Shown here one piece after another: positions 1-64,000 of a stretch of DNA of 64,000 nt (positions are counted from its first letter, which is position 1; each line of letters starts with the position of its first letter). Source of the stretch: Thiomicrorhabdus immobilis (GTDB lineage Bacteria; Pseudomonadota; Gammaproteobacteria; Thiomicrospirales; Thiomicrospiraceae); NCBI RefSeq assembly GCF_021654855.1, contig NZ_AP024202.1, positions 868,001 through 932,000 of the forward strand, written 5' to 3'. The notes under the pieces were generated by a model. It saw only the letters and a program-made list of their open reading frames with translations, was not told the origin of the DNA and made no database searches. Position numbers and translations under genes: made by a program.

Positions 1-707
1 ATGTCTACGCTCTAGGACAAGGTAACCTAGTTGTCGGTGGCTTAGATGCGAGTGGTGCAGATGGTTCCAGAATTACCATCAATGTGCCGAGTGTAGGGCG
101 TATTCCTGATGGTGCTATGGTCGAGCGAACCGTCAATACAGGATTTGATTTAGGCAATACGATTACCTTAAATTTAAAAGATGCTGACTTTACTACGGCA
201 ACAAATCTGGTGAATGCGGTCAACAAAGAACTGGGTGCAGGAACTGCAAGTGCCGTTGATGCTGAAACGGTCGAGGTCATGGCGCCACGCTTGCCGAATC
301 AACGTGTTGCCTTTTTATCGTTACTGGAAAATATTGAAGTTGTTCCAGGCGAGGGTGCAGCCAGAATTATCGTGAATTCAAGAACCGGTACCGTGGTTAT
401 CGGCCAAAATGTACGAGTCAGCCCTGCAGCCGTCACTCATGGCGGTTTGACGGTTAAGATTACCGAATCCAATGAGGTCTCTCAGCCGAATCCTTTTGCG
501 GGGGGCAATACCGCTGTGACTCCGAATTCGGTTGTGGATGTGTCGACCAATGGAACAGGGCGCATGTTTAAGTTTCCTCAAGGGGTTTCTTTAAATGATA
601 TTGTCCAAGCGGTCAACAAGGTGGGTGCGGCGCCGGGCGATTTAGTGGCGATATTGGAAGCATTGAAACAGTCTGGTGCTTTAAAAGCAGATTTAATGAT
701 TATCTAG
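1..707 (+). CDS. flgI: Flagellar P-ring protein FlgI (5' end cut by window)
   Basis: FlgI forms the periplasmic P ring around the flagellar rod in the peptidoglycan layer. The frame is open from base 3 to the TAG at 705-707, so the true start lies upstream of the window and the Sec signal peptide is not visible. The opening residues [13 protein letters not shown] and the late [17 protein letters not shown] segment are typical of the FlgI family, as is the C-terminus ending in [15 protein letters not shown]. About 235 residues are present, roughly the C-terminal two thirds of a usual 360-370 residue protein. flgJ follows 18 bases later, the standard gene order. A G6 run lies near 495-502 within the gene. 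Confidence 0.95.
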
Positions 708-725
708 TCATCTAGGAGTAGAATA

Positions 726-1190
726 ATGAATATAAACAGCCGTGTTGACGCCCTAGCAAACCAGAGTGTCGCTTCTAGCGAGCATCAAAACTATGCTAAT
801 CTTCAAGGTTTAGATGGTTTAAAGCAGCAAGCTAGAGAGGATCAACGCGCGGCTTTAAAGCCAGTTGCCGAACAGTTTGAAGCAATCTTTGTTCAGCAAA
901 TATTCAAAGAAGCGAGAAAAGTCAGTTTTGATGATGGTTGGCTCGATGGAAATCAGGGCGATTTTTATAAAGATTGGCACGATAAACAATTAGCGCAAGA
1001 TTTAGCGGCTAAAGGAAATCTAGGATTTGCCGATAAAATAGTAGAGCAGCTTTTACCCAGTATTCCAGCGACTAAAAATATCCAACAACAAGAAGCGGTC
1101 GCGGAACAAAATACACAAGGAATCCCTGAAGAAAAACAACAACTGGTTTCTTCAACCAAAGATGCTCTAGCGTTAAGGAAAATCAAATAA
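726..1190 (+). CDS. flgJ: Rod-binding protein FlgJ, single-domain form
   Basis: FlgJ scaffolds rod assembly in the periplasm. This product has 154 residues and contains only the N-terminal rod-binding domain (about residues 45-110, with QFEAIFVQQIFKEAR and GFADKIVEQLLP). The C-terminal glucosaminidase domain of the roughly 310-residue enterobacterial FlgJ is absent. After residue 115 there is only a short Gln/Glu-rich tail. AGGAG at 714-718 lies seven bases before the ATG. The gene sits between flgI and flgK. A peptidoglycan hydrolase of another family is encoded after flgL and may replace the missing activity; that is inference. Confidence 0.92.
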   Translation: MNINSRVDALANQSVASSEHQNYANLQGLDGLKQQAREDQRAALKPVAEQFEAIFVQQIFKEARKVSFDDGWLDGNQGDFYKDWHDKQLAQDLAAKGNLGFADKIVEQLLPSIPATKNIQQQEAVAEQNTQGIPEEKQQLVSSTKDALALRKIK

Positions 1191-1268
1191 TTTTTGGTTT
1201 TTCAAATACTTACTCAAAAGGTAAGTCATAAATAGAATTACTATTCTGACCAGAATGAGGAATGAACT

Positions 1269-3125
1269 ATGGCTGATATGTTAACTATCGCCTCACTATC
1301 TTTGAATACGTTCAAAAAGGCACTGGAAGTTACCAGTCATAACGTAGCTAACGTGTCTACCGAGGGGTATACAAAACAGCGTGTTATTATCCAGAGTAGC
1401 GCACCAGGTAATGCCGGTAATAACTACCAGGGTAGTGGTTCTATGGTGGGTGGAATAGAGCGTCTATATTCGGAATACCTACAAACCCAGCTTTATTCAA
1501 GTCAAAGTCTTTTAGATCGTTATGACACTCAAGCAAGCTTATCCAAACAAGTTGAGGGGATTGTTGCGAGTAACGATGAAGGTGTGCAAGAGTTCATCAA
1601 TCGTTATTTTTCTTCCCTACAAGCATTATCAGATAATCCAGCTTCAACAACGAGTCGACAGCAAGTGTTGGATGAAGCGGGTAGTTTGGAAAGCCATGTC
1701 GGTAATTTAACAACGGTGCTCAATGACACCAGTGCTCAAACCAATAACCAGATTTCTGATGTTGTGACAGAGGTGAATAACCGACTTAAGTCTATTCAAC
1801 AGATGAATGTGGAAATAGATAATATTCTCAAAAATACCGAAAGCACGCCAAATGACCTAATGGATCAGCGAGACCAGGCTATTTTAGAGATTAGTCAGTA
1901 TATGGATATTAAAACCTACTACCATGATAATGGAGGGGTTGACCTTTATGCCGCCAATGGACGAGTACCGTTGTTGGCGAGCAATACGTTAATGCGCCTA
2001 GAAGCCAGTCGTAGTGATTATCAGGATGAAAACCGCACCGAGGTCTATGCTTATATCGGTGACCAAAAACAACTTATCAGCGATAAAATCGTTGGTGGTG
2101 AATTGGGTGGTCTTTTAGACTTTAGGGATAATATGCTCGGCCAGGCTCAAAACGATTTGGGGCTAACCTTAAATGGTATTGTCGCTTCTATGAATTGGCA
2201 GCATTATCAGGGGTATGACATAAATGGTGATGCCGGTGGAAACTTATTCCAACCCTTGTCCACTAATGCTATGGATAACCAAAACAATAAAGGTACGGTT
2301 TATGGTTCAGACATTACCGTCAGTTTTAATCCGAATGCCGGTGTGTCTGAACCGCCTTATGATGGTTTGACCGCTCTAAGTTCACAGCCCGCTACTTATG
2401 GTGATAAAGAAACTTATCTTGAGAATGCTTTCTCTGAAATAGGACAATTTCAGCCTAGAGAGTATGAGTTAATGTATAACGCATCAACGGACTCGTTTGA
2501 TTTTTTTGATTACACGACTAAGCAACCAGTATTAGATAGTTCTGGAACGCCTATCTCGATAGCGAGAGGAACGGCGGCAAATGTCGAAGGTTTAAATTTT
2601 GACTTTACCGCAATCACTTCTGCGCCGGTTGATGAAGATTCTTTTTTGGTTAAACCGCATAAACAGATTTTAGAAGACTTTTCTAAAGTGATTTCAGATC
2701 CTGGTTTACTGGCTACTCGAGGTCAGAGTCCTGTTGATTCGAATTCCGATGGTAGCCTAGATGATGAAGTCCCTGCTCCAGCAGGAATTGGTGACAACGT
2801 CAACATTGCAAATATGGCAGGTTTACAATCCGCGAAAATTTTATTTTCTGGTATCGATGGTAAAGCAACCGAGAGTTTGTTAGGTGGTTACTCGAAAATG
2901 GCTTCGAATGTGGGAATGTATGTCAGGGGGACTAATATCCAGTTTACTGCCCAATCGAGTGTCCATGACGTGATGGTTACGCAGAGAGAGTCTTATTCAG
3001 GGGTTAGTTTAGATGAGGAAGCCGCTAATCTTGTCCGCTATCAGCAGGCATATGAAGCTTCTGCCCAAATTGTAGCCACGGTTCAAGAATTGTTTAGAAC
3101 CTTATTAGATCTTTCAAGAGTATAG
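1269..3125 (+). CDS. flgK: Flagellar hook-associated protein 1 FlgK
   Basis: FlgK is the first hook-filament junction protein, exported by the flagellar type III apparatus. The 618-residue product begins with the axial-protein N-terminal pattern (SLNTFKKALEVTSHNVANVSTEGYT) and ends with the matching C-terminal heptad region (EEAANLVRYQQAYEASAQIVATVQ), which form the coiled D0/D1 core. The centre is variable and acidic. The start is preceded by GAGGAA near 1257-1262. The gene is followed by flgL after four bases, so the two are co-transcribed. Short inverted repeats at 1235-1256 lie just upstream of the start; their role is unknown. Confidence 0.96.
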   Translation: MADMLTIASLSLNTFKKALEVTSHNVANVSTEGYTKQRVIIQSSAPGNAGNNYQGSGSMVGGIERLYSEYLQTQLYSSQSLLDRYDTQASLSKQVEGIVASNDEGVQEFINRYFSSLQALSDNPASTTSRQQVLDEAGSLESHVGNLTTVLNDTSAQTNNQISDVVTEVNNRLKSIQQMNVEIDNILKNTESTPNDLMDQRDQAILEISQYMDIKTYYHDNGGVDLYAANGRVPLLASNTLMRLEASRSDYQDENRTEVYAYIGDQKQLISDKIVGGELGGLLDFRDNMLGQAQNDLGLTLNGIVASMNWQHYQGYDINGDAGGNLFQPLSTNAMDNQNNKGTVYGSDITVSFNPNAGVSEPPYDGLTALSSQPATYGDKETYLENAFSEIGQFQPREYELMYNASTDSFDFFDYTTKQPVLDSSGTPISIARGTAANVEGLNFDFTAITSAPVDEDSFLVKPHKQILEDFSKVISDPGLLATRGQSPVDSNSDGSLDDEVPAPAGIGDNVNIANMAGLQSAKILFSGIDGKATESLLGGYSKMASNVGMYVRGTNIQFTAQSSVHDVMVTQRESYSGVSLDEEAANLVRYQQAYEASAQIVATVQELFRTLLDLSRV

Positions 3126-3129
3126 AGTC

Positions 3130-4158
3130 ATGAGAATTTCAACGAACTTATTTCATAGTCAAGGGTTGCAGTCGATTCAAAAACATCAACAAGATGTTTT
3201 AGATGCGCAACTCAAGTTAAGTACTGGAAAGCGTATTAATGCGCCAGGAGATGATCCTGTTGCGCTTAATCAAATCCACTCTTTAAACCGCACCATGAAC
3301 AGCATTGACCAATATGCAATGAATGGCGTATTCGCCAAAGCCCAATTGGTTTTTGAAGAAACGGCGATTGCAGATACAACCGATTCATTACAACGCGCGC
3401 GTGAATTAACGATTCAAATGTTAAACGGCACTTACACAGCGGAAGACCGTCAGGCTACAGGTAAAGAGATAGAGCAGATTATTTTGCAAGTACAAAATAT
3501 GATGAATTACCGTAACTCTGAAGGTGAGTTGATTTTTGCCGGTAGCAGTGTGAATGCTGAAAAGGCGTTTGTTGAAGATGTCAATAATCCTGGGTATTAC
3601 GCTTATATAGGTAGCCCTAATGCAGCAGGTCAGTTTGAATCCGATGGAGTTACCCCTGTTGAGGATCCATTGGCAAATTATGGATCGCGTTTTGTTCAAA
3701 TTGGTTTTGATGATGATAATAAGTTAAAACCAAATGATGAGGGTGACTCTAGCCGAGTTAGAATCAGTGATAATGGACAAAAAGTTTTCGGTATCAGCAC
3801 GACAACAACGTTTACCGGGACTCCTGATCAAAATATTTTGAATGTTTTAGTTGAATTGAAAAATGCCTTGAATGCCGGTTTGGAACCTCCTGCGGGAGTT
3901 GCCGAAGACTTGAAAGCGGGGATTGAGCAATTAGCAGAAGTCAGAGCCGAAATTGGTGGTAGACAAAATAGGATTCAGACACAGTTTGACGCGGGTGAGT
4001 CTTTCAAGATAGCGCTTGAAGAGCGCAGAATGGGCTTGGAAGATATGGATATTGTCGAAGGTGTTACCGAATTAACGAAAAGCCAAAATGCATTGCAGAT
4101 GGCACAACAAGTTTTTTCACGTGTTCAAGACATGTCGCTGTTTAACTATTTAAGATAA
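3130..4158 (+). CDS. flgL: Flagellar hook-associated protein 3 FlgL
   Basis: FlgL is the second hook-filament junction protein. The 342-residue product is flagellin-like at both ends: an N-terminal helix with STGKRINAPGDDPVAL and a C-terminal helix with ELTKSQNALQMAQQVFSRVQDMSLFNYL. It belongs to the flgIJKL run and starts four bases after the flgK stop. A hairpin with a T tract lies shortly after its stop codon, so the transcript may end there before the transglycosylase gene. Confidence 0.95.
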   Translation: MRISTNLFHSQGLQSIQKHQQDVLDAQLKLSTGKRINAPGDDPVALNQIHSLNRTMNSIDQYAMNGVFAKAQLVFEETAIADTTDSLQRARELTIQMLNGTYTAEDRQATGKEIEQIILQVQNMMNYRNSEGELIFAGSSVNAEKAFVEDVNNPGYYAYIGSPNAAGQFESDGVTPVEDPLANYGSRFVQIGFDDDNKLKPNDEGDSSRVRISDNGQKVFGISTTTTFTGTPDQNILNVLVELKNALNAGLEPPAGVAEDLKAGIEQLAEVRAEIGGRQNRIQTQFDAGESFKIALEERRMGLEDMDIVEGVTELTKSQNALQMAQQVFSRVQDMSLFNYLR

Positions 4159-4208
4159 TATTATAAAGCTCTTTTAAGTTAACAATAAGACTTGGTATTC
4201 GTTTTGCT

Positions 4209-4234
4209 AAAGCCTCCTATATGGAGGTTTTTTT
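4209..4234 (+). terminator. Hairpin with T tract whose 3' arm is also a Shine-Dalgarno
   Basis: CCTCC at 4213-4217 pairs with GGAGG at 4223-4227 over a five-base loop, with A-T and G-T pairs extending the stem outward, and a run of T follows up to 4234. This is the shape of an intrinsic terminator for flgL. The same GGAGG is the only good ribosome site for the next gene, seven bases before its GTG at 4235. Terminator and ribosome site therefore share bases. Confidence 0.6.
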
Positions 4235-5512
4235 GTGGAAAAACAAATCAAATCAATAACAACGATTGCGTTAGTTTCAGGGCTTATTTTGCTTAGTGCC
4301 AGTTACGTTGTGCCGTTTCAAAACTGGATTTTATTGAATGCATCTGTTAATAAACCTACAGATAATCAAAGGGTTAATAGTGTTTTTTATGCTTCCGGTA
4401 TTCGTGGGATGGTCTCGGAAAACAGTCTGACGAATAATGTGATGTCTTCAAATCTGGAGTTGATAGGTGAAGATAATGATATTGATGGTGTCAAAAAACA
4501 AGCATTACCTTTAGATTTGGTAGTTGGTTCAGTTAAAACTCCGTTTAATAATCTTTCTCAAGACGATGCGTTACGTGTTGAAGAGAAGTCTTTTTCTAAT
4601 ACCTATTCAGAAAATCTACCGAATCAAGTAAAGCCTAGAGAAATTCCTTTATTGGTTGAATTAGAGGATGAAGTTTTAGTTGAGTTTTCTGCAGACTATT
4701 CCAAAAGAGATATGCAAAAAGCGCTCTCACGATTGCTGGTTTTACCTGAACGTATTGACGCTAATCGAATGGTGGCTACAGAAGCGATCAATACCCGAAT
4801 AAAACCTTATTTGTATGGGCGAGTTTTAAACGAATATAAAAAACCGATTCGTTATCCAGCCCAAGCTTTTCGTTATGCGGAATCTTTGATTTTGAACCAT
4901 AGTGAGAAAGTTACCGATGAACAGGGTGATTTCGTTGTCGTAAGTATTCCTTTAACTGAATATCAGGTTCCTAATTCGGTTAAGAGTTACCAGGCCTGGG
5001 TGAATCAATACGCAAATCAATACGGTGTATCAGCAGAGTTGATTTTTGCAATTATGCATGTGGAGAGTGCTTTCAACCCTAAAGCGGTGAGCCAGTCTAA
5101 TGCTCTTGGTTTGATGCAAATTAAAGCTGGTTCTGCTGGACGCGATGTGTATAAAAATATTGATCAACGAGCAGGTCAACCGACTAAAACGGAATTGTTT
5201 AATCCAAAAGAAAACATTCGATTGGGTACGGCTTATGTCAGTTTATTGAATAATGTGTATTTGAAAGATATTCGTAACTCTGAGAGTAGAGAGTTACTGA
5301 CAATTTCTTCATATAACGGCGGGATTTCAACGGTGTTGAAGTTATTTGGAGCTACACCTGAAAAAGCTGTTAATAGGATTAATCAGTTGCACCCTAGGCA
5401 AGTATATCGTACCTTAAGATACAAGCATCAATCTGATGAAACCAAAAGATATATAGAAAAGGTTACTCAAGCTAAAAACCGTTATAAAGAACTTCTCAAT
5501 TTTGCTGCTTAG
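4235..5512 (+). CDS. MltC-type lytic murein transglycosylase
   Basis: This enzyme would cleave peptidoglycan glycan strands to form 1,6-anhydro-muropeptides in the periplasm. The 425-residue product has an N-terminal hydrophobic segment (about residues 8-30) that looks like a signal anchor and has no lipobox, unlike classical MltC. The C-terminal SLT domain (about residues 250-420) carries AIMHVESAFNP with the likely catalytic Glu277, then SNALGLMQIK, GTAYVSLLNNVYL and SSYNGG, the MltC pattern. The N-terminal half is divergent. It starts with GTG, directly behind the flgL hairpin. Its place next to flagellar genes whose FlgJ lacks a hydrolase domain suggests it opens the wall for the rod; this is inference. 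Confidence 0.85.
   Translation: MEKQIKSITTIALVSGLILLSASYVVPFQNWILLNASVNKPTDNQRVNSVFYASGIRGMVSENSLTNNVMSSNLELIGEDNDIDGVKKQALPLDLVVGSVKTPFNNLSQDDALRVEEKSFSNTYSENLPNQVKPREIPLLVELEDEVLVEFSADYSKRDMQKALSRLLVLPERIDANRMVATEAINTRIKPYLYGRVLNEYKKPIRYPAQAFRYAESLILNHSEKVTDEQGDFVVVSIPLTEYQVPNSVKSYQAWVNQYANQYGVSAELIFAIMHVESAFNPKAVSQSNALGLMQIKAGSAGRDVYKNIDQRAGQPTKTELFNPKENIRLGTAYVSLLNNVYLKDIRNSESRELLTISSYNGGISTVLKLFGATPEKAVNRINQLHPRQVYRTLRYKHQSDETKRYIEKVTQAKNRYKELLNFAA
4989..5000. repeat. Copy of the CCAGGCCTGG palindrome inside the transglycosylase gene
   Basis: The 12-mer ACCAGGCCTGGG differs by one base from the full ACCAGGCCTGGT palindrome seen elsewhere in this window. Here it is read in the Gln-Ala-Trp frame. 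Confidence 0.7.
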
Positions 5513-5749
5513 CAATGTTGCCGATTACTTCATCAAAGCGAAATCGGTAATGTTCAATTTCGTCGATCGCTCTATTTTGTTCAAGATATTGATGCTGGAG
5601 AAATCATTACGGCTGAGCATGTTAAGAGTATTCGTCCGGGCTTTGGAATAGAGCCTAAGTATTTAGACTTGCTGATAGGTCGTAGGGTAAAACAGAGTGT
5701 AAGAAAAGGCCAGGCTGTGACTAAACAGATATTCGACCAGACCTGGTAG
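5513..5749 (+). pseudogene. C-terminal remnant of a pseudaminic/sialic acid synthase (PseI/NeuB type, SAF domain)
   Basis: The frame that continues through the transglycosylase TAG encodes about 78 residues ending at TAG 5747-5749, with no start codon and no N-terminal barrel domain. It reads FRRSLYFVQDIDAGEIIT, then EHVKSIRPGFGIEPKYLDLL, then IGRRVKQSVRKGQAV. This is the SAF (antifreeze-like) C-terminal domain of PseI/NeuB/LegI synthases, where the FRRSL and SIRPG-G--PKY motifs are characteristic. These enzymes condense phosphoenolpyruvate with a 6-deoxy-hexosamine to make pseudaminic or related acids. The synthase barrel of about 280 residues is missing, so this is a relic. The next intact genes are a Pse-associated methylase and maf, which fits an older, larger pseudaminic acid locus here. 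Confidence 0.85.
5736..5747. repeat. Near-copy of the ACCAGGCCTGGT palindrome
   Basis: ACCAGACCTGGT matches the window-wide palindrome at 11 of 12 positions and overlaps the end of the synthase remnant. Confidence 0.45.
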
Positions 5750-5840
5750 GAAATAGTTAAATTTTAAGTAGTGTCAAAAGGCCTAAAACAACATTATTTA
5801 CAGTCTCTTTATATAGAGATAATGAGGATGGAGAGTCACG

Positions 5841-6461
5841 ATGAGTTATAAAACCGAGCAGGAATTATTTTGGGCGGGTGAATTTGGCGATGCTTATAGT
5901 CAGCGAAATGATGGTGAACAATTACTCTTGAGTAAAATAGCACTTTTTTCAAAAATTGTGCAACGTACGGGAAGGTTGTCATCGGTAATTGAATTCGGCG
6001 CAAATATTGGCCTAAACCTCAAAGCGTTAAAGAATTTACTTCCTAATGCTGCGGTGTCTGCTGTTGAAATCAATGAGTTTGCTAAAAACCAACTAGAACA
6101 GTGGGGGGGGTGTGAAGCCATTTACCATCAGTCTGCTTTAGATTTTTCTTCTCCTAAAACCTATGAATTATCAATGGTTTTGGGGGTGCTAATTCACATC
6201 CATCCTGATGAGCTTGCCACTATGTATGCCAACTTGTATTCATCTAGTAGCCGTTGGATTTTATTATCGGAATCTTACAATCCCACTCCGGTTGCAATTG
6301 ACTATCGAGGCAATGAAGGACGTTATTTTAAGCGTGATTTTGCTGGGGAAATGATGGCGCAATATCCAGATCTAAAATTGGTTGACTACGGCTTTGTTTA
6401 TCGTAATGATCCAAACTTTCCTTTAGATGACACCACTTGGTTTTTGTTAGAAAAATGCTGA
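5841..6461 (+). CDS. Pseudaminic acid biosynthesis-associated methylase (SAM-dependent), with G8 tract
   Basis: This 206-residue protein opens with the family signature YKTEQELFWAGEFGDAY and has a class I SAM-binding motif at about residues 48-60 (VIEFGANIGLNL), followed by an acidic loop and LGVLIHIHP. It matches the small methyltransferases associated with pseudaminic acid loci (TIGR03587 type). The precise substrate is not established, but a Pse precursor or the glycan on flagellin is expected. A run of eight G at 6103-6110 encodes W88-G89-G90. One more or one fewer G would stop translation within about 12 codons, so the gene may be phase variable. It lies between the synthase remnant and maf. 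GGAGAG precedes the ATG. Confidence 0.82.
   Translation: MSYKTEQELFWAGEFGDAYSQRNDGEQLLLSKIALFSKIVQRTGRLSSVIEFGANIGLNLKALKNLLPNAAVSAVEINEFAKNQLEQWGGCEAIYHQSALDFSSPKTYELSMVLGVLIHIHPDELATMYANLYSSSSRWILLSESYNPTPVAIDYRGNEGRYFKRDFAGEMMAQYPDLKLVDYGFVYRNDPNFPLDDTTWFLLEKC
6103..6110 (+). repeat. Homopolymeric G8 tract within the methylase gene
   Basis: Eight consecutive G lie inside the open reading frame at codons 88-90. I saw only G6 runs elsewhere (near 497, 11502, 24064 and 37687). With nine G the frame meets TGA at codon 92. With seven G it meets TAG at codon 100. This is the layout of a slipped-strand contingency tract. Confidence 0.75.
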
Positions 6462-6520
6462 CAATTTCATAGTAAGTGCATTCTTAGATTGCCTATAAAA
6501 TCAATAAAGATGATAAAAAA

Positions 6521-8977
6521 ATGATGCAAACACCTCAGATAGCATTAACTGAATTTAACGAAACGGTTCTTGAAAGTTACTTTCCTGACGTATTTCAACA
6601 TACTCTGTCACAAACTATTTATAAAAACTTTGTTGGTTTGAGTTTGCCTGAAGATAAATTGTTTGTTGTATTGGGTACCGACTCAGGATTACTGGCAGAT
6701 TACCTTTCTCAGATTGCAACGCCTGGACAACGGTTTATTTTGCTTGATCACGCTCCTGTTATTGAATGGCTTAAACAAAATAAAGAGATTAATCCTAAGA
6801 TGGAACTGTACGCTTTTAATGATTTTAATTTTGAAGTGCTGTATGAAACACATCAAGATTATGTCATTAGAAATGCAATCATCTTGTTAAAGTCGCTTGT
6901 TGTAGATAGAGAAATGGATTTATACCAAGGGCTTTTTAGACGTTATGAAGAGCAATTTCAGCGCTTTAGAATCGATAGAGTGGATAACCGTGATTTTAAA
7001 AAGGTGTTTGATCAACAGCTCGAAAACGTTTGTGATTTAGTACACCCTTTACAGGTAATCAAAGACCGCCTTAAAGGAGAAGTACCCGGAATTATCTTGG
7101 GCGGAGGGCCTTCTTTAGATCAAATCATTCCATGGCTGAAAGTAAATCAGAATAAAGTTTGGATATTTGCAGCAAGTAGAATTTGTAAGAGACTGTTAAA
7201 AGAAGGGATTACCCCCGATTTTATTGCTTCGTTAGACCCTCAGCCTTTGATTTTTGAATATTCGAAGGAGATGTATCAATTTGCTGACCAGAGTATCTTA
7301 ATTACTGGAGAACACCCTTATCCAAGATTAATCCAGCAATGGAAAGGTTTAAAAACCTATACTCGTCGAAGGTTTCCGTGGGCGAAAGGCAGTGAGGATA
7401 ACTTTATTTCTGATGGACCCACAGTGACTAACGCTATGTTTGGCATGGCGGTCTATTTAGGCGTATCAAATCTCTATTTAGCGGGTGTTGATTTCTGTTT
7501 TACGCTAGACGGAGTGTGTCATGAATCGGGTAGTATTGAATCCCAAATGGGAATTAGGGATTACTTTGATACTCAAGCGATTAATTACAGAGGTGAAAAA
7601 GTAGGTACGAATATACAATTGTATGATGCACGCAATCTATTTGAAGAGCAATTTGCTAAGCTTTCAAAAACTTGGACTGGGTTACAAGCGCATAACTTGA
7701 ACTCTGGCGCTGCGGTTGTTAACGGTATTGATTATCAATCCATTGAATCGTTAGATTTAAGTGTTGATAAATTTGATGTAGTGGATGTGTTTAAATCTGA
7801 GTTACAAGATTCTATTGAATCGCAAAAACAGTTTTTAAAGTTCTTAACCGCTGAGCTCAACCGGGCTAAGATTTGGCTTGAGCAGATTGCTAACAAAGCT
7901 AAAACAGGTGTTCACCTTACCTCTATCCTTTTCAAGGATGTTAAAAAACAGCCTGAAAGAATTAATGAAGTATTAAAGATAAAACAGCAGTTAGAAAATT
8001 ATGTTGGTGTGGACTATCAAACAATGGTGAATTACGCCTATGTTGATTTTATGGAAACACTTCAGCCTGTCGAGTCAGAAGAAGCAATGTCTCAGCAAGA
8101 AATGACCAACGCCTTAATGGGTTTTTTTGGCGGCTTACAAAAAGGTTCGGAAGGATTTTTAGAGCGCATATTGTCCATTCGAAACGAGATCAACTTTAGA
8201 AAGTCTGAAATGGATTCTAGTACTCACTTTCCTGAATTAGCGCAACAGTGGTTAAATAAGGGGGTTCCTGGTCGATTTTATGTGTGGTTAGAAAGCATTG
8301 ATGAGCATGGTTATGAATATTATTTGTCAAAGTTTCCTAATGAAGTTAAGGAGTTGGAATCTGCTTATGAAGAACTCGTTCACGATGAAAGAAAATTGAA
8401 GACCCGCTTTGAAAGCCGCCTGTCAGACCCTCAAGAGTATGTGTTGCAAGTCGTAAAGGCTTTTGAACAGAAAATGTTCCATCCAATAGAAAAGGTGATT
8501 CGTCAGCTTCAATCATTACCAAAAGAGCATTTTCAGGCCGTTAAGTTATTTGCAGAAGGTACTCTCTTTGAATTACAGAACCACCCTGAGCAAGCGTTAG
8601 AGAAATACTTAGAGGCTGATCCAGAAAAAACAAAAGCGTATGTTCTGCAAAGACTATTTCCTCTGGCATTTACTTTGAGTAAATACGATTTAGCTCTTGA
8701 AACTTTAGAAGTTTTGTGTCGATACGATAAAAGGTATATGCCTATTTTTGCAGACTCTTTAGCTTTGTTGGGTAATGTCGATGGTGCAATCCAAACTTAC
8801 CAAGCTTATCCTTTACTTAAACAAGATACCAACGCAGTGATAAGCCTTCTTAAACTTTACGTTCAAGTAGGGCTGGTTGATTTGGCAAACACTCTGTTAA
8901 GTGAGGCTGAGGGAAGTCCCCTATTAGATCAGCAAAAACTTCAAAGCTTTGTTGATGATTTGAATACTTCATCATAA
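6521..8977 (+). CDS. maf: Motility accessory factor Maf (flagellin glycosylation, MptE-like domain)
   Basis: Maf proteins are needed to attach pseudaminic or legionaminic acid to flagellin and are thought to be the transferases. The 818-residue product has the MptE-like/DUF115 core at about residues 185-350: PGIILGGGPSLDQIIPWL, WIFAASRICKRLL, FIASLDPQPLIFEYS, then DGPTVTNAMFGMAVYLG and LYLAGVDFCF. The last 250 residues look helical and TPR-like and exceed a minimal Maf. Two adjacent ATG codons could start it, and the ribosome site is weak. It stands directly before the two flagellin genes, its likely substrates, and a strong terminator separates them. Confidence 0.88.
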   Translation: MMQTPQIALTEFNETVLESYFPDVFQHTLSQTIYKNFVGLSLPEDKLFVVLGTDSGLLADYLSQIATPGQRFILLDHAPVIEWLKQNKEINPKMELYAFNDFNFEVLYETHQDYVIRNAIILLKSLVVDREMDLYQGLFRRYEEQFQRFRIDRVDNRDFKKVFDQQLENVCDLVHPLQVIKDRLKGEVPGIILGGGPSLDQIIPWLKVNQNKVWIFAASRICKRLLKEGITPDFIASLDPQPLIFEYSKEMYQFADQSILITGEHPYPRLIQQWKGLKTYTRRRFPWAKGSEDNFISDGPTVTNAMFGMAVYLGVSNLYLAGVDFCFTLDGVCHESGSIESQMGIRDYFDTQAINYRGEKVGTNIQLYDARNLFEEQFAKLSKTWTGLQAHNLNSGAAVVNGIDYQSIESLDLSVDKFDVVDVFKSELQDSIESQKQFLKFLTAELNRAKIWLEQIANKAKTGVHLTSILFKDVKKQPERINEVLKIKQQLENYVGVDYQTMVNYAYVDFMETLQPVESEEAMSQQEMTNALMGFFGGLQKGSEGFLERILSIRNEINFRKSEMDSSTHFPELAQQWLNKGVPGRFYVWLESIDEHGYEYYLSKFPNEVKELESAYEELVHDERKLKTRFESRLSDPQEYVLQVVKAFEQKMFHPIEKVIRQLQSLPKEHFQAVKLFAEGTLFELQNHPEQALEKYLEADPEKTKAYVLQRLFPLAFTLSKYDLALETLEVLCRYDKRYMPIFADSLALLGNVDGAIQTYQAYPLLKQDTNAVISLLKLYVQVGLVDLANTLLSEAEGSPLLDQQKLQSFVDDLNTSS

Positions 8978-9018
8978 AACCCAATTCTTTTACAGGTATT
9001 TACCTGATTTGAATCACT

Positions 9019-9047
9019 AAGCCATTCTTCTGAATGGCTTTTTTTTT
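9019..9047 (+). terminator. Intrinsic terminator after maf
   Basis: AAGCCATTC at 9019-9027 pairs perfectly with GAATGGCTT at 9032-9040 across a four-base loop, followed by seven T. A smaller hairpin (CAGGTA/TACCTG, about 8993-9006) precedes it. Confidence 0.9.
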
Positions 9048-9076
9048 GTCCCATCTAAAAAAGTAAAAAATAATTC

Positions 9077-9103
9077 TAAAGTTTTTTAAATACGCACCGT
9101 TAA
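9077..9103 (+). promoter_or_regulatory. FliA (sigma28) promoter of the first flagellin gene
   Basis: TAAAGTTT at 9077-9084, an 11-base spacer, and ACCGTTAA at 9096-9103. The sigma28 consensus is TAAAGTTT-N11-GCCGATAA, so the -35 is perfect and the -10 matches 6 of 8. The start of transcription would fall near 9110, leaving a leader of nearly 90 bases before the ATG. Confidence 0.85.
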
Positions 9104-9197
9104 GGTAATTGAAGGCAAGAGACATTGCCTCAAATTAAAAAATAAATAACACAAGTAAACACACAACATACTTATTAAAAGTATAGGGAGAAATATC

Positions 9198-10019
9198 ATG
9201 GCAATGGTAATCAACACAAACATCGCTTCTTTAAATGCAACACGCCAACTAGACCTATCTAGTCGTGAACAATCAGTATCAATGGAACGTTTGACTTCAG
9301 GTCTTCGTATTAATAGCGCAGCAGATGATGCGGCAGGTTTAGCAGTTGCAACAAGAATGACAACTCAAATCATGGGTACGGATATGGCGATTCGTAATAC
9401 GAATGACGGTATCTCTCTTGCACAAACTATTGATGGTGCGGCAGAAGAAATGATGGGAATGATGCAGCGTCAACGTGAATTAGCAGTCCAGTCGTTGAAC
9501 GGAACTTATTCAGCCGCCAACCGAACTGCGATGGATGCAGAGTTTAATGCGTTATCAGCTGAAATGACTCGAATCTCAAGCACAACAAAGTTTAATGGTG
9601 TATCTGTTCTTGATACTGCGGCTCAAATTGAAATTCATGCCGGTTGGGAGGATAACGCAGCAGACTCGATAGTTGTTACCGCAATTGGTGGAACAGCGAT
9701 TGCAACTGCTGTAACAGCGCTAGGTGTAGACACTTCTGCAAATGCAGCTGCTGCAATTACTGGTTTAGATGGACAGATTTCAGTGTTAAATACCGCAAGA
9801 TCAGGTGTTGGTGCAGTTCAAAATCGTTTAGAGCATACGGTCGCTAACTTACAAAATATTAGTGAGAACATTAGTGCATCACGTTCAAGCATTCTGGATG
9901 CTGATTTTGCAAAAGAAAGTGCTAACTTGGCTCGTACACAGGTCTTACAGCAAGCAGGTATGAGTATGTTAAGTCAAGCTAACCAAGCTTCTCAGAATGT
10001 AATGCAGTTACTGCAATAA
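9198..10019 (+). CDS. fliC: Flagellin, first copy
   Basis: Flagellin is the filament subunit, exported through the flagellar type III system. The 273-residue product has the canonical N-terminal D0/D1 region (VINTNIASLNATRQL, SGLRINSAADDAAGLAVATRM) and C-terminal D1/D0 region (DADFAKESANLARTQVLQQAG). Only about 60 residues lie between, so it is a short flagellin with little outer domain. It is preceded by a FliA promoter and AGGGAG. It is highly similar to the next flagellin, with a near-identical central DNA tract. Ser/Thr residues in the centre are possible glycosylation sites given the nearby maf; that is inference. Confidence 0.95.
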   Translation: MAMVINTNIASLNATRQLDLSSREQSVSMERLTSGLRINSAADDAAGLAVATRMTTQIMGTDMAIRNTNDGISLAQTIDGAAEEMMGMMQRQRELAVQSLNGTYSAANRTAMDAEFNALSAEMTRISSTTKFNGVSVLDTAAQIEIHAGWEDNAADSIVVTAIGGTAIATAVTALGVDTSANAAAAITGLDGQISVLNTARSGVGAVQNRLEHTVANLQNISENISASRSSILDADFAKESANLARTQVLQQAGMSMLSQANQASQNVMQLLQ

Positions 10020-10046
10020 GTAAAATTAGAGTTTATTAGGCTTTTA

Positions 10047-10057
10047 TCAGGCCTGGT
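10047..10057. repeat. Copy of the CAGGCCTGGT palindrome between the flagellin genes
   Basis: TCAGGCCTGGT lies in noncoding DNA shortly after the first flagellin stop codon. It contains the exact CAGGCCTGGT core found at seven other sites. Confidence 0.65.
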
Positions 10058-10104
10058 AACTAAAATTTTGAAGAGTTCTTTTTATGAGGCTCTCAAACGG
10101 AATT

Positions 10105-10150
10105 CGCCACCTAGTTGGCGGATAACATAAAAGTTAGAACGCCAACTAGG
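10105..10150 (+). promoter_or_regulatory. Competing hairpins in the leader of the second flagellin gene
   Basis: CCTAGTTGGCG at 10110-10120 and CGCCAACTAGG at 10140-10150 form an 11-bp perfect inverted repeat with a 19-base loop. The inner part TGGCG (10116-10120) can instead pair with CGCCA at 10105-10109 over a six-base loop. The two folds exclude each other. No T tract follows, so this is not an ordinary terminator. It ends about 37 bases before the ATG and may control read-through, stability or translation of the second flagellin. I found no clear FliA promoter in this gap. Confidence 0.55.
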
Positions 10151-10187
10151 GCAAAACTAACATTTCTTTACAAAAAGGAGATTTATC

Positions 10188-11009
10188 ATGGCAATGGTAA
10201 TCAACACAAATGTAAGTTCTATCAATGCAACTCGTCAACTTGATGGAACAAGTCGTCAACAAGCAGTGTCAATGGAGCGTTTGACTTCTGGTCTACGTAT
10301 CAATAGTGCGGCAGATGATGCGGCAGGTTTAGCAGTAGCAACCAAAATGACTTCACAAATTATGGGTACTGATCAAGCGGTGCGCAATGCGAATGATGGT
10401 ATTTCTATGGCACAAACTATTGATGGTGCGGCAGAAGAAATGTCAAGCATGATGCAGCGTCAACGTGAATTAGCGGTACAATCATTAAACGGAACATACT
10501 CTGCGGCCAACCGAGCTTCAATGGATGCTGAATTTAATGCATTATCGGCTGAATTAACTCGTATTTCTTCAACAACCAAGTTTAATGGCGTGTCAGTTCT
10601 AGATACAGCTGTGTCAACTAACTTACAAGTTGGTTGGGAAGATAATGCTAATGATTCAATCAATATTACAACAATTGGTGGAACTGCGATTGCAACTGCT
10701 GTAACAGCGCTAGGTGTAGATACTTCTGCAAATGCTGCTGCTGCAATTACTGGTTTAGATGGCCAGATTTCTGTATTAAGTACAGCTCGTTCAGGTGTTG
10801 GTGCGGTTCAAAACCGTTTAGAGCACACTGTTGCTAACTTACAGAATGTGAGTGAGAATATTTCAGCAGCTCGTTCTAGCATTCAAGATGCAGACTTTGC
10901 AAAAGAAAGCGCTAACTTAGCCCGTACACAAGTGCTTCAGCAAGCGGGTATGAGTATGTTAAGCCAGGCAAATGGTAACTCACAAAACGTATTGGCTCTA
11001 TTACGATAA
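10188..11009 (+). CDS. Flagellin, second copy
   Basis: This second filament subunit also has 273 residues, with the same N- and C-terminal flagellin cores (SGLRINSAADDAAGLAVATKM; DADFAKESANLARTQVL). It starts identically to the first copy (MAMVINTN) and differs by scattered substitutions. The central segment around GGTAIATAVTALGVDTSANA is nearly identical in DNA to the first copy, including silent sites. AAAGGAG lies upstream of the ATG. Two flagellins could form a mixed filament or serve different filament zones. It probably shares a transcript with the two downstream flaG genes. Confidence 0.95.
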   Translation: MAMVINTNVSSINATRQLDGTSRQQAVSMERLTSGLRINSAADDAAGLAVATKMTSQIMGTDQAVRNANDGISMAQTIDGAAEEMSSMMQRQRELAVQSLNGTYSAANRASMDAEFNALSAELTRISSTTKFNGVSVLDTAVSTNLQVGWEDNANDSINITTIGGTAIATAVTALGVDTSANAAAAITGLDGQISVLSTARSGVGAVQNRLEHTVANLQNVSENISAARSSIQDADFAKESANLARTQVLQQAGMSMLSQANGNSQNVLALLR

Positions 11010-11066
11010 ACTTAGGTTTAGCGTGGATAGTCTAATTCACTAGTGAGCTAAATAGGAGGGATTGAG

Positions 11067-11480
11067 ATGGACGTAAACTCTATATCATCCCCTGTACAGG
11101 GAACGAACTCTGCTCAGACTTTAGCAACATCGTCTAATGCAAATAAAGTTCCCCAACAACAGGTCGAGACCTCAGTCGTCTCTCCTAACTTGATAAAGGC
11201 TCAGCAAGAAACCCAAGAGATGTTGCAAAAACAAGTTGAACAGGTTAACTCAAGACTTGATCAACTTGGATTAGGTGTAACCTTTACGGTGGATGAAAAT
11301 ACTCAGTCTTCAGTAGTTAAAGTTATTGATAAAGCGACTGATGAAGTAGTTAAACAGTACCCAAATGAAGAATCGTTGAAAATGATGAAAAACATTCAAA
11401 ACTATCTTGATTCGGTACAACAAAGTGGACTATCTAACAAAGAAGGTTTGACAGGTGCCTTATTCAATGAAATCATATAG
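11067..11480 (+). CDS. flaG: FlaG family protein, first copy
   Basis: FlaG proteins affect filament length or stability; their mechanism is poorly defined. The 137-residue product has a low-complexity Gln/Ser-rich N-terminal half and a C-terminal FlaG domain (about residues 65-125) with LGVTFTVDENTQSSVVKVID, EVVKQYPNEESLKMMKNI and a final helix. It follows the second flagellin by 57 bases, with AGGAGG before the ATG, and a paralogue follows. Confidence 0.88.
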   Translation: MDVNSISSPVQGTNSAQTLATSSNANKVPQQQVETSVVSPNLIKAQQETQEMLQKQVEQVNSRLDQLGLGVTFTVDENTQSSVVKVIDKATDEVVKQYPNEESLKMMKNIQNYLDSVQQSGLSNKEGLTGALFNEII

Positions 11481-11507
11481 ATGATGAACTGAATTAAGGA
11501 GGGGGGT

Positions 11508-11954
11508 ATGGCTGAGTTAAGCGGAATACAACCTAATAATCTGACTAAAATTCCTTTGGATGTGTCCACAACTCCCACTGCTTCTAGCGGTTTTGAGAGG
11601 GTAAGCCAGCAGGATGTTGCTCAACAAGTTGAGCAGAAGAAAGCGGGTTTTAAACAATCAACACCGCAAGAAGTGAGTGGCCAAATTGATGCAGTTGAGC
11701 TTGATAAGCAGATGAATGACTTAAATGCTCAGTTGCAAAAACTTCAAAATTATTTGAAGTTTGAAAGAGATGAAGATTCTGACAGAATGGTCATCTTCAT
11801 TAAAGATAGAGAATCTGATGAAGTGATTCGTCAGATTCCTTCTCAAGAATTTTTAGCTATATCAAAAAGTATTGGACAATACTTAGAGATGAGCAAACAG
11901 GTTTCTGAAAAGATATTGCCACCCATTGGTTTGTTGACCAATGAAACTGTATAA
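11508..11954 (+). CDS. FlaG family protein, second copy
   Basis: The 148-residue product has the same FlaG C-terminal layout as its upstream neighbour (LNAQLQKLQNYLKFERDED, MVIFIKDRESDEVIRQIPSQEF, SIGQYLEMSKQV) but is diverged. The N-terminal half is low complexity and unlike the first copy. The ribosome site is AGGAGGGGGG immediately upstream, giving a G6 run close to the start codon. A strong terminator follows, ending the flagellin-flaG transcript. Confidence 0.83.
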   Translation: MAELSGIQPNNLTKIPLDVSTTPTASSGFERVSQQDVAQQVEQKKAGFKQSTPQEVSGQIDAVELDKQMNDLNAQLQKLQNYLKFERDEDSDRMVIFIKDRESDEVIRQIPSQEFLAISKSIGQYLEMSKQVSEKILPPIGLLTNETV

Positions 11955-11984
11955 AACAGGTGGTACCATTTCCCTTGTGTGTTT

Positions 11985-12008
11985 AGCGGCCTTTTGGCCG
12001 CTTTTTTT
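11985..12008 (+). terminator. Intrinsic terminator after the flaG pair
   Basis: AGCGGCC at 11985-11991 pairs with GGCCGCT at 11996-12002 over a TTTT loop, followed by a T run. Confidence 0.92.
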
Positions 12009-12028
12009 ATTTTTAGCCCTAGAATTCT

Positions 12029-12054
12029 TAAAGTTTTTTATTTTTAGCCGTTAT
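12029..12054 (+). promoter_or_regulatory. FliA (sigma28) promoter of fliD
   Basis: TAAAGTTT at 12029-12036, a 10-base spacer, and GCCGTTAT at 12047-12054. The -35 is perfect, the -10 matches 6 of 8, and the spacer is one base shorter than ideal. It is the only sigma28-like site in the gap between the terminator and fliD. Confidence 0.72.
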
Positions 12055-12151
12055 AGAAGTTATAACAAAAGATAAGTTGGCATTTTTGGTGCTAATGTTA
12101 TTCTGAGATAAAATAAATTAAAATTCTTTTTCCCCGACCAGGAGCGCTGTT

Positions 12152-14473
12152 ATGGCAAATGAAATTGGTACAACGCTTTTAAATACGTTAACAAATAGCA
12201 CATTTGATATTGGTAATATGGCTAAAGTCATGGCTGAGGCTGAGGTAGCAGGGCCTCGTTCAATTGTGGAAAAGAGCCAAACTAAGGTAAATACAGAGTT
12301 AAGTGCATTGAAGTATTTAGAATCTAATATTACCGCTTTTCAAAGTTATTTAACGGACTTATCTTCCCCGAACCTATTTCAAAGTAGACAAGCTCAGTCT
12401 TCTAATGAGTCTGTTTTTACAGTTCAAACTAATGGAGTGCCTGTAACGGGCTCTTACCAAATTGAATCTGTACAAATTGCTAAAGCGCACACCTTGGTTG
12501 GTAATCAAACATATAGCTCAGCTTCAGATCTTATTTCAACAGGCAATTTGACTATTAGTGTTGGAGGGCAAACCCAAAATATACTTATTGATAATACAAA
12601 CAACACCCTTGAAGGATTACAAAATATTATTAATAACGGTGATTACGGAGTTAATGCCTCGATTATTAATAATGGTGGTAGCTATCAAATTATGTTTTCG
12701 TCTAAAAATACTGGCGCAGCATCGGAAATATCTATTAGTGGGATTGTCGATTTTGATGTAAATGGCCTTACCACGACCACTGAAGCTCAAAATGCGGTTT
12801 TAAGCGTAAATGGATTGAATATTTCTAGTGCTACAAATACATTTAGTGAAGTTATTGACGGTTTAGAGATTAAATTAAATTCAGCTTCTCCAGGAACAAC
12901 ACAAAGCCTGACCGTAAATTCAGATTCGGAAAAAATTACCAATACAGTTCTAGATTTTGTTGATGTTTACAATCAATTAGATACGATTTTGGATGATTTA
13001 GGTTCTTATAAGCAGCTTACTCCGGAAGAAGAAACGATGGAGGATTATGCTTTTTTTGGTGATTTAGCAGGCAGTTCACTACTTAGAAGTTTAAAAGAAC
13101 AGTTAAGAAGTTCGCTTAGCGGAGCCATTCCAGAATTAACCGATCCAAATACCCTTGCTTCAGTAGGGATCTCTTTTGATAAAGAGGGAAAACTTTCGGT
13201 AGATAGTGCTGTATTAGATAATTTAGTGAGTTCCAATTTAGATGCTTTATCCAGCGTTTTTTCAAAAAGTGGTCAGACAACGGATTCATTGATGAATGTT
13301 ATTGGTGGCAGTGATGAGACTTTAGCTGGTACTTACGCGATTGATGTGACACAGCTTGCTGAAAGGGCAACTGTTACCGGTGGTAATGTTGTATATGCTG
13401 CCAATGAATATCGTGTTGCTGGAAGTTCTGTACAAGATCCTGTTGCCGCTTTGACTATTGAGGCGGGTTCATCCTTTGATATCTCTTTTAATGGCGGGGC
13501 TGTTTCTACTATTAATCTTACTTCTGGAAGCTATGGCTCTAGAGATTTAGTGGCAGCACAGATGCAAGCGGATATAAGTGCACAAACAGGACAGTCAGTT
13601 TTAGTAGCTTATGATTCATCGCAGTCACGTTTTGAAATTTCGAGTTCGACTGGAACGCTGGATATATCAGCAGCCACATTATTGCAGAATCAAGGTTTTT
13701 TAGCCGGAAACTATGCAAGTGAACAGTTAATTGATATTGCTACAGACGCCAGTTTTGATGTTTCTATCGATGGTTCAACTGCAGCATCTGCGGTTATTTC
13801 AGCGGACAAATACACTTTAAGTGAGTTAGCCGAAACTATGCGTAGCTCAATAAATAATTTGAGTGAAGTCTCTGCGTTAGGGGCGAGTATTAATATTGCT
13901 ACCGCAGGTGATGCTTTAACGATAACTTCAGGTCGATATGGTTTTGCTTCAAATGTTTCGTTAACGAATTTTTTGAACTTCGGGAACGCGGGTTTAGCTA
14001 CTGATTTAATTGATGCTGGGCAAAATATTGATGGTACGATTACTACGGCAAGTGGTAGTTTAAGCTTAGGGGCATACGCAGATAGTGATGATGGTCGTAA
14101 GGTTAAAATTTCCGATTATGCTGTTATTGGTACGACAGCCGCTGAAGTAAGGGGGTTAGAGTTTGAAATTCTTGGTGGCGCAATTGGCTCAAGAGGTGAT
14201 ATCGTCTTTTCCCAAGGTTTTGCAAGTCGAGTAAATGACACAATAGGACGTTTGCTAGATAGTGAAAACGGTCTTGTTACAGACAGAATGGATTCATTGA
14301 CTAAACGGGTTAGTGAGCTAAATGATAAAAATGACAAGCTAGATGCGCGTTATGAAAAAATGTTATTGAAATATCAACTTCAATTTTCTTCATTGCAGTC
14401 GTTATTGTCTAGTTCACAACAAACAAGTGACTTTCTAACTGCAACATTCTCAAATAATAACAATAATAACTAA
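12152..14473 (+). CDS. fliD: Filament cap protein FliD, enlarged
   Basis: FliD caps the filament tip and directs flagellin insertion. At 773 residues it is much longer than the common 450-480. The N-terminal part (residues 1-120) and the C-terminal coiled part (about 690-765, with RMDSLTKRVSELNDK and LLKYQLQFSSLQSLL) fit FliD. A middle module at about residue 392 (GTYAIDVTQLAERATVTGG) resembles the N-terminal one near residue 99 (GSYQIESVQIAKAHTLVG), so the extra length looks like an internal duplication of a FliD_N-like module. The protein ends in six Asn encoded by AAT/AAC repeats. fliS and a fliT-like gene follow. Confidence 0.92.
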   Translation: MANEIGTTLLNTLTNSTFDIGNMAKVMAEAEVAGPRSIVEKSQTKVNTELSALKYLESNITAFQSYLTDLSSPNLFQSRQAQSSNESVFTVQTNGVPVTGSYQIESVQIAKAHTLVGNQTYSSASDLISTGNLTISVGGQTQNILIDNTNNTLEGLQNIINNGDYGVNASIINNGGSYQIMFSSKNTGAASEISISGIVDFDVNGLTTTTEAQNAVLSVNGLNISSATNTFSEVIDGLEIKLNSASPGTTQSLTVNSDSEKITNTVLDFVDVYNQLDTILDDLGSYKQLTPEEETMEDYAFFGDLAGSSLLRSLKEQLRSSLSGAIPELTDPNTLASVGISFDKEGKLSVDSAVLDNLVSSNLDALSSVFSKSGQTTDSLMNVIGGSDETLAGTYAIDVTQLAERATVTGGNVVYAANEYRVAGSSVQDPVAALTIEAGSSFDISFNGGAVSTINLTSGSYGSRDLVAAQMQADISAQTGQSVLVAYDSSQSRFEISSSTGTLDISAATLLQNQGFLAGNYASEQLIDIATDASFDVSIDGSTAASAVISADKYTLSELAETMRSSINNLSEVSALGASINIATAGDALTITSGRYGFASNVSLTNFLNFGNAGLATDLIDAGQNIDGTITTASGSLSLGAYADSDDGRKVKISDYAVIGTTAAEVRGLEFEILGGAIGSRGDIVFSQGFASRVNDTIGRLLDSENGLVTDRMDSLTKRVSELNDKNDKLDARYEKMLLKYQLQFSSLQSLLSSSQQTSDFLTATFSNNNNNN

Positions 14474-14496
14474 GATTGTTTGAATAGGTGAAAAAT

Positions 14497-14931
14497 ATGA
14501 ACATGGCAATGAAAAAACAGTTTGTTCAACAATACGCTAATACATATGTAGAAACAGCTGTTTCTGAGGCAACACCTCATAAATTGGTTGAAATGCTTTA
14601 TGATGGCGCTTTGAAAAATATGAATCTTGCAAAAGTATTTATGTTGCAAAAGGATTTTGAAAAAAAATCTACCCATATAAATAAGGCATTGGCGATTTTA
14701 GCCTCACTAAGAACTTGTGTTGATTTGGAGAAAGGAGGGGACATAGCTAAGAATTTATATGATTTATATGAGTACTGTTATCGTCGTTTATTTGAATCGT
14801 CACTAAAAAATGATACAGAAATTGTTGATGAGGTGATTTCTCATATCAGCACGGTTAGCGAAGCTTGGAAAATGATGCCTGATAATATTAAGAAGGTTTC
14901 AAAAGAGCAAATTGATAAAATCAAAGTTTAA
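14497..14931 (+). CDS. fliS: Flagellin export chaperone FliS
   Basis: FliS binds flagellin C-termini in the cytoplasm and prevents early polymerisation. The product is all-helical with the family pattern QQYANTYVETAVSEATPHKLVEM and LYDGALKNMNLAK, and a tail from KNLYDLYEYCYRRL. I choose the ATG at 14497 (144 residues) because AGGTG at 14486-14490 is six bases upstream; an upstream GTG at 14488 lies inside that ribosome site. ATG codons at 14503 and 14509 are also possible. Confidence 0.92.
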   Translation: MNMAMKKQFVQQYANTYVETAVSEATPHKLVEMLYDGALKNMNLAKVFMLQKDFEKKSTHINKALAILASLRTCVDLEKGGDIAKNLYDLYEYCYRRLFESSLKNDTEIVDEVISHISTVSEAWKMMPDNIKKVSKEQIDKIKV

Positions 14932-14936
14932 GTTTA

Positions 14937-15224
14937 ATGACTTTACAAAATACCAAAATATCCTTGTTGGCGCACTCAAAGAACATGCTGTTATCCGCGC
15001 AGAGAGCCGATTGGCAGAGGTTTTCAGAGTTAGATTCTGAGTGGCTGAAAATGCTGGAAACAGCAGTAAATAAATATGGACAACAAGTTGAAGATATTAG
15101 TTTAGAGCTGTTGGCTGATAATGTACAAATACAAGAATTAATCGAAAAAGAACAGAGGCTAATCCTAAGGAATCTACAAAACGATACTAAAAATATGGTT
15201 TCAGTTAAAACTTACTTAAAATAA
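14937..15224 (+). CDS. fliT: FliT-like flagellar chaperone
   Basis: This small helical protein of 95 residues follows fliS by five bases. The pattern LLAHSKNMLLSAQRADWQRFSELDSEW followed by a long charged helix fits the FliT family, which chaperones FliD and can modulate flagellar regulators. Sequence conservation in this family is low, so the call rests partly on size and on the fliD-fliS-fliT gene order. Confidence 0.7.
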   Translation: MTLQNTKISLLAHSKNMLLSAQRADWQRFSELDSEWLKMLETAVNKYGQQVEDISLELLADNVQIQELIEKEQRLILRNLQNDTKNMVSVKTYLK

Positions 15225-15249
15225 ACCTACAAAAAATGTTGCCAAAATT

Positions 15250-15278
15250 TTGACATCGCTATCAAAGCAGTATATAAA
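15250..15278 (+). promoter_or_regulatory. Sigma70-type promoter of fleQ
   Basis: TTGACA at 15250-15255, a 17-base spacer, and TATAAA at 15273-15278. Transcription would start near 15285, about 30 bases before the fleQ ATG. A housekeeping promoter suits the top regulator of the flagellar hierarchy. Confidence 0.8.
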
Positions 15279-15314
15279 AGTGACCTAGGTGTCATACAAT
15301 TAAACGGCGACTAG

Positions 15315-16424
15315 ATGTCTCAAGAAATTTTTGCTTCACTCGTTGGCAGTGGTCCAGCGATGCAACAGGTTAAAAAACTCATCCTTCAGGTAGCGCAAAC
15401 CGATGCGACTGTTCTGATTCTTGGCGAATCGGGTACGGGTAAAGAGGTGGTTGCACAAGCCTTGCACAATGTTTCGGATCGATCCAATAAGGCTTTTATT
15501 CCTATTAATTGCGGCGCTATTCCCGCAGAACTTTTAGAAAGTGAACTCTTTGGTCATGAAAAAGGGGCTTTTACCGGGGCGATTACCGCTCGTAAAGGCC
15601 GTTTTGAAATGGCTGAAAAAGGTTCCATTTTTCTGGATGAAATTGGCGATATGCCGCTGCCGATGCAGGTTAAGCTGTTACGCGTTTTACAAGAACGAAT
15701 TTACGAAAGAGTGGGCGGCAATAAAAGTTTTGAATGCGATGTTCGTGTTATTGCCGCTACACATAGAAATTTGGAAGATAGCATTGAAGCGGGGGATTTT
15801 CGTGAGGATCTTTTTTATCGCTTAAACGTCTTTCCGATTGAAATGCCCTCCTTACGGGAAAGACCCGAAGATATTGTTGAACTCCTTGAGTTTATGTTGA
15901 GCCGTATCCAGGCCAATGGTCGAAAAATCCCTACCTTCTCTGAAAAAGCTTTAATTGCTCTCCAAAACTATCCTTGGCCAGGTAATGTACGCGAGCTTGG
16001 TAACCTTTCAGAAAGACTTTCTATATTGTTTCCAGGCTTGCCAGTCGATTATGATGATCTACCTGCAAAATATCAGGTTGAATTGCCAGAAGATGCCCAG
16101 TTAATTGTTGCTCCAAAAGCTGAAGACTCGCAAGTGAGTAGTGTTGAGGTGTTGCAAAACACTACTGCAGAAAAGGATGAATTGGATGAGAAGTTAAGCA
16201 ATGCCAACTCTTCATCCAATGCGTTTGAATCATCAGATTTAGTGAATACGACGCCTAATTTGGACGAAGGTTTGGATTTGAAGTCTTATTTAGTGGAGAT
16301 GGAGGTTCAGCTGATTCAACGGGCTCTGTCACAAACTGATGGCAATGTATCTCAAGCTGCAAAATTATTACAAACGAATAGAACAACTTTGGTAGAAAAA
16401 ATTCGTAAGTATGATTTGTCATAA
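15315..16424 (+). CDS. fleQ: FleQ/FlrA-type sigma54 activator lacking the N-terminal domain
   Basis: This is the expected master activator of early flagellar genes, acting on sigma54 RNA polymerase. The 369-residue product starts almost directly with the AAA+ domain: Walker A GESGTGKE at 37-44, the sigma54-contact GAFTGA at 84-89, and [10 protein letters not shown] (Walker B). The C-terminal Fis-type helix-turn-helix contains [12 protein letters not shown], close to FleQ. The roughly 130-residue N-terminal domain of FleQ/FlrA is absent, and an in-frame TAG sits just before the ATG. The segment equivalent to the FleQ LFRS c-di-GMP motif reads IFAS, lacking the arginine. fleS and fleR follow. 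Confidence 0.88.
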
Positions 16425-16455
16425 CCACAATGTAATGAATGTTAGGTGAATTGAG

Positions 16456-17604
16456 TTGATTAATATTGAAGAGCAAAAGCGTTTGAATGAGTTGGAAGCG
16501 GCTTTTGATTTGTTTAATCAAACCTCAATGCAATTGACCTCGTCCTACGATGCTCTTCAGACTCAGGCCGCCCATCTTCAAAAACAACTTGCGGAAAGCG
16601 ATCAAGAAAAAAGACAAGTAGCGGATAAGTTGAGCCGCTTGTTGGATTTGTTGCCTGCTGGTGTGATTGTTTTAAATGAAAAAAATCAAATACTCGAAAT
16701 GAATCCAAGTGCGAAATCGATCTTAGGTGAAGATGCGATTGGGCGTGATTGGGATATTGTCATTATGAATGTCTTTCTGAATTCAAATGATGCTGGAGAA
16801 CTCATTACCCACGACGGTTTGGTTTTTCAACTATCGGAATCTCCTGCGGATAGTGATTTAAGTCGTATTCTATTGATTCAGGATGTGAGTGCGGCAAGGC
16901 AATTGCAAGAACATGTCAGTCGTCACCAACGATTGCATTCTATGGGTGAGATGGCAGCCTCTTTGGCTCACCAGATTAGAACGCCTTTGTCTTCTGCGTT
17001 GCTGTATGTTTCTCAAATGAACTCCGAACATTTGGATACGGATAAACGCGAAAAATTTGTAGGCAAGGCGTTGAATAGTTTGAATCACTTAGAGTCCTTG
17101 GTTAAAGATATGTTGCGCTATGCCAAAGGCGGTAAAGGTAGCGAAAAAGAGATTTTAATTGATTCTTTGATTGCTAACTTGGAACAAGCTGTTGATGCTC
17201 AAATCACACAGTCGAACAGTAAAATCCGTTTTAATGGATTCTTACCAGGCCTAGTCATTACCGGGGATCAAGATGCATTGATGACTGCATTGCAGAATTT
17301 AGTTGGAAATGCCATTGATGTGGTTGGCCAAGCGGCGCAAATAGAAGTCAGTGTGAATAAACTTTCCGATGAAAAAGTGGATTTGGTCATTAGTGACAAA
17401 GGGCCAGGCATCGAATCGGAAAAGTTAGAAAAAATTTTTGAACCTTTTTATACCAGTAGGGCAAAAGGGACGGGTTTGGGTTTGGCGGTTGTTAGAGCCA
17501 TTGCCGAAGCACATGGTGGTGAAGTTTGGGTTAAGTCAATAGTGGGTTATGGCACGCAGTTTGGGTTGCGTTTACCATTAACGTCTAGAAAGGAAACTGT
17601 ATGA
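16456..17604 (+). CDS. fleS: Flagellar sensor histidine kinase FleS/FlrB
   Basis: This soluble kinase would phosphorylate FleR to switch on mid-class flagellar genes. The 382-residue product has an N-terminal coiled coil (about residues 1-60), a PAS domain (about 65-150, with LLDLLPAGVIVLNEKN), a phospho-acceptor region with His172 in HQIRTPLSSAL, and an ATPase domain with ALQNLVGNAIDV, DKGPGIE and GTGLGLAVV. No membrane segment is visible. The start appears to be TTG at 16456, seven bases after AGGTG; no ATG fits better. It overlaps fleR by four bases. Confidence 0.9.
   Translation: MINIEEQKRLNELEAAFDLFNQTSMQLTSSYDALQTQAAHLQKQLAESDQEKRQVADKLSRLLDLLPAGVIVLNEKNQILEMNPSAKSILGEDAIGRDWDIVIMNVFLNSNDAGELITHDGLVFQLSESPADSDLSRILLIQDVSAARQLQEHVSRHQRLHSMGEMAASLAHQIRTPLSSALLYVSQMNSEHLDTDKREKFVGKALNSLNHLESLVKDMLRYAKGGKGSEKEILIDSLIANLEQAVDAQITQSNSKIRFNGFLPGLVITGDQDALMTALQNLVGNAIDVVGQAAQIEVSVNKLSDEKVDLVISDKGPGIESEKLEKIFEPFYTSRAKGTGLGLAVVRAIAEAHGGEVWVKSIVGYGTQFGLRLPLTSRKETV
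17243..17254. repeat. Near-copy of the palindrome in fleS (ACCAGGCCTAGT)
   Basis: Eleven of twelve bases match ACCAGGCCTGGT, in the Pro-Gly-Leu-Val frame. Confidence 0.45.
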
Positions 17605-19013
17605 GTATTGCCAAAATTTTGGTGGTTGAAGATGATTGTGAACTTCAAGAGGCATTGGTTGATACTTTAACGTTAAATGGCTTTGAAATTATCAGTGTAA
17701 GCAGTGCCGAGGAAGCTTTGCAGGCTTTAGATGACGAAATTGGCATGGTGTTTAGCGATATCCGCATGGATGGCATGGATGGTTATGCGCTTATGTTGCG
17801 AATCCGTGCAATCAAGCCTTACTTGCCGATTGTCTTGATGACCGCTTATGGCACCATTGAACAAGCGGTTGAGGCGATGAAAGCCGGTGCTGTGGACTAT
17901 ATCGTAAAACCCTTTGAAGCCAGTGTTTTGGTGGAAAAGGCTAAGGTTTATTTCAATCGTGATGCTTCCAGTGAGGATGACTTTATTGTTGCCGAGCCTG
18001 CTACACAACAGCTTAAGACGATGGCTAAAAAAGTCGCTCAAAGTGAAGCCAGCGTTTTAATTAGCGGGGAGAGTGGTACCGGTAAAGAGGTTTTAGCCCG
18101 CTATATTCACATGCAGTCTCCTCGTGCTAAACAGCCGTTTGTTGCGATTAACTGCGCAGCCATTCCAGAAAGCATGCTTGAAGCGATGCTGTTCGGTTAT
18201 GAGAAAGGGGCTTTTACTGGGGCTGCAAAAGCGATGCCTGGTAAGTTTGAGCAGGCGCAGCATGGGACGATTTTCTTGGATGAAATCGGTGAGATGAAAC
18301 CGGATTTACAAGCCAAGCTTTTACGTGTGCTCCAAGAAAAAGAGGTTGAGCGTATCGGAAGCTCCAAGGTGGTTGAGTTGGATGTGCGTGTCCTGAGTGC
18401 TTCAAATGTCGATATGAAAAAAGCGATTGGCGAGGGAACCTTTAGGGATGACCTGTTTTATCGTTTGAATGTCTTCCCAATGCATTTACCACCTTTGAGA
18501 AAGCGTCAAAGAGATATCGCGGCGATAGCGGAACGTTTAATTCAGAGGCATTGCGGTTCTACCCGAGTTCAGCCAATGATTTCCGCCCCGGCGATGAAAC
18601 GCCTTATTCAATATACCTGGCCTGGTAATATTCGCGAATTAGATAATGTGATTCAGCGAGCCTTGGTTATGATGTCTGGTGATACCATTCAAGAGCAAAA
18701 TATCTTATTGGACGAAGGGTTTGAATCCAATGTTGTGTTAAGTTCATCCTCCGATTCGGAGTCAGTCCAATCTGCTAAAAACGATATTGATGCCATTAAC
18801 GAGTCTGAAGTTGTAACGCTATCTTATGAAGACGACTTTACTCCCATGGAGTTACCAATGGATTTAAAAGCCCGAGAAACTCAGCTGATTTTAGAAACGC
18901 TTAGGCAGAATTCTGGGCATCGTCAAAAGACGGCAGAAGCGTTGAATATTAGTCCGCGAACTTTACGTTATAAGATTGCCAAACTTAAAGAACAAGGTGT
19001 TGATGTGCCATAA
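17601..19013 (+). CDS. fleR: Flagellar response regulator FleR/FlrC (sigma54 activator)
   Basis: The 470-residue NtrC-family regulator has a receiver domain (residues 1-120, phospho-acceptor Asp53 in FSDIRMDGMDG), an AAA+ domain (Walker A GESGTGKE from 156, GAFTGA at 203-208) and a C-terminal Fis-type DNA-binding helix (KTAEALNISPRTLRYKI). It is translationally coupled to fleS by an ATGA overlap. By analogy with Pseudomonas and Vibrio it should activate sigma54 promoters of basal body, hook and chemotaxis genes. The sites before fliE, cheA and the second MCP gene are natural targets; that link is inference. Confidence 0.92.
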   Translation: MSIAKILVVEDDCELQEALVDTLTLNGFEIISVSSAEEALQALDDEIGMVFSDIRMDGMDGYALMLRIRAIKPYLPIVLMTAYGTIEQAVEAMKAGAVDYIVKPFEASVLVEKAKVYFNRDASSEDDFIVAEPATQQLKTMAKKVAQSEASVLISGESGTGKEVLARYIHMQSPRAKQPFVAINCAAIPESMLEAMLFGYEKGAFTGAAKAMPGKFEQAQHGTIFLDEIGEMKPDLQAKLLRVLQEKEVERIGSSKVVELDVRVLSASNVDMKKAIGEGTFRDDLFYRLNVFPMHLPPLRKRQRDIAAIAERLIQRHCGSTRVQPMISAPAMKRLIQYTWPGNIRELDNVIQRALVMMSGDTIQEQNILLDEGFESNVVLSSSSDSESVQSAKNDIDAINESEVVTLSYEDDFTPMELPMDLKARETQLILETLRQNSGHRQKTAEALNISPRTLRYKIAKLKEQGVDVP

Positions 19014-19076
19014 AATCCCCGTTATCGGCCAATTGAATAATTAGTTTAGAGAATTGTTGGTTTTTTGACGGAAAAA

Positions 19077-19092
19077 TGGCATATCAATTGCT
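19077..19092 (+). promoter_or_regulatory. Sigma54 promoter before the fliE operon
   Basis: TGGCATATCAATTGCT has the -24 GG (19078-19079) and -12 GC (19090-19091) separated by exactly 10 bases. It lies about 90 bases before the fliE ATG. Confidence 0.82.
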
Positions 19093-19181
19093 GAAAGACG
19101 TTTAGAACTATGTGATAATGCATTGCATTCATAGAATTTAGTTGAAATAGCATACTGCCTTTTTTGGAGTTAACGATACAG

Positions 19182-19520
19182 ATGAACCCGATTGATACGC
19201 AAAGTTTAATGTTGCAAATGAGATCTCTAGCTGCGCAAGCTGAGTCCAAGTCCGTTGTGGATGCAACAGAAAGTGTGCAAGCAGGAGGCGATAAAGCGGC
19301 TAATTTTGCCGATTTATTGGCTGAGTCTGTGCAATCTGTTAACCATGAGCAGCACAAAGCTGGTGATATGAAAAAAGCCTTTGAACAAGGTGATTCGGAA
19401 ATGGAATTGTCTGAAGTTATGCTTCAGGTTCAGAAAGCAAGTTTGTCTTTTCAGGCCATGACCCAGGTAAGGAATAAACTCGTTGAAGCCTATAAAGATG
19501 TGATTAATATGCCTTTATAG
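19182..19520 (+). CDS. fliE: Hook-basal body protein FliE
   Basis: FliE joins the MS ring to the rod. The product of about 112 residues ends with the family pattern [19 protein letters not shown] followed by [20 protein letters not shown] choose ATG 19182 (MNPIDTQSL). A TTG at 19164 is in frame but overlaps the TGGAG ribosome-site-like bases at 19165-19169. It heads the long fli operon behind a sigma54 promoter. Confidence 0.92.
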
Positions 19521-19569
19521 TTAGCAGCTTGATTGTCTAACTAAAATTAAAAGATAAGAAGATTTCATA

Positions 19570-21261
19570 ATGGCTGAACAACAAGCTTCAATAGATAACA
19601 CACTGAATACCATGCCTCCTTCTGGTGTTGGGTCTACGCTGTTAAATAATCTCACTTCTTTATCGGTTGCCAAACAGGTTAGCTTGGTTGTCGCATTAGC
19701 TGCGTCACTGGCTTTGGTTGTTGGGATTGTACTCTGGTCACAAAATACTCCGTATACCTTGCTTTTCGGCAGCGTTGATGCCAAAGATATGAATGAAATC
19801 GTGCAAACATTAGAGCAGGATGGCGTTAAATATCAGATAGATCAGGCTAGCGGTGGGATTCTAGTTCCAACCGATAAGGTTCATTCATTACGTCTTAAAC
19901 TTGCCGCCGCAGGGTATCCCAAACAAGCCGCAACAGGCTATCAACTTTTAGATGCCGAACAAGGGTTCGGTATTTCTCAGTTTAAAGAAACCACCCGTTA
20001 TCATCGAGCATTAGAAGGTGAGCTGGCCAAGTCGGTATCCTCTATTAATGCGGTCAAGTCTGCAAGAGTTATGTTGGGGTTGCCTAAACGTTCGGTGTTT
20101 GTTCGTAAACAGCAACAACCTTCGGCATCGGTTGTTGTTAAGCTTTATCCTGGTAGAACCCTGAATGAAGAGCAAGTGAGTGCCATTGTCTACCTGGTCG
20201 CCTCTAGTATTCCCAATATGGATGTCAAGTTTGTTACGGTTGTTGACCAACATGGTAATTTATTAACCGGTTCTCATTCGAATACTGGCATGCTTAACAT
20301 GAGTATGAAGCAGCTTGATTATACTCGACAGGTTGAAGAGACGCTTTCCAATAGAATTATTAAGTTGCTGGCTCCTATTGTTGGTGGTGAAAATAAGGTT
20401 CGAGCTCAGGTTACAGCCGAACTCGACTTTACTCAGCAAGAGCAAACACGTGAAAACTATGAGCCTGATCCGGAAGCCGTGCGTTCTGAACAGGAAGTTA
20501 AAGAAATCAATCGTAATCAGGGACCAACAGGGATTCCTGGTGCTTTAACCAACCAACCCCCAAGAGCAGGCCTTGCTCCTGAAGAAGGCTATACGCCAGA
20601 AAACGATCCAAATCTTAAGAGCTCAAGTGAGAAGAAAACCAAAAACTATGAGCTGGATAGAACGGTTAGCCATATCAAAAATGCTGTTGGTAACATTCAT
20701 CGATTATCCGTTGCGGTTGTGTTGGATGATAAGACAAGTTTGGATGAAAATGGTGCGATTGTCCGTCAACCGTTGGGAGACGAAGAGTTGCTGCGTTATA
20801 GACGTTTGGTGAGTGATACCGTCGGTTTAGATGAAACAAGAGGCGATACTTTAAGTGTTGTAAACGCCTCATTTGTTGTTGCGCCAACCGAAGAGCTGGA
20901 AATGACACCTATTTGGCAAGAGTCGTGGTTCTGGAATTTGGTTAAACAGTTGTTAGCAGGCCTGGCGGTGTTGATTATCATCTTTGGTGTGATTCGACCG
21001 ATGTTAAGAGATCTCTCTAAGAAGGAAAAGACTTATTTGGAGTACCCGGATGATGTTCCTGAGGAAGAAGAAGAGTTAGAGAATGTCGATGAAATCTCTA
21101 AAGCTCTTGAACAAATGAATGAAGAGGTTGAGCAAACAGCAGCCGAATCTGAAGCGGAATCACAAGCTGAGCACGAGTTATTAGAGAAAGTACGAGCTAT
21201 TGTGGCTGCAGATCCAAAAGTTGCCGCCCATGTAATCAAACAGTGGATGTCTGGAGCTTAA
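19570..21261 (+). CDS. fliF: MS-ring protein FliF
   Basis: FliF forms the MS ring in the inner membrane, the base for C-ring and export gate assembly. The 563-residue product has two membrane segments, at about residues 38-57 and 458-477, enclosing the periplasmic ring-building motifs (VPTDKVHSLRLKLAAAGYP and a YscJ-like SARVMLGLPKRSVF). The C-terminus, acidic with DEISKALEQMNEEVEQ and a last helix, is the FliG-binding tail. It contains a GCAGGCCTGG repeat copy at 20956-20965. Confidence 0.96.
   Translation: MAEQQASIDNTLNTMPPSGVGSTLLNNLTSLSVAKQVSLVVALAASLALVVGIVLWSQNTPYTLLFGSVDAKDMNEIVQTLEQDGVKYQIDQASGGILVPTDKVHSLRLKLAAAGYPKQAATGYQLLDAEQGFGISQFKETTRYHRALEGELAKSVSSINAVKSARVMLGLPKRSVFVRKQQQPSASVVVKLYPGRTLNEEQVSAIVYLVASSIPNMDVKFVTVVDQHGNLLTGSHSNTGMLNMSMKQLDYTRQVEETLSNRIIKLLAPIVGGENKVRAQVTAELDFTQQEQTRENYEPDPEAVRSEQEVKEINRNQGPTGIPGALTNQPPRAGLAPEEGYTPENDPNLKSSSEKKTKNYELDRTVSHIKNAVGNIHRLSVAVVLDDKTSLDENGAIVRQPLGDEELLRYRRLVSDTVGLDETRGDTLSVVNASFVVAPTEELEMTPIWQESWFWNLVKQLLAGLAVLIIIFGVIRPMLRDLSKKEKTYLEYPDDVPEEEEELENVDEISKALEQMNEEVEQTAAESEAESQAEHELLEKVRAIVAADPKVAAHVIKQWMSGA
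20956..20965. repeat. Copy of the CAGGCCTGG motif in fliF
   Basis: GCAGGCCTGG is read in the Ala-Gly-Leu frame, within the second membrane segment of FliF. Confidence 0.5.
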
Positions 21262-21262
21262 T

Positions 21263-22285
21263 ATGCCTGAATCAGTGATTGAAGAAATAGGAAAACAAAA
21301 AGATATTTCCAAGCTTGATAAAGCGGCCATCTTATTACTTTCTTTAGGAAAAGACTCCGCAGCTAAAGTGCTTAAGCATTTAAATCCGAGAGAAGTGCAG
21401 CAAATCGGCTCAGCCATGACATCTGTAGAGAATGTTTCTCATGGTGATATTCACCATGTTATGAAATCTTTTTTAGATGAGATTGGTGAGGATGCGTTAG
21501 GTGTTGATCCAAGTGAATACGCTCAATCGTTAATGGCCGATGCTCTGGGCGATGGCGGTGGTCATCTTATGGATGCTGCCTTGCTTGGTGATCAGGTTAA
21601 GGGCTTGGAAGCTTTGAAGTGGCAGCATCCTTCAACGATTTCCAATATGCTTCGTAACGAACACCCTCAGGTTGTTGCAATCGTTTTATCTTATTTTGAT
21701 TCGGATCAGGCTGCAGAAGTGTTAAGAGGTATTCCAGAGCGTTTTCAGGCCGAGGTCATTTATCGTATTGCAACCTTAACGACCATCCAGCCACGAGCAC
21801 TGTTTGATTTGAATGATGTTCTTCAAAACGCTTCAAGTGATGGCGAGGGTGGTAAACTCGCTACCATTGGTGGTGAGAAACGCGCTGCAGAAATCTTGAA
21901 CTTAGTAGGTGGCGGTGTTGATTCTAGAATCCTGGACGATATTGCCATTGAGCATGAAGATGTCAGTAAAGCGATTCAGGACAAAATGTTTGTCTTTGAT
22001 GATATTGGTGGAATCGATGATAGAGGTATTCAGGCAATTGTGGCTGAAGTTCCAAGTGATCTATTGGTTGTGGCGCTTAAAGGTGCTGATACTGCGATTA
22101 AAGAGAAATTCCTATCCAACCTATCCAAACGACAAGCCGATATTATGCGCGATGATTTAGAAACCGGTGGTCCTGTTAAGCTTAGTGCGGTTGAAGATGC
22201 ACAGCGTACCATTATTCAAACCGTTCGCCGCTTAGCCGATGAAGAGAAGGTCATGATGCCTGGCGGTGGTGAGGAGTTCGTGTAA
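21263..22285 (+). CDS. fliG: Flagellar motor switch protein FliG
   Basis: FliG couples the stator to rotor torque and direction. The 340-residue product has FliG N-terminal (LDKAAILLLSLGKDSAAKVL), middle (EHPQVVAIVLSYFDSDQAAEVL) and C-terminal domains (MFVFDDIGGIDDRGIQAIV, then KEKFLSNLSKRQADIMRDD), the last carrying the charged torque helix. It starts one base after the fliF stop, so translation is coupled. Confidence 0.97.
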   Translation: MPESVIEEIGKQKDISKLDKAAILLLSLGKDSAAKVLKHLNPREVQQIGSAMTSVENVSHGDIHHVMKSFLDEIGEDALGVDPSEYAQSLMADALGDGGGHLMDAALLGDQVKGLEALKWQHPSTISNMLRNEHPQVVAIVLSYFDSDQAAEVLRGIPERFQAEVIYRIATLTTIQPRALFDLNDVLQNASSDGEGGKLATIGGEKRAAEILNLVGGGVDSRILDDIAIEHEDVSKAIQDKMFVFDDIGGIDDRGIQAIVAEVPSDLLVVALKGADTAIKEKFLSNLSKRQADIMRDDLETGGPVKLSAVEDAQRTIIQTVRRLADEEKVMMPGGGEEFV

Positions 22286-23071
22286 GTGGATGATCAGTCT
22301 CTTAACACGGAAAGTTCTTTCAAAGAGGAGCAGATTCCTGTAACCAAACTTGTACAATCCACGGATTTACAATCGCCTAATATTGAACCATGGAAATTAT
22401 CCAGTTTTGAAAAAGATGAGGTCGCAGAGACGACCAAGGTGTCTGCCGAAGTTTATGAAAAACTGCAGCGAGAGATCCAGCCTGAAATTCAGAAGCAAGC
22501 TGAATTGATAAAGAAAGACGCTTATGACTCTGCGTTCAAACAGGGGTATGACGAAGGTTTTCAAAAAGGGCTTGAAGAAGGCTCCAAGCAAGGAGAGCTA
22601 GAAGCTAAAGCTCAAGTAATGGAAACGATAGAGCCTAAAATAGAACAATTTGACGCTATTCTATCGGTTTTACATAAGCCTTTTGATTCTTTGGAGCAAA
22701 AGATTTATTCTGATTTAGTTGATTTCGCACTACATGTTGCCCAAACCGTCATTAAAAAAAATGTGCTTGAAGATAAAGATTGGATTTTAAACTCCGTGCA
22801 AGAGTCGGTTGAGCAGTTGCCAGAGTCATCAAGTGTCATTAATGTTTATCTACATCCTGATGATTTAGCTTTTTTACAAATTTCAAAACCTTCCATCTCC
22901 GAAAAATGGCAGCTACATGAAAGCCACAATGTCTATAAGGGCACTTGTTTGGTCAAGCAGGATTATTCAACTATATTGAATAGTTGGATCGCCCGTTTTG
23001 ACGATATTGTAGAGCAAACCTCTCAAGAGAAAATGGTTGAATCAGAAGACAGCACCAGCTCTAAATCTTAA
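22286..23071 (+). CDS. fliH: Flagellar export ATPase regulator FliH
   Basis: FliH is the stator-like negative regulator of the FliI ATPase in the export apparatus. The 261-residue product has an acidic N-terminus, a Gly-repeat helix (FKQGYDEGFQKGLEEGSKQGE, about residues 88-110) diagnostic of FliH, and a C-terminal domain with DLVDFALHVAQTVIKKNV. It starts with GTG immediately after the fliG stop, using GAGGAG inside fliG as ribosome site. Confidence 0.92.
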   Translation: MDDQSLNTESSFKEEQIPVTKLVQSTDLQSPNIEPWKLSSFEKDEVAETTKVSAEVYEKLQREIQPEIQKQAELIKKDAYDSAFKQGYDEGFQKGLEEGSKQGELEAKAQVMETIEPKIEQFDAILSVLHKPFDSLEQKIYSDLVDFALHVAQTVIKKNVLEDKDWILNSVQESVEQLPESSSVINVYLHPDDLAFLQISKPSISEKWQLHESHNVYKGTCLVKQDYSTILNSWIARFDDIVEQTSQEKMVESEDSTSSKS

Positions 23072-23130
23072 ATTCAAATTTTTAGTTTGATCTTGCGTCC
23101 AAGTATTTTTACCAAAAATAGAAGAAAACC

Positions 23131-24477
23131 ATGGAACTAACCAGTCGTTTAAACCGTAAGCTAAGCGAACGTTTGCAGCATTTGCAGGATGTGGCTATCA
23201 AGCCTCAGTCTTTAAAGGTTGCGGGACGTTTGGTGCGCATGGTTGGGATGACTTTAGAGGTTGTCGGTACTTTTGCGCCTATCGGTTCTCGCTGTCAGAT
23301 TATGCGCGGTGTTGATTTGCCTCCGATAGAAGCCGAAGTGGTGGGCTTTCACGATGGAAGGCTATTCTTAATGCCGATTGGTGATACCAATGGTTTGTCG
23401 CCCAATGCTGAAGTGTTACCGGTTGAAGGCGGTGTGAAAGTCGGTGTCGGGCAAGCGATGCTAGGTCGTGTAGTAAGTGGCACTGGAGAACCATTGGATG
23501 GTTTAGGTGCGATTGAAGTGACCGATTATGTTCCTTTGTCAGGTGAAAGAATCAATCCATTGAGTCGTCATCCGATTACGGAATCATTAGATGTTGGTAT
23601 TAAAGCAATCAATGGACTGTTAACTTTAGGAAAAGGGCAGCGTATTGGTTTGATGGCAGGAACAGGTGTTGGTAAGAGTGTGTTATTGGGTATGATGACA
23701 CGTTATACCGATGCCGATGTTGTGGTGGTTGGCTTGATTGGTGAGCGTGGTCGCGAGGTAAATGAGTTTGTTCGTCAAAACTTAGGTGAAGAAGGTTTGA
23801 AGCGTTCCGTGGTGGTGGCTACGCCAGCAGATGATCCACCGTTAATGAGAATGCATGGTGCCATGCTTGCAACAGCAATTGCCGAATATTTTAGAGAACA
23901 AGGTAAAAATGTATTACTGTTAATGGATTCTTTAACTCGTTTTGCCCAGGCGCAGCGTGAAATTGCTCTAGCGGTCGGTGAGCCTCCTGCGAGTAAAGGG
24001 TATCCGCCTTCGGTTTTTGCAAAGCTTCCTCAGTTGGTTGAGCGAGCCGGAAACGGTAAGTTGGGGGGCGGTTCAATCACCGCAATTTATACCGTATTGG
24101 CTGAAGGTGATGATCAGTCGGATCCTATTGTTGACTCTGCTCGAGGTGTGTTGGATGGGCATATTGTCCTCTCACGAGAGATTGCTGATAGCGGACGTTA
24201 TCCGGCTATCGATGTTGAGTCTTCCATTAGCCGTGTTATGGTTGAAATTGTTCCAGAAGAGCAATTGGTCATGGCTAGAAAATTTAAGAATTTGTACTCT
24301 ACCTATCAACAAAACCACGATTTAATCAGTGTAGGGGCTTATCGTAGAGGGGCCGATAAGGTTATTGACGAGTCTATTGCGAAACACCCAGTGTTGAATG
24401 AATTTTTATCCCAAGGTATTCATGAGCATTATTCGGTTGAACAATCTTTAGAAGCGCTAAAAAAAGCGTTAAGTTAA
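23131..24477 (+). CDS. fliI: Flagellum-specific ATP synthase FliI
   Basis: FliI is the F1-beta-like ATPase that energises substrate entry in flagellar type III export. The 448-residue product has Walker A AGTGVGKS at 176-183 and LLLMDSLTRFAQAQREIALA (Walker B region). It is followed by a conserved GEPPASKGYPPSVFAKL segment. Length and motifs are standard. Confidence 0.97.
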   Translation: MELTSRLNRKLSERLQHLQDVAIKPQSLKVAGRLVRMVGMTLEVVGTFAPIGSRCQIMRGVDLPPIEAEVVGFHDGRLFLMPIGDTNGLSPNAEVLPVEGGVKVGVGQAMLGRVVSGTGEPLDGLGAIEVTDYVPLSGERINPLSRHPITESLDVGIKAINGLLTLGKGQRIGLMAGTGVGKSVLLGMMTRYTDADVVVVGLIGERGREVNEFVRQNLGEEGLKRSVVVATPADDPPLMRMHGAMLATAIAEYFREQGKNVLLLMDSLTRFAQAQREIALAVGEPPASKGYPPSVFAKLPQLVERAGNGKLGGGSITAIYTVLAEGDDQSDPIVDSARGVLDGHIVLSREIADSGRYPAIDVESSISRVMVEIVPEEQLVMARKFKNLYSTYQQNHDLISVGAYRRGADKVIDESIAKHPVLNEFLSQGIHEHYSVEQSLEALKKALS

Positions 24478-24513
24478 AGTTGTATTTTTTGCGGTTGAAG
24501 AAAAGGTAAGCTT

Positions 24514-24963
24514 GTGGCAAGTCGACTACAAAGAATAAAAAAAATTATTGAGTTAGCCGAGGTTGAATTAGATCAAGCCGCGCAAACTTTTGCGCTTATG
24601 CAATCTAAATTGGCGGATGCTCAGTCACAATTAAGCTCGCTTGAGAGTTATCAAGCTGAATATGCTAAAAAACCGAGTTCGGTATCTCAAATATCTCCAA
24701 TTCAATTGCAGACCCATAATGCTTTTGCGGATAAGTTGGTTCAGGCCGTGTTCGCTCAAAGCAATCAGGTGGCAGAGTCCCATAAAATGGTTGAGTTAGC
24801 TCAACAAAACTGGATTGAAAAACGCTCCCGGGTTAAAGCGCTAGAGGCCTTGGCTAAACGCATACAGAATAATGATTCTATTAAACTTAACAAGCAAGAA
24901 CAACGAATGATGGACGAGTTAGCTTCTCAAAAATACCTTCAGGATACCAACGGTTTTATTTAA
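24514..24963 (+). CDS. fliJ: Flagellar export chaperone FliJ
   Basis: FliJ is a coiled-coil protein placed in the FliI ring, like the gamma subunit of F1. The 149-residue product is almost wholly helical and rich in Gln/Ala/Glu (LQRIKKIIELAEVELDQAAQ; the C-terminus includes NKQEQRMMDELA). It starts with GTG after AAGGTAAG. Position between fliI and fliK supports the call. Confidence 0.9.
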   Translation: MASRLQRIKKIIELAEVELDQAAQTFALMQSKLADAQSQLSSLESYQAEYAKKPSSVSQISPIQLQTHNAFADKLVQAVFAQSNQVAESHKMVELAQQNWIEKRSRVKALEALAKRIQNNDSIKLNKQEQRMMDELASQKYLQDTNGFI

Positions 24964-25030
24964 GTTTTATATCTAGGCATGCATATTGCTTTTCTTGAAT
25001 TACTGAATAATATAGAGACGAGAGTCAATT

Positions 25031-26707
25031 ATGCTTATTTCTTCTAATGTTTTACCAGCTGAACAACATGCTGAGGCGATGTCGCTTAAAGACAAAGGGC
25101 AAGCTTTGCCACAAGAGGCAAGCTTTTCAAACTTATTTGCCTCAATGTTTCAAAGGGCTGAAGATAAGCCAGCAAGCTCGGAATCTTTGTTGGATTCGCC
25201 TGCCGGCATCTTGCCTGGTTTGCAAGGCATTGATGTAGAAGCTTTAGACGCTACATCTTTATCTTCACCGGTTTCAGATGTTGCCGTTTTGTCAGGTTTG
25301 GATGGTTTTGACATTTCTGTAAATACTGAGGTTGCTGAAGGAAATGTTTTATCAAGCCTAAATCTTGCAAAAGACGGGGTTCAATCACCAGTTGGTGTTT
25401 CACAAGAATTGGATTCTGCTGAAAGTCCTGGTGTTGCACACAATATCATGAGTCTAGTTGAACATATTGTGGCCTCTAGCAAGGTGGCGGGGGATAATCG
25501 TCTAGTAAAAAACAATTCAAATGAAAATAGCGCCTTAAGAATGGATGAGCCATTGTTAACCGACCTGTCAGAGGAAAAAGTCCTTTCTTCAGAGATGGCT
25601 GATGGGACAATGGTTGATAGTGAGATGCTTTCAAGTACAACCCAGTCAGATGGGCGCGAAAAATTGCCAGCACTAATGATTGACGCCATAAATAATGACG
25701 TCGTTGAAGATGGGTCGAATGGCAATGGTGACGTCAGTTCATATATGCCTGGTTCAGATAGCGATTTAAACGTTATCACTCAAATGGATAGTGAACAAAA
25801 GCCCCAAGTTGGATTGCCGGAGTCCTCAGTAGTTTTGCAAACACCTAGTAGAGAGGGTTCTGAGGTTGATACTGATTTAGCTGTAAATCAGCTTGATTTG
25901 AAAGCGGTTTCTGAGGGAGCGGTTATTGCTTCTTCACCAGGGTCGGCAATGAATGGACATAGTGTAAACACTTCTCAATCGTCGACCTCGGTAGGTAGTT
26001 CAAATTCTCAGAGTCAGGCGCAATGGGGAGCTTCGGGTAGTGAAACTCAGCAGTCATCTTCAAATTCCGCTCAAAATAGCCAATCGTTTTCTCAGGGAAC
26101 GGCTCAGCAGCAGAATCAAATGATGCAAGCACAAATGCAAAAAACGCAGGGTATTGAGCAACAGATGGTTGTGAAAGCAACGGATGAATTGTTGGCTAAG
26201 ACAGATGTTAAAGAGGGGGTGTTAGGTACTGATTTGGTGACAGCTGAACGACGTGTTCAATTGCCATTAGGGATGCAAAGCATCGCGCTTCCAGTTAAGT
26301 CTCCCCAGTGGGGGCAGGCTCTTGGGCAGCGTGTTGTCTATATGGCAAATAATCAGTTGCAACAGGCAAGTATTACATTAAACCCCGACAAGTTAGGTCC
26401 GGTTCAAGTCAAATTACACATGGATAAAGATAAGCAGGTTCATGTCACTATGACGGCACATCATGCAACAACAAGAGAGGCAATGGATAATGCTTTGCCA
26501 AAATTGCGTGAGATGATGGAGCAGGCAGGTATAGACTTAGGGTCTTTGGACGTTGGCGATGATAGGCAGTTTGCCGAAGATATGAACTCACAATCTGGAT
26601 CGAGTAGTGTTCATGTTAATTTAGAAGAACAAGATTCAGATTTGAAAAATGAAATGTCACCTACACAAGTAGTTGCTACAGATAATATTGTTGATTTTTA
26701 CGCCTAG
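25031..26707 (+). CDS. fliK: Hook-length control protein FliK
   Basis: FliK measures hook length and switches export specificity through FlhB. The 558-residue product has a long Ser/Gln/Asp-rich N-terminal ruler region and a conserved C-terminal Flg_hook domain (about residues 415-510) with ITLNPDKLGPVQVKLHM, VTMTAHHATTREAM and LPKLREMMEQAGIDL. It is followed nine bases later by an MCP-like gene. A second FliK-like protein is encoded at 45826-46875. Confidence 0.93.
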   Translation: MLISSNVLPAEQHAEAMSLKDKGQALPQEASFSNLFASMFQRAEDKPASSESLLDSPAGILPGLQGIDVEALDATSLSSPVSDVAVLSGLDGFDISVNTEVAEGNVLSSLNLAKDGVQSPVGVSQELDSAESPGVAHNIMSLVEHIVASSKVAGDNRLVKNNSNENSALRMDEPLLTDLSEEKVLSSEMADGTMVDSEMLSSTTQSDGREKLPALMIDAINNDVVEDGSNGNGDVSSYMPGSDSDLNVITQMDSEQKPQVGLPESSVVLQTPSREGSEVDTDLAVNQLDLKAVSEGAVIASSPGSAMNGHSVNTSQSSTSVGSSNSQSQAQWGASGSETQQSSSNSAQNSQSFSQGTAQQQNQMMQAQMQKTQGIEQQMVVKATDELLAKTDVKEGVLGTDLVTAERRVQLPLGMQSIALPVKSPQWGQALGQRVVYMANNQLQQASITLNPDKLGPVQVKLHMDKDKQVHVTMTAHHATTREAMDNALPKLREMMEQAGIDLGSLDVGDDRQFAEDMNSQSGSSSVHVNLEEQDSDLKNEMSPTQVVATDNIVDFYA

Positions 26708-26716
26708 GAGCGAATT

Positions 26717-27712
26717 ATGAAATTTGTAAAAAGTGTTGCTGCATTCTTTGCTCTGACAGCAACCAATGCATATGCTGATTCAACTATTGCAGGAATCCCG
26801 ACGTTTGGATTTGTCATGATGGTGGTGGTAATCACTGCCGTTGTTGTCGGTGCTTTTGTTTATTTACTATTATGCAATAAGTCTGGAGCTTGTGATCAAT
26901 CCGAGTTAGTTAATGCCATAAAAAATATTATTCAAGAGGATGATCTTGCCACTACGATTGATATTCCGAATTCAGATCCAAAATTGATTAATGCGATAAA
27001 TTCCTTGCTCGAAATGGCTTCGAATCAGGTGACTAAGGAGATGATTGAAAAATCCACTTTTCAATCTAAGGTTGCCGACTTGGACGTGCAGATGGAAGAG
27101 TTGAATGAAACGTTAGCTGCGTGCTATGCACAGCAGCAGATGTCTGCACCAGCTACATCGGCGGCTTTTGATAATAGTGAGTTGTTAGCGTTATCGGCGA
27201 AACTTTCCTCAAAACTTGATGCTTTGAATACGGGATCTTCTCAGGGAATTGAATCAGCGGCGAATGTTATTAATGAAGTGAGCGGTTTAACCAATGAAGT
27301 AACGCACGCTTCAGGAGTGATTAAGCGCCTTGAAGAAGACAGTAGTAATATCGGAACGGTATTGGTTTTGATCAGAGATATTGCAGAGCAAACCAATTTG
27401 TTGGCGTTGAATGCGGCAATCGAAGCTGCTCGTGCGGGAGAGCATGGGCGAGGTTTTGCCGTTGTAGCTGATGAGGTTCGAATTTTAGCGGGTAAAACTC
27501 AGCAGGCCACGACAGAAATCCAGACAATTATTGAGGAATTACAACAACGTGCGAGAAATGCTGTGCAAGTCATGGAAAATGGTCAGAATCGCGTAGGTTC
27601 GACTCAAGAGCAAGCTGGGCGGGTGAGTGAGATATTTAATGGTATTGTCGAGCACCTTTCTGAGTTAAAATCTGCTCAGCAAGAATTATCAGCTGTTATT
27701 CAGAACAGTTAA
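26717..27712 (+). CDS. Short methyl-accepting chemotaxis-like protein in the fli operon
   Basis: The 331-residue product has a signal-peptide-like N-terminus (residues 1-20, ending AYA), about 10 periplasmic residues, one membrane segment (about 30-53), then a cytoplasmic part. The MCP hairpin tip is clear ([32 protein letters not shown], about residues 222-258), but the bundle after the tip stops at residue 331. There is no sensor domain and no HAMP. It may interact with CheA/CheW but cannot sense outside ligands in the usual way. It lies between fliK and motA, an uncommon place, and probably shares their transcript. Confidence 0.85.
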
Positions 27713-27762
27713 GTAAAGCATAAAAATAAAATAAAGCACCGGATTAAAGGGAAGACTTAAGC

Positions 27763-28614
27763 ATGAAAGCAATAGTAGGTACACTTGTTGTAATCGGTAC
27801 CTTACTGGGTGGATATTTACCACACGGTAGTATTGGTATTATGATTCAGCCACTAGAGATGGTTATTATCTGTGGTGGAGCTTTGGGTGCCTATATCATT
27901 GCTAACCCAGGCTGGGTTGTTAAAGCGGGTTTTTCTCAGGGTTTAGGGTTGGCCAAACCACATCATGTTAACAAAGAACTCTTTATGGAGTTGTTAGGTT
28001 TGATGTTCAAAATATTCAATAAGGCTAGAAGAGAAGGTTTGATGTCTATCGAAGCTGATGTTGAAGACCCTCATGCGAGCGAGTTATTCAATAGCGCTCC
28101 CAAAGTCGCTGCAGATCATCATGCAATCGATTTTATCTGTGATTACCTACGACTGATGATTAGTGGTGCGAGTAACCCATATCAATTAGAGGACTTGATG
28201 ATCCTAGAGTTGGATGCTCATCATCATGAGGCTATGATGCCAAGTGGTGCTGTTGGTAAGGTTTCTGAAGCATTGCCGGCATTTGGTATCGTTGCAGCCG
28301 TTTTGGGTATCGTCATCACTATGAGTTATCTTGATGCCGGTCCAATGGAGATCGCCCATCACATGTCAGTGGCATTGGTTGGTACCTTTTTAGGTATTCT
28401 TATCGCTTATGGTTTTATTGCGCCGATTTCTTCTGAGTTAGCAAACCGTGCTGAAGCTGAAAGTGCTTTCTATTCGGTGATTAAAACCTGTTTGATGGCT
28501 AACCTGAATGGTTATGCCCCTCAGGTGGCAGTGGAATTTGGCCGTAAAGCGGTGCCTAGCCATGAACGTCCGACTTTTACTGAAGTCGATGAATTTTTAC
28601 AGAGTCAGAAGTAA
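27763..28614 (+). CDS. motA: Flagellar stator protein MotA
   Basis: MotA forms the pentameric ring of the stator ion channel. The 283-residue product has four membrane segments, two N-terminal and two C-terminal (ALPAFGIVAAVLGIVITM and VGTFLGILIAYGFIAP), with the large cytoplasmic loop between. AGGGAAG precedes the ATG. It pairs with motB 36 bases downstream. Presence inside the fli operon means the stator is co-expressed with the rotor and export genes. Confidence 0.95.
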   Translation: MKAIVGTLVVIGTLLGGYLPHGSIGIMIQPLEMVIICGGALGAYIIANPGWVVKAGFSQGLGLAKPHHVNKELFMELLGLMFKIFNKARREGLMSIEADVEDPHASELFNSAPKVAADHHAIDFICDYLRLMISGASNPYQLEDLMILELDAHHHEAMMPSGAVGKVSEALPAFGIVAAVLGIVITMSYLDAGPMEIAHHMSVALVGTFLGILIAYGFIAPISSELANRAEAESAFYSVIKTCLMANLNGYAPQVAVEFGRKAVPSHERPTFTEVDEFLQSQK

Positions 28615-28650
28615 AAAATAATTAATAATCTTAACGCTAGTTGAACTGCT

Positions 28651-29532
28651 ATGGCTGATGAACAATCCATCATTATAAAACGCTTAAACAAGTGTCCGCA
28701 TGTCGCTCATGGTGGGGCATGGAAAATTGCGTTTGCGGATTTCATGACAGCAACAGCGGCATTCTTTTTAATGCTGTGGGTTTTAGGTGGAACCAATGAT
28801 GAAGAGATGAAGGCCATGGCTGAGTTCTTTAGAGATCCAACTGTGATTGAGTCATCTCCTATGTCATTGGTAGAATCGAAAGAGGCGGGAAGAACTTCCG
28901 ATGCCATGATTGATATGGGTGGTTTTAAAGATTCGCCGAAAGGGCAGGAAGGTGATGAAGATGGTTCTGGCAAGGCTCAAGAAAAGGCTCAAATGGAGGC
29001 GATGAAGCTTGAGTTAGAACAAAAAATAGCCGAAAGTCCGACCCTAAAAGAGCTTAAAGAACAGTTGAAGATTGATGTCACGCCTAACGGTTTGCAAGTT
29101 CAGATTTTAGATGACCGTAAGCGTCCAATGTTTGGTTCAGGTGTAGATCTTCCAAAAGAGTATGCATCAAAATTACTGCAAGAAGTTGGTAAGGTTCTAT
29201 CGACTACCAATAATAAAATCAGTATTGCCGGACATACCGACTCTTCTGGATATCATGATAGTTCAGAATATACAAACTGGGAGTTGTCTGCCGATAGAGC
29301 AAATGCCGCGAGAAGGTTGCTGTTGCAAGGCGGTGTCAACCCAGAACGAATTGCTCAAGCGGTCGGAATGGCTGATACCGTGCCGTTTGATAAGGAAAAT
29401 CCGTATAATCCTCGCAACAGAAGGATTAGTATCATTGTTTTGAATAAAGAAGCTGAAGAGCGTTTGCGTAGTTTAAGTGATGCTCCTAAAGTAGAAGATT
29501 TAAGTAAAGAGTTGTTATTAACGCCTAATTAA
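28651..29532 (+). CDS. motB: Flagellar stator protein MotB
   Basis: MotB anchors the stator to peptidoglycan and carries the ion-binding Asp. The 293-residue product has an N-terminal cytoplasmic segment, one membrane helix with Asp30 in FADFMTATAAFFLMLWV, a plug region, and a C-terminal OmpA-like domain (about residues 145-275) with IAGHTDSSGYHDSSEYTNWE, LSADRANAARRLLL and NPYNPRNRRISI. The local pattern around Asp30 resembles proton-type stators, though coupling ion cannot be settled by this alone. Confidence 0.95.
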   Translation: MADEQSIIIKRLNKCPHVAHGGAWKIAFADFMTATAAFFLMLWVLGGTNDEEMKAMAEFFRDPTVIESSPMSLVESKEAGRTSDAMIDMGGFKDSPKGQEGDEDGSGKAQEKAQMEAMKLELEQKIAESPTLKELKEQLKIDVTPNGLQVQILDDRKRPMFGSGVDLPKEYASKLLQEVGKVLSTTNNKISIAGHTDSSGYHDSSEYTNWELSADRANAARRLLLQGGVNPERIAQAVGMADTVPFDKENPYNPRNRRISIIVLNKEAEERLRSLSDAPKVEDLSKELLLTPN

Positions 29533-29558
29533 CCCAATGACGAGAAAAGGGAATTATT

Positions 29559-30173
29559 ATGTCTGAAGAAGTTAAAGAAGAAAAGAAAAGTGGTGGTGGC
29601 AAAGGCCTTATTATTGCTTTATTAGTGGTGGTTATTCTTCTCTTAATTGGTATTGGGGTAATGGCTTTTCTACTGCTTAGTAGTGATAAGCATGCGGAAG
29701 ATAAAACAAGTGATACAGAGGTTCACGCTTCAGCCGAACATGGCGATGGCGGGCATGGTGATGAGCAAACTGATGGTCATGATGTTGGTCATGCTAAAGA
29801 ATATTCGCCAAAATATAAACAGTTTGAACCGCCTGCTCCAGAAGCTCCACCATCGTATTTCACCATGGATAAGTTTGTGGTGAATTTTTACGGTGATGGT
29901 CAGGCCAAGTTTTTAGCGGTGGATTTAAAGTTTATGTCCTATTATCCACAATTGGTCGGCGATGCCGGTGAAATGGAACATTTACGCCCAATCTTAAAAA
30001 ATGACATTGAGCGTTTGTTGCGAAATCAACACTACAATGAATTAAGTAAACCTGACGGACCTGATAAGCTACGAGCTGATATTTTGGACGTAACCCGTAA
30101 AGTTTTAGAAAAACATAATATCTATCCAGATTTACTGGAAGATGTTTATATGACACGTTTTGTCATGCAGTAA
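29559..30173 (+). CDS. fliL: Basal body-associated protein FliL, His/Asp-rich linker
   Basis: FliL surrounds the stator and supports torque or proton flow. The 204-residue product has a short Lys-rich cytoplasmic start, one membrane helix (about residues 16-40), a periplasmic linker rich in His, Asp and Gly (residues 45-80, with repeated GHGDE/DGHDVGH motifs), and the FliL domain (SYFTMDKFVVNFYGDGQAKF). The linker could bind metal ions, an inference from composition only. It begins the fliLMNOPQR block. Confidence 0.93.
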   Translation: MSEEVKEEKKSGGGKGLIIALLVVVILLLIGIGVMAFLLLSSDKHAEDKTSDTEVHASAEHGDGGHGDEQTDGHDVGHAKEYSPKYKQFEPPAPEAPPSYFTMDKFVVNFYGDGQAKFLAVDLKFMSYYPQLVGDAGEMEHLRPILKNDIERLLRNQHYNELSKPDGPDKLRADILDVTRKVLEKHNIYPDLLEDVYMTRFVMQ

Positions 30174-30183
30174 GGCGATTTAA

Positions 30184-31203
30184 ATGGATGATATCTTAAG
30201 TCAAGATGAAGTCGATGCCCTATTAAAAGGGATGGGTGGCGGCGATGTGGAAACTGAAGGTGATGATACTTCAGGGGCGCAGGGTGCCAAAGTCTATGAC
30301 TTTACCAATCAGGAACGTATCGTACGTGGGCGTCTTCCTGCTTTAGATATTATTAATGAACGTTTTGCACGAGGCTTCCAACGCCATTTCAATGAAATGA
30401 TTATGGCGAGTGTTGAGGTTACCGCAGGTGAAGTGAAAATCATTAAAATGATTGATTACTTGCGTAATCTTTTTGTACCGACAAGTTTAAATATCTATCG
30501 CATTAATCCCCTCAATGGAGTGTCGTTATTCACTTTAGACTCAAAGTTGATCTTTACCGCAGTTGATATTTATTTTGGAGGAACAGGTTTATTGCCTTTC
30601 AAAATTGAAGGTAGGGAATATACTCCGGTTGAAATGAGTATGGTGCGTAGTATTCTGGATATTACCTCAGAGAACATGCGTAAAGCATGGGGCCCTGTAA
30701 TGGATATCGAGATCGAGTATATGCATTCGGAAATGAACCCTAAATTTGCCGGAATTGTTGATCCGACTGACATGATTATTGTCAGTCCTATTAACGTCCG
30801 TTTTGAGGGGGTTGAAGGGCGTGTAGACATTGTTATGCCTTACGCAATGTTGGAACCCGTCAGAGATAAACTTGAAGAGGGTATGCAGAACCTTCAAGGT
30901 GAAAGCGATAATCGTTGGTCTAGAACCTTAAAAGAAGAAGCCAAGAATATTGAAATCGACTTAAGTGTGAGCTTGGCCGAGCTCCACATGAATGTTGATG
31001 ACTTAATGAAAATGGAAAAAGGCGATATTATTCCATTAGAAATGCCAAAAACGGTGACTGTTAAAGCCGAAAATATTGCGATAATGCGCGGTAAGCTTGG
31101 TGAAAGTCATAATAAGAAAGCTGTAAAAATTGAACAAGTTTTACGTCACCCCGCTTATCAAGAGCGAACGATAGACAATGTTAAGGAGTGGTACGATGAG
31201 TGA
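30184..31203 (+). CDS. fliM: Flagellar motor switch protein FliM
   Basis: FliM is the C-ring protein that binds CheY-P. The 339-residue product opens with the CheY-binding peptide DDILSQDEVDALLKGMGGG, followed by the CheC-like middle domain (VRGRLPALDIINERFARGF) and a SpoA C-terminal domain. Its end overlaps the start of fliN by eight bases. Confidence 0.97.
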   Translation: MDDILSQDEVDALLKGMGGGDVETEGDDTSGAQGAKVYDFTNQERIVRGRLPALDIINERFARGFQRHFNEMIMASVEVTAGEVKIIKMIDYLRNLFVPTSLNIYRINPLNGVSLFTLDSKLIFTAVDIYFGGTGLLPFKIEGREYTPVEMSMVRSILDITSENMRKAWGPVMDIEIEYMHSEMNPKFAGIVDPTDMIIVSPINVRFEGVEGRVDIVMPYAMLEPVRDKLEEGMQNLQGESDNRWSRTLKEEAKNIEIDLSVSLAELHMNVDDLMKMEKGDIIPLEMPKTVTVKAENIAIMRGKLGESHNKKAVKIEQVLRHPAYQERTIDNVKEWYDE

Positions 31204-31651
31204 TGAAGAAGATTTAAGTGCGTGGGGCGATGCATTAGCGGAACAAGCGGAATCTGAAGGTGGTTCGGATGATCCGTGGGGTGATGCTTTATCTGAGCAA
31301 GCCGATGCCGAAGCTGCGAATGCTGGGGCTGAGGCGATCAGCTCTGCTGCATTTGATGAGTTAGCTGCCGAACGCGGCAATAGTAAGGATAAAGTCGACC
31401 TAGATGTGTTGATGGATATTCCTGTTACCCTTCAGTTGGAGATTGGGCGAGCGAAAGTATCCATCCGTAATTTGTTGTCTTATACGCAGGGTTCCGTGGT
31501 GGAAATGGACCGTTTGGCCGGAGAGCCTTTGGATTTATTAGTTAATGGCACATTAATCGCTCACGGCGAAGTGGTTGTTATCAATGATAAATTTGGGGTT
31601 CGATTGACAGATGTTGTAAGCCCGCAAGAACGTATTAAGAAACTTAAATAA
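31196..31651 (+). CDS. fliN: Flagellar motor switch protein FliN
   Basis: FliN forms the base of the C ring. I choose ATG 31196 (MSDEEDLSAWGD, 151 residues) because AAGGAG at 31183-31188 is seven bases upstream; an ATG at 31178 precedes that site. The N-terminal tail repeats an acidic motif: AWGDALAEQAE and PWGDALSEQAD. The SpoA domain occupies the last 85 residues (LMDIPVTLQLEIGRAKVSI, VVVINDKFGVRLTDVVSP). Confidence 0.95.
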   Translation: MSDEEDLSAWGDALAEQAESEGGSDDPWGDALSEQADAEAANAGAEAISSAAFDELAAERGNSKDKVDLDVLMDIPVTLQLEIGRAKVSIRNLLSYTQGSVVEMDRLAGEPLDLLVNGTLIAHGEVVVINDKFGVRLTDVVSPQERIKKLK

Positions 31652-32115
31652 TGCCAATGAAATATTTTAACCAGGCCTGGTTATCTTTTGTTTTAACGTT
31701 TTATTCGTTGTCTGCTGCGGCTGAGACAAAAGCCTCCACTTCAATTGGTGAAGGTGTCACTCAGCCAAGTGAATATTTCGGACAAATCGTCTTCTCTTTA
31801 GTGCTTGTCCTGTTGATTATCTTCATTTCCGCATGGCTGTTAAGACGTTATGGCCGCTTTCCAGGTGTCGCGGAAGGCAATTTGAAAGTACTTGGAGCCT
31901 TGTCGGTTGGACAGCGTGAACGGATACTTTTGTTACAGGTGGGAAGCGAACAGATTTTAGTCGGTGTTACCAGTAGCAGAATATCTCGATTACATCAGCT
32001 TGAAGTCCCTGTAGAAGTAAAGGATAATGTGCCGGTTAGCAGTCAGTTTTCGCAACGTTTACAAGAAGCGTTAAAACCTAAGGAAAATAAGCCACACGAC
32101 CGTGAAGACCATTAA
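31651..32115 (+). CDS. fliO: Flagellar export protein FliO
   Basis: FliO helps assemble the FliP ring of the export gate. The 154-residue product has an N-terminal signal-like segment, one membrane helix (about residues 44-66, FSLVLVLLIIFISAWLLRRYG), and a cytoplasmic FliO domain with LKVLGALSVGQRERILLLQ. The ATG overlaps the fliN stop by one base (TAATG). The first codons contain the palindromic repeat at 31669-31682. Confidence 0.9.
   Translation: MPMKYFNQAWLSFVLTFYSLSAAAETKASTSIGEGVTQPSEYFGQIVFSLVLVLLIIFISAWLLRRYGRFPGVAEGNLKVLGALSVGQRERILLLQVGSEQILVGVTSSRISRLHQLEVPVEVKDNVPVSSQFSQRLQEALKPKENKPHDREDH
31669..31682. repeat. 14-bp perfect palindrome AACCAGGCCTGGTT in fliO
   Basis: Full copy of the window-wide motif extended by one matching base pair on each side. 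It is read in the Asn-Gln-Ala-Trp frame. Confidence 0.8.
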
Positions 32116-32854
32116 GCCACTTCTCTTATTAGCTTTAACTTTTTTTCCTATTTTAACCTGGGCAATGCCAGGTATTCCTGCATTTACCGTAGAAACGGAT
32201 GCGGCGGGTAATCAAGATTACACCTTAACCATCCAGATTTTATTGTTGATGACGGGGTTAACCCTGTTGCCAGCGGCGTTAATTGCCACCACTTCTTTCT
32301 TACGGATTGTGATTGTGTTAGGTCTGCTTAGGCAAGCTTTAGGTACTATGCAAACCCCTTCAAACCAAGTCTTGATAGGACTTTCCTTGTTCTTGACCTT
32401 ATTCATCATGACGCCCGTTTTGGATAAGGTTTATAGCACCGCTGTTGCACCATATTTAGATGAGCAGATTCAGTTCAAAGAAGCGGTGGAGTTGGGTTCT
32501 AAGCCAATGCATCAGTTTATGTTGCAACAAACCCGAGAAGATGATTTGGGGATGTTCGCCGAAATGGCCGACGTCACCCTAAATGATCCGCAAACCGTAC
32601 CGTTTAAAGTGCTTATTCCGGCCTTTATGACCAGTGAACTAAAGACCGCTTTTCAAATCGGTTTTATGCTATTTATCCCTTTCTTAATTATCGATTTAGT
32701 CGTGGCGAGTTTATTGATGTCTATGGGTATGATGATGCTGTCGCCGATGATTATTTCTTTGCCATTTAAATTGATGCTGTTTGTTTTAATCGATGGCTGG
32801 GCGTTAGTCGTGGGAACATTAGCTAACAGTTTCGTTGTGCCCGGAGGGATATGA
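32102..32854 (+). CDS. fliP: Flagellar export gate protein FliP
   Basis: FliP forms the core ring of the export gate in the inner membrane. The 250-residue product has an N-terminal signal sequence (to about residue 21), then four membrane segments with family motifs ATTSFLRIVIVLGLLRQALG, TPSNQVLIGLSLFLTLFIM and LIPAFMTSELKTAFQIGF. It starts with GTG at 32102, overlapping fliO by 14 bases. Confidence 0.96.
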   Translation: MKTIKPLLLLALTFFPILTWAMPGIPAFTVETDAAGNQDYTLTIQILLLMTGLTLLPAALIATTSFLRIVIVLGLLRQALGTMQTPSNQVLIGLSLFLTLFIMTPVLDKVYSTAVAPYLDEQIQFKEAVELGSKPMHQFMLQQTREDDLGMFAEMADVTLNDPQTVPFKVLIPAFMTSELKTAFQIGFMLFIPFLIIDLVVASLLMSMGMMMLSPMIISLPFKLMLFVLIDGWALVVGTLANSFVVPGGI

Positions 32855-33123
32855 TGCAAGAAGAGTTTGTATTGTCACTCGGTCAAAAGATGTTGGAAGT
32901 GACAGCGATGTTGGCTGGTCCTTTGCTCATTCCCGCACTGGTCATTGGTTTGATTGTCGGGATGTTTCAAGCGGCAACCCAAATCAATGAGATGACCTTA
33001 AGTTTCATCCCTAAGTTGGCTGTCGTCGGTATCGCGCTGGTTGTAGCCGGGCCATGGATGTTGAACACCTTAATCTCTTTTACCAAAGAGTTGTACCAAA
33101 ACATTCCAGCTTTAATAGGCTAA
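32851..33123 (+). CDS. fliQ: Flagellar export gate protein FliQ
   Basis: FliQ packs around the FliP/FliR gate. The 90-residue product has two hydrophobic helices (GPLLIPALVIGLIVGMFQAAT and IALVVAGPWMLNTLI) around QINEMTLSFIPK. Its ATG overlaps the fliP stop codon. Confidence 0.96.
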   Translation: MMQEEFVLSLGQKMLEVTAMLAGPLLIPALVIGLIVGMFQAATQINEMTLSFIPKLAVVGIALVVAGPWMLNTLISFTKELYQNIPALIG

Positions 33124-33126
33124 AAA

Positions 33127-33906
33127 ATGACTTTTAACTACCCAGAATTTTTGCAGCTGGTTGGTTTGTACTTCTATCCCTTCGTACGCATTGGTGCAAT
33201 GCTCTCCATTATTCCCTTATACGGCATTCGAGCGGTTCCTGTTCGCGGACGTGTCATTCTTGCCGTGTTTTTAACTATTGTCATTGCGCCTGCATTGGCT
33301 TTGCCTCCTCCTGTGGATCCTTTCTCGTGGAGAGGGGTTTTATTTATTCTGCAGCAAGTCTTGATTGGTTTAGCGATGGGGGTCGTGTTTTTAGTCGTTT
33401 TCCAGGCTTTTGTGGTAGCGGGGCATTTAATCGCGATGGGGATGGGTTTGGCGTTTGCATCGATGGTCGATCCTGGAAGTGGTGTACAGGCGCCGGTGGT
33501 TGCACAATATTTCACCATTGTGGTGACTTTGCTATTTTTGGCTATGAATGGTCATTTATTGGTCATTCAGGTCATGGTGGACAGTTTTGAGTATCTTCCG
33601 ATAGGCATTAACTTCTTAAATGCGGAAAGCCTACGGCTTTTAGTCGAGTTTGGAAGCTATATGTTCTCTGCTGGTGTTTTAGTTGCGTTGCCGGCTATTA
33701 CCGCTCTATTGCTGATTAACGTTGCCTTTGGGGTCGTGACAAGGGCGGCACCGGCTTTGAATATTTTTGCGGTAGGTTTTCCGGTGACCTTGATAACAGG
33801 CCTGGTCATGCTTTCATTGACGACCCCGCTGATACTGCCACATCTGCAAGAGTTGATTCATCGAGCATTGGAGGTGATTACTCAGTTAAGGTTAACAGGA
33901 GGCTAA
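33127..33906 (+). CDS. fliR: Flagellar export gate protein FliR
   Basis: FliR is the single-copy subunit completing the gate. The 259-residue product is an integral membrane protein with about six helices and family features such as FVRIGAMLSIIPLYGIRAVPVR, GMGLAFASMVDPGSG and PALNIFAVGFPVTLITGL. It contains a repeat copy ACAGGCCTGGT at 33796-33806. Confidence 0.95.
   Translation: MTFNYPEFLQLVGLYFYPFVRIGAMLSIIPLYGIRAVPVRGRVILAVFLTIVIAPALALPPPVDPFSWRGVLFILQQVLIGLAMGVVFLVVFQAFVVAGHLIAMGMGLAFASMVDPGSGVQAPVVAQYFTIVVTLLFLAMNGHLLVIQVMVDSFEYLPIGINFLNAESLRLLVEFGSYMFSAGVLVALPAITALLLINVAFGVVTRAAPALNIFAVGFPVTLITGLVMLSLTTPLILPHLQELIHRALEVITQLRLTGG
33796..33806. repeat. Copy of the CAGGCCTGGT motif in fliR
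   Basis: ACAGGCCTGGT in the Thr-Gly-Leu-Val frame. Confidence 0.6.
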
Positions 33907-33909
33907 GCA

Positions 33910-35034
33910 ATGGCTGAAAATGCTGATGGTAGCGAAAAGTCCGAAGAACCTACCCAGAAAAAGCTCCAGGATGCCAGGGATAAAGGCCAGGTTCCCCGGT
34001 CAAAAGAGCTTACGACTTTATTGATGACGCTTTCAGCCGCCGTTTTCTTACTGATGTACGGCTCTGTCATGATGAAGGATTTTATTGCTCTTGCATCAAG
34101 GGGTTTGAGTTTTGATCGTGATGTCGCTTTTGATGAACTTAAGCTGTTCGATTTGGTCACAGCTATTGTCATCGATGCCATCTACTTAATGACGCCTTTT
34201 ATTTTGGTCATGGTTATCATTGCTTTGATTTCTCCAACTTTGTTAGGCGGCTGGTCTTTCAGTGCCAAAGCGATGGCCCCTAAGTTCAGTAAACTAAATC
34301 CTGTTTCAGGTATCAAACGCATGTTTTCGGCAACAGCGTTACTTGAACTTTTCAAAGCATTGGCCAAATTTACATTGGTCATTGCCATGGCAACTTACTT
34401 TCTATATTTTACATTCGATGAAGTTTTGGCATTGGGTATCGAGCCGTTACAGTTTGCCATGGCACATGCCGGGATCTTAATTGTTAAGGCGTTTATTTTT
34501 GTCAGCCTGTCTTTATTGATTGTTGCGGTTATCGATGTGCCATTTCAATTATGGCAACACAATAAACAGCTTAAAATGACAAAACAAGAAGTTAAGGAAG
34601 AGTATAAGCAACAAGAGGGAAATCCCGAAGTCAAAGGCCGTATTCGTCAGGTACAAAGGGAAATGTCGCAACGCCGAATGATGCAAAAAGTACCTCAAGC
34701 AGATGTGATTATCACCAACCCGACACATTTTGCGGTAGCGCTCAAATATGACCCCGAAAGTATGCGAGAACCCTTGGTCATTGCGATGGGTTCCGACTTT
34801 ATGGCTGCGCAAATCAGAACAATTGCCAAAGAGAATAATATAACAATTGTAGAAGCCCCCCCTTTGGCTAGGGCTTTATACTATAATGCTGAATTAGATC
34901 GTCCTATACCTTACGATTTATTTAAAGCAGTGGCTTCTGTACTTGCTTATGTATACCAGCTTAAAGACTCTGGAAAGGCTGAAAATGTAGATTTTGCAAA
35001 TTTACCAATTCCAGAAGATATGAAAACTGAATGA
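33910..35034 (+). CDS. flhB: Flagellar export switch protein FlhB
   Basis: FlhB switches export from rod/hook to filament substrates after self-cleavage. The 374-residue product has a charged N-terminus, four membrane helices, and a cytoplasmic domain with the autocleavage motif Asn270-Pro-Thr-His followed by FAVALKYD. A free-standing homologue of this C-terminal domain is encoded at 43975-44304. Confidence 0.97.
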   Translation: MAENADGSEKSEEPTQKKLQDARDKGQVPRSKELTTLLMTLSAAVFLLMYGSVMMKDFIALASRGLSFDRDVAFDELKLFDLVTAIVIDAIYLMTPFILVMVIIALISPTLLGGWSFSAKAMAPKFSKLNPVSGIKRMFSATALLELFKALAKFTLVIAMATYFLYFTFDEVLALGIEPLQFAMAHAGILIVKAFIFVSLSLLIVAVIDVPFQLWQHNKQLKMTKQEVKEEYKQQEGNPEVKGRIRQVQREMSQRRMMQKVPQADVIITNPTHFAVALKYDPESMREPLVIAMGSDFMAAQIRTIAKENNITIVEAPPLARALYYNAELDRPIPYDLFKAVASVLAYVYQLKDSGKAENVDFANLPIPEDMKTE

Positions 35035-35078
35035 GACGAAAGATAAAGGTCTCAATTTTTAGGTGCTAAAGTTACTTA

Positions 35079-37172
35079 ATGGATTTTAAACAATTAATTA
35101 GCAAGATTAAGGCAAATATGACCAGCGGTTTAGGGATTCCTATCGCTGTTTTAGCCTTATTGGGAATGGTAACCATTCCTTTGCCGGCATTCTTATTAGA
35201 CGTTTTTTTTACATTTAATATCGCTCTTTCCTTGGTTGTCTTAATGGTCACGCTTTATGCAAAACGACCATTAGATTTCGCCATCTTCCCAACCATAATT
35301 TTATTAGCGACTCTTTTCAGGCTCTCTCTGAATATCGCCTCCACACGTGTGATTTTACTTGAAGGTCATAACGGCGGAGCCTCAGCGGGTCAAGTCATCG
35401 AAGCGTTCGGTGAGTTCGTTATCGGTGGGAACTATGCTGTCGGTTTGGTGGTGTTCGCTATTTTAGTGGTCATTAACTTTGTGGTTATTACCAAAGGGGC
35501 TGGCCGAGTAGCTGAAGTCAGTGCTCGTTTCACTTTGGATTCGATGCCTGGTAAGCAAATGGCAATCGATGCCGATTTGAATGCTGGTTTGATTACCCAG
35601 GAGCAGGCTCAGGTAAGACGTTCTGAAATAGCGACAGAAGCTGAGTTTTACGGCTCTATGGATGGGGCGAGTAAGTTTGTTCGAGGTGACGCCGTTGCCG
35701 GAATCATCATCTTGTTCATTAACTTGATAGGTGGGTTTGCCATCGGTGTTGGGCAACATGATCTGTCATTCGGGGATGCTGCACAGGTGTATACCCTTTT
35801 GACCTTGGGGGATGGCCTTGTTGCCCAAATTCCCGCTTTACTGCTGTCCACAGCTACGGCAATCATCGTTACTCGAGTAACCGGTGGTGATAAAAAGGAT
35901 ATGGGCGAACAGATGCAAATGCAGATGTTTGCAAGTCCAAAAGCTTTGGGAACCACAGCTGGAATTGTCGGTTTTTTAGGTTTGATTCCTGGTATGCCCA
36001 ATTTCGCGTTTCTAGCCTTTGCCAGTGTTGCAGGTGGTGGCGCTTATCTTATTTACAAACAACAAAAAACCTTAGAGAAGGTTGAGCCAATCATTCCTGA
36101 AGAAATAGAAGCTGAAACCAAACCCGCCGACTTGAGTTGGGATGATGTCCAAGCGGTGGATGTCTTAGGTTTAGAAGTTGGTTATCGTTTAATTCCGATG
36201 GTAGACCAATCACAAAATGGCCAATTGTTAGATCGAATCAAAGGGGTTAGACGTAAAGTTTCCCAAGAGCTTGGTTTTTTGGTTCCTCCCGTTCATATTC
36301 GCGATAATTTGGATCTTAAACCTAATCAATACCGAGTCATGTTGATGGGAGTTCCTTCCGGTTCAGGAGAGGTTTATCCGGATAAGGAGTTGGCGATTAA
36401 CCCTGGTCAAGTATTCGGGGATATACCTGGCCTGGTCACCAAAGACCCAACCTTTGGTTTGGACGCGGTATGGATAGCGCAAAATGACCAAGACCAAGCG
36501 CAGGCATTGGGTTATACCGTTGTCGATGCGAGTACCGTGGTAGCGACCCACGTCAGTCAGTTGGTTCAAGATTATGCTTATGAACTTTTAGGCCATGATG
36601 AAACACAGCAGTTGCTTGATAAGTTGAAAGTGTCTTCACCTAAGTTGGTGGATGAACTGGTTCCTGATAAATTGCCATTGGCGACTGTCGTTCGTGTCCT
36701 GCAAAACTTATTACAGGAAAAAGTTTCTATTAGAGATATGCGTACCATTCTAGAAACCCTTACTGAAAAAGCATCGATTACTCAAAACGCCAGTGAGTTA
36801 ACAATACATGTCAGAACGGCTTTAGGGCGTTCTATCATTCAGGATATCGTTGGACAAGACCAGGAGTTGAAGGTGATTACGCTTGATCCAAGTTTGGAAC
36901 AGTTATTGCTCCAAGCTACTCAAGGGGCTCCAGAAGGGCAGTTGGCCATAGAACCTGGCCTGGCAGAAAGGTTGCATTCAACCTTGAAAGAGGAGTCTCA
37001 AAAGTTAGAAGTATCTGGGCAATCAGCGGTATTGCTGGTGGCTCCACAAATTCGATCGCAACTTGCAAGATTATTTAGATATAGTTTACCTAGCCTATAT
37101 ATTTTGGCTTATTCTGAAGTGCCAGAAAACCGACAGATTAGCGTTGTCGCCAGTGTAGGCCAGGGAGGTTAG
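35079..37172 (+). CDS. flhA: Flagellar export protein FlhA
   Basis: FlhA is the large export-gate protein that forms a nonameric cytoplasmic ring and uses the proton motive force. The 697-residue product has about eight N-terminal membrane segments and the FHIPEP signature region (RFTLDSMPGKQMAIDADLNAG). Its cytoplasmic part starts near residue 345. Two CCTGGCCTGG sequences, related to the window palindrome, occur at 36426 and 36954. Confidence 0.97.
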   Translation: MDFKQLISKIKANMTSGLGIPIAVLALLGMVTIPLPAFLLDVFFTFNIALSLVVLMVTLYAKRPLDFAIFPTIILLATLFRLSLNIASTRVILLEGHNGGASAGQVIEAFGEFVIGGNYAVGLVVFAILVVINFVVITKGAGRVAEVSARFTLDSMPGKQMAIDADLNAGLITQEQAQVRRSEIATEAEFYGSMDGASKFVRGDAVAGIIILFINLIGGFAIGVGQHDLSFGDAAQVYTLLTLGDGLVAQIPALLLSTATAIIVTRVTGGDKKDMGEQMQMQMFASPKALGTTAGIVGFLGLIPGMPNFAFLAFASVAGGGAYLIYKQQKTLEKVEPIIPEEIEAETKPADLSWDDVQAVDVLGLEVGYRLIPMVDQSQNGQLLDRIKGVRRKVSQELGFLVPPVHIRDNLDLKPNQYRVMLMGVPSGSGEVYPDKELAINPGQVFGDIPGLVTKDPTFGLDAVWIAQNDQDQAQALGYTVVDASTVVATHVSQLVQDYAYELLGHDETQQLLDKLKVSSPKLVDELVPDKLPLATVVRVLQNLLQEKVSIRDMRTILETLTEKASITQNASELTIHVRTALGRSIIQDIVGQDQELKVITLDPSLEQLLLQATQGAPEGQLAIEPGLAERLHSTLKEESQKLEVSGQSAVLLVAPQIRSQLARLFRYSLPSLYILAYSEVPENRQISVVASVGQGG

Positions 37173-37173
37173 T

Positions 37174-38349
37174 GTGAAAATTAAGCGTTATTTCGCACCA
37201 AATATGCGTCAGGCTATGAATTTGGTCAGAGAAGAGCATGGTGATGATGCCGTTATTTTATCCACTAAGGATACAGGTAATGGTGTGGAAGTCGTTGCGG
37301 CTCTGGATCCAGACTCTAATGCGGCCCAAGAAAAACAAAATGTGATGAATAGTGGTAGCACTTTCCATTCACCAGAAGTGCATCAAGGCCAGTCTGCACA
37401 ACAACAGGTAAATAGTTCTGCAGAACTGGCAAACATGGCTGGCGAACTAAAAGCGGTTAGGGCGATGCTGGAAAATCAGCTTTCAGGATTGGCTTGGGGG
37501 CAGAGTGAACAGAACGATCCTGCTAGAGTGGATTTACTAAAAAAACTGCTTCAGCTTGGCGTAGGTTGGAAGTTGAGTGAAGAACTTGTGAATGGTTTGT
37601 CTGTTATTAACCAGCAGGCCTGGTCAAGAATCTTGGACAAGATGGAATCGGAAGTACCCACTGAAGAGCGTGATCTTCTTGAAAGAGGGGGGATTGTCGC
37701 TTTGGTAGGGCCAACAGGTGTCGGAAAAACGACAACCATTGCAAAGATGGCGAGTCGATTTGTAATGAGAAATAGTCCGAATGAGTTGGCTTTGATTACC
37801 ACGGATTGTTATAAAATTGGCGCACAGGCACAGTTGAAAACATTTGCCGAGTTAATTAATGTTCCGGTCCATGTAGCGAAAACTCAAGGCGAGCTTTATG
37901 CGCTATTGACTTCCTTAACAAATAAAAAATTGATATTGATCGATACTGCTGGAATGAGTCAGAGAGACCTACAATTATCTCAACAGGTTACTTCAGGTCA
38001 TCAGGGGATTACAACGGTTAGAAATTACTTGGTGATGTCTGCGGCTACACAATTATCGGTAATGAAAGATATTGTGAAGTCTTTTAGCCAGGTCGTCCTT
38101 ACAGGTTGTATTTTGACTAAGGTCGATGAAGCTGTACAATTAGGTAATGTATTAACGGTTTTGATTGAAGAAAAATTACCGATAGCTTACCTTTCAAATG
38201 GGCAAAGAGTCCCAGAGGACTTAGAATCTGTGAGGACAAGAGAGTTGATTGATCGAGCGATAGTCCTAGGTCGGCAAAACACACAAAATAATGATAATGA
38301 GCAAGCGTTCCGTTTAGGAATGGGTAAGGAGATTTCAGATGCTCAATGA
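37174..38349 (+). CDS. flhF: Flagellar placement GTPase FlhF
   Basis: FlhF is an SRP-type GTPase that sets the polar position of the flagellum. The 391-residue product has a basic and Gln-rich N-terminal part, then the NG domain with P-loop GPTGVGKT at 179-186, TTDCYKIGAQAQLKTFAEL and LIDTAGMSQRD. It starts with GTG two bases after the flhA stop and uses AGGGAGG inside flhA. It carries a repeat copy at 37614-37624. Confidence 0.96.
   Translation: MKIKRYFAPNMRQAMNLVREEHGDDAVILSTKDTGNGVEVVAALDPDSNAAQEKQNVMNSGSTFHSPEVHQGQSAQQQVNSSAELANMAGELKAVRAMLENQLSGLAWGQSEQNDPARVDLLKKLLQLGVGWKLSEELVNGLSVINQQAWSRILDKMESEVPTEERDLLERGGIVALVGPTGVGKTTTIAKMASRFVMRNSPNELALITTDCYKIGAQAQLKTFAELINVPVHVAKTQGELYALLTSLTNKKLILIDTAGMSQRDLQLSQQVTSGHQGITTVRNYLVMSAATQLSVMKDIVKSFSQVVLTGCILTKVDEAVQLGNVLTVLIEEKLPIAYLSNGQRVPEDLESVRTRELIDRAIVLGRQNTQNNDNEQAFRLGMGKEISDAQ
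37614..37624. repeat. Copy of the CAGGCCTGGT motif in flhF
   Basis: GCAGGCCTGGT in the Gln-Ala-Trp frame. Confidence 0.6.
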
Positions 38350-39217
38350 CCAAGCGGCAGGGTTACGTGCAATGCATGCTAATAAAACACAGTCTAGAGA
38401 TTCAACGCCTCAACCAGTAAGAGTGATTGCGGTTGCGAGTGGTAAAGGTGGCGTAGGTAAAACCAATGTTTCGGTTAATTTGGGAATCTCATTAGCTCAA
38501 CAAGGCAATCGTGTTTTGCTGATGGATGCAGACATGGGGCTGGCAAATGTTGATATTATGCTTGGTTTACAAACCAAATATAATTTGTCGCATGTGCTCG
38601 ATGGAGAAAAAACATTACAAGAAGTCATTGTCGAAGGTCCAGGTGGTTTGAAGATTATTCCAGCGGCTTCTGGGGTTCGACGGATGGCACAGTTGAGTGC
38701 CATGGAAAATGCAGGAATCATCAATGCGTTTTCCGAACTAAATGGTGAGCTAGATATCCTTATTGTCGACACGGCAGCCGGTATTGCAGACAGTGTGATT
38801 AGTTTTTGCCGAGCGGCTCAAGAGGTCGTGGTGGTGGTGACCGATGAACCGGCATCGATTACCGATGCTTATGCTTTAGTCAAAGTGTTAAGTCGTGACT
38901 ATCAGCTCTCAAAGTTTAGATTGTTAGCGAATATGAGTAGAACGCCAGCCCATGGCCAGCAGCTTTATGAAAAGTTCGCTAGAGTCTGCGAACAGTTTTT
39001 AGATGTGAGTATCGATTATTTAGGTACGGTACCTTTTGACCATGATTTACGTGAAGCGGTACAGAAACAGATTCCTGTAACAGTGTATCGTCCTAATAGT
39101 TTGGCTGCCAAATCCTTTAAGGGGATGGCTAAAAAAATAGAAACTTGGCCAATTCCTCGCGGTGTAACGGGGTATTTGCAGTTTTTTGTTGAAAATTTAT
39201 TTCAATCTGGGCATTGA
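38339..39217 (+). CDS. flhG: Flagellar number regulator FlhG/FleN
   Basis: FlhG is a MinD-like ATPase that limits flagellar number, stimulates FlhF and antagonises FleQ. The 292-residue product has the deviant Walker A motif GKGGVGKTNVSVNLG near residue 35, LLMDADMGLANVDIMLGL, and DTAAGIADSVISF. It overlaps flhF by 11 bases, with GGAG inside flhF. Because the local FleQ lacks its N-terminal domain, how FlhG restrains it is an open question. Confidence 0.95.
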   Translation: MLNDQAAGLRAMHANKTQSRDSTPQPVRVIAVASGKGGVGKTNVSVNLGISLAQQGNRVLLMDADMGLANVDIMLGLQTKYNLSHVLDGEKTLQEVIVEGPGGLKIIPAASGVRRMAQLSAMENAGIINAFSELNGELDILIVDTAAGIADSVISFCRAAQEVVVVVTDEPASITDAYALVKVLSRDYQLSKFRLLANMSRTPAHGQQLYEKFARVCEQFLDVSIDYLGTVPFDHDLREAVQKQIPVTVYRPNSLAAKSFKGMAKKIETWPIPRGVTGYLQFFVENLFQSGH

Positions 39218-39236
39218 ATAAGGTAGCGATTAGAGC

Positions 39237-39962
39237 ATGAGCGGTACAAATGTTTACGAGCAAGTTCAAAAGCAATCCAGTAATGATTTATTGGATTTAG
39301 AGTCTTATTTACCTTTGGTAAAACGTATTGCGTATCACCTTAAAGGCCGCTTGCCCGATAGTGTATTTGTGGATGATTTGATTCAATCCGGCATCATTGG
39401 GTTGATTGAAGCCATGCATAAGTTCAATGCCAATCAAGGGGCTAGTTTTGAAACCTATGCGGGAATTCGAATTCGCGGTGCAATGCTCGATGAAATTCGG
39501 AAAGGGGACTGGACACCTCGTTCAGTTCACCGTAAATCGCGAGAGGTGAGTGAAGCTATTGCTAAAGTTGAGGCAAAATTTGGTCGTGAAGCTCGAGATG
39601 AAGAGATTGCGATTGAAATGGGGATTGAAATTGAGCAATATCATCATATTTTGCAAGACACCAACTCTGTCCAACTTCTATCTATTGATGAGCCTGATCA
39701 CGATGAACTTTCTGAAGAGCGCATGGTCGGTAGCAGCGCAACCCCTTTAGGTGAACTTACCGAGAATGGCTTTCAAGAGGCTTTAGCACAAGAAATCACC
39801 AACCTCCCTGAAAAAGAGCGATTGGTCATGGCCTTGTACTATGATGAAGAGTTGAACCTGAAAGAGATTGGTGAAGTTTTAGAAGTGAGTGAGTCTAGAG
39901 TGAGTCAAATACATAGCCAGGCTATCAAACGTATCCGCTCTAGGATGGTCAATTGGATATAG
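39237..39962 (+). CDS. fliA: Flagellar sigma factor FliA (sigma28)
   Basis: FliA directs late flagellar and chemotaxis transcription. The 241-residue product has sigma region 2 (YLPLVKRIAYHLKGRLPDSVFVDDLIQSG), region 3 (RKSREVSEAIAKVEAKFGR) and region 4 (LKEIGEVLEVSESRVSQIHSQAIKRIR). It should recognise the sites at 9077-9103 and 12029-12054. No anti-sigma FlgM gene is visible in the window. Confidence 0.96.
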   Translation: MSGTNVYEQVQKQSSNDLLDLESYLPLVKRIAYHLKGRLPDSVFVDDLIQSGIIGLIEAMHKFNANQGASFETYAGIRIRGAMLDEIRKGDWTPRSVHRKSREVSEAIAKVEAKFGREARDEEIAIEMGIEIEQYHHILQDTNSVQLLSIDEPDHDELSEERMVGSSATPLGELTENGFQEALAQEITNLPEKERLVMALYYDEELNLKEIGEVLEVSESRVSQIHSQAIKRIRSRMVNWI

Positions 39963-40003
39963 AAAACGTAAAATCGATTAAAGTTCATTAGGGCTACCTC
40001 CTC

Positions 40004-40402
40004 GTGCATATTGATAGAGATTTGAAAATTTTGGTTGTTGATGACTTCTCAACAATGAGAAAGATTGTCAAAGATTTGCTCAATGAATTAGGCTTTAGTC
40101 AATATGATGAAGCCGATGATGGCGAAACGGCGTGGCCAATGATTCAATCGGGTGAGTATGACTTTATAGTCAGTGATTGGAATATGCCTAAGATGTCAGG
40201 TGTGGAATTGCTTAAAAAGGTTCGAGCACATCCGCATTTAAAAAACACACCATTTTTACTCATTACCGCAGAAGCCAAACGTTCACAGATCATAGAGGCG
40301 GCAGAAGCTGGTGTAGATGCTTATATCGTTAAACCTTTTACCGCCGCGACACTTTATGAAAACATTCATCAGACACTTAAGAAGGCGGCCGAAAGGCGGT
40401 AA
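40004..40402 (+). CDS. cheY: Chemotaxis response regulator CheY
   Basis: CheY-P binds FliM and changes motor rotation. The 132-residue single receiver domain has the acidic pair and RKIVKDLL near the start, phospho-acceptor Asp58 in VSDWNMPKMSG, and the conserved Lys in YIVKPF. It starts with GTG and has only a weak ribosome site (GGG about ten bases upstream). Confidence 0.95.
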   Translation: MHIDRDLKILVVDDFSTMRKIVKDLLNELGFSQYDEADDGETAWPMIQSGEYDFIVSDWNMPKMSGVELLKKVRAHPHLKNTPFLLITAEAKRSQIIEAAEAGVDAYIVKPFTAATLYENIHQTLKKAAERR

Positions 40403-40437
40403 TAAATTTTGTCTTATTTAAATTAAAAGAAAAAAGC

Positions 40438-40478
40438 AAAGCTCTGTTATCGTTAGTCGGTAAGTGAGCTTTTTTTTT
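40438..40478 (+). terminator. Possible terminator between cheY and cheZ
   Basis: AAAGCTC at 40438-40444 pairs with GAGCTTT at 40466-40472 across a 21-base loop, followed by more T. The long loop makes it weak. It may reduce rather than stop transcription into cheZ. Confidence 0.5.
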
Positions 40479-40507
40479 GTAATGCATATACCACTAAGGA
40501 CTTTTAA

Positions 40508-41188
40508 ATGACATTTCCAACTCAAGTAACGCTTGATATGGCGCAGGAATTGGTTGCTGCTCTTCAGAGTAATGATGAGGCAAAGGTGACAGAAATTATT
40601 GATTCGATAACACAAATACGCGAGTCTGAATTGTATTTACAATTAAGTGGTTTAACCGCAAATCTACATCAAACTCTTGATGATTTGAATGACAGTACGT
40701 TGTTGATGCAAACTAAGCATGATATTCCTGATGCGACGGAACGTTTACAGTATGTGATTCAGACGACTGAAGAGGCGAGTAATAAAACCTTGGATGAAGC
40801 GGAGCAAGCCTTGCAAAACCTTGAGATTGTAAAAAGTCAAATTGATGGTGAGTTGACTGATGAGGCCAGAGAAAAATTGAAATTTGAGTTGGCGTTAATC
40901 GCCGACAAGTTGACTGGTATTATGTTGGCGCAATCCTTCCAGGATTTAACCGGCCAGGTTTTGAATAGGGTTATTTTGATAATTAGTTCCTTAGAGCAGA
41001 GTTTGATTCAGTTGATTGAAAGTGCCGGGCACGATTATCATGCCATTCCTGAGAGGGTGGAAGATGAGAAGAGTCAAAAGGCTTCTGAAATGAAGGGCGT
41101 GGGGCCAAATGTAACACAGCACTCTAAGCAGGATATTGTCGAATCACAAGATGATATTGATGATTTGTTAAATGATTTGGGGATTTAA
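40508..41188 (+). CDS. cheZ: CheY-P phosphatase CheZ
   Basis: CheZ dephosphorylates CheY-P. The 226-residue helical product contains the catalytic-helix pattern LAQSFQDLTGQVLNRVI and the C-terminal CheY-binding peptide DDIDDLLNDLGI. It follows cheY after a 105-base gap with a possible weak terminator. Confidence 0.94.
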   Translation: MTFPTQVTLDMAQELVAALQSNDEAKVTEIIDSITQIRESELYLQLSGLTANLHQTLDDLNDSTLLMQTKHDIPDATERLQYVIQTTEEASNKTLDEAEQALQNLEIVKSQIDGELTDEAREKLKFELALIADKLTGIMLAQSFQDLTGQVLNRVILIISSLEQSLIQLIESAGHDYHAIPERVEDEKSQKASEMKGVGPNVTQHSKQDIVESQDDIDDLLNDLGI

Positions 41189-41265
41189 CAATTCCGTTTC
41201 TTTAAAGCGTTATCTTTTTAGCGGTTTCTAGGTTCCGCTTTGATGATGCGTGAATAATTAATTAA

Positions 41266-41281
41266 TGGCATAAGGATTGCT
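41266..41281 (+). promoter_or_regulatory. Sigma54 promoter before cheA
   Basis: TGGCATAAGGATTGCT has -24 GG (41267-41268) and -12 GC (41279-41280) separated by 10 bases, in the 164-base gap between cheZ and cheA. Its first seven bases match the fliE promoter exactly. Confidence 0.78.
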
Positions 41282-41361
41282 TTTGTTTTTGGTATTGATT
41301 GGTTCATTAACAGTGTTCAGGATGCTGTTATTGTCTTAAAAATTACCAAGGGGTGAATACT

Positions 41362-43389
41362 GTGGATGAAGAGATTTTACAAGACTTTTTAGTTGAGGCA
41401 TCTGAGTTGGTTGATCAACTAAATGAGCAGCTAGTAGACTTAGAGCAATCGCCCACAGATGCTGATCTACTTAATGCTGTATTTAGAGGTTTTCACACAA
41501 TCAAAGGTGGTGCTGGATTCTTAGGTATCACCCCTCTTATCGAAGTTTGCCATAGAGCTGAAAATGTATTCGATAAGATTCGTAATGGTGATGTGAGTTA
41601 TGACGCGGTAGCGGCCGATGTCATTTTACGTGCTTTCGATGTGATTAGCGATTCGATTGAACTCTTGAATGATGGTGAACGTGAACTTCCAGAAAACAAC
41701 CCTCAGTTACTTGTCGATTTAGATGTGTTAACCAAAGGGGGAGCCGCTCCTCAAGTTGTTGTTGAACCGCCTAAGGCTGAGGTAGGTCTTAAGTTGGCCG
41801 AAGGGGTCGATCCTGATGGCGATATGACGGATGAAGAGTTTGAAGCGTTGCTGAATCAACGAGATTCTGGTGCCGAAACTGCCGAGTCGTCTTCTGCCGG
41901 TTTATCTCTTGCCGAAGGGGTTGATCCTGATGGAGATATGACGGATGAAGAGTTCGAAGCTTTATTGAACCAACGTGATGCCGTTTCTAGCAACCCCTCA
42001 AATGAAGATTCGAATGCGCTTTCTTTACCTGAAGGTGTCGACCCTGATGGCGACATGACGGATGAGGAGTTCGAAGCTTTATTGAACCAGCGTGATATGG
42101 TTTCTGATGAGCCAGAGATTGTTTTACCGCCATCAAAGCCGATAGTGACACAAGCGGCAGCCCCTGCTCATAAGCCTATGGCAAGTTCTTCTGCAAAACC
42201 GGAAGCCAAAGCTCCGGTAAAAAACAATACCGAGTCAACGGTTCGAGTAGATACCAAACGTTTAGATGAAATTATGAACCTGGTCGGTGAATTGGTATTG
42301 GTTCGTAACCGTTTATTGACGTTAAGAGGCCCAAATCAGAATCTTGAAGACATTTCAAATGCAGTAGGCAATTTGGACCATGTTACTACGGACTTGCAAG
42401 CGTCTGTGATGAAGACTCGAATGCAGCCTGTTAAAAAGGTGTTTGGTCGATTCCCGCGTGTTGTCCGTGATTTGGCTAGGAAGCTGGGCAAAGAAATCGA
42501 ACTTGAGCTGAAGGGTGAAGAGACCGATTTAGATAAGAATTTAGTCGAAGCCCTTGCCGATCCACTAGTGCATTTAGTGCGTAATTCGGTGGATCATGGT
42601 GTGGAAATGCCTGCCGATCGTATTGCCGCTGGCAAACCTAAAAACGGTACGGTTGTTTTAGCCGCTCAACAAGAAGGGGATCATATCCTGCTATCTATTA
42701 CCGATGATGGAAAAGGAATGGATCCTGATTTGCTCCGTCGTAAGGCGGTTGAAAAAGGCATGATGGATGAAATGACAGCAAACCAGCTAGATGATAAATC
42801 AGCGTTTGAACTGATTTTATCAGCCGGATTTTCTACTGCAGAAACGATAAGTGATATTTCTGGTCGTGGTGTGGGAATGGATGTTGTTAAAAATATGATT
42901 ACCAAACTTAATGGTAGTATCGACATCCACTCTGTTTTAGGTCAAGGCACTGAAATTAGTATTCGAGTTCCTTTGACTTTAGCGATCCTACCCACCTTGA
43001 TGGTCTCTTTTGGGAATGATAGTTATGCAATTCCATTAACCAGTGTTCAAGAAATTTTTGATTATGACAGTAGCAAAACCAATAAGATCGATGGACAAAT
43101 GATGGTTCGTTTAAGGGAACGTAGTGTTCCGTTATTCTTTTTGTCTGAATGGTTGGCGCCGGATTCGGTCAAAGACGACTATCGTGGTGACAAGGTTATT
43201 ATTGTTTCGGTGGGCAATCAAAGAGCAGGCCTGGTTGTTGATCAAGTTAACGGCCAAGAAGAGGTGGTTATCAAGCCTCTAGGTGTTGGTTTGAAACATG
43301 TCTATGGTTATGCAGGAGCAACGATTACCGGGAACGGCAATATTGCTTTAATTTTAGATTTACCTGGCGTTGTACAGCGTTTTCAATAG
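41362..43389 (+). CDS. cheA: Chemotaxis histidine kinase CheA with triplicated linker motif
   Basis: CheA phosphorylates CheY and CheB in response to MCP signals. The product (675 residues from GTG 41362; a GTG at 41353 would add three) has an HPt domain with the phospho-His in FHTIKGGAGFLG, a linker, the P3 dimerisation helices (KRLDEIMNLVGELVLVRNRL), the P4 kinase domain (HLVRNSVDHGVEMP, DISGRGVGMDVV) and a CheW-like P5. No recognisable P2 domain is present; instead the linker holds three copies of a 22-residue acidic repeat. I chose GTG 41362 because AAGGGG (41348-41353) is eight bases before it. A repeat copy of the CAGGCCTGG motif lies at 43225-43235. Confidence 0.95.
   Translation: MDEEILQDFLVEASELVDQLNEQLVDLEQSPTDADLLNAVFRGFHTIKGGAGFLGITPLIEVCHRAENVFDKIRNGDVSYDAVAADVILRAFDVISDSIELLNDGERELPENNPQLLVDLDVLTKGGAAPQVVVEPPKAEVGLKLAEGVDPDGDMTDEEFEALLNQRDSGAETAESSSAGLSLAEGVDPDGDMTDEEFEALLNQRDAVSSNPSNEDSNALSLPEGVDPDGDMTDEEFEALLNQRDMVSDEPEIVLPPSKPIVTQAAAPAHKPMASSSAKPEAKAPVKNNTESTVRVDTKRLDEIMNLVGELVLVRNRLLTLRGPNQNLEDISNAVGNLDHVTTDLQASVMKTRMQPVKKVFGRFPRVVRDLARKLGKEIELELKGEETDLDKNLVEALADPLVHLVRNSVDHGVEMPADRIAAGKPKNGTVVLAAQQEGDHILLSITDDGKGMDPDLLRRKAVEKGMMDEMTANQLDDKSAFELILSAGFSTAETISDISGRGVGMDVVKNMITKLNGSIDIHSVLGQGTEISIRVPLTLAILPTLMVSFGNDSYAIPLTSVQEIFDYDSSKTNKIDGQMMVRLRERSVPLFFLSEWLAPDSVKDDYRGDKVIIVSVGNQRAGLVVDQVNGQEEVVIKPLGVGLKHVYGYAGATITGNGNIALILDLPGVVQRFQ
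41800..42096 (+). repeat. Three copies of a 66-bp repeat in the cheA linker
   Basis: Copies at 41800-41865, 41914-41979 and 42031-42096 each encode 22 residues around DPDGDMTDEEFEALL, with identical amino acids in all three. The DNA differs at a few mainly silent positions. Spacing is 114 and 117 bases. The intervening segments are low-complexity Ser/Ala/Glu stretches. Confidence 0.95.
43225..43235. repeat. Copy of the CAGGCCTGGT motif in cheA
   Basis: GCAGGCCTGGT in the Ala-Gly-Leu-Val frame. Confidence 0.6.
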
Positions 43390-43400
43390 GGAGAGGTTAG

Positions 43401-43895
43401 ATGGAATTGGCTAAAGGGTCGTTATCTACTTCAGTGCGTGCCACGAACTCGATGGATGATGAAGATGAGTACACAGGACCAAGTGCACGGTGTGTCTTGT
43501 TCACGATGGAAAACGAAATTTATGGTATTCATGTTAAAAAGATACGTGAAGTTCTTCGTGTAGGCAAAATTCGTAAAGTAGAAGGTTCCGATTATCAAAT
43601 TTTAGGTGTAATCAATGTTAGAGGTGTCATTGTCACCGTGGTTGATACACGTATTTTATTTGGAATGCCTTCAAAAGAGATAACGGATCTATCTCGTATC
43701 ATTATCGTTGAGCTGGATGATGAGCGTACTGTAGGGATGTTGGTCGATTTTGTGATGGAAGTCAAAGATATTCCAGAAAACCGTTTTGAAGCTTTATCAA
43801 CGACCAAAGATAATGCGTCAAAATACATTCAGAGTATTGCGCATTTTGAAGATAATGTGATTATCTTGATTGAAGTGGATAACATGTTTAGTTGA
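43401..43895 (+). CDS. cheW: Chemotaxis coupling protein CheW, first copy
   Basis: CheW links MCPs to CheA. The 164-residue product has a short variable N-terminus and a CheW domain (RCVLFTMENEIYGIHVKKIREVL, ILGVINVRGVIVTVVD, VGMLVDFVMEVKDI). It follows cheA by 11 bases with GGGAGAGG before the ATG, so it is in the cheA transcript. Confidence 0.93.
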   Translation: MELAKGSLSTSVRATNSMDDEDEYTGPSARCVLFTMENEIYGIHVKKIREVLRVGKIRKVEGSDYQILGVINVRGVIVTVVDTRILFGMPSKEITDLSRIIIVELDDERTVGMLVDFVMEVKDIPENRFEALSTTKDNASKYIQSIAHFEDNVIILIEVDNMFS

Positions 43896-43927
43896 CTTAA
43901 AAATTAACATGTAATTACCACTAATTT

Positions 43928-43955
43928 ATAACCGCTTAAAAGCGGTTATTTTGTT
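43928..43955. terminator. Terminator hairpin between cheW and the convergent FlhB-like gene
   Basis: ATAACCGCTT at 43928-43937 pairs with AAGCGGTTAT at 43940-43949, followed by TTTTG and further T on the forward strand. It can serve the forward cheW transcript and possibly the reverse gene. Confidence 0.7.
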
Positions 43956-43974
43956 TTTGTGGCAGGGGAAATTC

Positions 43975-44304
43975 TTAGAGTGTTTGCTCTTCTTTAGAAC
44001 TGGGATTATCTTTGTTTGAGTTTGGGTTTTCCATCGGGGATTTGCCACTTAATTGGTAGGCAAAAATCAAAACTTGGGCTACTGCTTCATACAGCGCTTC
44101 GGGGATTTCATGGTCAAGCTCAACTTGGCCTAGCAGATTAACCAGTTCGGGATCTTGTTGGATTGGAATGTTGTGGGCTTTGGCGGCTTCAATAATCTCT
44201 TGAGCAATGTACCCTCGACCTTTCGCGGTCACTTTTGGGGCACCAGAGCCTTCGTATTCAAGTGAGACGGCTAAATTATCAACAAGTGTTTTGGTTTTGC
44301 TCAT
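43975..44304 (-). CDS. Stand-alone FlhB C-terminal-domain homologue (FlhX/YlqH type)
   Basis: The 109-residue product matches the cytoplasmic domain of FlhB after the cleavage site: AVSLEYEGSGAPKVTAKGRG, IIEAAKAHNIPIQQDPELV, EIPEALYEAVAQVLIFAYQL. It has no NPTH motif and no membrane segment. Such proteins can substitute for or modulate the FlhB C-terminal fragment in export switching. The tail is Asn/Ser-rich. A terminator separates it from the upstream STAS gene, so it may have its own promoter or depend on read-through. Confidence 0.88.
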   Translation of the reverse strand: MSKTKTLVDNLAVSLEYEGSGAPKVTAKGRGYIAQEIIEAAKAHNIPIQQDPELVNLLGQVELDHEIPEALYEAVAQVLIFAYQLSGKSPMENPNSNKDNPSSKEEQTL

Positions 44305-44353
44305 AGATTTAATCGCAAGACGGTTTGATCAAAATTTGGTTTTTTTCAGAGAT

Positions 44354-44380
44354 AAAAAAAGCGGTGAAAACCGCTTTTTT
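44354..44380. terminator. Bidirectional-looking terminator between the STAS and FlhB-like genes
   Basis: A7-GCGG at 44354-44364 pairs with CCGC-T6 at 44371-44380 over a six-base loop. On the reverse strand it lies directly at the STAS stop codon and ends in a T run. Confidence 0.85.
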
Positions 44381-44651
44381 AGAAAGATAATGCTTGGTCG
44401 ATGCCAATTTTTTTAGCGCTGCTTGTCAGGATTTCTGGAGTGTTCTGCCAAGATATCTTTTTGCCATTTTCAAGGGCTGTTTTGACTAATACCAGTAACG
44501 CTTGTAAACCAGACGTATCAATAGTCTCTACTGCAGACGCTTCAATAGAGATTTGATCACCAGCATCATTAAACAGTTTATTCAACTCGTTATAATGAGC
44601 TTCAATATGATGAATCGTTAAATTTTCTGGTAGCTGAATTGTCTCACTCAT
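44379..44651 (-). CDS. STAS domain protein (anti-sigma factor antagonist type)
   Basis: The 90-residue product is a single STAS domain with the conserved phosphorylatable-serine loop ETIDTSGLQALL (Ser47). Proteins of this kind, next to a CheY-like receiver, occur in accessory chemosensory clusters of Vibrio and relatives. The partner kinase or anti-sigma factor is not in the window. It is the third gene of a reverse-strand run: cheW, receiver, STAS. Confidence 0.85.
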   Translation of the reverse strand: MSETIQLPENLTIHHIEAHYNELNKLFNDAGDQISIEASAVETIDTSGLQALLVLVKTALENGKKISWQNTPEILTSSAKKIGIDQALSF

Positions 44652-44675
44652 GATTCTGCCCTTGTTCTAAGTGGA

Positions 44676-45035
44676 TTAAAGCACTCGACTGATTACTGAA
44701 AGCAATTTTTCTGGACTAAAAGGCTTAACAATCCAACCCGTTGCCCCAGCTTCTTTACCTTTTGTTTTCATATCACCCGAAGACTCTGTTGTTAAACAAA
44801 GGATTGGTGTGAATTTGAAGTTAGGCATAGCACGTAGAGCGGTAATTAGCTCGATACCATTCATATTAGGCATGTTAATATCTGTAACAATCAAATCAAA
44901 TTGATTTTGCTTGGCAATTTCTAGGGCAGCGGCACCATCTTCTGCTTCAGTTACATCATGTCCTGCAGATTTAAGCGACATGCTCACCATTTGTCTCATA
45001 GATTTAGAATCATCAACAGCTAAGATTTTTGACAT
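44676..45035 (-). CDS. Stand-alone receiver (CheY-like) protein
   Basis: The product of about 119 residues from ATG 45035 (MSKILAVDDSKSMRQMVSMS) is a single receiver domain with DLIVTDINMPNMNG as the phospho-acceptor region and GWIVKPFSPEKL containing the conserved Lys. An upstream in-frame ATG at 45098 is unlikely because it adds a non-conserved stretch. It belongs with the STAS and CheW genes on the reverse strand and differs from the cheY at 40004. Confidence 0.92.
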   Translation of the reverse strand: MSKILAVDDSKSMRQMVSMSLKSAGHDVTEAEDGAAALEIAKQNQFDLIVTDINMPNMNGIELITALRAMPNFKFTPILCLTTESSGDMKTKGKEAGATGWIVKPFSPEKLLSVISRVL

Positions 45036-45102
45036 CTTACTACTCTCACTTTTTGAAATTTGATATTTGAATACGGTTAACAGAAAGCCATTATACAACT
45101 GG

Positions 45103-45627
45103 TTATTCTATATTTAGGGCTTTTTTTATGTGGGTTAAAATACCGTCATTAATTAATTGGTCCACATGCAATACAATCACCATTTTATCGGCAACGGTTG
45201 CCAGGCCATTTACGTACTCGGTATGAATTGTCCCTGCCATTTCAGGAGAAGGTTGGAGTTGACTCTCTTTTAATGAGTATACGTCTGAAACGCCATCAAC
45301 AACTAATCCAATAATTTTTTGTGACCCTGAGCTATCTTCTGAGCGGACAATGATTACAACGGTAGAGTCGTTGTATGTAATGTCTTGCAAACCAAATCTA
45401 ACTCTTAAGTCTACAATGGGAACCACTGAGCCTCGAAGGTTAATTACCCCCATTACATATGCAGGAGTATTGGGTATCGCAGTGGTTTTTTCCCAACCTT
45501 TGATTTCTTGAACACGCAAGATGTCAACACCATACTCTTCTTTGCCTAATACAAAGCTTAAAACTTGATCGTCAACGGTCTCGTTTTGCTCAATGTGTTC
45601 TTGAATAGCATCCAAGTTTTTATCCAT
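45103..45627 (-). CDS. Chemotaxis coupling protein CheW, second copy
   Basis: The 174-residue product has the CheW fold pattern: VLSFVLGKEEYGVDILRVQEI, PAYVMGVINLRGSVVPIVD, KIIGLVVDGVSDVY. It is the more typical CheW of the two in the window. It heads a reverse-strand run with a receiver and a STAS gene. There is only one CheA in the window, so both CheW proteins may serve the same kinase. Confidence 0.93.
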   Translation of the reverse strand: MDKNLDAIQEHIEQNETVDDQVLSFVLGKEEYGVDILRVQEIKGWEKTTAIPNTPAYVMGVINLRGSVVPIVDLRVRFGLQDITYNDSTVVIIVRSEDSSGSQKIIGLVVDGVSDVYSLKESQLQPSPEMAGTIHTEYVNGLATVADKMVIVLHVDQLINDGILTHIKKALNIE

Positions 45628-45825
45628 GTTGGCTATCTCTCTTTGGTTTGCTGGACTTAAGATTAAGTTAACCGATTCATAAGAAAAGGTCTAGTATTGC
45701 TCAGAGTTATTTAAGCAAATAAATAATATAATAAAATCATATGAGGGGCTATTAATTAGCACATCATAATAAATTTATCTCAAGCAATTATATTGCCAAA
45801 TGCAAAAGTTACTCTGTTATTCGCG

Positions 45826-46875
45826 TTAAATTTTAATGTCGATTAACGCCATTTTGGTGGAAGTATCGGTTTTAACGGGCTTTTGTGATGAAATTTGAAT
45901 ATTGTTCAGTTTCAGACCAGTCCTATCGAGTAATTCTTGAAGTGAACCGAGTTGTTGTTCAACCTTGTTTTGAAGCGGGGCTGTTTCGCACCATAAATAA
46001 CAATCTAGTGTACCGTTGTCGGAAAGTCTAAGTTTTACGGAAAGTAGTCCTTCGGTTAGTGTTGAGTCAATATACGCTTCCCATTGGTTCTTGTCGTTTT
46101 GGTTAACTTTTCTGAATTCTATGTAGTCTTTGATGTTGTCTTTTGTGGTTTCATAAGGAATTTCTAACGGAGTGATGGTGGGGTTTTCAAAAAGCTGGAC
46201 TTGTTGCACGGTAAGCCGGCTTAAGGCTTGGTTTAATAAGTGGGAAAGTTTATTTAAGCTGTTTGATGGATTCTGTTGCTGCAAATCAGTTACTTGTTGT
46301 TGGAGCTGTAGAATTTGGTTTTTTAAGTCGTTTTTAAAGTTCTGTGGAGTTTGATTTCGTGCTTGAGTCGCTAGTTTAGACTCTAAGAATAGGCCGCTGT
46401 CGTTTAGTTTTTGTTTAATGTTGTCTGCATTCAAACCTTGGTTTCTTTTAGTTACCTGCTCCATAAGTTGTTGGAGAGGGGCTTGAAGGTTGGCCGGCAA
46501 AGATTGCAACAGGTTAATTTGTTGAAAAACTTGTGTTAATGGTGCTTGAGACGGAATAAATTGCCGATAAGCGGCCTGCATAATGGTTTGATTACTGAGA
46601 TCGCTGGTTGGTTTGGTTGGTGTGTTGACTATTGAAAGTTGAATTTCAGGCGATATTTGGTTGACTTTTACCTGAACGGAACCGTTTGCGGTAATAGGCT
46701 GTTTGCTGTTTGCTATGAGAGTTTGGTTGCCGATAGTTAATTGAACTTGATGGTTGTTTATGGGGTTAATGCTGGCCGTGAGTAATTGGCCTACTTTAAG
46801 CAAACTACCTGCAGGGCTATTTGATTGCACGGTAAGTGCATTCGCTGGAATTAAGTTATTGGATACCGTTACCAT
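45826..46875 (-). CDS. Second FliK-like hook-length control protein
   Basis: The 349-residue product is Gln/Asn-rich with a long helical centre and a C-terminal domain (about residues 255-345) with TLTEGLLSVKLRLSDNGTLDCYLW followed by LGSLQELLDRTGLKLNNI, which fits a FliK/Flg_hook C-terminal fold. There is no signal peptide. It is read away from cheR, divergently. Together with the FlhB-like gene 1.5 kb away it resembles a second export-switch pair. The FliK call is by pattern and context. Confidence 0.65.
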   Translation of the reverse strand: MVTVSNNLIPANALTVQSNSPAGSLLKVGQLLTASINPINNHQVQLTIGNQTLIANSKQPITANGSVQVKVNQISPEIQLSIVNTPTKPTSDLSNQTIMQAAYRQFIPSQAPLTQVFQQINLLQSLPANLQAPLQQLMEQVTKRNQGLNADNIKQKLNDSGLFLESKLATQARNQTPQNFKNDLKNQILQLQQQVTDLQQQNPSNSLNKLSHLLNQALSRLTVQQVQLFENPTITPLEIPYETTKDNIKDYIEFRKVNQNDKNQWEAYIDSTLTEGLLSVKLRLSDNGTLDCYLWCETAPLQNKVEQQLGSLQELLDRTGLKLNNIQISSQKPVKTDTSTKMALIDIKI

Positions 46876-47072
46876 GATTTCAATACAAATTTAAAGGTTT
46901 TGCTTGCAAGGAATATCTAACAATTATATTGTTATAAAAATTGCTAGATGAATTTAATTTAATTCGCTGTGTGCTTGAGTTGAAAGTTAATGATGCAATT
47001 GTCAGTATACACAGTAACTGCTTGATTCTAAAATATCGGCTCTAGGCCATAACTTAAGGTGTCTTTATCAAT

Positions 47073-47900
47073 ATGAGTGAACGAGAGTTTGAATTCAAGG
47101 ATCAGGATTTTAGTCGTGTTAAAACGATTGTTTATGACTACGCGGGTATTGATTTAAATGATTCAAAAAAGAATCTAGTTTATAACCGGTTATCAAAACG
47201 TATTCGTTTTTTAAATATGCACAGTTTTTCGGAGTATCTAGATTTTGTTGAAAATCAAGGAGAAGCCGAATTTGTCCATTTGATTAATGCAATCACAACA
47301 AATCTAACCTTCTTTTTCAGGGAAAATCATCATTTTGACTATTTGGCGAAGACGGTTATCCCAGGCCTGTTGAAATCGAATTCGGCATCAAAAAAAGTTC
47401 GCATTTGGTCGGCTGGTTGTTCTACAGGTGAAGAGCCATATTCAATCGCCATCATATTGAAAGAATCCATGCCTGCTGGCTGGGACGCAAAAGTGATTGC
47501 AACCGATTTGGATTCAAACGTAGTGAGTGCAGGTCAAAGCGGTATTTACAAAATGGATCGCTTAAAAGGCGTTAGTGAAGAAAGAAAGAAACGCTGGTTT
47601 TTAAAGGGGTCTGGTTCGCAAGAAGGTTATGTGAAAGTAAAGCCTGAGCTACAACAAATCATCGAATTTGGTCAACTTAACTTAATGCACGACTGGCCAT
47701 TAAAGGATGATATTGATGTTATTTTTTGTAGAAATGTGGTGATTTACTTTGATAAACCGACCCAAAGTAAATTATTCAACCGTTATGCCGATAGGCTTCC
47801 AGAAAATGGACATCTTTTTATAGGGCATTCGGAATCTCTATATAAAGTCTGTGATCGCTTTGAGCTTTTAGGGCAAACTATTTACAGAAAAATAAAATAA
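47073..47900 (+). CDS. cheR: Chemotaxis methyltransferase CheR
   Basis: CheR methylates glutamates of MCPs using SAM. The 275-residue product has the helical CheR_N domain and the SAM domain with VRIWSAGCSTGEEPYSIAI, VIATDLDSNVVSAGQSGIY and VIFCRNVVIYFDKPTQSKLF. cheB follows. Confidence 0.96.
   Translation: MSEREFEFKDQDFSRVKTIVYDYAGIDLNDSKKNLVYNRLSKRIRFLNMHSFSEYLDFVENQGEAEFVHLINAITTNLTFFFRENHHFDYLAKTVIPGLLKSNSASKKVRIWSAGCSTGEEPYSIAIILKESMPAGWDAKVIATDLDSNVVSAGQSGIYKMDRLKGVSEERKKRWFLKGSGSQEGYVKVKPELQQIIEFGQLNLMHDWPLKDDIDVIFCRNVVIYFDKPTQSKLFNRYADRLPENGHLFIGHSESLYKVCDRFELLGQTIYRKIK
47360..47370. repeat. Near-copy of the CCAGGCCTGG motif in cheR
   Basis: CCCAGGCCTGT; nine of ten core bases match, in the Pro-Gly-Leu frame. 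Confidence 0.4.
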
Positions 47901-47957
47901 CCCAATTTATTCAAAAGACACTCTGAACAGTTAGTCATCGTTATTTAAGGGAATAAA

Positions 47958-49082
47958 GTGAACACACCAATTAAAGTTCTAATCGTTGATGATTCGGCAT
48001 TAGTTAGAAAAATGCTCCAAGAGATGTTATCAACCGATCCAGCCTTGCAAGTGGTTGGTACCGCATCTGATCCATTTGATGCTAGAGAAAAAATTAAGCA
48101 ACTGCATCCTGATGTTTTAACCTTAGACGTCGAAATGCCTAAAATGGATGGTGTCACGTTTTTGAAAAACTTAATGCGATTGCACCCGGTTCCGGTTGTG
48201 ATGGTTTCAACCCTTACTGAAAAAGGGGCGGATGTCACCTTTGAGGCGATGGATTTAGGGGCTGTAGATTTTGTGACTAAGCCTAAGATTGATTTGGTTC
48301 ATACCTTTGAGGCTTATACCTCTGAAATTTGCTCTAAGGTAAAGACCGCGGCCAAAGTTAGTCGAGCGATGTTGGAGCGTCAATATGCACGTTATATAGC
48401 AAACCAGACCAGAAAGCCTGTATTGGCTCCAGCCATGGCTCGACCTGTTCAAAAACATTCTGCTGATGCCATCATAGAAAAATCCGCTTTCAATAGTCGT
48501 CATTTTAGAACAACCGATAAGATTGTTGCCTTAGGTGCGTCTACAGGCGGAACAGAGGCTATAAAGGAAGTTTTGATGCGTCTACCTGCCAGTGCACCAG
48601 GTATCGTTATTACTCAGCATATACCAGCGGCTTTCAGTTTGCCGTTTGCAAAACGTATGGATACCATAACCGAAATGACCGTAATGCAAGCGGAAGATGG
48701 TCAACAAATTCTGCCGGGTCATGTCTATATCGCGCCTGGGGATAAACATTTATTGATTGCCCGTGATGGTGCGCGTTATATTTGTCGCCTTAATGACGGG
48801 CCTCCGGTAAATAGGCATAAACCATCGGTTGATGTGATGCTTAGAAGTGTGGTCCAAAACGTCGGGCCTAATGCGATTGGAGTCATGCTTACTGGAATGG
48901 GAGCGGATGGAGCTATGGGGATGAAAGAACTTCAGGAAGCGGGTGCTCCAACCATGGCTCAAGATGAGAAAACCAGTGTTGTCTGGGGGATGCCGGGTGA
49001 AACCGTAAAATTAGGTGCTGCGGATTTTGTTGTGCCGCTGGAGCAAGTTGCCAATAAAATCATGGAATTGGCCAAGCGTTAA
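47958..49082 (+). CDS. cheB: Chemotaxis methylesterase CheB
   Basis: CheB removes methyl groups from MCPs when phosphorylated. The 374-residue product has a receiver domain (Asp57 in LDVEMPKMDG) and a methylesterase domain with the catalytic Ser195 in GASTGGTEAI, His in QHIP, and Asp in LTGMGADGAMGM. It starts with GTG after AAGGGAA. A terminator follows. Confidence 0.96.
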   Translation: MNTPIKVLIVDDSALVRKMLQEMLSTDPALQVVGTASDPFDAREKIKQLHPDVLTLDVEMPKMDGVTFLKNLMRLHPVPVVMVSTLTEKGADVTFEAMDLGAVDFVTKPKIDLVHTFEAYTSEICSKVKTAAKVSRAMLERQYARYIANQTRKPVLAPAMARPVQKHSADAIIEKSAFNSRHFRTTDKIVALGASTGGTEAIKEVLMRLPASAPGIVITQHIPAAFSLPFAKRMDTITEMTVMQAEDGQQILPGHVYIAPGDKHLLIARDGARYICRLNDGPPVNRHKPSVDVMLRSVVQNVGPNAIGVMLTGMGADGAMGMKELQEAGAPTMAQDEKTSVVWGMPGETVKLGAADFVVPLEQVANKIMELAKR

Positions 49083-49122
49083 AAATTACCAAAATGTAAA
49101 ATCTCAATAAGATGCTGACGAT

Positions 49123-49160
49123 AAATCTATGGGGAATTCAGTTTTGCCATAGATTTTTTT
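49123..49160 (+). terminator. Intrinsic terminator after cheB
   Basis: AAATCTATGG at 49123-49132 pairs with CCATAGATTT at 49147-49156, followed by TTTT. Confidence 0.85.
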
Positions 49161-49210
49161 ATGTACAGAATCTTCGCTTTTTTTAGTGGTTAATCAATTG
49201 ATTTAATGCT

Positions 49211-49226
49211 TGGCATATTAACTGCT
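49211..49226 (+). promoter_or_regulatory. Sigma54-type promoter before the second MCP gene
   Basis: TGGCATATTAACTGCT has GG (49212-49213) and GC (49224-49225) separated by 10 bases. It matches the fliE promoter at 14 of 16 positions. Confidence 0.7.
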
Positions 49227-49324
49227 TCATCAGATGTTAAAATACATTTTATTTACCAAAATAGCTTATGTGAGTTTTCACTTTTTTTTCTTGTTGTAAG
49301 CTAAAAGTTCTAAGGAAGATTATC

Positions 49325-50593
49325 ATGCTTGATGTCATCAAAACCTATTGGCCGGCCTGGTTAATGACCTTGCTAGGTGTGGTTTTAAGTTTTATGGAAA
49401 TCCCCTATATTGGTGTCATTATGCTTCTAGTGGTTTCAATTGTTTGGACCTTGCTAGTGGCAAATTTTGCCAAGTTCGGTGTTAATAAGCAAAGCAAAGA
49501 AAGTCTTTCTGGCTCCGATGAGCCTGTTTCAGCCCCTCAAGTGGCGATGACCAGCGATGATAAAGCGGCTATGCTCAGGGTGATAACCGCTGATGAATCA
49601 TTACGTCTTATCATGAATGATGTCGATGCGGTGATTTCGCAAGAAGTTGGTATCGTGGGCGATGAATTGATTCAAGTCAAAACATTGGTATCTGAGGCAA
49701 TCGATACTTTAAATGGCAGTTTTTCGAGTTTACATGAGCAAACACAAGCCGAGTATCAGTTAGTGGTCTCTCTGTTAGACAACTTGGGCGGTGGTGAAAA
49801 CTCTAATGAAATGAGTATTCAAAAGTTTTCTGCCGAGATTAAGGTGGTCTTACAGTATCTTATTGATTTGTTGACCAATGCGAGTCATCGCAGTACTCAG
49901 ACGGTTTCAAAAATTGATGATATGGTGGGGCAAATCGAATCTATTTTCCATCTTTTAGAAGATGTAAAAGGTATTGCTGACCAGACTAACTTATTGGCTT
50001 TAAACGCTGCAATAGAAGCTGCCCGAGCGGGAGAAGCAGGGCGAGGGTTTGCGGTGGTGGCAGATGAAGTGCGTAAACTGTCCTTGAATTCAAATGTATT
50101 GAACGAACAAATTCGTAAACAGGCTGAACAAGCGCGAGTAACGGTTGATCAGGTAAGAAGCATTGTTAGTGAAACGGCCACAAAAGACATGGAGCATGCG
50201 GTCTCTTCACAAGATAAAGTGGGCACAATGTTAGGTGACTTAGAAGATATGAATGATGGTATCTCCTCTAAACTCGGTGATGTATCAGGCATGATTTCTG
50301 AAATTGAGTTAAGTGTTTCCAATGCGGTGCGTTCTTTACAGTTTGAAGATATTGTTAGGCAGTTGGTTGAGCAGGTGATGAGTCACTTGCAGAATCTAAA
50401 TAATTTCTCCAGTGAAATTGGTGAGTTTATCGAACAAAGCCAAATGAGTCCGGCTCAATCTGAAGATGAGCATAAGCAACGTGTTGAGGAGTTTAGAGCT
50501 AAAATCCATCAAAAACGCCAAGAAATACAAGATACTCGTATGAGCCGAGTCAATACCTCAAGTATGGATGAAGGTGAAATAGAGCTGTTTTAG
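49325..50593 (+). CDS. Methyl-accepting chemotaxis-like protein without sensor domain
   Basis: The 422-residue product begins with two closely spaced membrane segments (about residues 9-26 and 28-50), leaving almost no periplasmic loop, followed by a cytoplasmic helical part. The MCP tip ([34 protein letters not shown]) is near residues 218-255. There is no HAMP domain and no CheR-docking pentapeptide. It may sense an internal or membrane signal. It sits behind its own sigma54-type promoter, after cheR-cheB. A GCCGGCCTGG repeat variant lies at 49351-49360. Confidence 0.88.
49351..49362. repeat. Variant of the palindrome (GCCGGCCTGGTT)
   Basis: Differs from CCAGGCCTGG at one core base (A to G). 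Read in the Pro-Ala-Trp frame. Confidence 0.4.
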
Positions 50594-50640
50594 TTGCTAA
50601 GTATTTGATTTTAAAACATGGCTTCGTAATGGCAAAAGAT

Positions 50641-50677
50641 AAAAGCCCCAATATTTCTAGAAAATGTTGGGGCTTTT
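50641..50677. terminator. Strong bidirectional terminator
   Basis: AAAAGCCCCAA at 50641-50651 starts a stem of about 16 pairs, closed by TTGGGGCTTTT, with one G-T pair and T tracts available on both strands. It separates the forward MCP gene from the convergent small membrane protein gene. Confidence 0.92.
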
Positions 50678-50734
50678 GCTTTTTGATGAGATATGAAAGA
50701 TTACAGAATCGAGTCTTTAATCTATCGCCATTAA

Positions 50735-51001
50735 TTACATAGCCATATTACCCATATGGTCGTTCCAGAAACTACCAAAAATCAAACTGAAGATAATGCC
50801 TGTTGCAAAAACGATATACCAATAGCGGCGCATTCTGATTTGAAACTCGGTTTCTTCATCTGGTCGGTCTTTGAAGAAGACAAGCATGAATCCCACGGCA
50901 GAAATGAACCCGGCAATATTCGCTAGATAGTGCCAACCTGTTAACATGGCGGTAACACCAAGAATTAAAATAACAGCATAGGTAATGAGTAATAAACGCA
51001 T
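50735..51001 (-). CDS. Small membrane protein of unknown function
   Basis: I do not recognise this 88-residue protein. It has three hydrophobic stretches (about residues 2-20, 25-42 and 64-80), two closely spaced at the N-terminus and one after a charged loop (KDRPDEETEFQIRMRRY). I choose ATG 51001 because AAAGGAA lies just upstream on the reverse strand; an in-frame ATG at 51070 would add a polar stretch. It lies convergent to the MCP gene and divergent from the NIF3-like gene. Confidence 0.6.
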   Translation of the reverse strand: MRLLLITYAVILILGVTAMLTGWHYLANIAGFISAVGFMLVFFKDRPDEETEFQIRMRRYWYIVFATGIIFSLIFGSFWNDHMGNMAM

Positions 51002-51116
51002 TTGTTTTCCTTTTTGTGACTTAAGTTGAACTTTAGTTGCTTTGAATGTGTCGTTAGATACTTTGCACATATTGTATTGAATTTGTTTAATGGAATTGGG
51101 TTTTTAGGTAAAGATT

Positions 51117-51437
51117 ATGTATAAAGTGATATTTTTTGTTCCAGAAAGCCATCTGGAAGAGGTTAAGTTCGCGATGTTTGAGGCTGGAGCAGGTCATATA
51201 GGAAACTATGATCGCTGTGCCTGGCAGGTGAAAGGAGAGGGACAGTTCAGGCCGTTAAAAGGCAGCCATGCTTATCTGGGTGAGCAAAACAAGTTGGAAA
51301 AACTTGAGGAGTATCGAGTGGAGTTGGTTTGCAGTGAGGTCAATATAAAAGCGGCAATTATGGCCTTAAAAGCATCGCATCCTTATGAAACCCCAGCGTT
51401 TGAGGTGTTACAAATCGTAGAGGTTTTTGGGAGCTGA
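51117..51437 (+). CDS. NIF3/YqfO-like small protein
   Basis: The 106-residue product resembles the YqfO-type insert domain of NIF3 family proteins: a CutA/PII-like fold with MYKVIFFVPESHLEEVKFAMF, AGAGHIGNYDRCAWQVKGEG and ALKASHPYETPAFEVLQI at the end. The HPYE motif is typical. Function in bacteria is unclear. It stands alone. Confidence 0.8.
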   Translation: MYKVIFFVPESHLEEVKFAMFEAGAGHIGNYDRCAWQVKGEGQFRPLKGSHAYLGEQNKLEKLEEYRVELVCSEVNIKAAIMALKASHPYETPAFEVLQIVEVFGS

Positions 51438-51555
51438 GCATTTCGTAAATCAGATGGCTATCAAGCTGATAAACAATCTTGAGCGCTTCAAAATATAGTA
51501 ATACTTTTATATTAGAATTTGTTGATATGCTTGTCGGCTTCGATTAATATGTGCG

Positions 51556-51651
51556 GGTTGTTTCATTACAACACTCCTCTAAAAGAGCTAAGATTGTTCC
51601 CCTTTATTATGGAACCCCCCGGTTAAGGTATTCTTAACTGGGGTTTTTTTT
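51556..51651 (+). ncRNA. Candidate small RNA ending in a strong terminator
   Basis: The gap 51438-51740 has no gene. TTGATA at 51522-51527, a 17-base spacer and TAATAT at 51545-51550 form a possible sigma70 promoter. A transcript from about 51556 would fold into GTTGT/ACAAC and CTCT/AGAG hairpins and end at the terminator at 51613-51651, giving roughly 95 bases. No known RNA family was recognised, so this is only a candidate. Confidence 0.35.
51613..51651 (+). terminator. Intrinsic terminator in the gap before the FKBP gene
   Basis: AACCCC and GGTTAAG on the left (51613-51627) pair with CTTAACT and GGGGTT on the right, with a two-base bulge, followed by eight T. It is 179 bases after the NIF3-like stop codon, too far to belong obviously to that gene. 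Confidence 0.8.
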
Positions 51652-51740
51652 GTCTGTTGATTTTAAAAGGATTTTTAAAATCAATAGAGCTATAGGGAGC
51701 TAAACGCATTTAGAGGAGAGAAGGGGAGGTGTTAGCGGTA

Positions 51741-52430
51741 TTATTCAGCTTTATCAAACTGGATTAACTCAATCGTGAATAATAGCGTTTTGTTTGGCCC
51801 GATTGTTTCGCCGGCACCTTTTTCTCCATAAGCAAGGTTAGACGGAATAACCACTTCCCACTTATCACCTGGTTTCATGTGTTTTAAAACTTCTCCCCAG
51901 CCTTTAATGACATTACCCATTTGGAATTTTAGAGGGGTACCGCGTTTATAAGAACTATCAAACACTTTTCCGTCAATAAAAGAACCTTCATAGTGGGCGA
52001 ATATGGTGTCATTTTCTGTCGGTGAGTTACCTTTTCCAGACTTGATGACTTTATATTGGATTCCGCTATCTAAAGTTTTAACACCGGCTTTTTTGGCATT
52101 GTCAGCCATATAAGCTTCACCTTCTTTAAGGTTGGCTTCGCCTTGGGCTTTACGATGAGCAATCTGCTTTTGCATCATCTCTTTTTTAACTTCCGTAATC
52201 GCTTTCATCATCTCTTCTTCAGATAGGCGAGATTTACGGTTGTTCATGGCGTCTTCAAAACCTAAGGTAAATGCTTGGATGTCGATTTTTAAACCTTGTT
52301 GAGCAAAGTTTTTCGCTAAATCACTCCCTAAGGTGTAGCTGGCTTTTTGTTCTGTCGTGGTTAAAGGATCTGCGGCAATCACGTTCTGAGTGGTGAGTAA
52401 GCCTAATGATAAAAAGAGAATTTTCTTCAT
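51741..52430 (-). CDS. FKBP-type peptidyl-prolyl isomerase (FkpA/Mip type)
   Basis: This periplasmic folding helper isomerises Xaa-Pro bonds. The 229-residue product from ATG 52430 has a signal peptide (MKKILFLSLGLLTTQNVIAA), an N-terminal dimerisation helix domain (TEQKASYTLGSDLAKNF, then a long charged helix), and the C-terminal FKBP domain with GSFIDGKVFDSSYKRGTPL and WEVVIPSNLAYGEKG. The reading frame is open further upstream to 52484, but that would mask the signal peptide. A 30-bp palindrome lies upstream, between it and trxB. Confidence 0.92.
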   Translation of the reverse strand: MKKILFLSLGLLTTQNVIAADPLTTTEQKASYTLGSDLAKNFAQQGLKIDIQAFTLGFEDAMNNRKSRLSEEEMMKAITEVKKEMMQKQIAHRKAQGEANLKEGEAYMADNAKKAGVKTLDSGIQYKVIKSGKGNSPTENDTIFAHYEGSFIDGKVFDSSYKRGTPLKFQMGNVIKGWGEVLKHMKPGDKWEVVIPSNLAYGEKGAGETIGPNKTLLFTIELIQFDKAE

Positions 52431-52479
52431 TGAAATGCCTTTTGATTTGATAAGGATAATTTTTTTTAAAAACTGTATT

Positions 52480-52509
52480 TTCACACTTACCAGGCCTGGT
52501 AAGTGTGAA
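52480..52509. repeat. 30-bp perfect palindrome containing ACCAGGCCTGGT
   Basis: The left half TTCACACTTACCAGG is followed immediately by its exact reverse complement. The central 12 bases are the window-wide motif. It lies between the trxB stop (52542) and the FKBP start (52430), so on the reverse strand it could end the trxB transcript as a hairpin, but the T tract is not a classical one. It could also be a protein site. Confidence 0.9.
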
Positions 52510-52541
52510 CAAAGTATTAAATAACTTTAAGAAACTTAGGA

Positions 52542-53537
<996 letters not shown>

Positions 53538-53717
53538 TTACGATTGCTGACAAGCTTACTTGAAATTCAATCAAGGTTATAGTCAGATTCTCGTCTTTTT
53601 GTATGCTAAAATTTTAGCAGTTTTTAGAGAATAAACGAGACTAAAATCACGTTTGTTCATATTCGTAGAATAAGTTTCACTTGTCACTCATTTTAAATAG
53701 GGTAAAAGTCTCTTTAC

Positions 53718-56288
53718 ATGTCTTTTAAATCAGCAAAACCAGAAAATAAACCAACACCGTCTAACCATGAAAATATTACCACCATGAAACGCTTCGGTTG
53801 GATTTTGAAGGACGGTGTGGTACTGAGTTGTATTGGCTTGGCGTTTTTTCTATTTATTGTGCTCTTTAGTTATTCACCGTTGGACTCGGGATTTGATTCG
53901 GTGGGTGAAGTTCAAGATATTCAAAATTACGGCGGGAAAACCGGTGCTTGGATATCGTCCATGCTGCTTTATGTTTTTGGGGTATTTGGTTTCTTAATTC
54001 CATTTGGAATCCTTCTGGCTGGCTGGGTCACGCTCAAGATACGTACTGGTAATGAGTTGGACTATTTGAGATTTATTCTCAGTCTACTCGGGTTGTTGCT
54101 GTTAATCACTTCTGGCGCTGGTCTGGCAAATTTATATATGCAGCCCGATGCGTTGATTGAGTTACCTTACTCTGCCGGCGGTGTCTTGGGTTATGAATTG
54201 AGTAATGGCTTGGTCGGCTCCATCGATCTATTAGGCGCCACGCTGGTTTTATTGATTTTATTTGCGGTGGCTTTCAGCATGTTGAGTAGCTGTTCGTGGT
54301 TGACGATTATCGAGTTTACGGGCGAATCGGCGGTTAAATTCAGCGATAAAATCACCAGCCTATTCCAAGATAAAGTGATGGAATCGGATAAGGTCAAAGA
54401 GCAAGTTCAAAAAATTCAAACCCAGGTGAAACAAGGGGTTTCTAAAATCAATGTCAGTGGTGGCGATGCCGCTGAAGCCAGAAAACAGTGGTTGGCTAAA
54501 ATCCTGCCGCCTAAAGATCCTGCCGAAAAGGGTGGTGTCGAGCCGCTTTCTAAGGAAAAGGCGTCAGAGATAAAGGCCATCAACTCGCAGGCTGCTGTTC
54601 CAGGAGATCCTTCTATTGACCTTAATCATATGGAGGATGTTGCTTCTCCGACAGCAAGTCAGGTTCCTCAAGCTGTTTCTAGCTCGGTAGCAACCGTGGC
54701 AGCACAACCAACTTCAGCAGACGCTGTGGCGAAAGGGGTCGCCGTTGGCACAAAAGAAATGCCCAAAGCCAATGCTCAAATTGTAGAGAAGGCTGAACTA
54801 CCTAAATTGGATTTATTGGATTTAGCGCCTAGTTATGATGAAGGTTTCAGTAAAGATGAACTCACTGCGTTATCCGGTTTATTAGAGCAAAGATTGTTAG
54901 AGTTTGGGGTAACGGTGCAGGTCGAATCGGTACAGCCAGGTCCGGTGGTAACCCGTTTTGAAATCCTTCCCGCACCCGGTGTCAAGGTAAGTCAAATCAA
55001 TAATCTGGCCAAGGATTTGGCGCGAGTTTTATCGGTGAAATCGGTTCGTGTCGTCGATGTTATCCCTGGTAAGGCGGTTGTGGGAATCGAGATTCCAAAC
55101 GAGCAGAGAGAAATTGTCGGTTTTAGAGAGGTGTTGGCTTCGGATGAGTTTCAGTCGGCTTCATCACCGCTTACTGTGGCCTTAGGTCGAGATATCGCCG
55201 GAAAACCGGTGGTCGCCGATATCGCCAAAATGCCCCATTTATTGGTGGCGGGTACCACCGGTGCCGGTAAGTCGGTAGGGGTGAATAGCATGATTTTGAG
55301 CTTGCTCTATAAGAGTACCGCCGAAGAGGTTCGCTTGATTATGGTTGACCCTAAGATGCTGGAACTATCAGTCTATGAAGACATTCCGCATCTGTTGACT
55401 CCGGTTGTTACCGATATGAGTGATGCCGCCAACGCTTTACGTTGGTGTGTATTTGAGATGGATCGCCGTTATCAATTGATGGCAAAACTCGGGGTGCGTA
55501 ACATCGCCGGTTTTAACCTTAAAGTCAAAGAGGCGATAGCAAATGGCAAACCGATTATTGACCCGATTTATCAACAAGCGGCCAATTTTGGTCATGAGTT
55601 GGGGGAAGAACCGCCAACCTTAGAGCCATTGCCTTACATCGTGGTGGTGGTGGATGAATTTGCCGACATGATTATGGTGGTGGGTAAAGAGGTAGAGCAA
55701 CTGATTGCCCGTATCGCCCAAAAAGCGCGTGCGGCCGGTATCCACCTGATTTTAGCTACCCAGCGACCATCGGTGAACGTTATTACCGGTTTGATTAAAG
55801 CCAATATTCCAACCCGAATCTCTTTTATGGTCAACACCAAAATCGATTCGCGAACCATTCTTGACCAAGGTGGTGCGGAACAACTGTTAGGGATGGGTGA
55901 CATGCTGTTTATGCCGCCAGGTTCGGGGACGCCACGCCGAGTGCATGGTGCGTTTATGAAAGATGAAGAGGTACATCGTGTAGCCTCTTTTATTAAAACC
56001 CAGGGCAAACCGCAGTATTTAGAATCGATTACCCAGGCCAATAGCGGTGCGGATGGCGGTTCAGGTGGCGCTGATGGCGATGGTGAACAAGATGCGTTAT
56101 ACGATGAAGCGGTCGAATTTGTGGTCAATGCTCGCAGAGTGTCAATCTCATCGGTACAGCGTCGTTTTAAAATAGGCTATAACCGTGCGGCACGTATTGT
56201 CGAATCGATGGAATCGGCAGGGGTTGTGTCTACTGCAGGTTCAAACGGCAACCGTGAAGTTTTGGCGCCAAAACCCCAAGATAATTAA
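53718..56288 (+). CDS. ftsK: DNA translocase FtsK
   Basis: FtsK anchors to the septum and pumps DNA to place the chromosome dimer resolution site at division. The 856-residue product has about four to five N-terminal membrane helices (residues 20-195), a moderate linker (about 195-360), the alpha-beta motor with Walker A GTTGAGKS at 512-519 and VVVVDEFADMIMV (Walker B), and the gamma winged-helix domain (ISSVQRRFKIGYNRAARIVE) that reads KOPS sites. The linker is far shorter than that of E. coli. Confidence 0.97.
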   Translation: MSFKSAKPENKPTPSNHENITTMKRFGWILKDGVVLSCIGLAFFLFIVLFSYSPLDSGFDSVGEVQDIQNYGGKTGAWISSMLLYVFGVFGFLIPFGILLAGWVTLKIRTGNELDYLRFILSLLGLLLLITSGAGLANLYMQPDALIELPYSAGGVLGYELSNGLVGSIDLLGATLVLLILFAVAFSMLSSCSWLTIIEFTGESAVKFSDKITSLFQDKVMESDKVKEQVQKIQTQVKQGVSKINVSGGDAAEARKQWLAKILPPKDPAEKGGVEPLSKEKASEIKAINSQAAVPGDPSIDLNHMEDVASPTASQVPQAVSSSVATVAAQPTSADAVAKGVAVGTKEMPKANAQIVEKAELPKLDLLDLAPSYDEGFSKDELTALSGLLEQRLLEFGVTVQVESVQPGPVVTRFEILPAPGVKVSQINNLAKDLARVLSVKSVRVVDVIPGKAVVGIEIPNEQREIVGFREVLASDEFQSASSPLTVALGRDIAGKPVVADIAKMPHLLVAGTTGAGKSVGVNSMILSLLYKSTAEEVRLIMVDPKMLELSVYEDIPHLLTPVVTDMSDAANALRWCVFEMDRRYQLMAKLGVRNIAGFNLKVKEAIANGKPIIDPIYQQAANFGHELGEEPPTLEPLPYIVVVVDEFADMIMVVGKEVEQLIARIAQKARAAGIHLILATQRPSVNVITGLIKANIPTRISFMVNTKIDSRTILDQGGAEQLLGMGDMLFMPPGSGTPRRVHGAFMKDEEVHRVASFIKTQGKPQYLESITQANSGADGGSGGADGDGEQDALYDEAVEFVVNARRVSISSVQRRFKIGYNRAARIVESMESAGVVSTAGSNGNREVLAPKPQDN

Positions 56289-56332
56289 TACCGCCAACTT
56301 TTATTAAAATAACAATCAATAGAGAGTAACTC

Positions 56333-56977
56333 GTGAAATCATTTTTAAACGCTTCAATCAGCGTATTTGTCATCTCTAGCAGTTTGCTGTTTAGTACTCA
56401 AGTCTATGCTGCAAAAGACAATTTGGGTGCCGATTTGCAAAACTATGTGAATCAACTGCAAACCTTTAAAGCGGATTTTGTGCAAACCCAGCCAGATGAA
56501 GCGTTATTCGCAACCAATACCTCAATCGGTCATTTTGAACTGAATCGACCAGGAAAACTGGTGTGGCAGTACTTTAAACCGAATGAACAGAAAATCGTGG
56601 TCGATGGCAAGAATCTGTGGGTCTATGACGAGGATTTAGACCAGGTAACGGTTCGCCCGATTGAAGAGATTAAAGCGGAATTACCGTTAAGCTGGTTGCT
56701 TTACAAAGAACCGATTCAGTCCAAATTCACCATCATTGAATCGGGTGATAAAAATGGTACCCAGTGGTTTAACTTAACTCCAAAAGCGGCTACCTACTTT
56801 CAAAGTATCGACGTCGGTATGAAAAACGGAGAGATGACTGATGTTTGGATGTATCAAAGCGCCGATAATATTACCAAGGTGCAATTTACCAATATTCAAT
56901 CCAACCAAGTGATTCCTTATAAATCCTTTCAGTTCAATCTGCCTGAAGGCGCGGATTTGGTAGGTACGCCACAATAA
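56333..56977 (+). CDS. lolA: Outer membrane lipoprotein carrier LolA
   Basis: LolA shuttles lipoproteins across the periplasm from LolCDE to LolB. The 214-residue product has a signal peptide (residues 1-26, ending VYA), then LQNYVNQLQTFKADFVQTQ, GHFELNRPGKLVWQY and VVDGKNLWVYDEDLDQVTVR, typical of LolA. It starts with GTG. rarA overlaps its stop by one base (TAATG), as in many gammaproteobacteria (ftsK-lolA-rarA). Confidence 0.95.
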   Translation: MKSFLNASISVFVISSSLLFSTQVYAAKDNLGADLQNYVNQLQTFKADFVQTQPDEALFATNTSIGHFELNRPGKLVWQYFKPNEQKIVVDGKNLWVYDEDLDQVTVRPIEEIKAELPLSWLLYKEPIQSKFTIIESGDKNGTQWFNLTPKAATYFQSIDVGMKNGEMTDVWMYQSADNITKVQFTNIQSNQVIPYKSFQFNLPEGADLVGTPQ

Positions 56978-58329
56978 TGTCAGTTTACCGACCATTGTCA
57001 GACCGCTTAAGGCCAACTGAACTTAAGGATTATGTCGGCCAAAAACACCTCTTGGGTGAAAAGCGGGCTTTGTCACGTATGCTGGATTCAGGCCGCTTGC
57101 ACTCCATGGTGTTTTGGGGGCCGCCGGGAGTGGGGAAAACCACCTTGGCACGCTTGATTGCCTTGCAGTCTGATTTACAGTTCATTAATCTTTCTGCGGT
57201 TTTGGACGGGGTCAAAGAGGTGCGAGCTGCAGTTGAACAGGCCAAACTGCACCGTCAACAGTTTCAACAGGGAACTTTGTTGTTTGTGGACGAGGTGCAT
57301 CGTTTCAATAAAGCGCAACAGGATGCGTTCTTACCGTTTGTGGAAGATGGCACTTTTGTGTTTATTGGTGCCACCACTGAGAACCCTTCTTTTGAACTCA
57401 ACAACGCTTTGCTTTCAAGAGCCAAAGTGTATGTGTTGAGAACGTTGGAAGAGGACGAATTGTCGACGGTTTTGGAGCGTGGTCGCGCCTTATTGGAAGC
57501 GGATTTGAATGCCGATGATTCTCTCTCAGAAAAAGTACAGATTGAGATTGAAGATAAGGCTGCTGAGTTATTGATTGAAGCGGCTGATGGTGATGCAAGA
57601 CGTTTATTGAACAGCCTTGAACAAGCCATGGATTTCGCCGAATATGAAGCCAAGCAAAACCAACCAGGCCTGGTAAGGTTGACCACCGATAATTGCAAAG
57701 AGGTGATTCAAGGGGGTGTCAGACGTTTTGACAAGGGAGGCGAGGCGTTTTACGATCAAATTTCAGCACTGCATAAGTCCATTCGTGGTTCAGATGCCAA
57801 CGCCGCTTTGTATTGGTTGGTTAGAATGCTGGATGGTGGTGCCGACCCTCGTTATCTGGGGCGAAGGCTTATTAGGATGGCCAGTGAAGAGATCGGTAAT
57901 GCCGACCCTAAAGCCTTGCAAATAGCCATCAATGCCGCAGAGTCTTATGAACGTTTAGGCTCGCCAGAAGGTGATTTGGCTTTGGCTCATGCCGCCAGTT
58001 ATTTGGCGGTGGCGCCAAAATCCAATGCGGTTTACATGGCTTATAAGGCCGTATTGGCGGACATTAAAGAGCATGGCTCGCATGAGGTGCCGTTGCATCT
58101 ACGTAACGCGCCCACTAAATTGATGGCTGAATTGGACTATGGTCAGGGGTATCGTTATGCACATGACGAACCTGAAGCCTTTGCCGCTGGAGAAAGTTAT
58201 TTCCCGGATGACATGCTGGAAAAAACCTACTACCAACCGGTTGAACGCGGTTTGGAAATCAAGATTTCAGCCAAGATGGAGTATCTCCGTCAATTGAATG
58301 AAAATGCTATTTATAAAAGACGTTCATAA
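56977..58329 (+). CDS. rarA: Replication-associated recombination protein RarA
   Basis: RarA is an AAA+ ATPase of the clamp-loader family that acts at stalled forks. The 450-residue product has Walker A GPPGVGKTTLAR, Walker B LLFVDEVHRFNKAQQDAF, sensor GATTENPSFELN, and the C-terminal tetramerisation and lid region. It holds a complete ACCAGGCCTGGT copy at 57663-57674. Confidence 0.96.
   Translation: MSVYRPLSDRLRPTELKDYVGQKHLLGEKRALSRMLDSGRLHSMVFWGPPGVGKTTLARLIALQSDLQFINLSAVLDGVKEVRAAVEQAKLHRQQFQQGTLLFVDEVHRFNKAQQDAFLPFVEDGTFVFIGATTENPSFELNNALLSRAKVYVLRTLEEDELSTVLERGRALLEADLNADDSLSEKVQIEIEDKAAELLIEAADGDARRLLNSLEQAMDFAEYEAKQNQPGLVRLTTDNCKEVIQGGVRRFDKGGEAFYDQISALHKSIRGSDANAALYWLVRMLDGGADPRYLGRRLIRMASEEIGNADPKALQIAINAAESYERLGSPEGDLALAHAASYLAVAPKSNAVYMAYKAVLADIKEHGSHEVPLHLRNAPTKLMAELDYGQGYRYAHDEPEAFAAGESYFPDDMLEKTYYQPVERGLEIKISAKMEYLRQLNENAIYKRRS
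57663..57674. repeat. Complete ACCAGGCCTGGT palindrome in rarA
   Basis: Exact 12-bp palindrome, read in the Pro-Gly-Leu-Val frame. Confidence 0.8.
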
Positions 58330-58369
58330 AATAACTTAACCTTAAATTGATGTTTAAAGGACTTATACC

Positions 58370-58753
58370 ATGATGACAGGACTCGGTTGGTTTGCCATTG
58401 CAATGGGTGGCGCTTTAGGGGCAACGGCTCGTTTTGCGATGTCACACCAGGTGTACCAATGGTTTGGTCGTGATTTTGCCTGGGGTACCTTGTCGGTCAA
58501 TATGTTGGGGTCTTTTATCATGGGGCTAATGGCGGTGCTGTTGGTCGATAAGCTCGGAGTGTCTACCGAGTGGCGCGCGTTTATTATGGTGGGCTTTTTA
58601 GGCGCTTTTACCACCTTTTCCACCTTCTCTTTCGAGACCATGCAGTACCTGGAAGTGGGCGAAATCAATAAGGCTTTTATGAATATCGCCATCAGTGTGT
58701 TAACGTGTTTAGTCGCGGTATGGTTAGGCATGTTGGCTGGACGACAGTTTTAA
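58370..58753 (+). CDS. crcB: Fluoride exporter CrcB/Fluc
   Basis: CrcB/Fluc is a dimeric fluoride channel of the inner membrane. The 127-residue product has four helices with family features GGALGATARFAMS, GTLSVNMLGSFIMGL and GFLGAFTTFSTFSFET. AAAGGA lies eight bases before the ATG at 58370. I saw no obvious fluoride riboswitch in the short leader. Confidence 0.95.
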   Translation: MMTGLGWFAIAMGGALGATARFAMSHQVYQWFGRDFAWGTLSVNMLGSFIMGLMAVLLVDKLGVSTEWRAFIMVGFLGAFTTFSTFSFETMQYLEVGEINKAFMNIAISVLTCLVAVWLGMLAGRQF

Positions 58754-58839
58754 TTTGCAAGCGCATTCAATATTGCTTATTTCTCATTTCATCTTCTTAT
58801 AAAAAACAGTAGAATCAGAGTTTCAATTTGCGCATTATC

Positions 58840-58858
58840 CCAGTGGAATCCTCACTGG
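58840..58858 (+). other. Hairpin in the leader of gcvT
   Basis: CCAGTG at 58840-58845 pairs with CACTGG at 58853-58858 over a seven-base loop in the 159-base gap between crcB and gcvT. No strong T tract follows. I could not fit the tandem glycine aptamer in this gap. Confidence 0.5.
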
Positions 58859-58912
58859 TATTTTCTGTAAATCCATCAAAATTTAGCGAGATAGTCCAAG
58901 GAAACCAGCGTT

Positions 58913-60037
58913 ATGGCGAACCACGATATCACTCTGCAAAAAACGCCTCTCTACACCTTACACCAAGAATTAGGTGCCAAATTAGTGCCTTTTGCCGGGT
59001 ATGAAATGCCGGTTCAATATCCACTGGGAATCAAAAAAGAACATCTGCATACCCGTGAAAAAGCCGGTCTGTTCGATGTTTCACACATGGGTCAGATTAT
59101 CCTAAAAGGCGAGAAAGCCGCTCAGGCTTTAGAAAGCTTGGTTCCGGTTGATATTGTGGATTTATCCATTGGACAACAGCGATATGCGCTGTTTACCAAT
59201 CAGGACGGCGGCGTAATGGATGATTTAATGGTCACCAACACCGGAGAACATCTATTTTTAGTGGTCAATGCCGCTTGTAAAGAACAAGACATCAATCACC
59301 TTAAAAGGCATTTGGCTAATCAGTGTGATATTCACGTCTTGGACGATTATGCCTTGCTGGCTTTGCAGGGTCCGAAAGCGGGTGAGGTATTGGCCAAAAT
59401 AGCGCCTGAATCGAGTGAAATGCGGTTTATGACCGCCAAAACCTTGATGTTAAACGGGGTTGAGTGTTTTGTAACCCGATCCGGCTATACCGGCGAGGAC
59501 GGGTTTGAAATTTCTCTCCCCAATTCGCAGGCCGAAGCTTTGGCACGTTTATTATTGGCCGATGACGATGTGGAGATGATTGGTCTTGGTGCGCGCGACT
59601 CGTTACGTTTGGAAGCGGGTTTGTGTTTGTATGGTCATGAGTTGGATAATGACATTTCTCCAGTAGAAGCCAGTTTGGTATGGGCTTTGTCAAAAGCCCG
59701 CAGAGTCGATGGTGTAAGGGCTGGCGGTTATCTAGGGGCTGAAGTAATCATGTCTCAACTGGCCAACGGAGTTTCCCGAAAACGTGTAGGTTTAAAACCG
59801 CAAGGTAAAATGCCGGTACGAGATGGCGCTGAAATTGTCGATGAGAAGGATAACGTAATTGGCGTGGTCACCAGTGGTGGATTTGGCGTGAGTTTAAATA
59901 GTCCAATTGCGATGGGCTATGTGCCAAGCGATTACGCCGAAGCCGGCAGGGAACTCAATGCGATGGTCAGGGGTAAAAAGGTACCGATGCAAGTGGTGAG
60001 TTTACCCTTTGTAAAACAGAATTATTACCGTGGTTGA
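58913..60037 (+). CDS. gcvT: Glycine cleavage system T protein (aminomethyltransferase)
   Basis: GcvT transfers the methylene of the lipoyl-bound aminomethyl group to tetrahydrofolate and releases ammonia. The 374-residue product has YEMPVQYPLGIKKEHLHTR, GLFDVSHMGQI and SGYTGEDGFEI, all characteristic. It starts the gcvT-gcvH-gcvP operon. Confidence 0.97.
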   Translation: MANHDITLQKTPLYTLHQELGAKLVPFAGYEMPVQYPLGIKKEHLHTREKAGLFDVSHMGQIILKGEKAAQALESLVPVDIVDLSIGQQRYALFTNQDGGVMDDLMVTNTGEHLFLVVNAACKEQDINHLKRHLANQCDIHVLDDYALLALQGPKAGEVLAKIAPESSEMRFMTAKTLMLNGVECFVTRSGYTGEDGFEISLPNSQAEALARLLLADDDVEMIGLGARDSLRLEAGLCLYGHELDNDISPVEASLVWALSKARRVDGVRAGGYLGAEVIMSQLANGVSRKRVGLKPQGKMPVRDGAEIVDEKDNVIGVVTSGGFGVSLNSPIAMGYVPSDYAEAGRELNAMVRGKKVPMQVVSLPFVKQNYYRG

Positions 60038-60044
60038 TGGTTTA

Positions 60045-60056
60045 ACCCGGCCTGGT
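60045..60056. repeat. Variant of the palindrome after gcvT
   Basis: ACCCGGCCTGGT, 11 of 12 bases matching ACCAGGCCTGGT, in noncoding DNA just after the gcvT stop codon. Confidence 0.45.
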
Positions 60057-60171
60057 AGTTTCTGTTTTTTCGCTAAACAGCACCTGATACACAAATTAAT
60101 AGATAATTTAATACACAACCTAAAATTAATGAATGAACAAAGACACAAGAACAATCAGTTAGGAGAAAATC

Positions 60172-60543
60172 ATGAGTAATATTAAATACAGCGCAGAGCA
60201 TGAATGGATTCAAGATAATGGTGATGGTACGGTGTTGATCGGCATTACCGATTTTGCCCAGGAACAGTTGGGTGATTTGGTGTTTGTTGAGCTGCCAGAA
60301 CTGGGTACGGAAATCACCAAGGGTGAAGAAATCTCGGTGATTGAATCGGTTAAGGCGGCGAGTGACCTGTTTGCGCCGGTTGATGGAACGGTGATAGAGG
60401 TTAATGAATCTTTAGAAGATGAGCCTGAACTGATCAATGAAGATGCGATGGCCAATTGGATTATTAAAGTAGAGCTTACCGATCCTTCAGACCTGGATGA
60501 CTTGATGGATGAAGATGCTTATAACGCCTTAACTGAAGAGTAA
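60172..60543 (+). CDS. gcvH: Glycine cleavage system H protein
   Basis: GcvH carries the lipoyl arm between the P, T and L proteins. The 123-residue product has the lipoylation Lys61 in SVIESVKAASDLFAPVDG and the N-terminal YSAEHEWIQDNGDGTVLIGI. AGGAG precedes the ATG. Confidence 0.97.
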   Translation: MSNIKYSAEHEWIQDNGDGTVLIGITDFAQEQLGDLVFVELPELGTEITKGEEISVIESVKAASDLFAPVDGTVIEVNESLEDEPELINEDAMANWIIKVELTDPSDLDDLMDEDAYNALTEE

Positions 60544-60591
60544 ACGGCAGTCAATTTATGTAATGGATGGATTCAATCGGGAGAGCACAAC

Positions 60592-63525
60592 ATGTCTCAA
60601 ACCACTTTATCTCAACTTGCACAATGTTCGCTCAGCGACTTGCAACAGAGTGAAACCTTTGTAAAACGCCATTTAGGTCCAGACAGCGCCGAACAGCTAG
60701 CGATGTTACAGACCCTCGGAATGGCTTCGATTACAGAGCTGATTGATAAAGTGGTGCCCGGTTCCATTCGCCGTCAACAAGCCATGGATTTGCCAGATGG
60801 TCTGACCGAACACCAATCTCTGGCCAAACTCAAATCGCTCGCCCAGCAAAATCAAGTTCTCAAATCCTTTATTGGAATGGGTTACTACAACACCTTAACC
60901 CCGCCAACCATTCAACGTAATATTCTCGAAAACCCCGCTTGGTATACCGCCTATACACCTTATCAGGCTGAAATCTCACAGGGGCGCCTAGAGGCCATGC
61001 TCAACTTTCAAACCATGGTGGCAGACTTAACCGGTTTAGAGTTGGCCAATGCCTCGATGTTGGATGAAGCCACGGCCTGTGCCGAGGCCATGACCTTATG
61101 TCAACGTATGAGTAAAGCCAAAGGTAAGGTGTTTTTTGTGGCCGAGGATTGTCACCCGCAAAACATTGAAGTGGTGAAAACCCGCGCTGAACCATTGGGC
61201 ATAGACGTGGTGGTGGGAAATCCAGCTGAGGGTTTAGACAACTTGGATTTGTTTGGGATGTTACTGCAATATCCTGGAACTTACGGTGAAGTGGCCGATT
61301 TAACTCCGTTGATAGAGGCGGCGCACGCGAAAAAAGCCTTGGTGGCGGTAGCTGCAGATTTATTGGCTTTGACACTATTGAAACCACCTGGGGAGATGGG
61401 GGCGGATGTGGTGGTCGGCAATACCCAACGATTTGGCGTGCCCTTAGGTTACGGCGGACCACATGCTGCTTATATGGCTACTCGAGACAGCTTTAAACGT
61501 TCTATGCCAGGGCGTTTAATCGGGGTCTCTTTAGATAGTCGAGGTAAAAAAGCTTACCGTTTGGCCTTGCAGACCCGCGAGCAACATATTCGTCGCGAAA
61601 GAGCCACCAGTAATATCTGTACCGCTCAGGCGTTATTGGCGGTCATGGCGAGTATGTATGCGGTTTATCATGGAGCACAAGGCTTGGTTAAAATCGCCTA
61701 CCGGGTGCATCGCTTTACCCAGACCTTTGCCAAAGGTTTAAGTCGGTTAGGGATAACTGTTAATAACAGCGTTTATTTCGATACCTTACGTATTCATGTG
61801 CCGGGAAGAGCGGTGAAAATTGCCGAAAAAGCGGTGTTACAAGGCTATAACCTCAGGCCGATTGATGTCGACAATATCGGGTTCTCTTTCGATGAAGCCA
61901 CTACGGTGGATGACATTAAAACGTTATGGACGGTGTTTGCCGATGATGCGGCAAACTCACTCGATGCCGAGAGTGTACTGGAGGGGCAAGCGGACATCAT
62001 TCCTAGCCAATTACAGAGAACCTCCGCGTTTTTAACCCACCCGGTGTTTCATGAGCACCGTTCAGAAACTGAGATGATGCGTTATATGCGTCATTTGGCG
62101 GATAAAGATTTGGCCTTGGACAGGGCGATGATTCCATTGGGGTCTTGCACTATGAAATTGAATGCAACAGCCGAATTGATGCCGATTTCCTGGCCGGAAT
62201 TTGCGAATATGCACCCATTTTCGCCTTTAGAACAGGCGCAAGGTTACCAAAAAATGGTCAAAGAACTCGAGAAAATGCTCTGCGAAACCACCGGTTATGA
62301 TGCGGTATCTTTGCAACCTAACTCCGGGGCGCAGGGGGAGTATGCCGGGCTATTGGCGATTCGTGCCTATCATCGAAGTCGGGGTGAAACCCATCGTGAT
62401 ATCTGTTTAATCCCCGCTTCGGCTCATGGTACCAATCCGGCCTCGGCACAAATGGCGGGTATGGATGTAGTGGTGGTCAATACCACGGCCGAGGGCGAAA
62501 TCGATCTGGATGACCTACAAGCCAAATTGGACAAATACTCACAACAACTTGCGGCCATTATGATTACCTATCCCTCTACCCATGGGGTGTTTGAAGAGAA
62601 TGTGAAGACCGTTTGCGAAATGGTCCATCAACACGGTGGTCAAGTCTATATTGATGGTGCCAATATGAATGCCATGGTCGGTATTGCCGCGCCAGGAAAA
62701 TTTGGAGGTGATGTCTCACATTTGAATTTGCATAAAACCTTCGCGATACCGCATGGCGGAGGCGGGCCGGGTGTAGGGCCGATAGGTGTGGGCAAACATT
62801 TAGCGCCGTTTTTACCGGGTTATGCCGTGGTGCAGGCGGAGGATGAGCCTAATGAAGTAGGCGCCGTTTGCGGCGCGCCGTGGGGCAGTGCGGGAGTGTT
62901 ACCGATTAGTTGGAGTTACATTGCCATGATGGGGCGTGATGGTTTACAGCAAGCCACATCGGTTGCCATTCTTAACGCGAACTACATCGCCCAGCGTTTA
63001 GCGCCACATTACCCTATTTTGTATAGCGATAAAAACGGTCTAGTGGCACACGAGTGTATTATCGATTTGCGTCCAATTAAGGAGCAATCGGGTATCTCGG
63101 TGGACGATATCGCCAAACGTTTGATTGATTACGGCTTCCATGCACCTACCATGTCATTTCCGGTTGCAGGTACCCTGATGATAGAACCGACCGAATCGGA
63201 ATCCAAGCTGGAATTGGATCGTTTTTGCGATGCGATGATTGCCATCAAACAAGAGATTGTCGATGTCATGAATGGTGCGCTGGATGAGAATGATAATCCG
63301 CTTAAAAACGCACCGCACACTGCCGAGATGGTGATGAATGATGAATGGTCACATAGTTATTCCCGAGCGTTGGCGGCTTATCCGTTGGCAAGCTTGCGTG
63401 AGAGCAAATATTGGTGTCCGGTAGGGCGAGTGGATAATGTCTATGGTGACCGCAATTTGGTCTGCTCCTGTCCGCCTTTGAGCGATTACGCTCACGACGA
63501 AGATGCCTTGCAAGGAGAAGCCTAA
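60592..63525 (+). CDS. gcvP: Glycine cleavage system P protein (single-chain glycine dehydrogenase)
   Basis: GcvP decarboxylates glycine with pyridoxal phosphate. The 977-residue product is the fused single-chain type. It has [16 protein letters not shown] at the start, [16 protein letters not shown], the PLP-binding Lys715 in [18 protein letters not shown], and the preceding [10 protein letters not shown]. Length matches the single-chain family. The last base of the stop codon overlaps the next ATG. Confidence 0.97.
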
Positions 63526-64000
63526 TGAAAAAATCGATTGTCATCAGTGTGCTGGGTAACGACTCACCAGGCCTGGTCAAATCACTTTCCAAACTGATTG
63601 TGGCGCATCAAGGTGAATGGATAGAAAGCCGCATGGCGAGTTTGGCAGGGAAGTTTGCCGGCATCTTGCGGGTAGATTTACCTTCTGATCAGGTGATGGA
63701 TTTTCAAGCGGCTTTGCAAAATCATCAACAGCTTGGATTAAGTGCCATTTTTGAAGAGAGTCATAGCAATGGTTCTGCACAAAAAACCAATCAGTTCGAG
63801 ATTGAATTGATTGGTCAAGACCAACCTGGAATTGTGCACCGTATCTCTTCGGCACTGGCGCAAATCAATGCCAGTGTGGATGAGTTGCATACTGAGGTGA
63901 TTGAAGCGGCCATGACCGGCGAAAACCTCTTTAAAGCGGATATCAAAGTGCATATTGCCCGTGATGTGAAGGCGGCAGAAATAAGAGCCTTGCTGGAAGA
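63525..64000 (+). CDS. GcvR-like glycine cleavage regulator with ACT domains (3' end cut by window)
   Basis: The visible 158 residues contain two ACT domains: KKSIVISVLGNDSPGLVKSL and QFEIELIGQDQPGIVHRISS. This is the GcvR layout; GcvR in E. coli antagonises the activator GcvA in response to glycine. It begins with an ATG overlapping the gcvP stop (TAATG), so it belongs to the gcv operon. The C-terminus lies beyond the window. A related ACT-domain regulator is possible. Confidence 0.8.
   Translation, partial: MKKSIVISVLGNDSPGLVKSLSKLIVAHQGEWIESRMASLAGKFAGILRVDLPSDQVMDFQAALQNHQQLGLSAIFEESHSNGSAQKTNQFEIELIGQDQPGIVHRISSALAQINASVDELHTEVIEAAMTGENLFKADIKVHIARDVKAAEIRALLE
63566..63577. repeat. Complete ACCAGGCCTGGT palindrome in the gcvR-like gene
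   Basis: Exact 12-bp palindrome, read in the Pro-Gly-Leu-Val frame. Confidence 0.8.

Follow-up and report, generated by a model that had tools for sequence, protein, structure and literature searches.

Genomes that carry the uptake words DUS or USS hold hundreds or thousands of motifs, in dialects, and these words often form inverted repeats that double as rho-independent terminators; in the part of the source available, they are named in the Neisseriaceae and Pasteurellaceae, and USS are described as non-palindromic, with AT-rich downstream regions (PMC12616744). DUS dialects, as set out in the accessible part of another paper, have an invariant CTG core and follow phylogeny (PMC3630211). 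Cyanobacterial HIPs, in what is available of a third, are very-high-copy palindromes that go with orphan methylases (PMC4390886).

Here we analyse a 64-kb stretch of DNA (the window), bases 868001-932000 of the single contig of a 100% complete genome (G000), through which the palindrome ACCAGGCCTGGT recurs. Our analysis suggests that the Thiomicrorhabdus/Hydrogenovibrio/Thiomicrospira family (the family) probably evolved its own DNA uptake (self-recognition) sequence, spread genome-wide, with this word at its core. To our knowledge, uptake words are well described in no family beyond the Neisseriaceae and Pasteurellaceae. In the open-licence literature, the matches listed contained no description of the word in the Thiomicrorhabdus group, those listed for the three spellings contained nothing on this group, and those listed on competence contained no paper on the Thiomicrorhabdus/Hydrogenovibrio/Thiomicrospira group; a search pairing uptake sequence with Thiomicrospira found none.

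The word resembles the Pasteurellaceae USS (AAGTGCGGT, ACAAGCGGT) in its many copies, its conserved core with an AT-rich flank, its clade dialects and its apparent use in terminators, as far as the available text describes them (PMC12616744). It differs from them in core and host family and also in shape: USS are non-palindromic and AT-rich only downstream, whereas the main dialect here is a palindrome flanked by T-rich sequence on either side. As in the Neisseriaceae DUS, an inner core stays constant (CTG in DUS, GGCC in this word) between flanks that vary by clade, again in the part of the source at hand (PMC3630211). DUS have ComP as their receptor, whereas in none of the 58 family genomes did a ComP_DUS match exceed the cut-off. 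The DUS words that we know of are also non-palindromic. HIP1 (GCGATCGC) and the other HIPs are likewise palindromes at very high copy, according to the accessible text (PMC4390886). Orphan methylases go with HIP1, whereas G000 has no match to the methylase families PF00145 or PF01555. In HIPs the core is kept and the flanks vary, and we know of no association of HIPs with terminators.

Since the word shares its high copy number, constant core, clade-wise dialects, AT-rich flanks and terminator-like stems with DUS and USS, we think, with moderate confidence, that it works as they do. Because of its palindromy and the missing receptor, we assign it to neither family. Directionality, a DUS/USS trait, is absent in the window's genome, where the word is palindromic, and present in one relative (G020); a short high-copy palindrome, a HIP1-like trait, is present in the window's genome. 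Against the uptake reading stand the palindromic main dialect, the slight excess of like halves in G000, the lack of a known receptor family among the word-rich genomes (ComP_DUS, GspH/FimT), PilM and ComEC, neither of which tracks the word, prepilin counts that follow it in g6 only, and the weak intergenic enrichment in G020.

The word in the window and its genome

The exact 12-mer ACCAGGCCTGGT occurs 446 times in the 2,539,444 bases of G000, and its reversed control 0 times. In a sample of half the genome (the window plus 1,195,144 further bases, 1,259,144 in total), 204 exact copies compare with 0.39 expected under an order-4 Markov model, and the runner-up 12-bp palindrome reaches 4 copies. 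Expectations range from 0.04 to 0.39 over orders 1-4, and those of orders 5 and 6 (6.6 and 54) are raised by the word itself. The excess that a preliminary description had proposed from the window thus survives the count. In the window itself, CAGGCCTGG has 16 matches on the two strands together vs 0.33 in shuffles (shuffle maximum 5), and ACCAGGCCTGGT with at most two mismatches has 18 vs 1.44 (maximum 5); a chance origin of these copies is excluded.

The extended palindrome AAAnYnACCAGGCCTGGTnRnTTT was derived from the 250 copies of CCAGGCCTGG that the 1.26 Mb sample contains. The flanking purine and T's are present also at the 133 genic copies, the T's more weakly, so these flank bases are more than terminator tails. 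Variation among the 113 one-mismatch copies is mostly outermost: 95 vary at positions 11-12 (folded), and the GGCC core is mismatched in 2.

Within the window, all ten forward 9-mers and all four exact 12-mers of the preliminary description were found where it had placed them, and its near-matches at 5736, 17244, 47360, 49350 and 60045 are indeed one-mismatch relatives of the 9-mer, the one at 47360 being exact on the reverse strand; against the 12-mer these five carry 1, 1, 2, 3 and 1 mismatches, respectively. Three further sites of the form ACCTGGCCTGG[T/C], at 18615, 36425 and 36953, were missing from that list.

Along the plus strand, ACCAGGCCTGGG (4989..5000) lies in a lytic transglycosylase-like gene, in the QAW frame; ACCAGACCTGGT (5736..5747) is intergenic with one mismatch; and ATCAGGCCTGGT (10046..10057) starts 27 bases past the flagellin stop codon. 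The site in a sensor kinase-like gene (ACCAGGCCTAGT, 17244..17255) is decayed in the window, and the exact 12-mer stands there in all six word-rich relatives compared. The near-site ACCTGGCCTGGT occurs twice, at 18615..18626 in what we take to be a sigma-54-type response-regulator-like gene and at 36425..36436 in flhA, which also holds the near-site ACCTGGCCTGGC (36953..36964). Flagellar genes carry three more: AGCAGGCCTGGC in fliF (20955..20966), an exact 12-mer in a fliO-like gene (31670..31681) and AACAGGCCTGGT in a fliR-like gene (Pfam Bac_export_1; 33795..33806). The spelling AGCAGGCCTGGT is found at 37613..37624, in a gene that encodes an SRP54-type GTPase domain and, from its position, is presumably flhF-like, and at 43224..43235, in a cheA-like gene scoring below the curated CheA cut-offs; CCCAGGCCTGTT (47360..47371) lies in a cheR-like gene. 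Between two minus-strand genes, a terminator-like 26-bp inverted repeat (52482..52507) encloses the exact 12-mer 52489-52500, which is also exact in G015, G009, G030 and G021. Those four relatives and G027 likewise have exact copies at the sites of two more window 12-mers, one in an MgsA-type AAA gene (57663..57674) and one starting 41 bases past the gcvP stop codon (63566..63577). Upstream of the latter, ACCCGGCCTGGT (60045..60056) starts 8 bases past a gcvT-like stop codon.

When 11 genic window sites were translated, seven read x-(P/A/T)-G-L-x and three x-Q-A-W-x, bearing out the claim that the word is read in two frames; the remaining one, at 18615 (ACCTGG...), reads T-W-P-G. Across the genome sample, genic 12-mers fall 46, 38 and 10 to the three frames.

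Chromosomal placement and hairpins

Copies are evenly spread round the chromosome: each of ten bins has 16-24 per 100 kb, and counts per 20 kb are Poisson-like (variance/mean 0.96, 62 chunks). On this evenness a position-specific chromosome site was rejected, and the option of a segregation site of that kind, raised from the window, is left unsupported. The sole site-free 20 kb chunk (L184) is the rpoB/rpoC/EF-G/EF-Tu region; a mobile element was ruled out there.

A simple gene caller puts 106 of 200 exact 12-mers in the genome sample between genes, vs 17% of bases. The same holds in 14 relatives (68 of 180 sites vs 13.5% of bases), and the directional dialect of G020 shows weak intergenic enrichment (5 of 27 vs 13.6% noncoding). 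The 12-mers are enriched downstream of genes: among 102 intergenic copies flanked by called genes, convergent pairs hold 35, with 15% of intergenic bases, and divergent pairs 5, with 18%. Inside genes, copies are slightly over-represented in the first tenth (20 of 155), and no further end bias was seen (n=155).

Pairing at the unconserved positions ±2 and ±4 reaches 0.52 and 0.46 in intergenic copies, vs 0.29 and 0.26 expected; in genic copies it is near chance (0.31 and 0.29 vs 0.26 and 0.27). The stem is longer by at least 5 pairs in 37 of 117 intergenic vs 5 of 133 genic copies, so that about one third of the intergenic copies sit in terminator-like hairpins and the genic half goes without. 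These intergenic hairpins may terminate transcription.

Conservation, dialects and distribution in the family

Across 42 ordered pairs of seven word-rich genomes, which share sites and are hence non-independent, 145 of 208 aligned exact 12-mers of the flagellar region are exact in the partner genome, vs 11,497 of 262,744 control 12-mers (4.4%) and 171 of 4,123 other GGCC-centred 12-mers. Genic window sites are conserved too. The window sites 36425 and 43224 are absent from most relatives, and in G003, G019 and G023 all six aligned window sites carry at least three mismatches. In the relatives' comparison the 63566 site counts as genic because the simple gene caller placed a short ORF over 63566..63577. 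The conservation predicted from the window therefore stands. With the genome-wide excess, the two main reading frames and the presence of both genic and intergenic sites, it supports the earlier view that selection acts on the DNA rather than on the protein.

GGCC is fixed and the flanks form lineage dialects, spelled ACCAGGCCTGGT, TACCGGCCGGTA, AGCAGGCCTGCT and, in directional form, TCAACAGGCCGG; we compared these with the grouping in an FlhA tree. Unguided counts returned ACCAGGCCTGGT in G000, G015, G009, G030, G021, G027, G018, G033, G036 and G064, TACCGGCCGGTA in G023, CAGGCCTG with looser flanks in G025, G005, G017 and G063, a AGCAGGCCTGCT-like word in the MAG at L001, and CCGGCCTGTTGA (whose reverse is TCAACAGGCCGG) in G020. 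G035 shows CAGGCCTG[C/G]T in a count for which the core CAGGCCTG was preselected.

The directional dialect bears on what kind of protein could read the word. In 60 kb of G020 there are 27 copies of CAGGCCGG, 1 of CAGGCCTG and 2 of CCGGCCGG; a repeat array holds 6 of the 27, and the 21 vs 3 that remain compare with about 12 of 24 expected under free pairing of halves. An A-rich tract lies on one side only of the G020 word, as judged by eye. This preference for unlike halves is at odds with an obligate-homodimer reader. At the next position in G000, unlike half pairs number 111 vs 124.7 expected and like halves are slightly in excess, as a homodimer would give.

The nearest relatives of the window's FlhA are Thiomicrorhabdus, Hydrogenovibrio and Thiomicrospira, plus MAGs of Thiotrichales. 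Among 369 genomes of the class, only G000 (446) and G035 (181) have more than 5 copies of ACCAGGCCTGGT, and both belong to the family; the family members G026 and G058 have 0, and the highest count outside the family is 5. To cover the dialects we called a genome word-rich, by a rule set after the counts, at no fewer than 400 forward matches of CMGGCCKG and at least 4x the control. By this rule 33 of the 58 family genomes are word-rich: 16 of 28 in the window's genus, the single g3 genome, 9 of 9 in g5 and 7 of 11 in g6, with 0 of 9 in g2, g4 and g28 together. Most of the 25 word-poor genomes mildly exceed the control (141 vs 45 in G003, 285 vs 130 in G026), so 'word-poor' means low, not zero.

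In the FlhA tree, which has 31 rows from 39 candidates (G030, G002, G019, G026, G072, G074 and two outgroups were filtered out), word-poor genomes form five branches among the rich ones. Three of these (G076+G078, G013+G024 and G028+G016+G001+G012) are separated by starred forks; the placement of G003 (87/75) and of G031+G014 (no firm fork) is less sure. We read word-poverty as more probably loss than the outcome of separate gains elsewhere. In 60 kb each of the word-poor G003, G019 and G024 there was no excess of 12-mers with 1-2 mismatches, as decayed relics would give, and no clear substitute word appeared in G003 and G019 (60 kb each), in G026, G014 and G011 (40 kb), in G031 and G013 (20 kb) or, by raw counts only, in 20 kb of G074. 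G024 offered a tandem-like repeat only.

Competing readings and the candidate machinery

In the mechanism we envision, the DNA-uptake machinery would have a receptor at the cell surface that recognises the invariant GGCC core together with lineage-specific flanks (ACCAGGCCTGGTnRnTTT in G000). Same-species DNA would thereby be taken up in preference, recombination would accumulate and maintain the word, and some intergenic copies could have been co-opted as terminators; the reader of the word would thus be an uptake receptor. Of the options that the preliminary description had left side by side, the uptake word is the best fit, and it stands unproven. A fuller version pictures a self-recognition code that chemolithoautotrophic sulfur oxidisers evolved independently for taking up DNA. 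The code would switch between palindromic and directional forms around a GGCC core, its receptor would not be related to ComP, it would have undergone repeated loss, and it would also serve as a terminator. This we put forward tentatively, as a picture in which the doubts slightly outweigh the support.

If the word serves uptake, it adds a further such code, in free-living sulfur oxidisers. The rich, poor, palindromic and directional species found in one genus would then make its origin, drift and loss testable by comparison, and the word could become a handle for transforming Thiomicrorhabdus and relatives. If it does not, we are left with a DNA signal that spans the genome, has a fast-evolving reader and is one of which we found no description.

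The symmetric flanks of the extended palindrome, the company of like halves in G000, the even spread along the chromosome and the conserved sites would all suit a nucleoid organiser or global regulator that binds as a homodimer and whose site specificity drifts between species. We nevertheless consider such a protein unlikely, because G020 combines unlike halves (27 CAGGCCGG vs 3 like pairs, even 21 vs 3 without the array) and has its A-rich tract, by eye, on one side; moreover, a regulatory site sits badly with the scarcity of copies between divergent genes relative to their share of intergenic bases. It is less probable still that the word is HIP1-like, a methylation target linked with mismatch repair or some other maintenance task. 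A very-high-copy palindrome with a fixed 4-bp core does recall the cyanobacterial HIPs, as the available text presents them (PMC4390886), yet PF00145 (C5 methylase) had no match at 1e-8 in G000, nor in 25 of the 33 word-rich genomes, and PF01555 (N4/N6 methylase) none at 1e-6 in G000, nor in 23 of the 33. Neither family is found in 18 of the 33, and the absence of both from G000 leaves the HIP1-like model, and the methylation target once suggested for the word, without support. Missing from G000 and from most word-rich genomes, the two methylase families were rejected as drivers; the directional dialect of G020 argues against the HIP1-like model as well.

A Chi-like recombination signal read by RecBCD could be over-represented, conserved and both genic and intergenic, as this word is, but it would hardly be so long, with AT-rich flanks, a use in hairpins and a palindrome's lack of direction, nor shift dialect among congeneric species; we regard it as very improbable. 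The least credible of these readings, in our judgement, is that the copies form one family of intrinsic terminators, with GGCC conserved in the loop. It would explain why just over half of the 12-mers are intergenic, often downstream of genes, and why long stems concentrate there, but about half of the copies are genic, with flank pairing near chance, genic window sites are conserved and G020 has a directional dialect. A terminator-only reading is thus largely refuted by the genic sites and their flank pairing.

Returning to the uptake reading, the evidence on machinery is compatible with it and is no proof, and nothing tested tracks the word family-wide. ComP_DUS and GspH/FimT were rejected as receptor since both are missing from word-rich genomes; GspH/FimT was found in three genomes, all word-poor. 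ComEC is present in 54 of 58 genomes, 32 of 33 rich and 22 of 25 poor, and, being nearly as common in the latter, does not track the word. PilM (PF11104) has matches of about 350-370 aa in 9 of 9 g5 and 11 of 11 g6 genomes, including four word-poor g6. In the window's genus the matches are of 416-443 aa, with one of 261, and three genomes have none; judging by their length, we read the 416-443 aa matches as probable FtsA. A canonical type IVa pilus is therefore unsupported in the window's genus, which has no PilM match of the expected length, and PilM, present in word-poor g6 and missing here, does not track the word either. Both PilM and ComEC were accordingly rejected as predictors of the word.

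Prepilin counts in g6 are 7-10 in rich vs 2-3 in poor genomes; there is no such split in g1 or g5, and the word-rich G010 (86% complete) has 0 prepilin matches. G000 itself encodes a PilT-family ATPase above the curated cut-off and two PilB/GspE-like ATPases below the curated cut-offs, both with an MshE-type c-di-GMP motif.

Pilus-like and secretion gene clusters

A possible place to search for the word receptor, the envisaged surface protein of the DNA-uptake machinery that would bind the GGCC-centred word, is a type IV pilus-like cluster of the T. immobilis genome (L223:11137-19527, at about 2.357-2.365 Mb). This cluster encodes a PilB/MshE-like ATPase and a PilC/GspF-like protein, the latter labelled by eye. 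It also encodes four prepilin-like proteins, which are 238, 412, 391 and 746 aa long. Three of these were tested and two matched the prepilin N-terminal domain; the remaining two of the four were labelled by eye. The prepilin matches displayed for this genome in the prepilin count are the pseudopilins of a type II secretion gene cluster (L224:1108-12637, labels by eye).

Sites in the genome and the window

Only one of the 62 chunks of 20 kb from this genome carries no site at all: this chunk (412101-432100; L184) holds the rpoB/rpoC/EF-G/EF-Tu region. In the window, GGCCGGCCTGGT (49350-49361) is a mixed form that combines two dialect half-sites. The window also contains two tandem ORFs of equal length (273 aa; 9198-10019 and 10188-11009), the first of which encodes flagellin.

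Repeats in relatives

In G020, the relative with a directional dialect, six copies of a near-identical repeat unit (L150, L279 and L280) bear the directional word TCAACAGGCCGG, preceded by cacgtacacaagtact. Repeats of overlapping 12-mers dominate the word counts of two other members of the family: CCGTTGCTTTCC in the word-poor G024 (L138-L140) and ATTAAAGATTAA in G058 (L273-L274).
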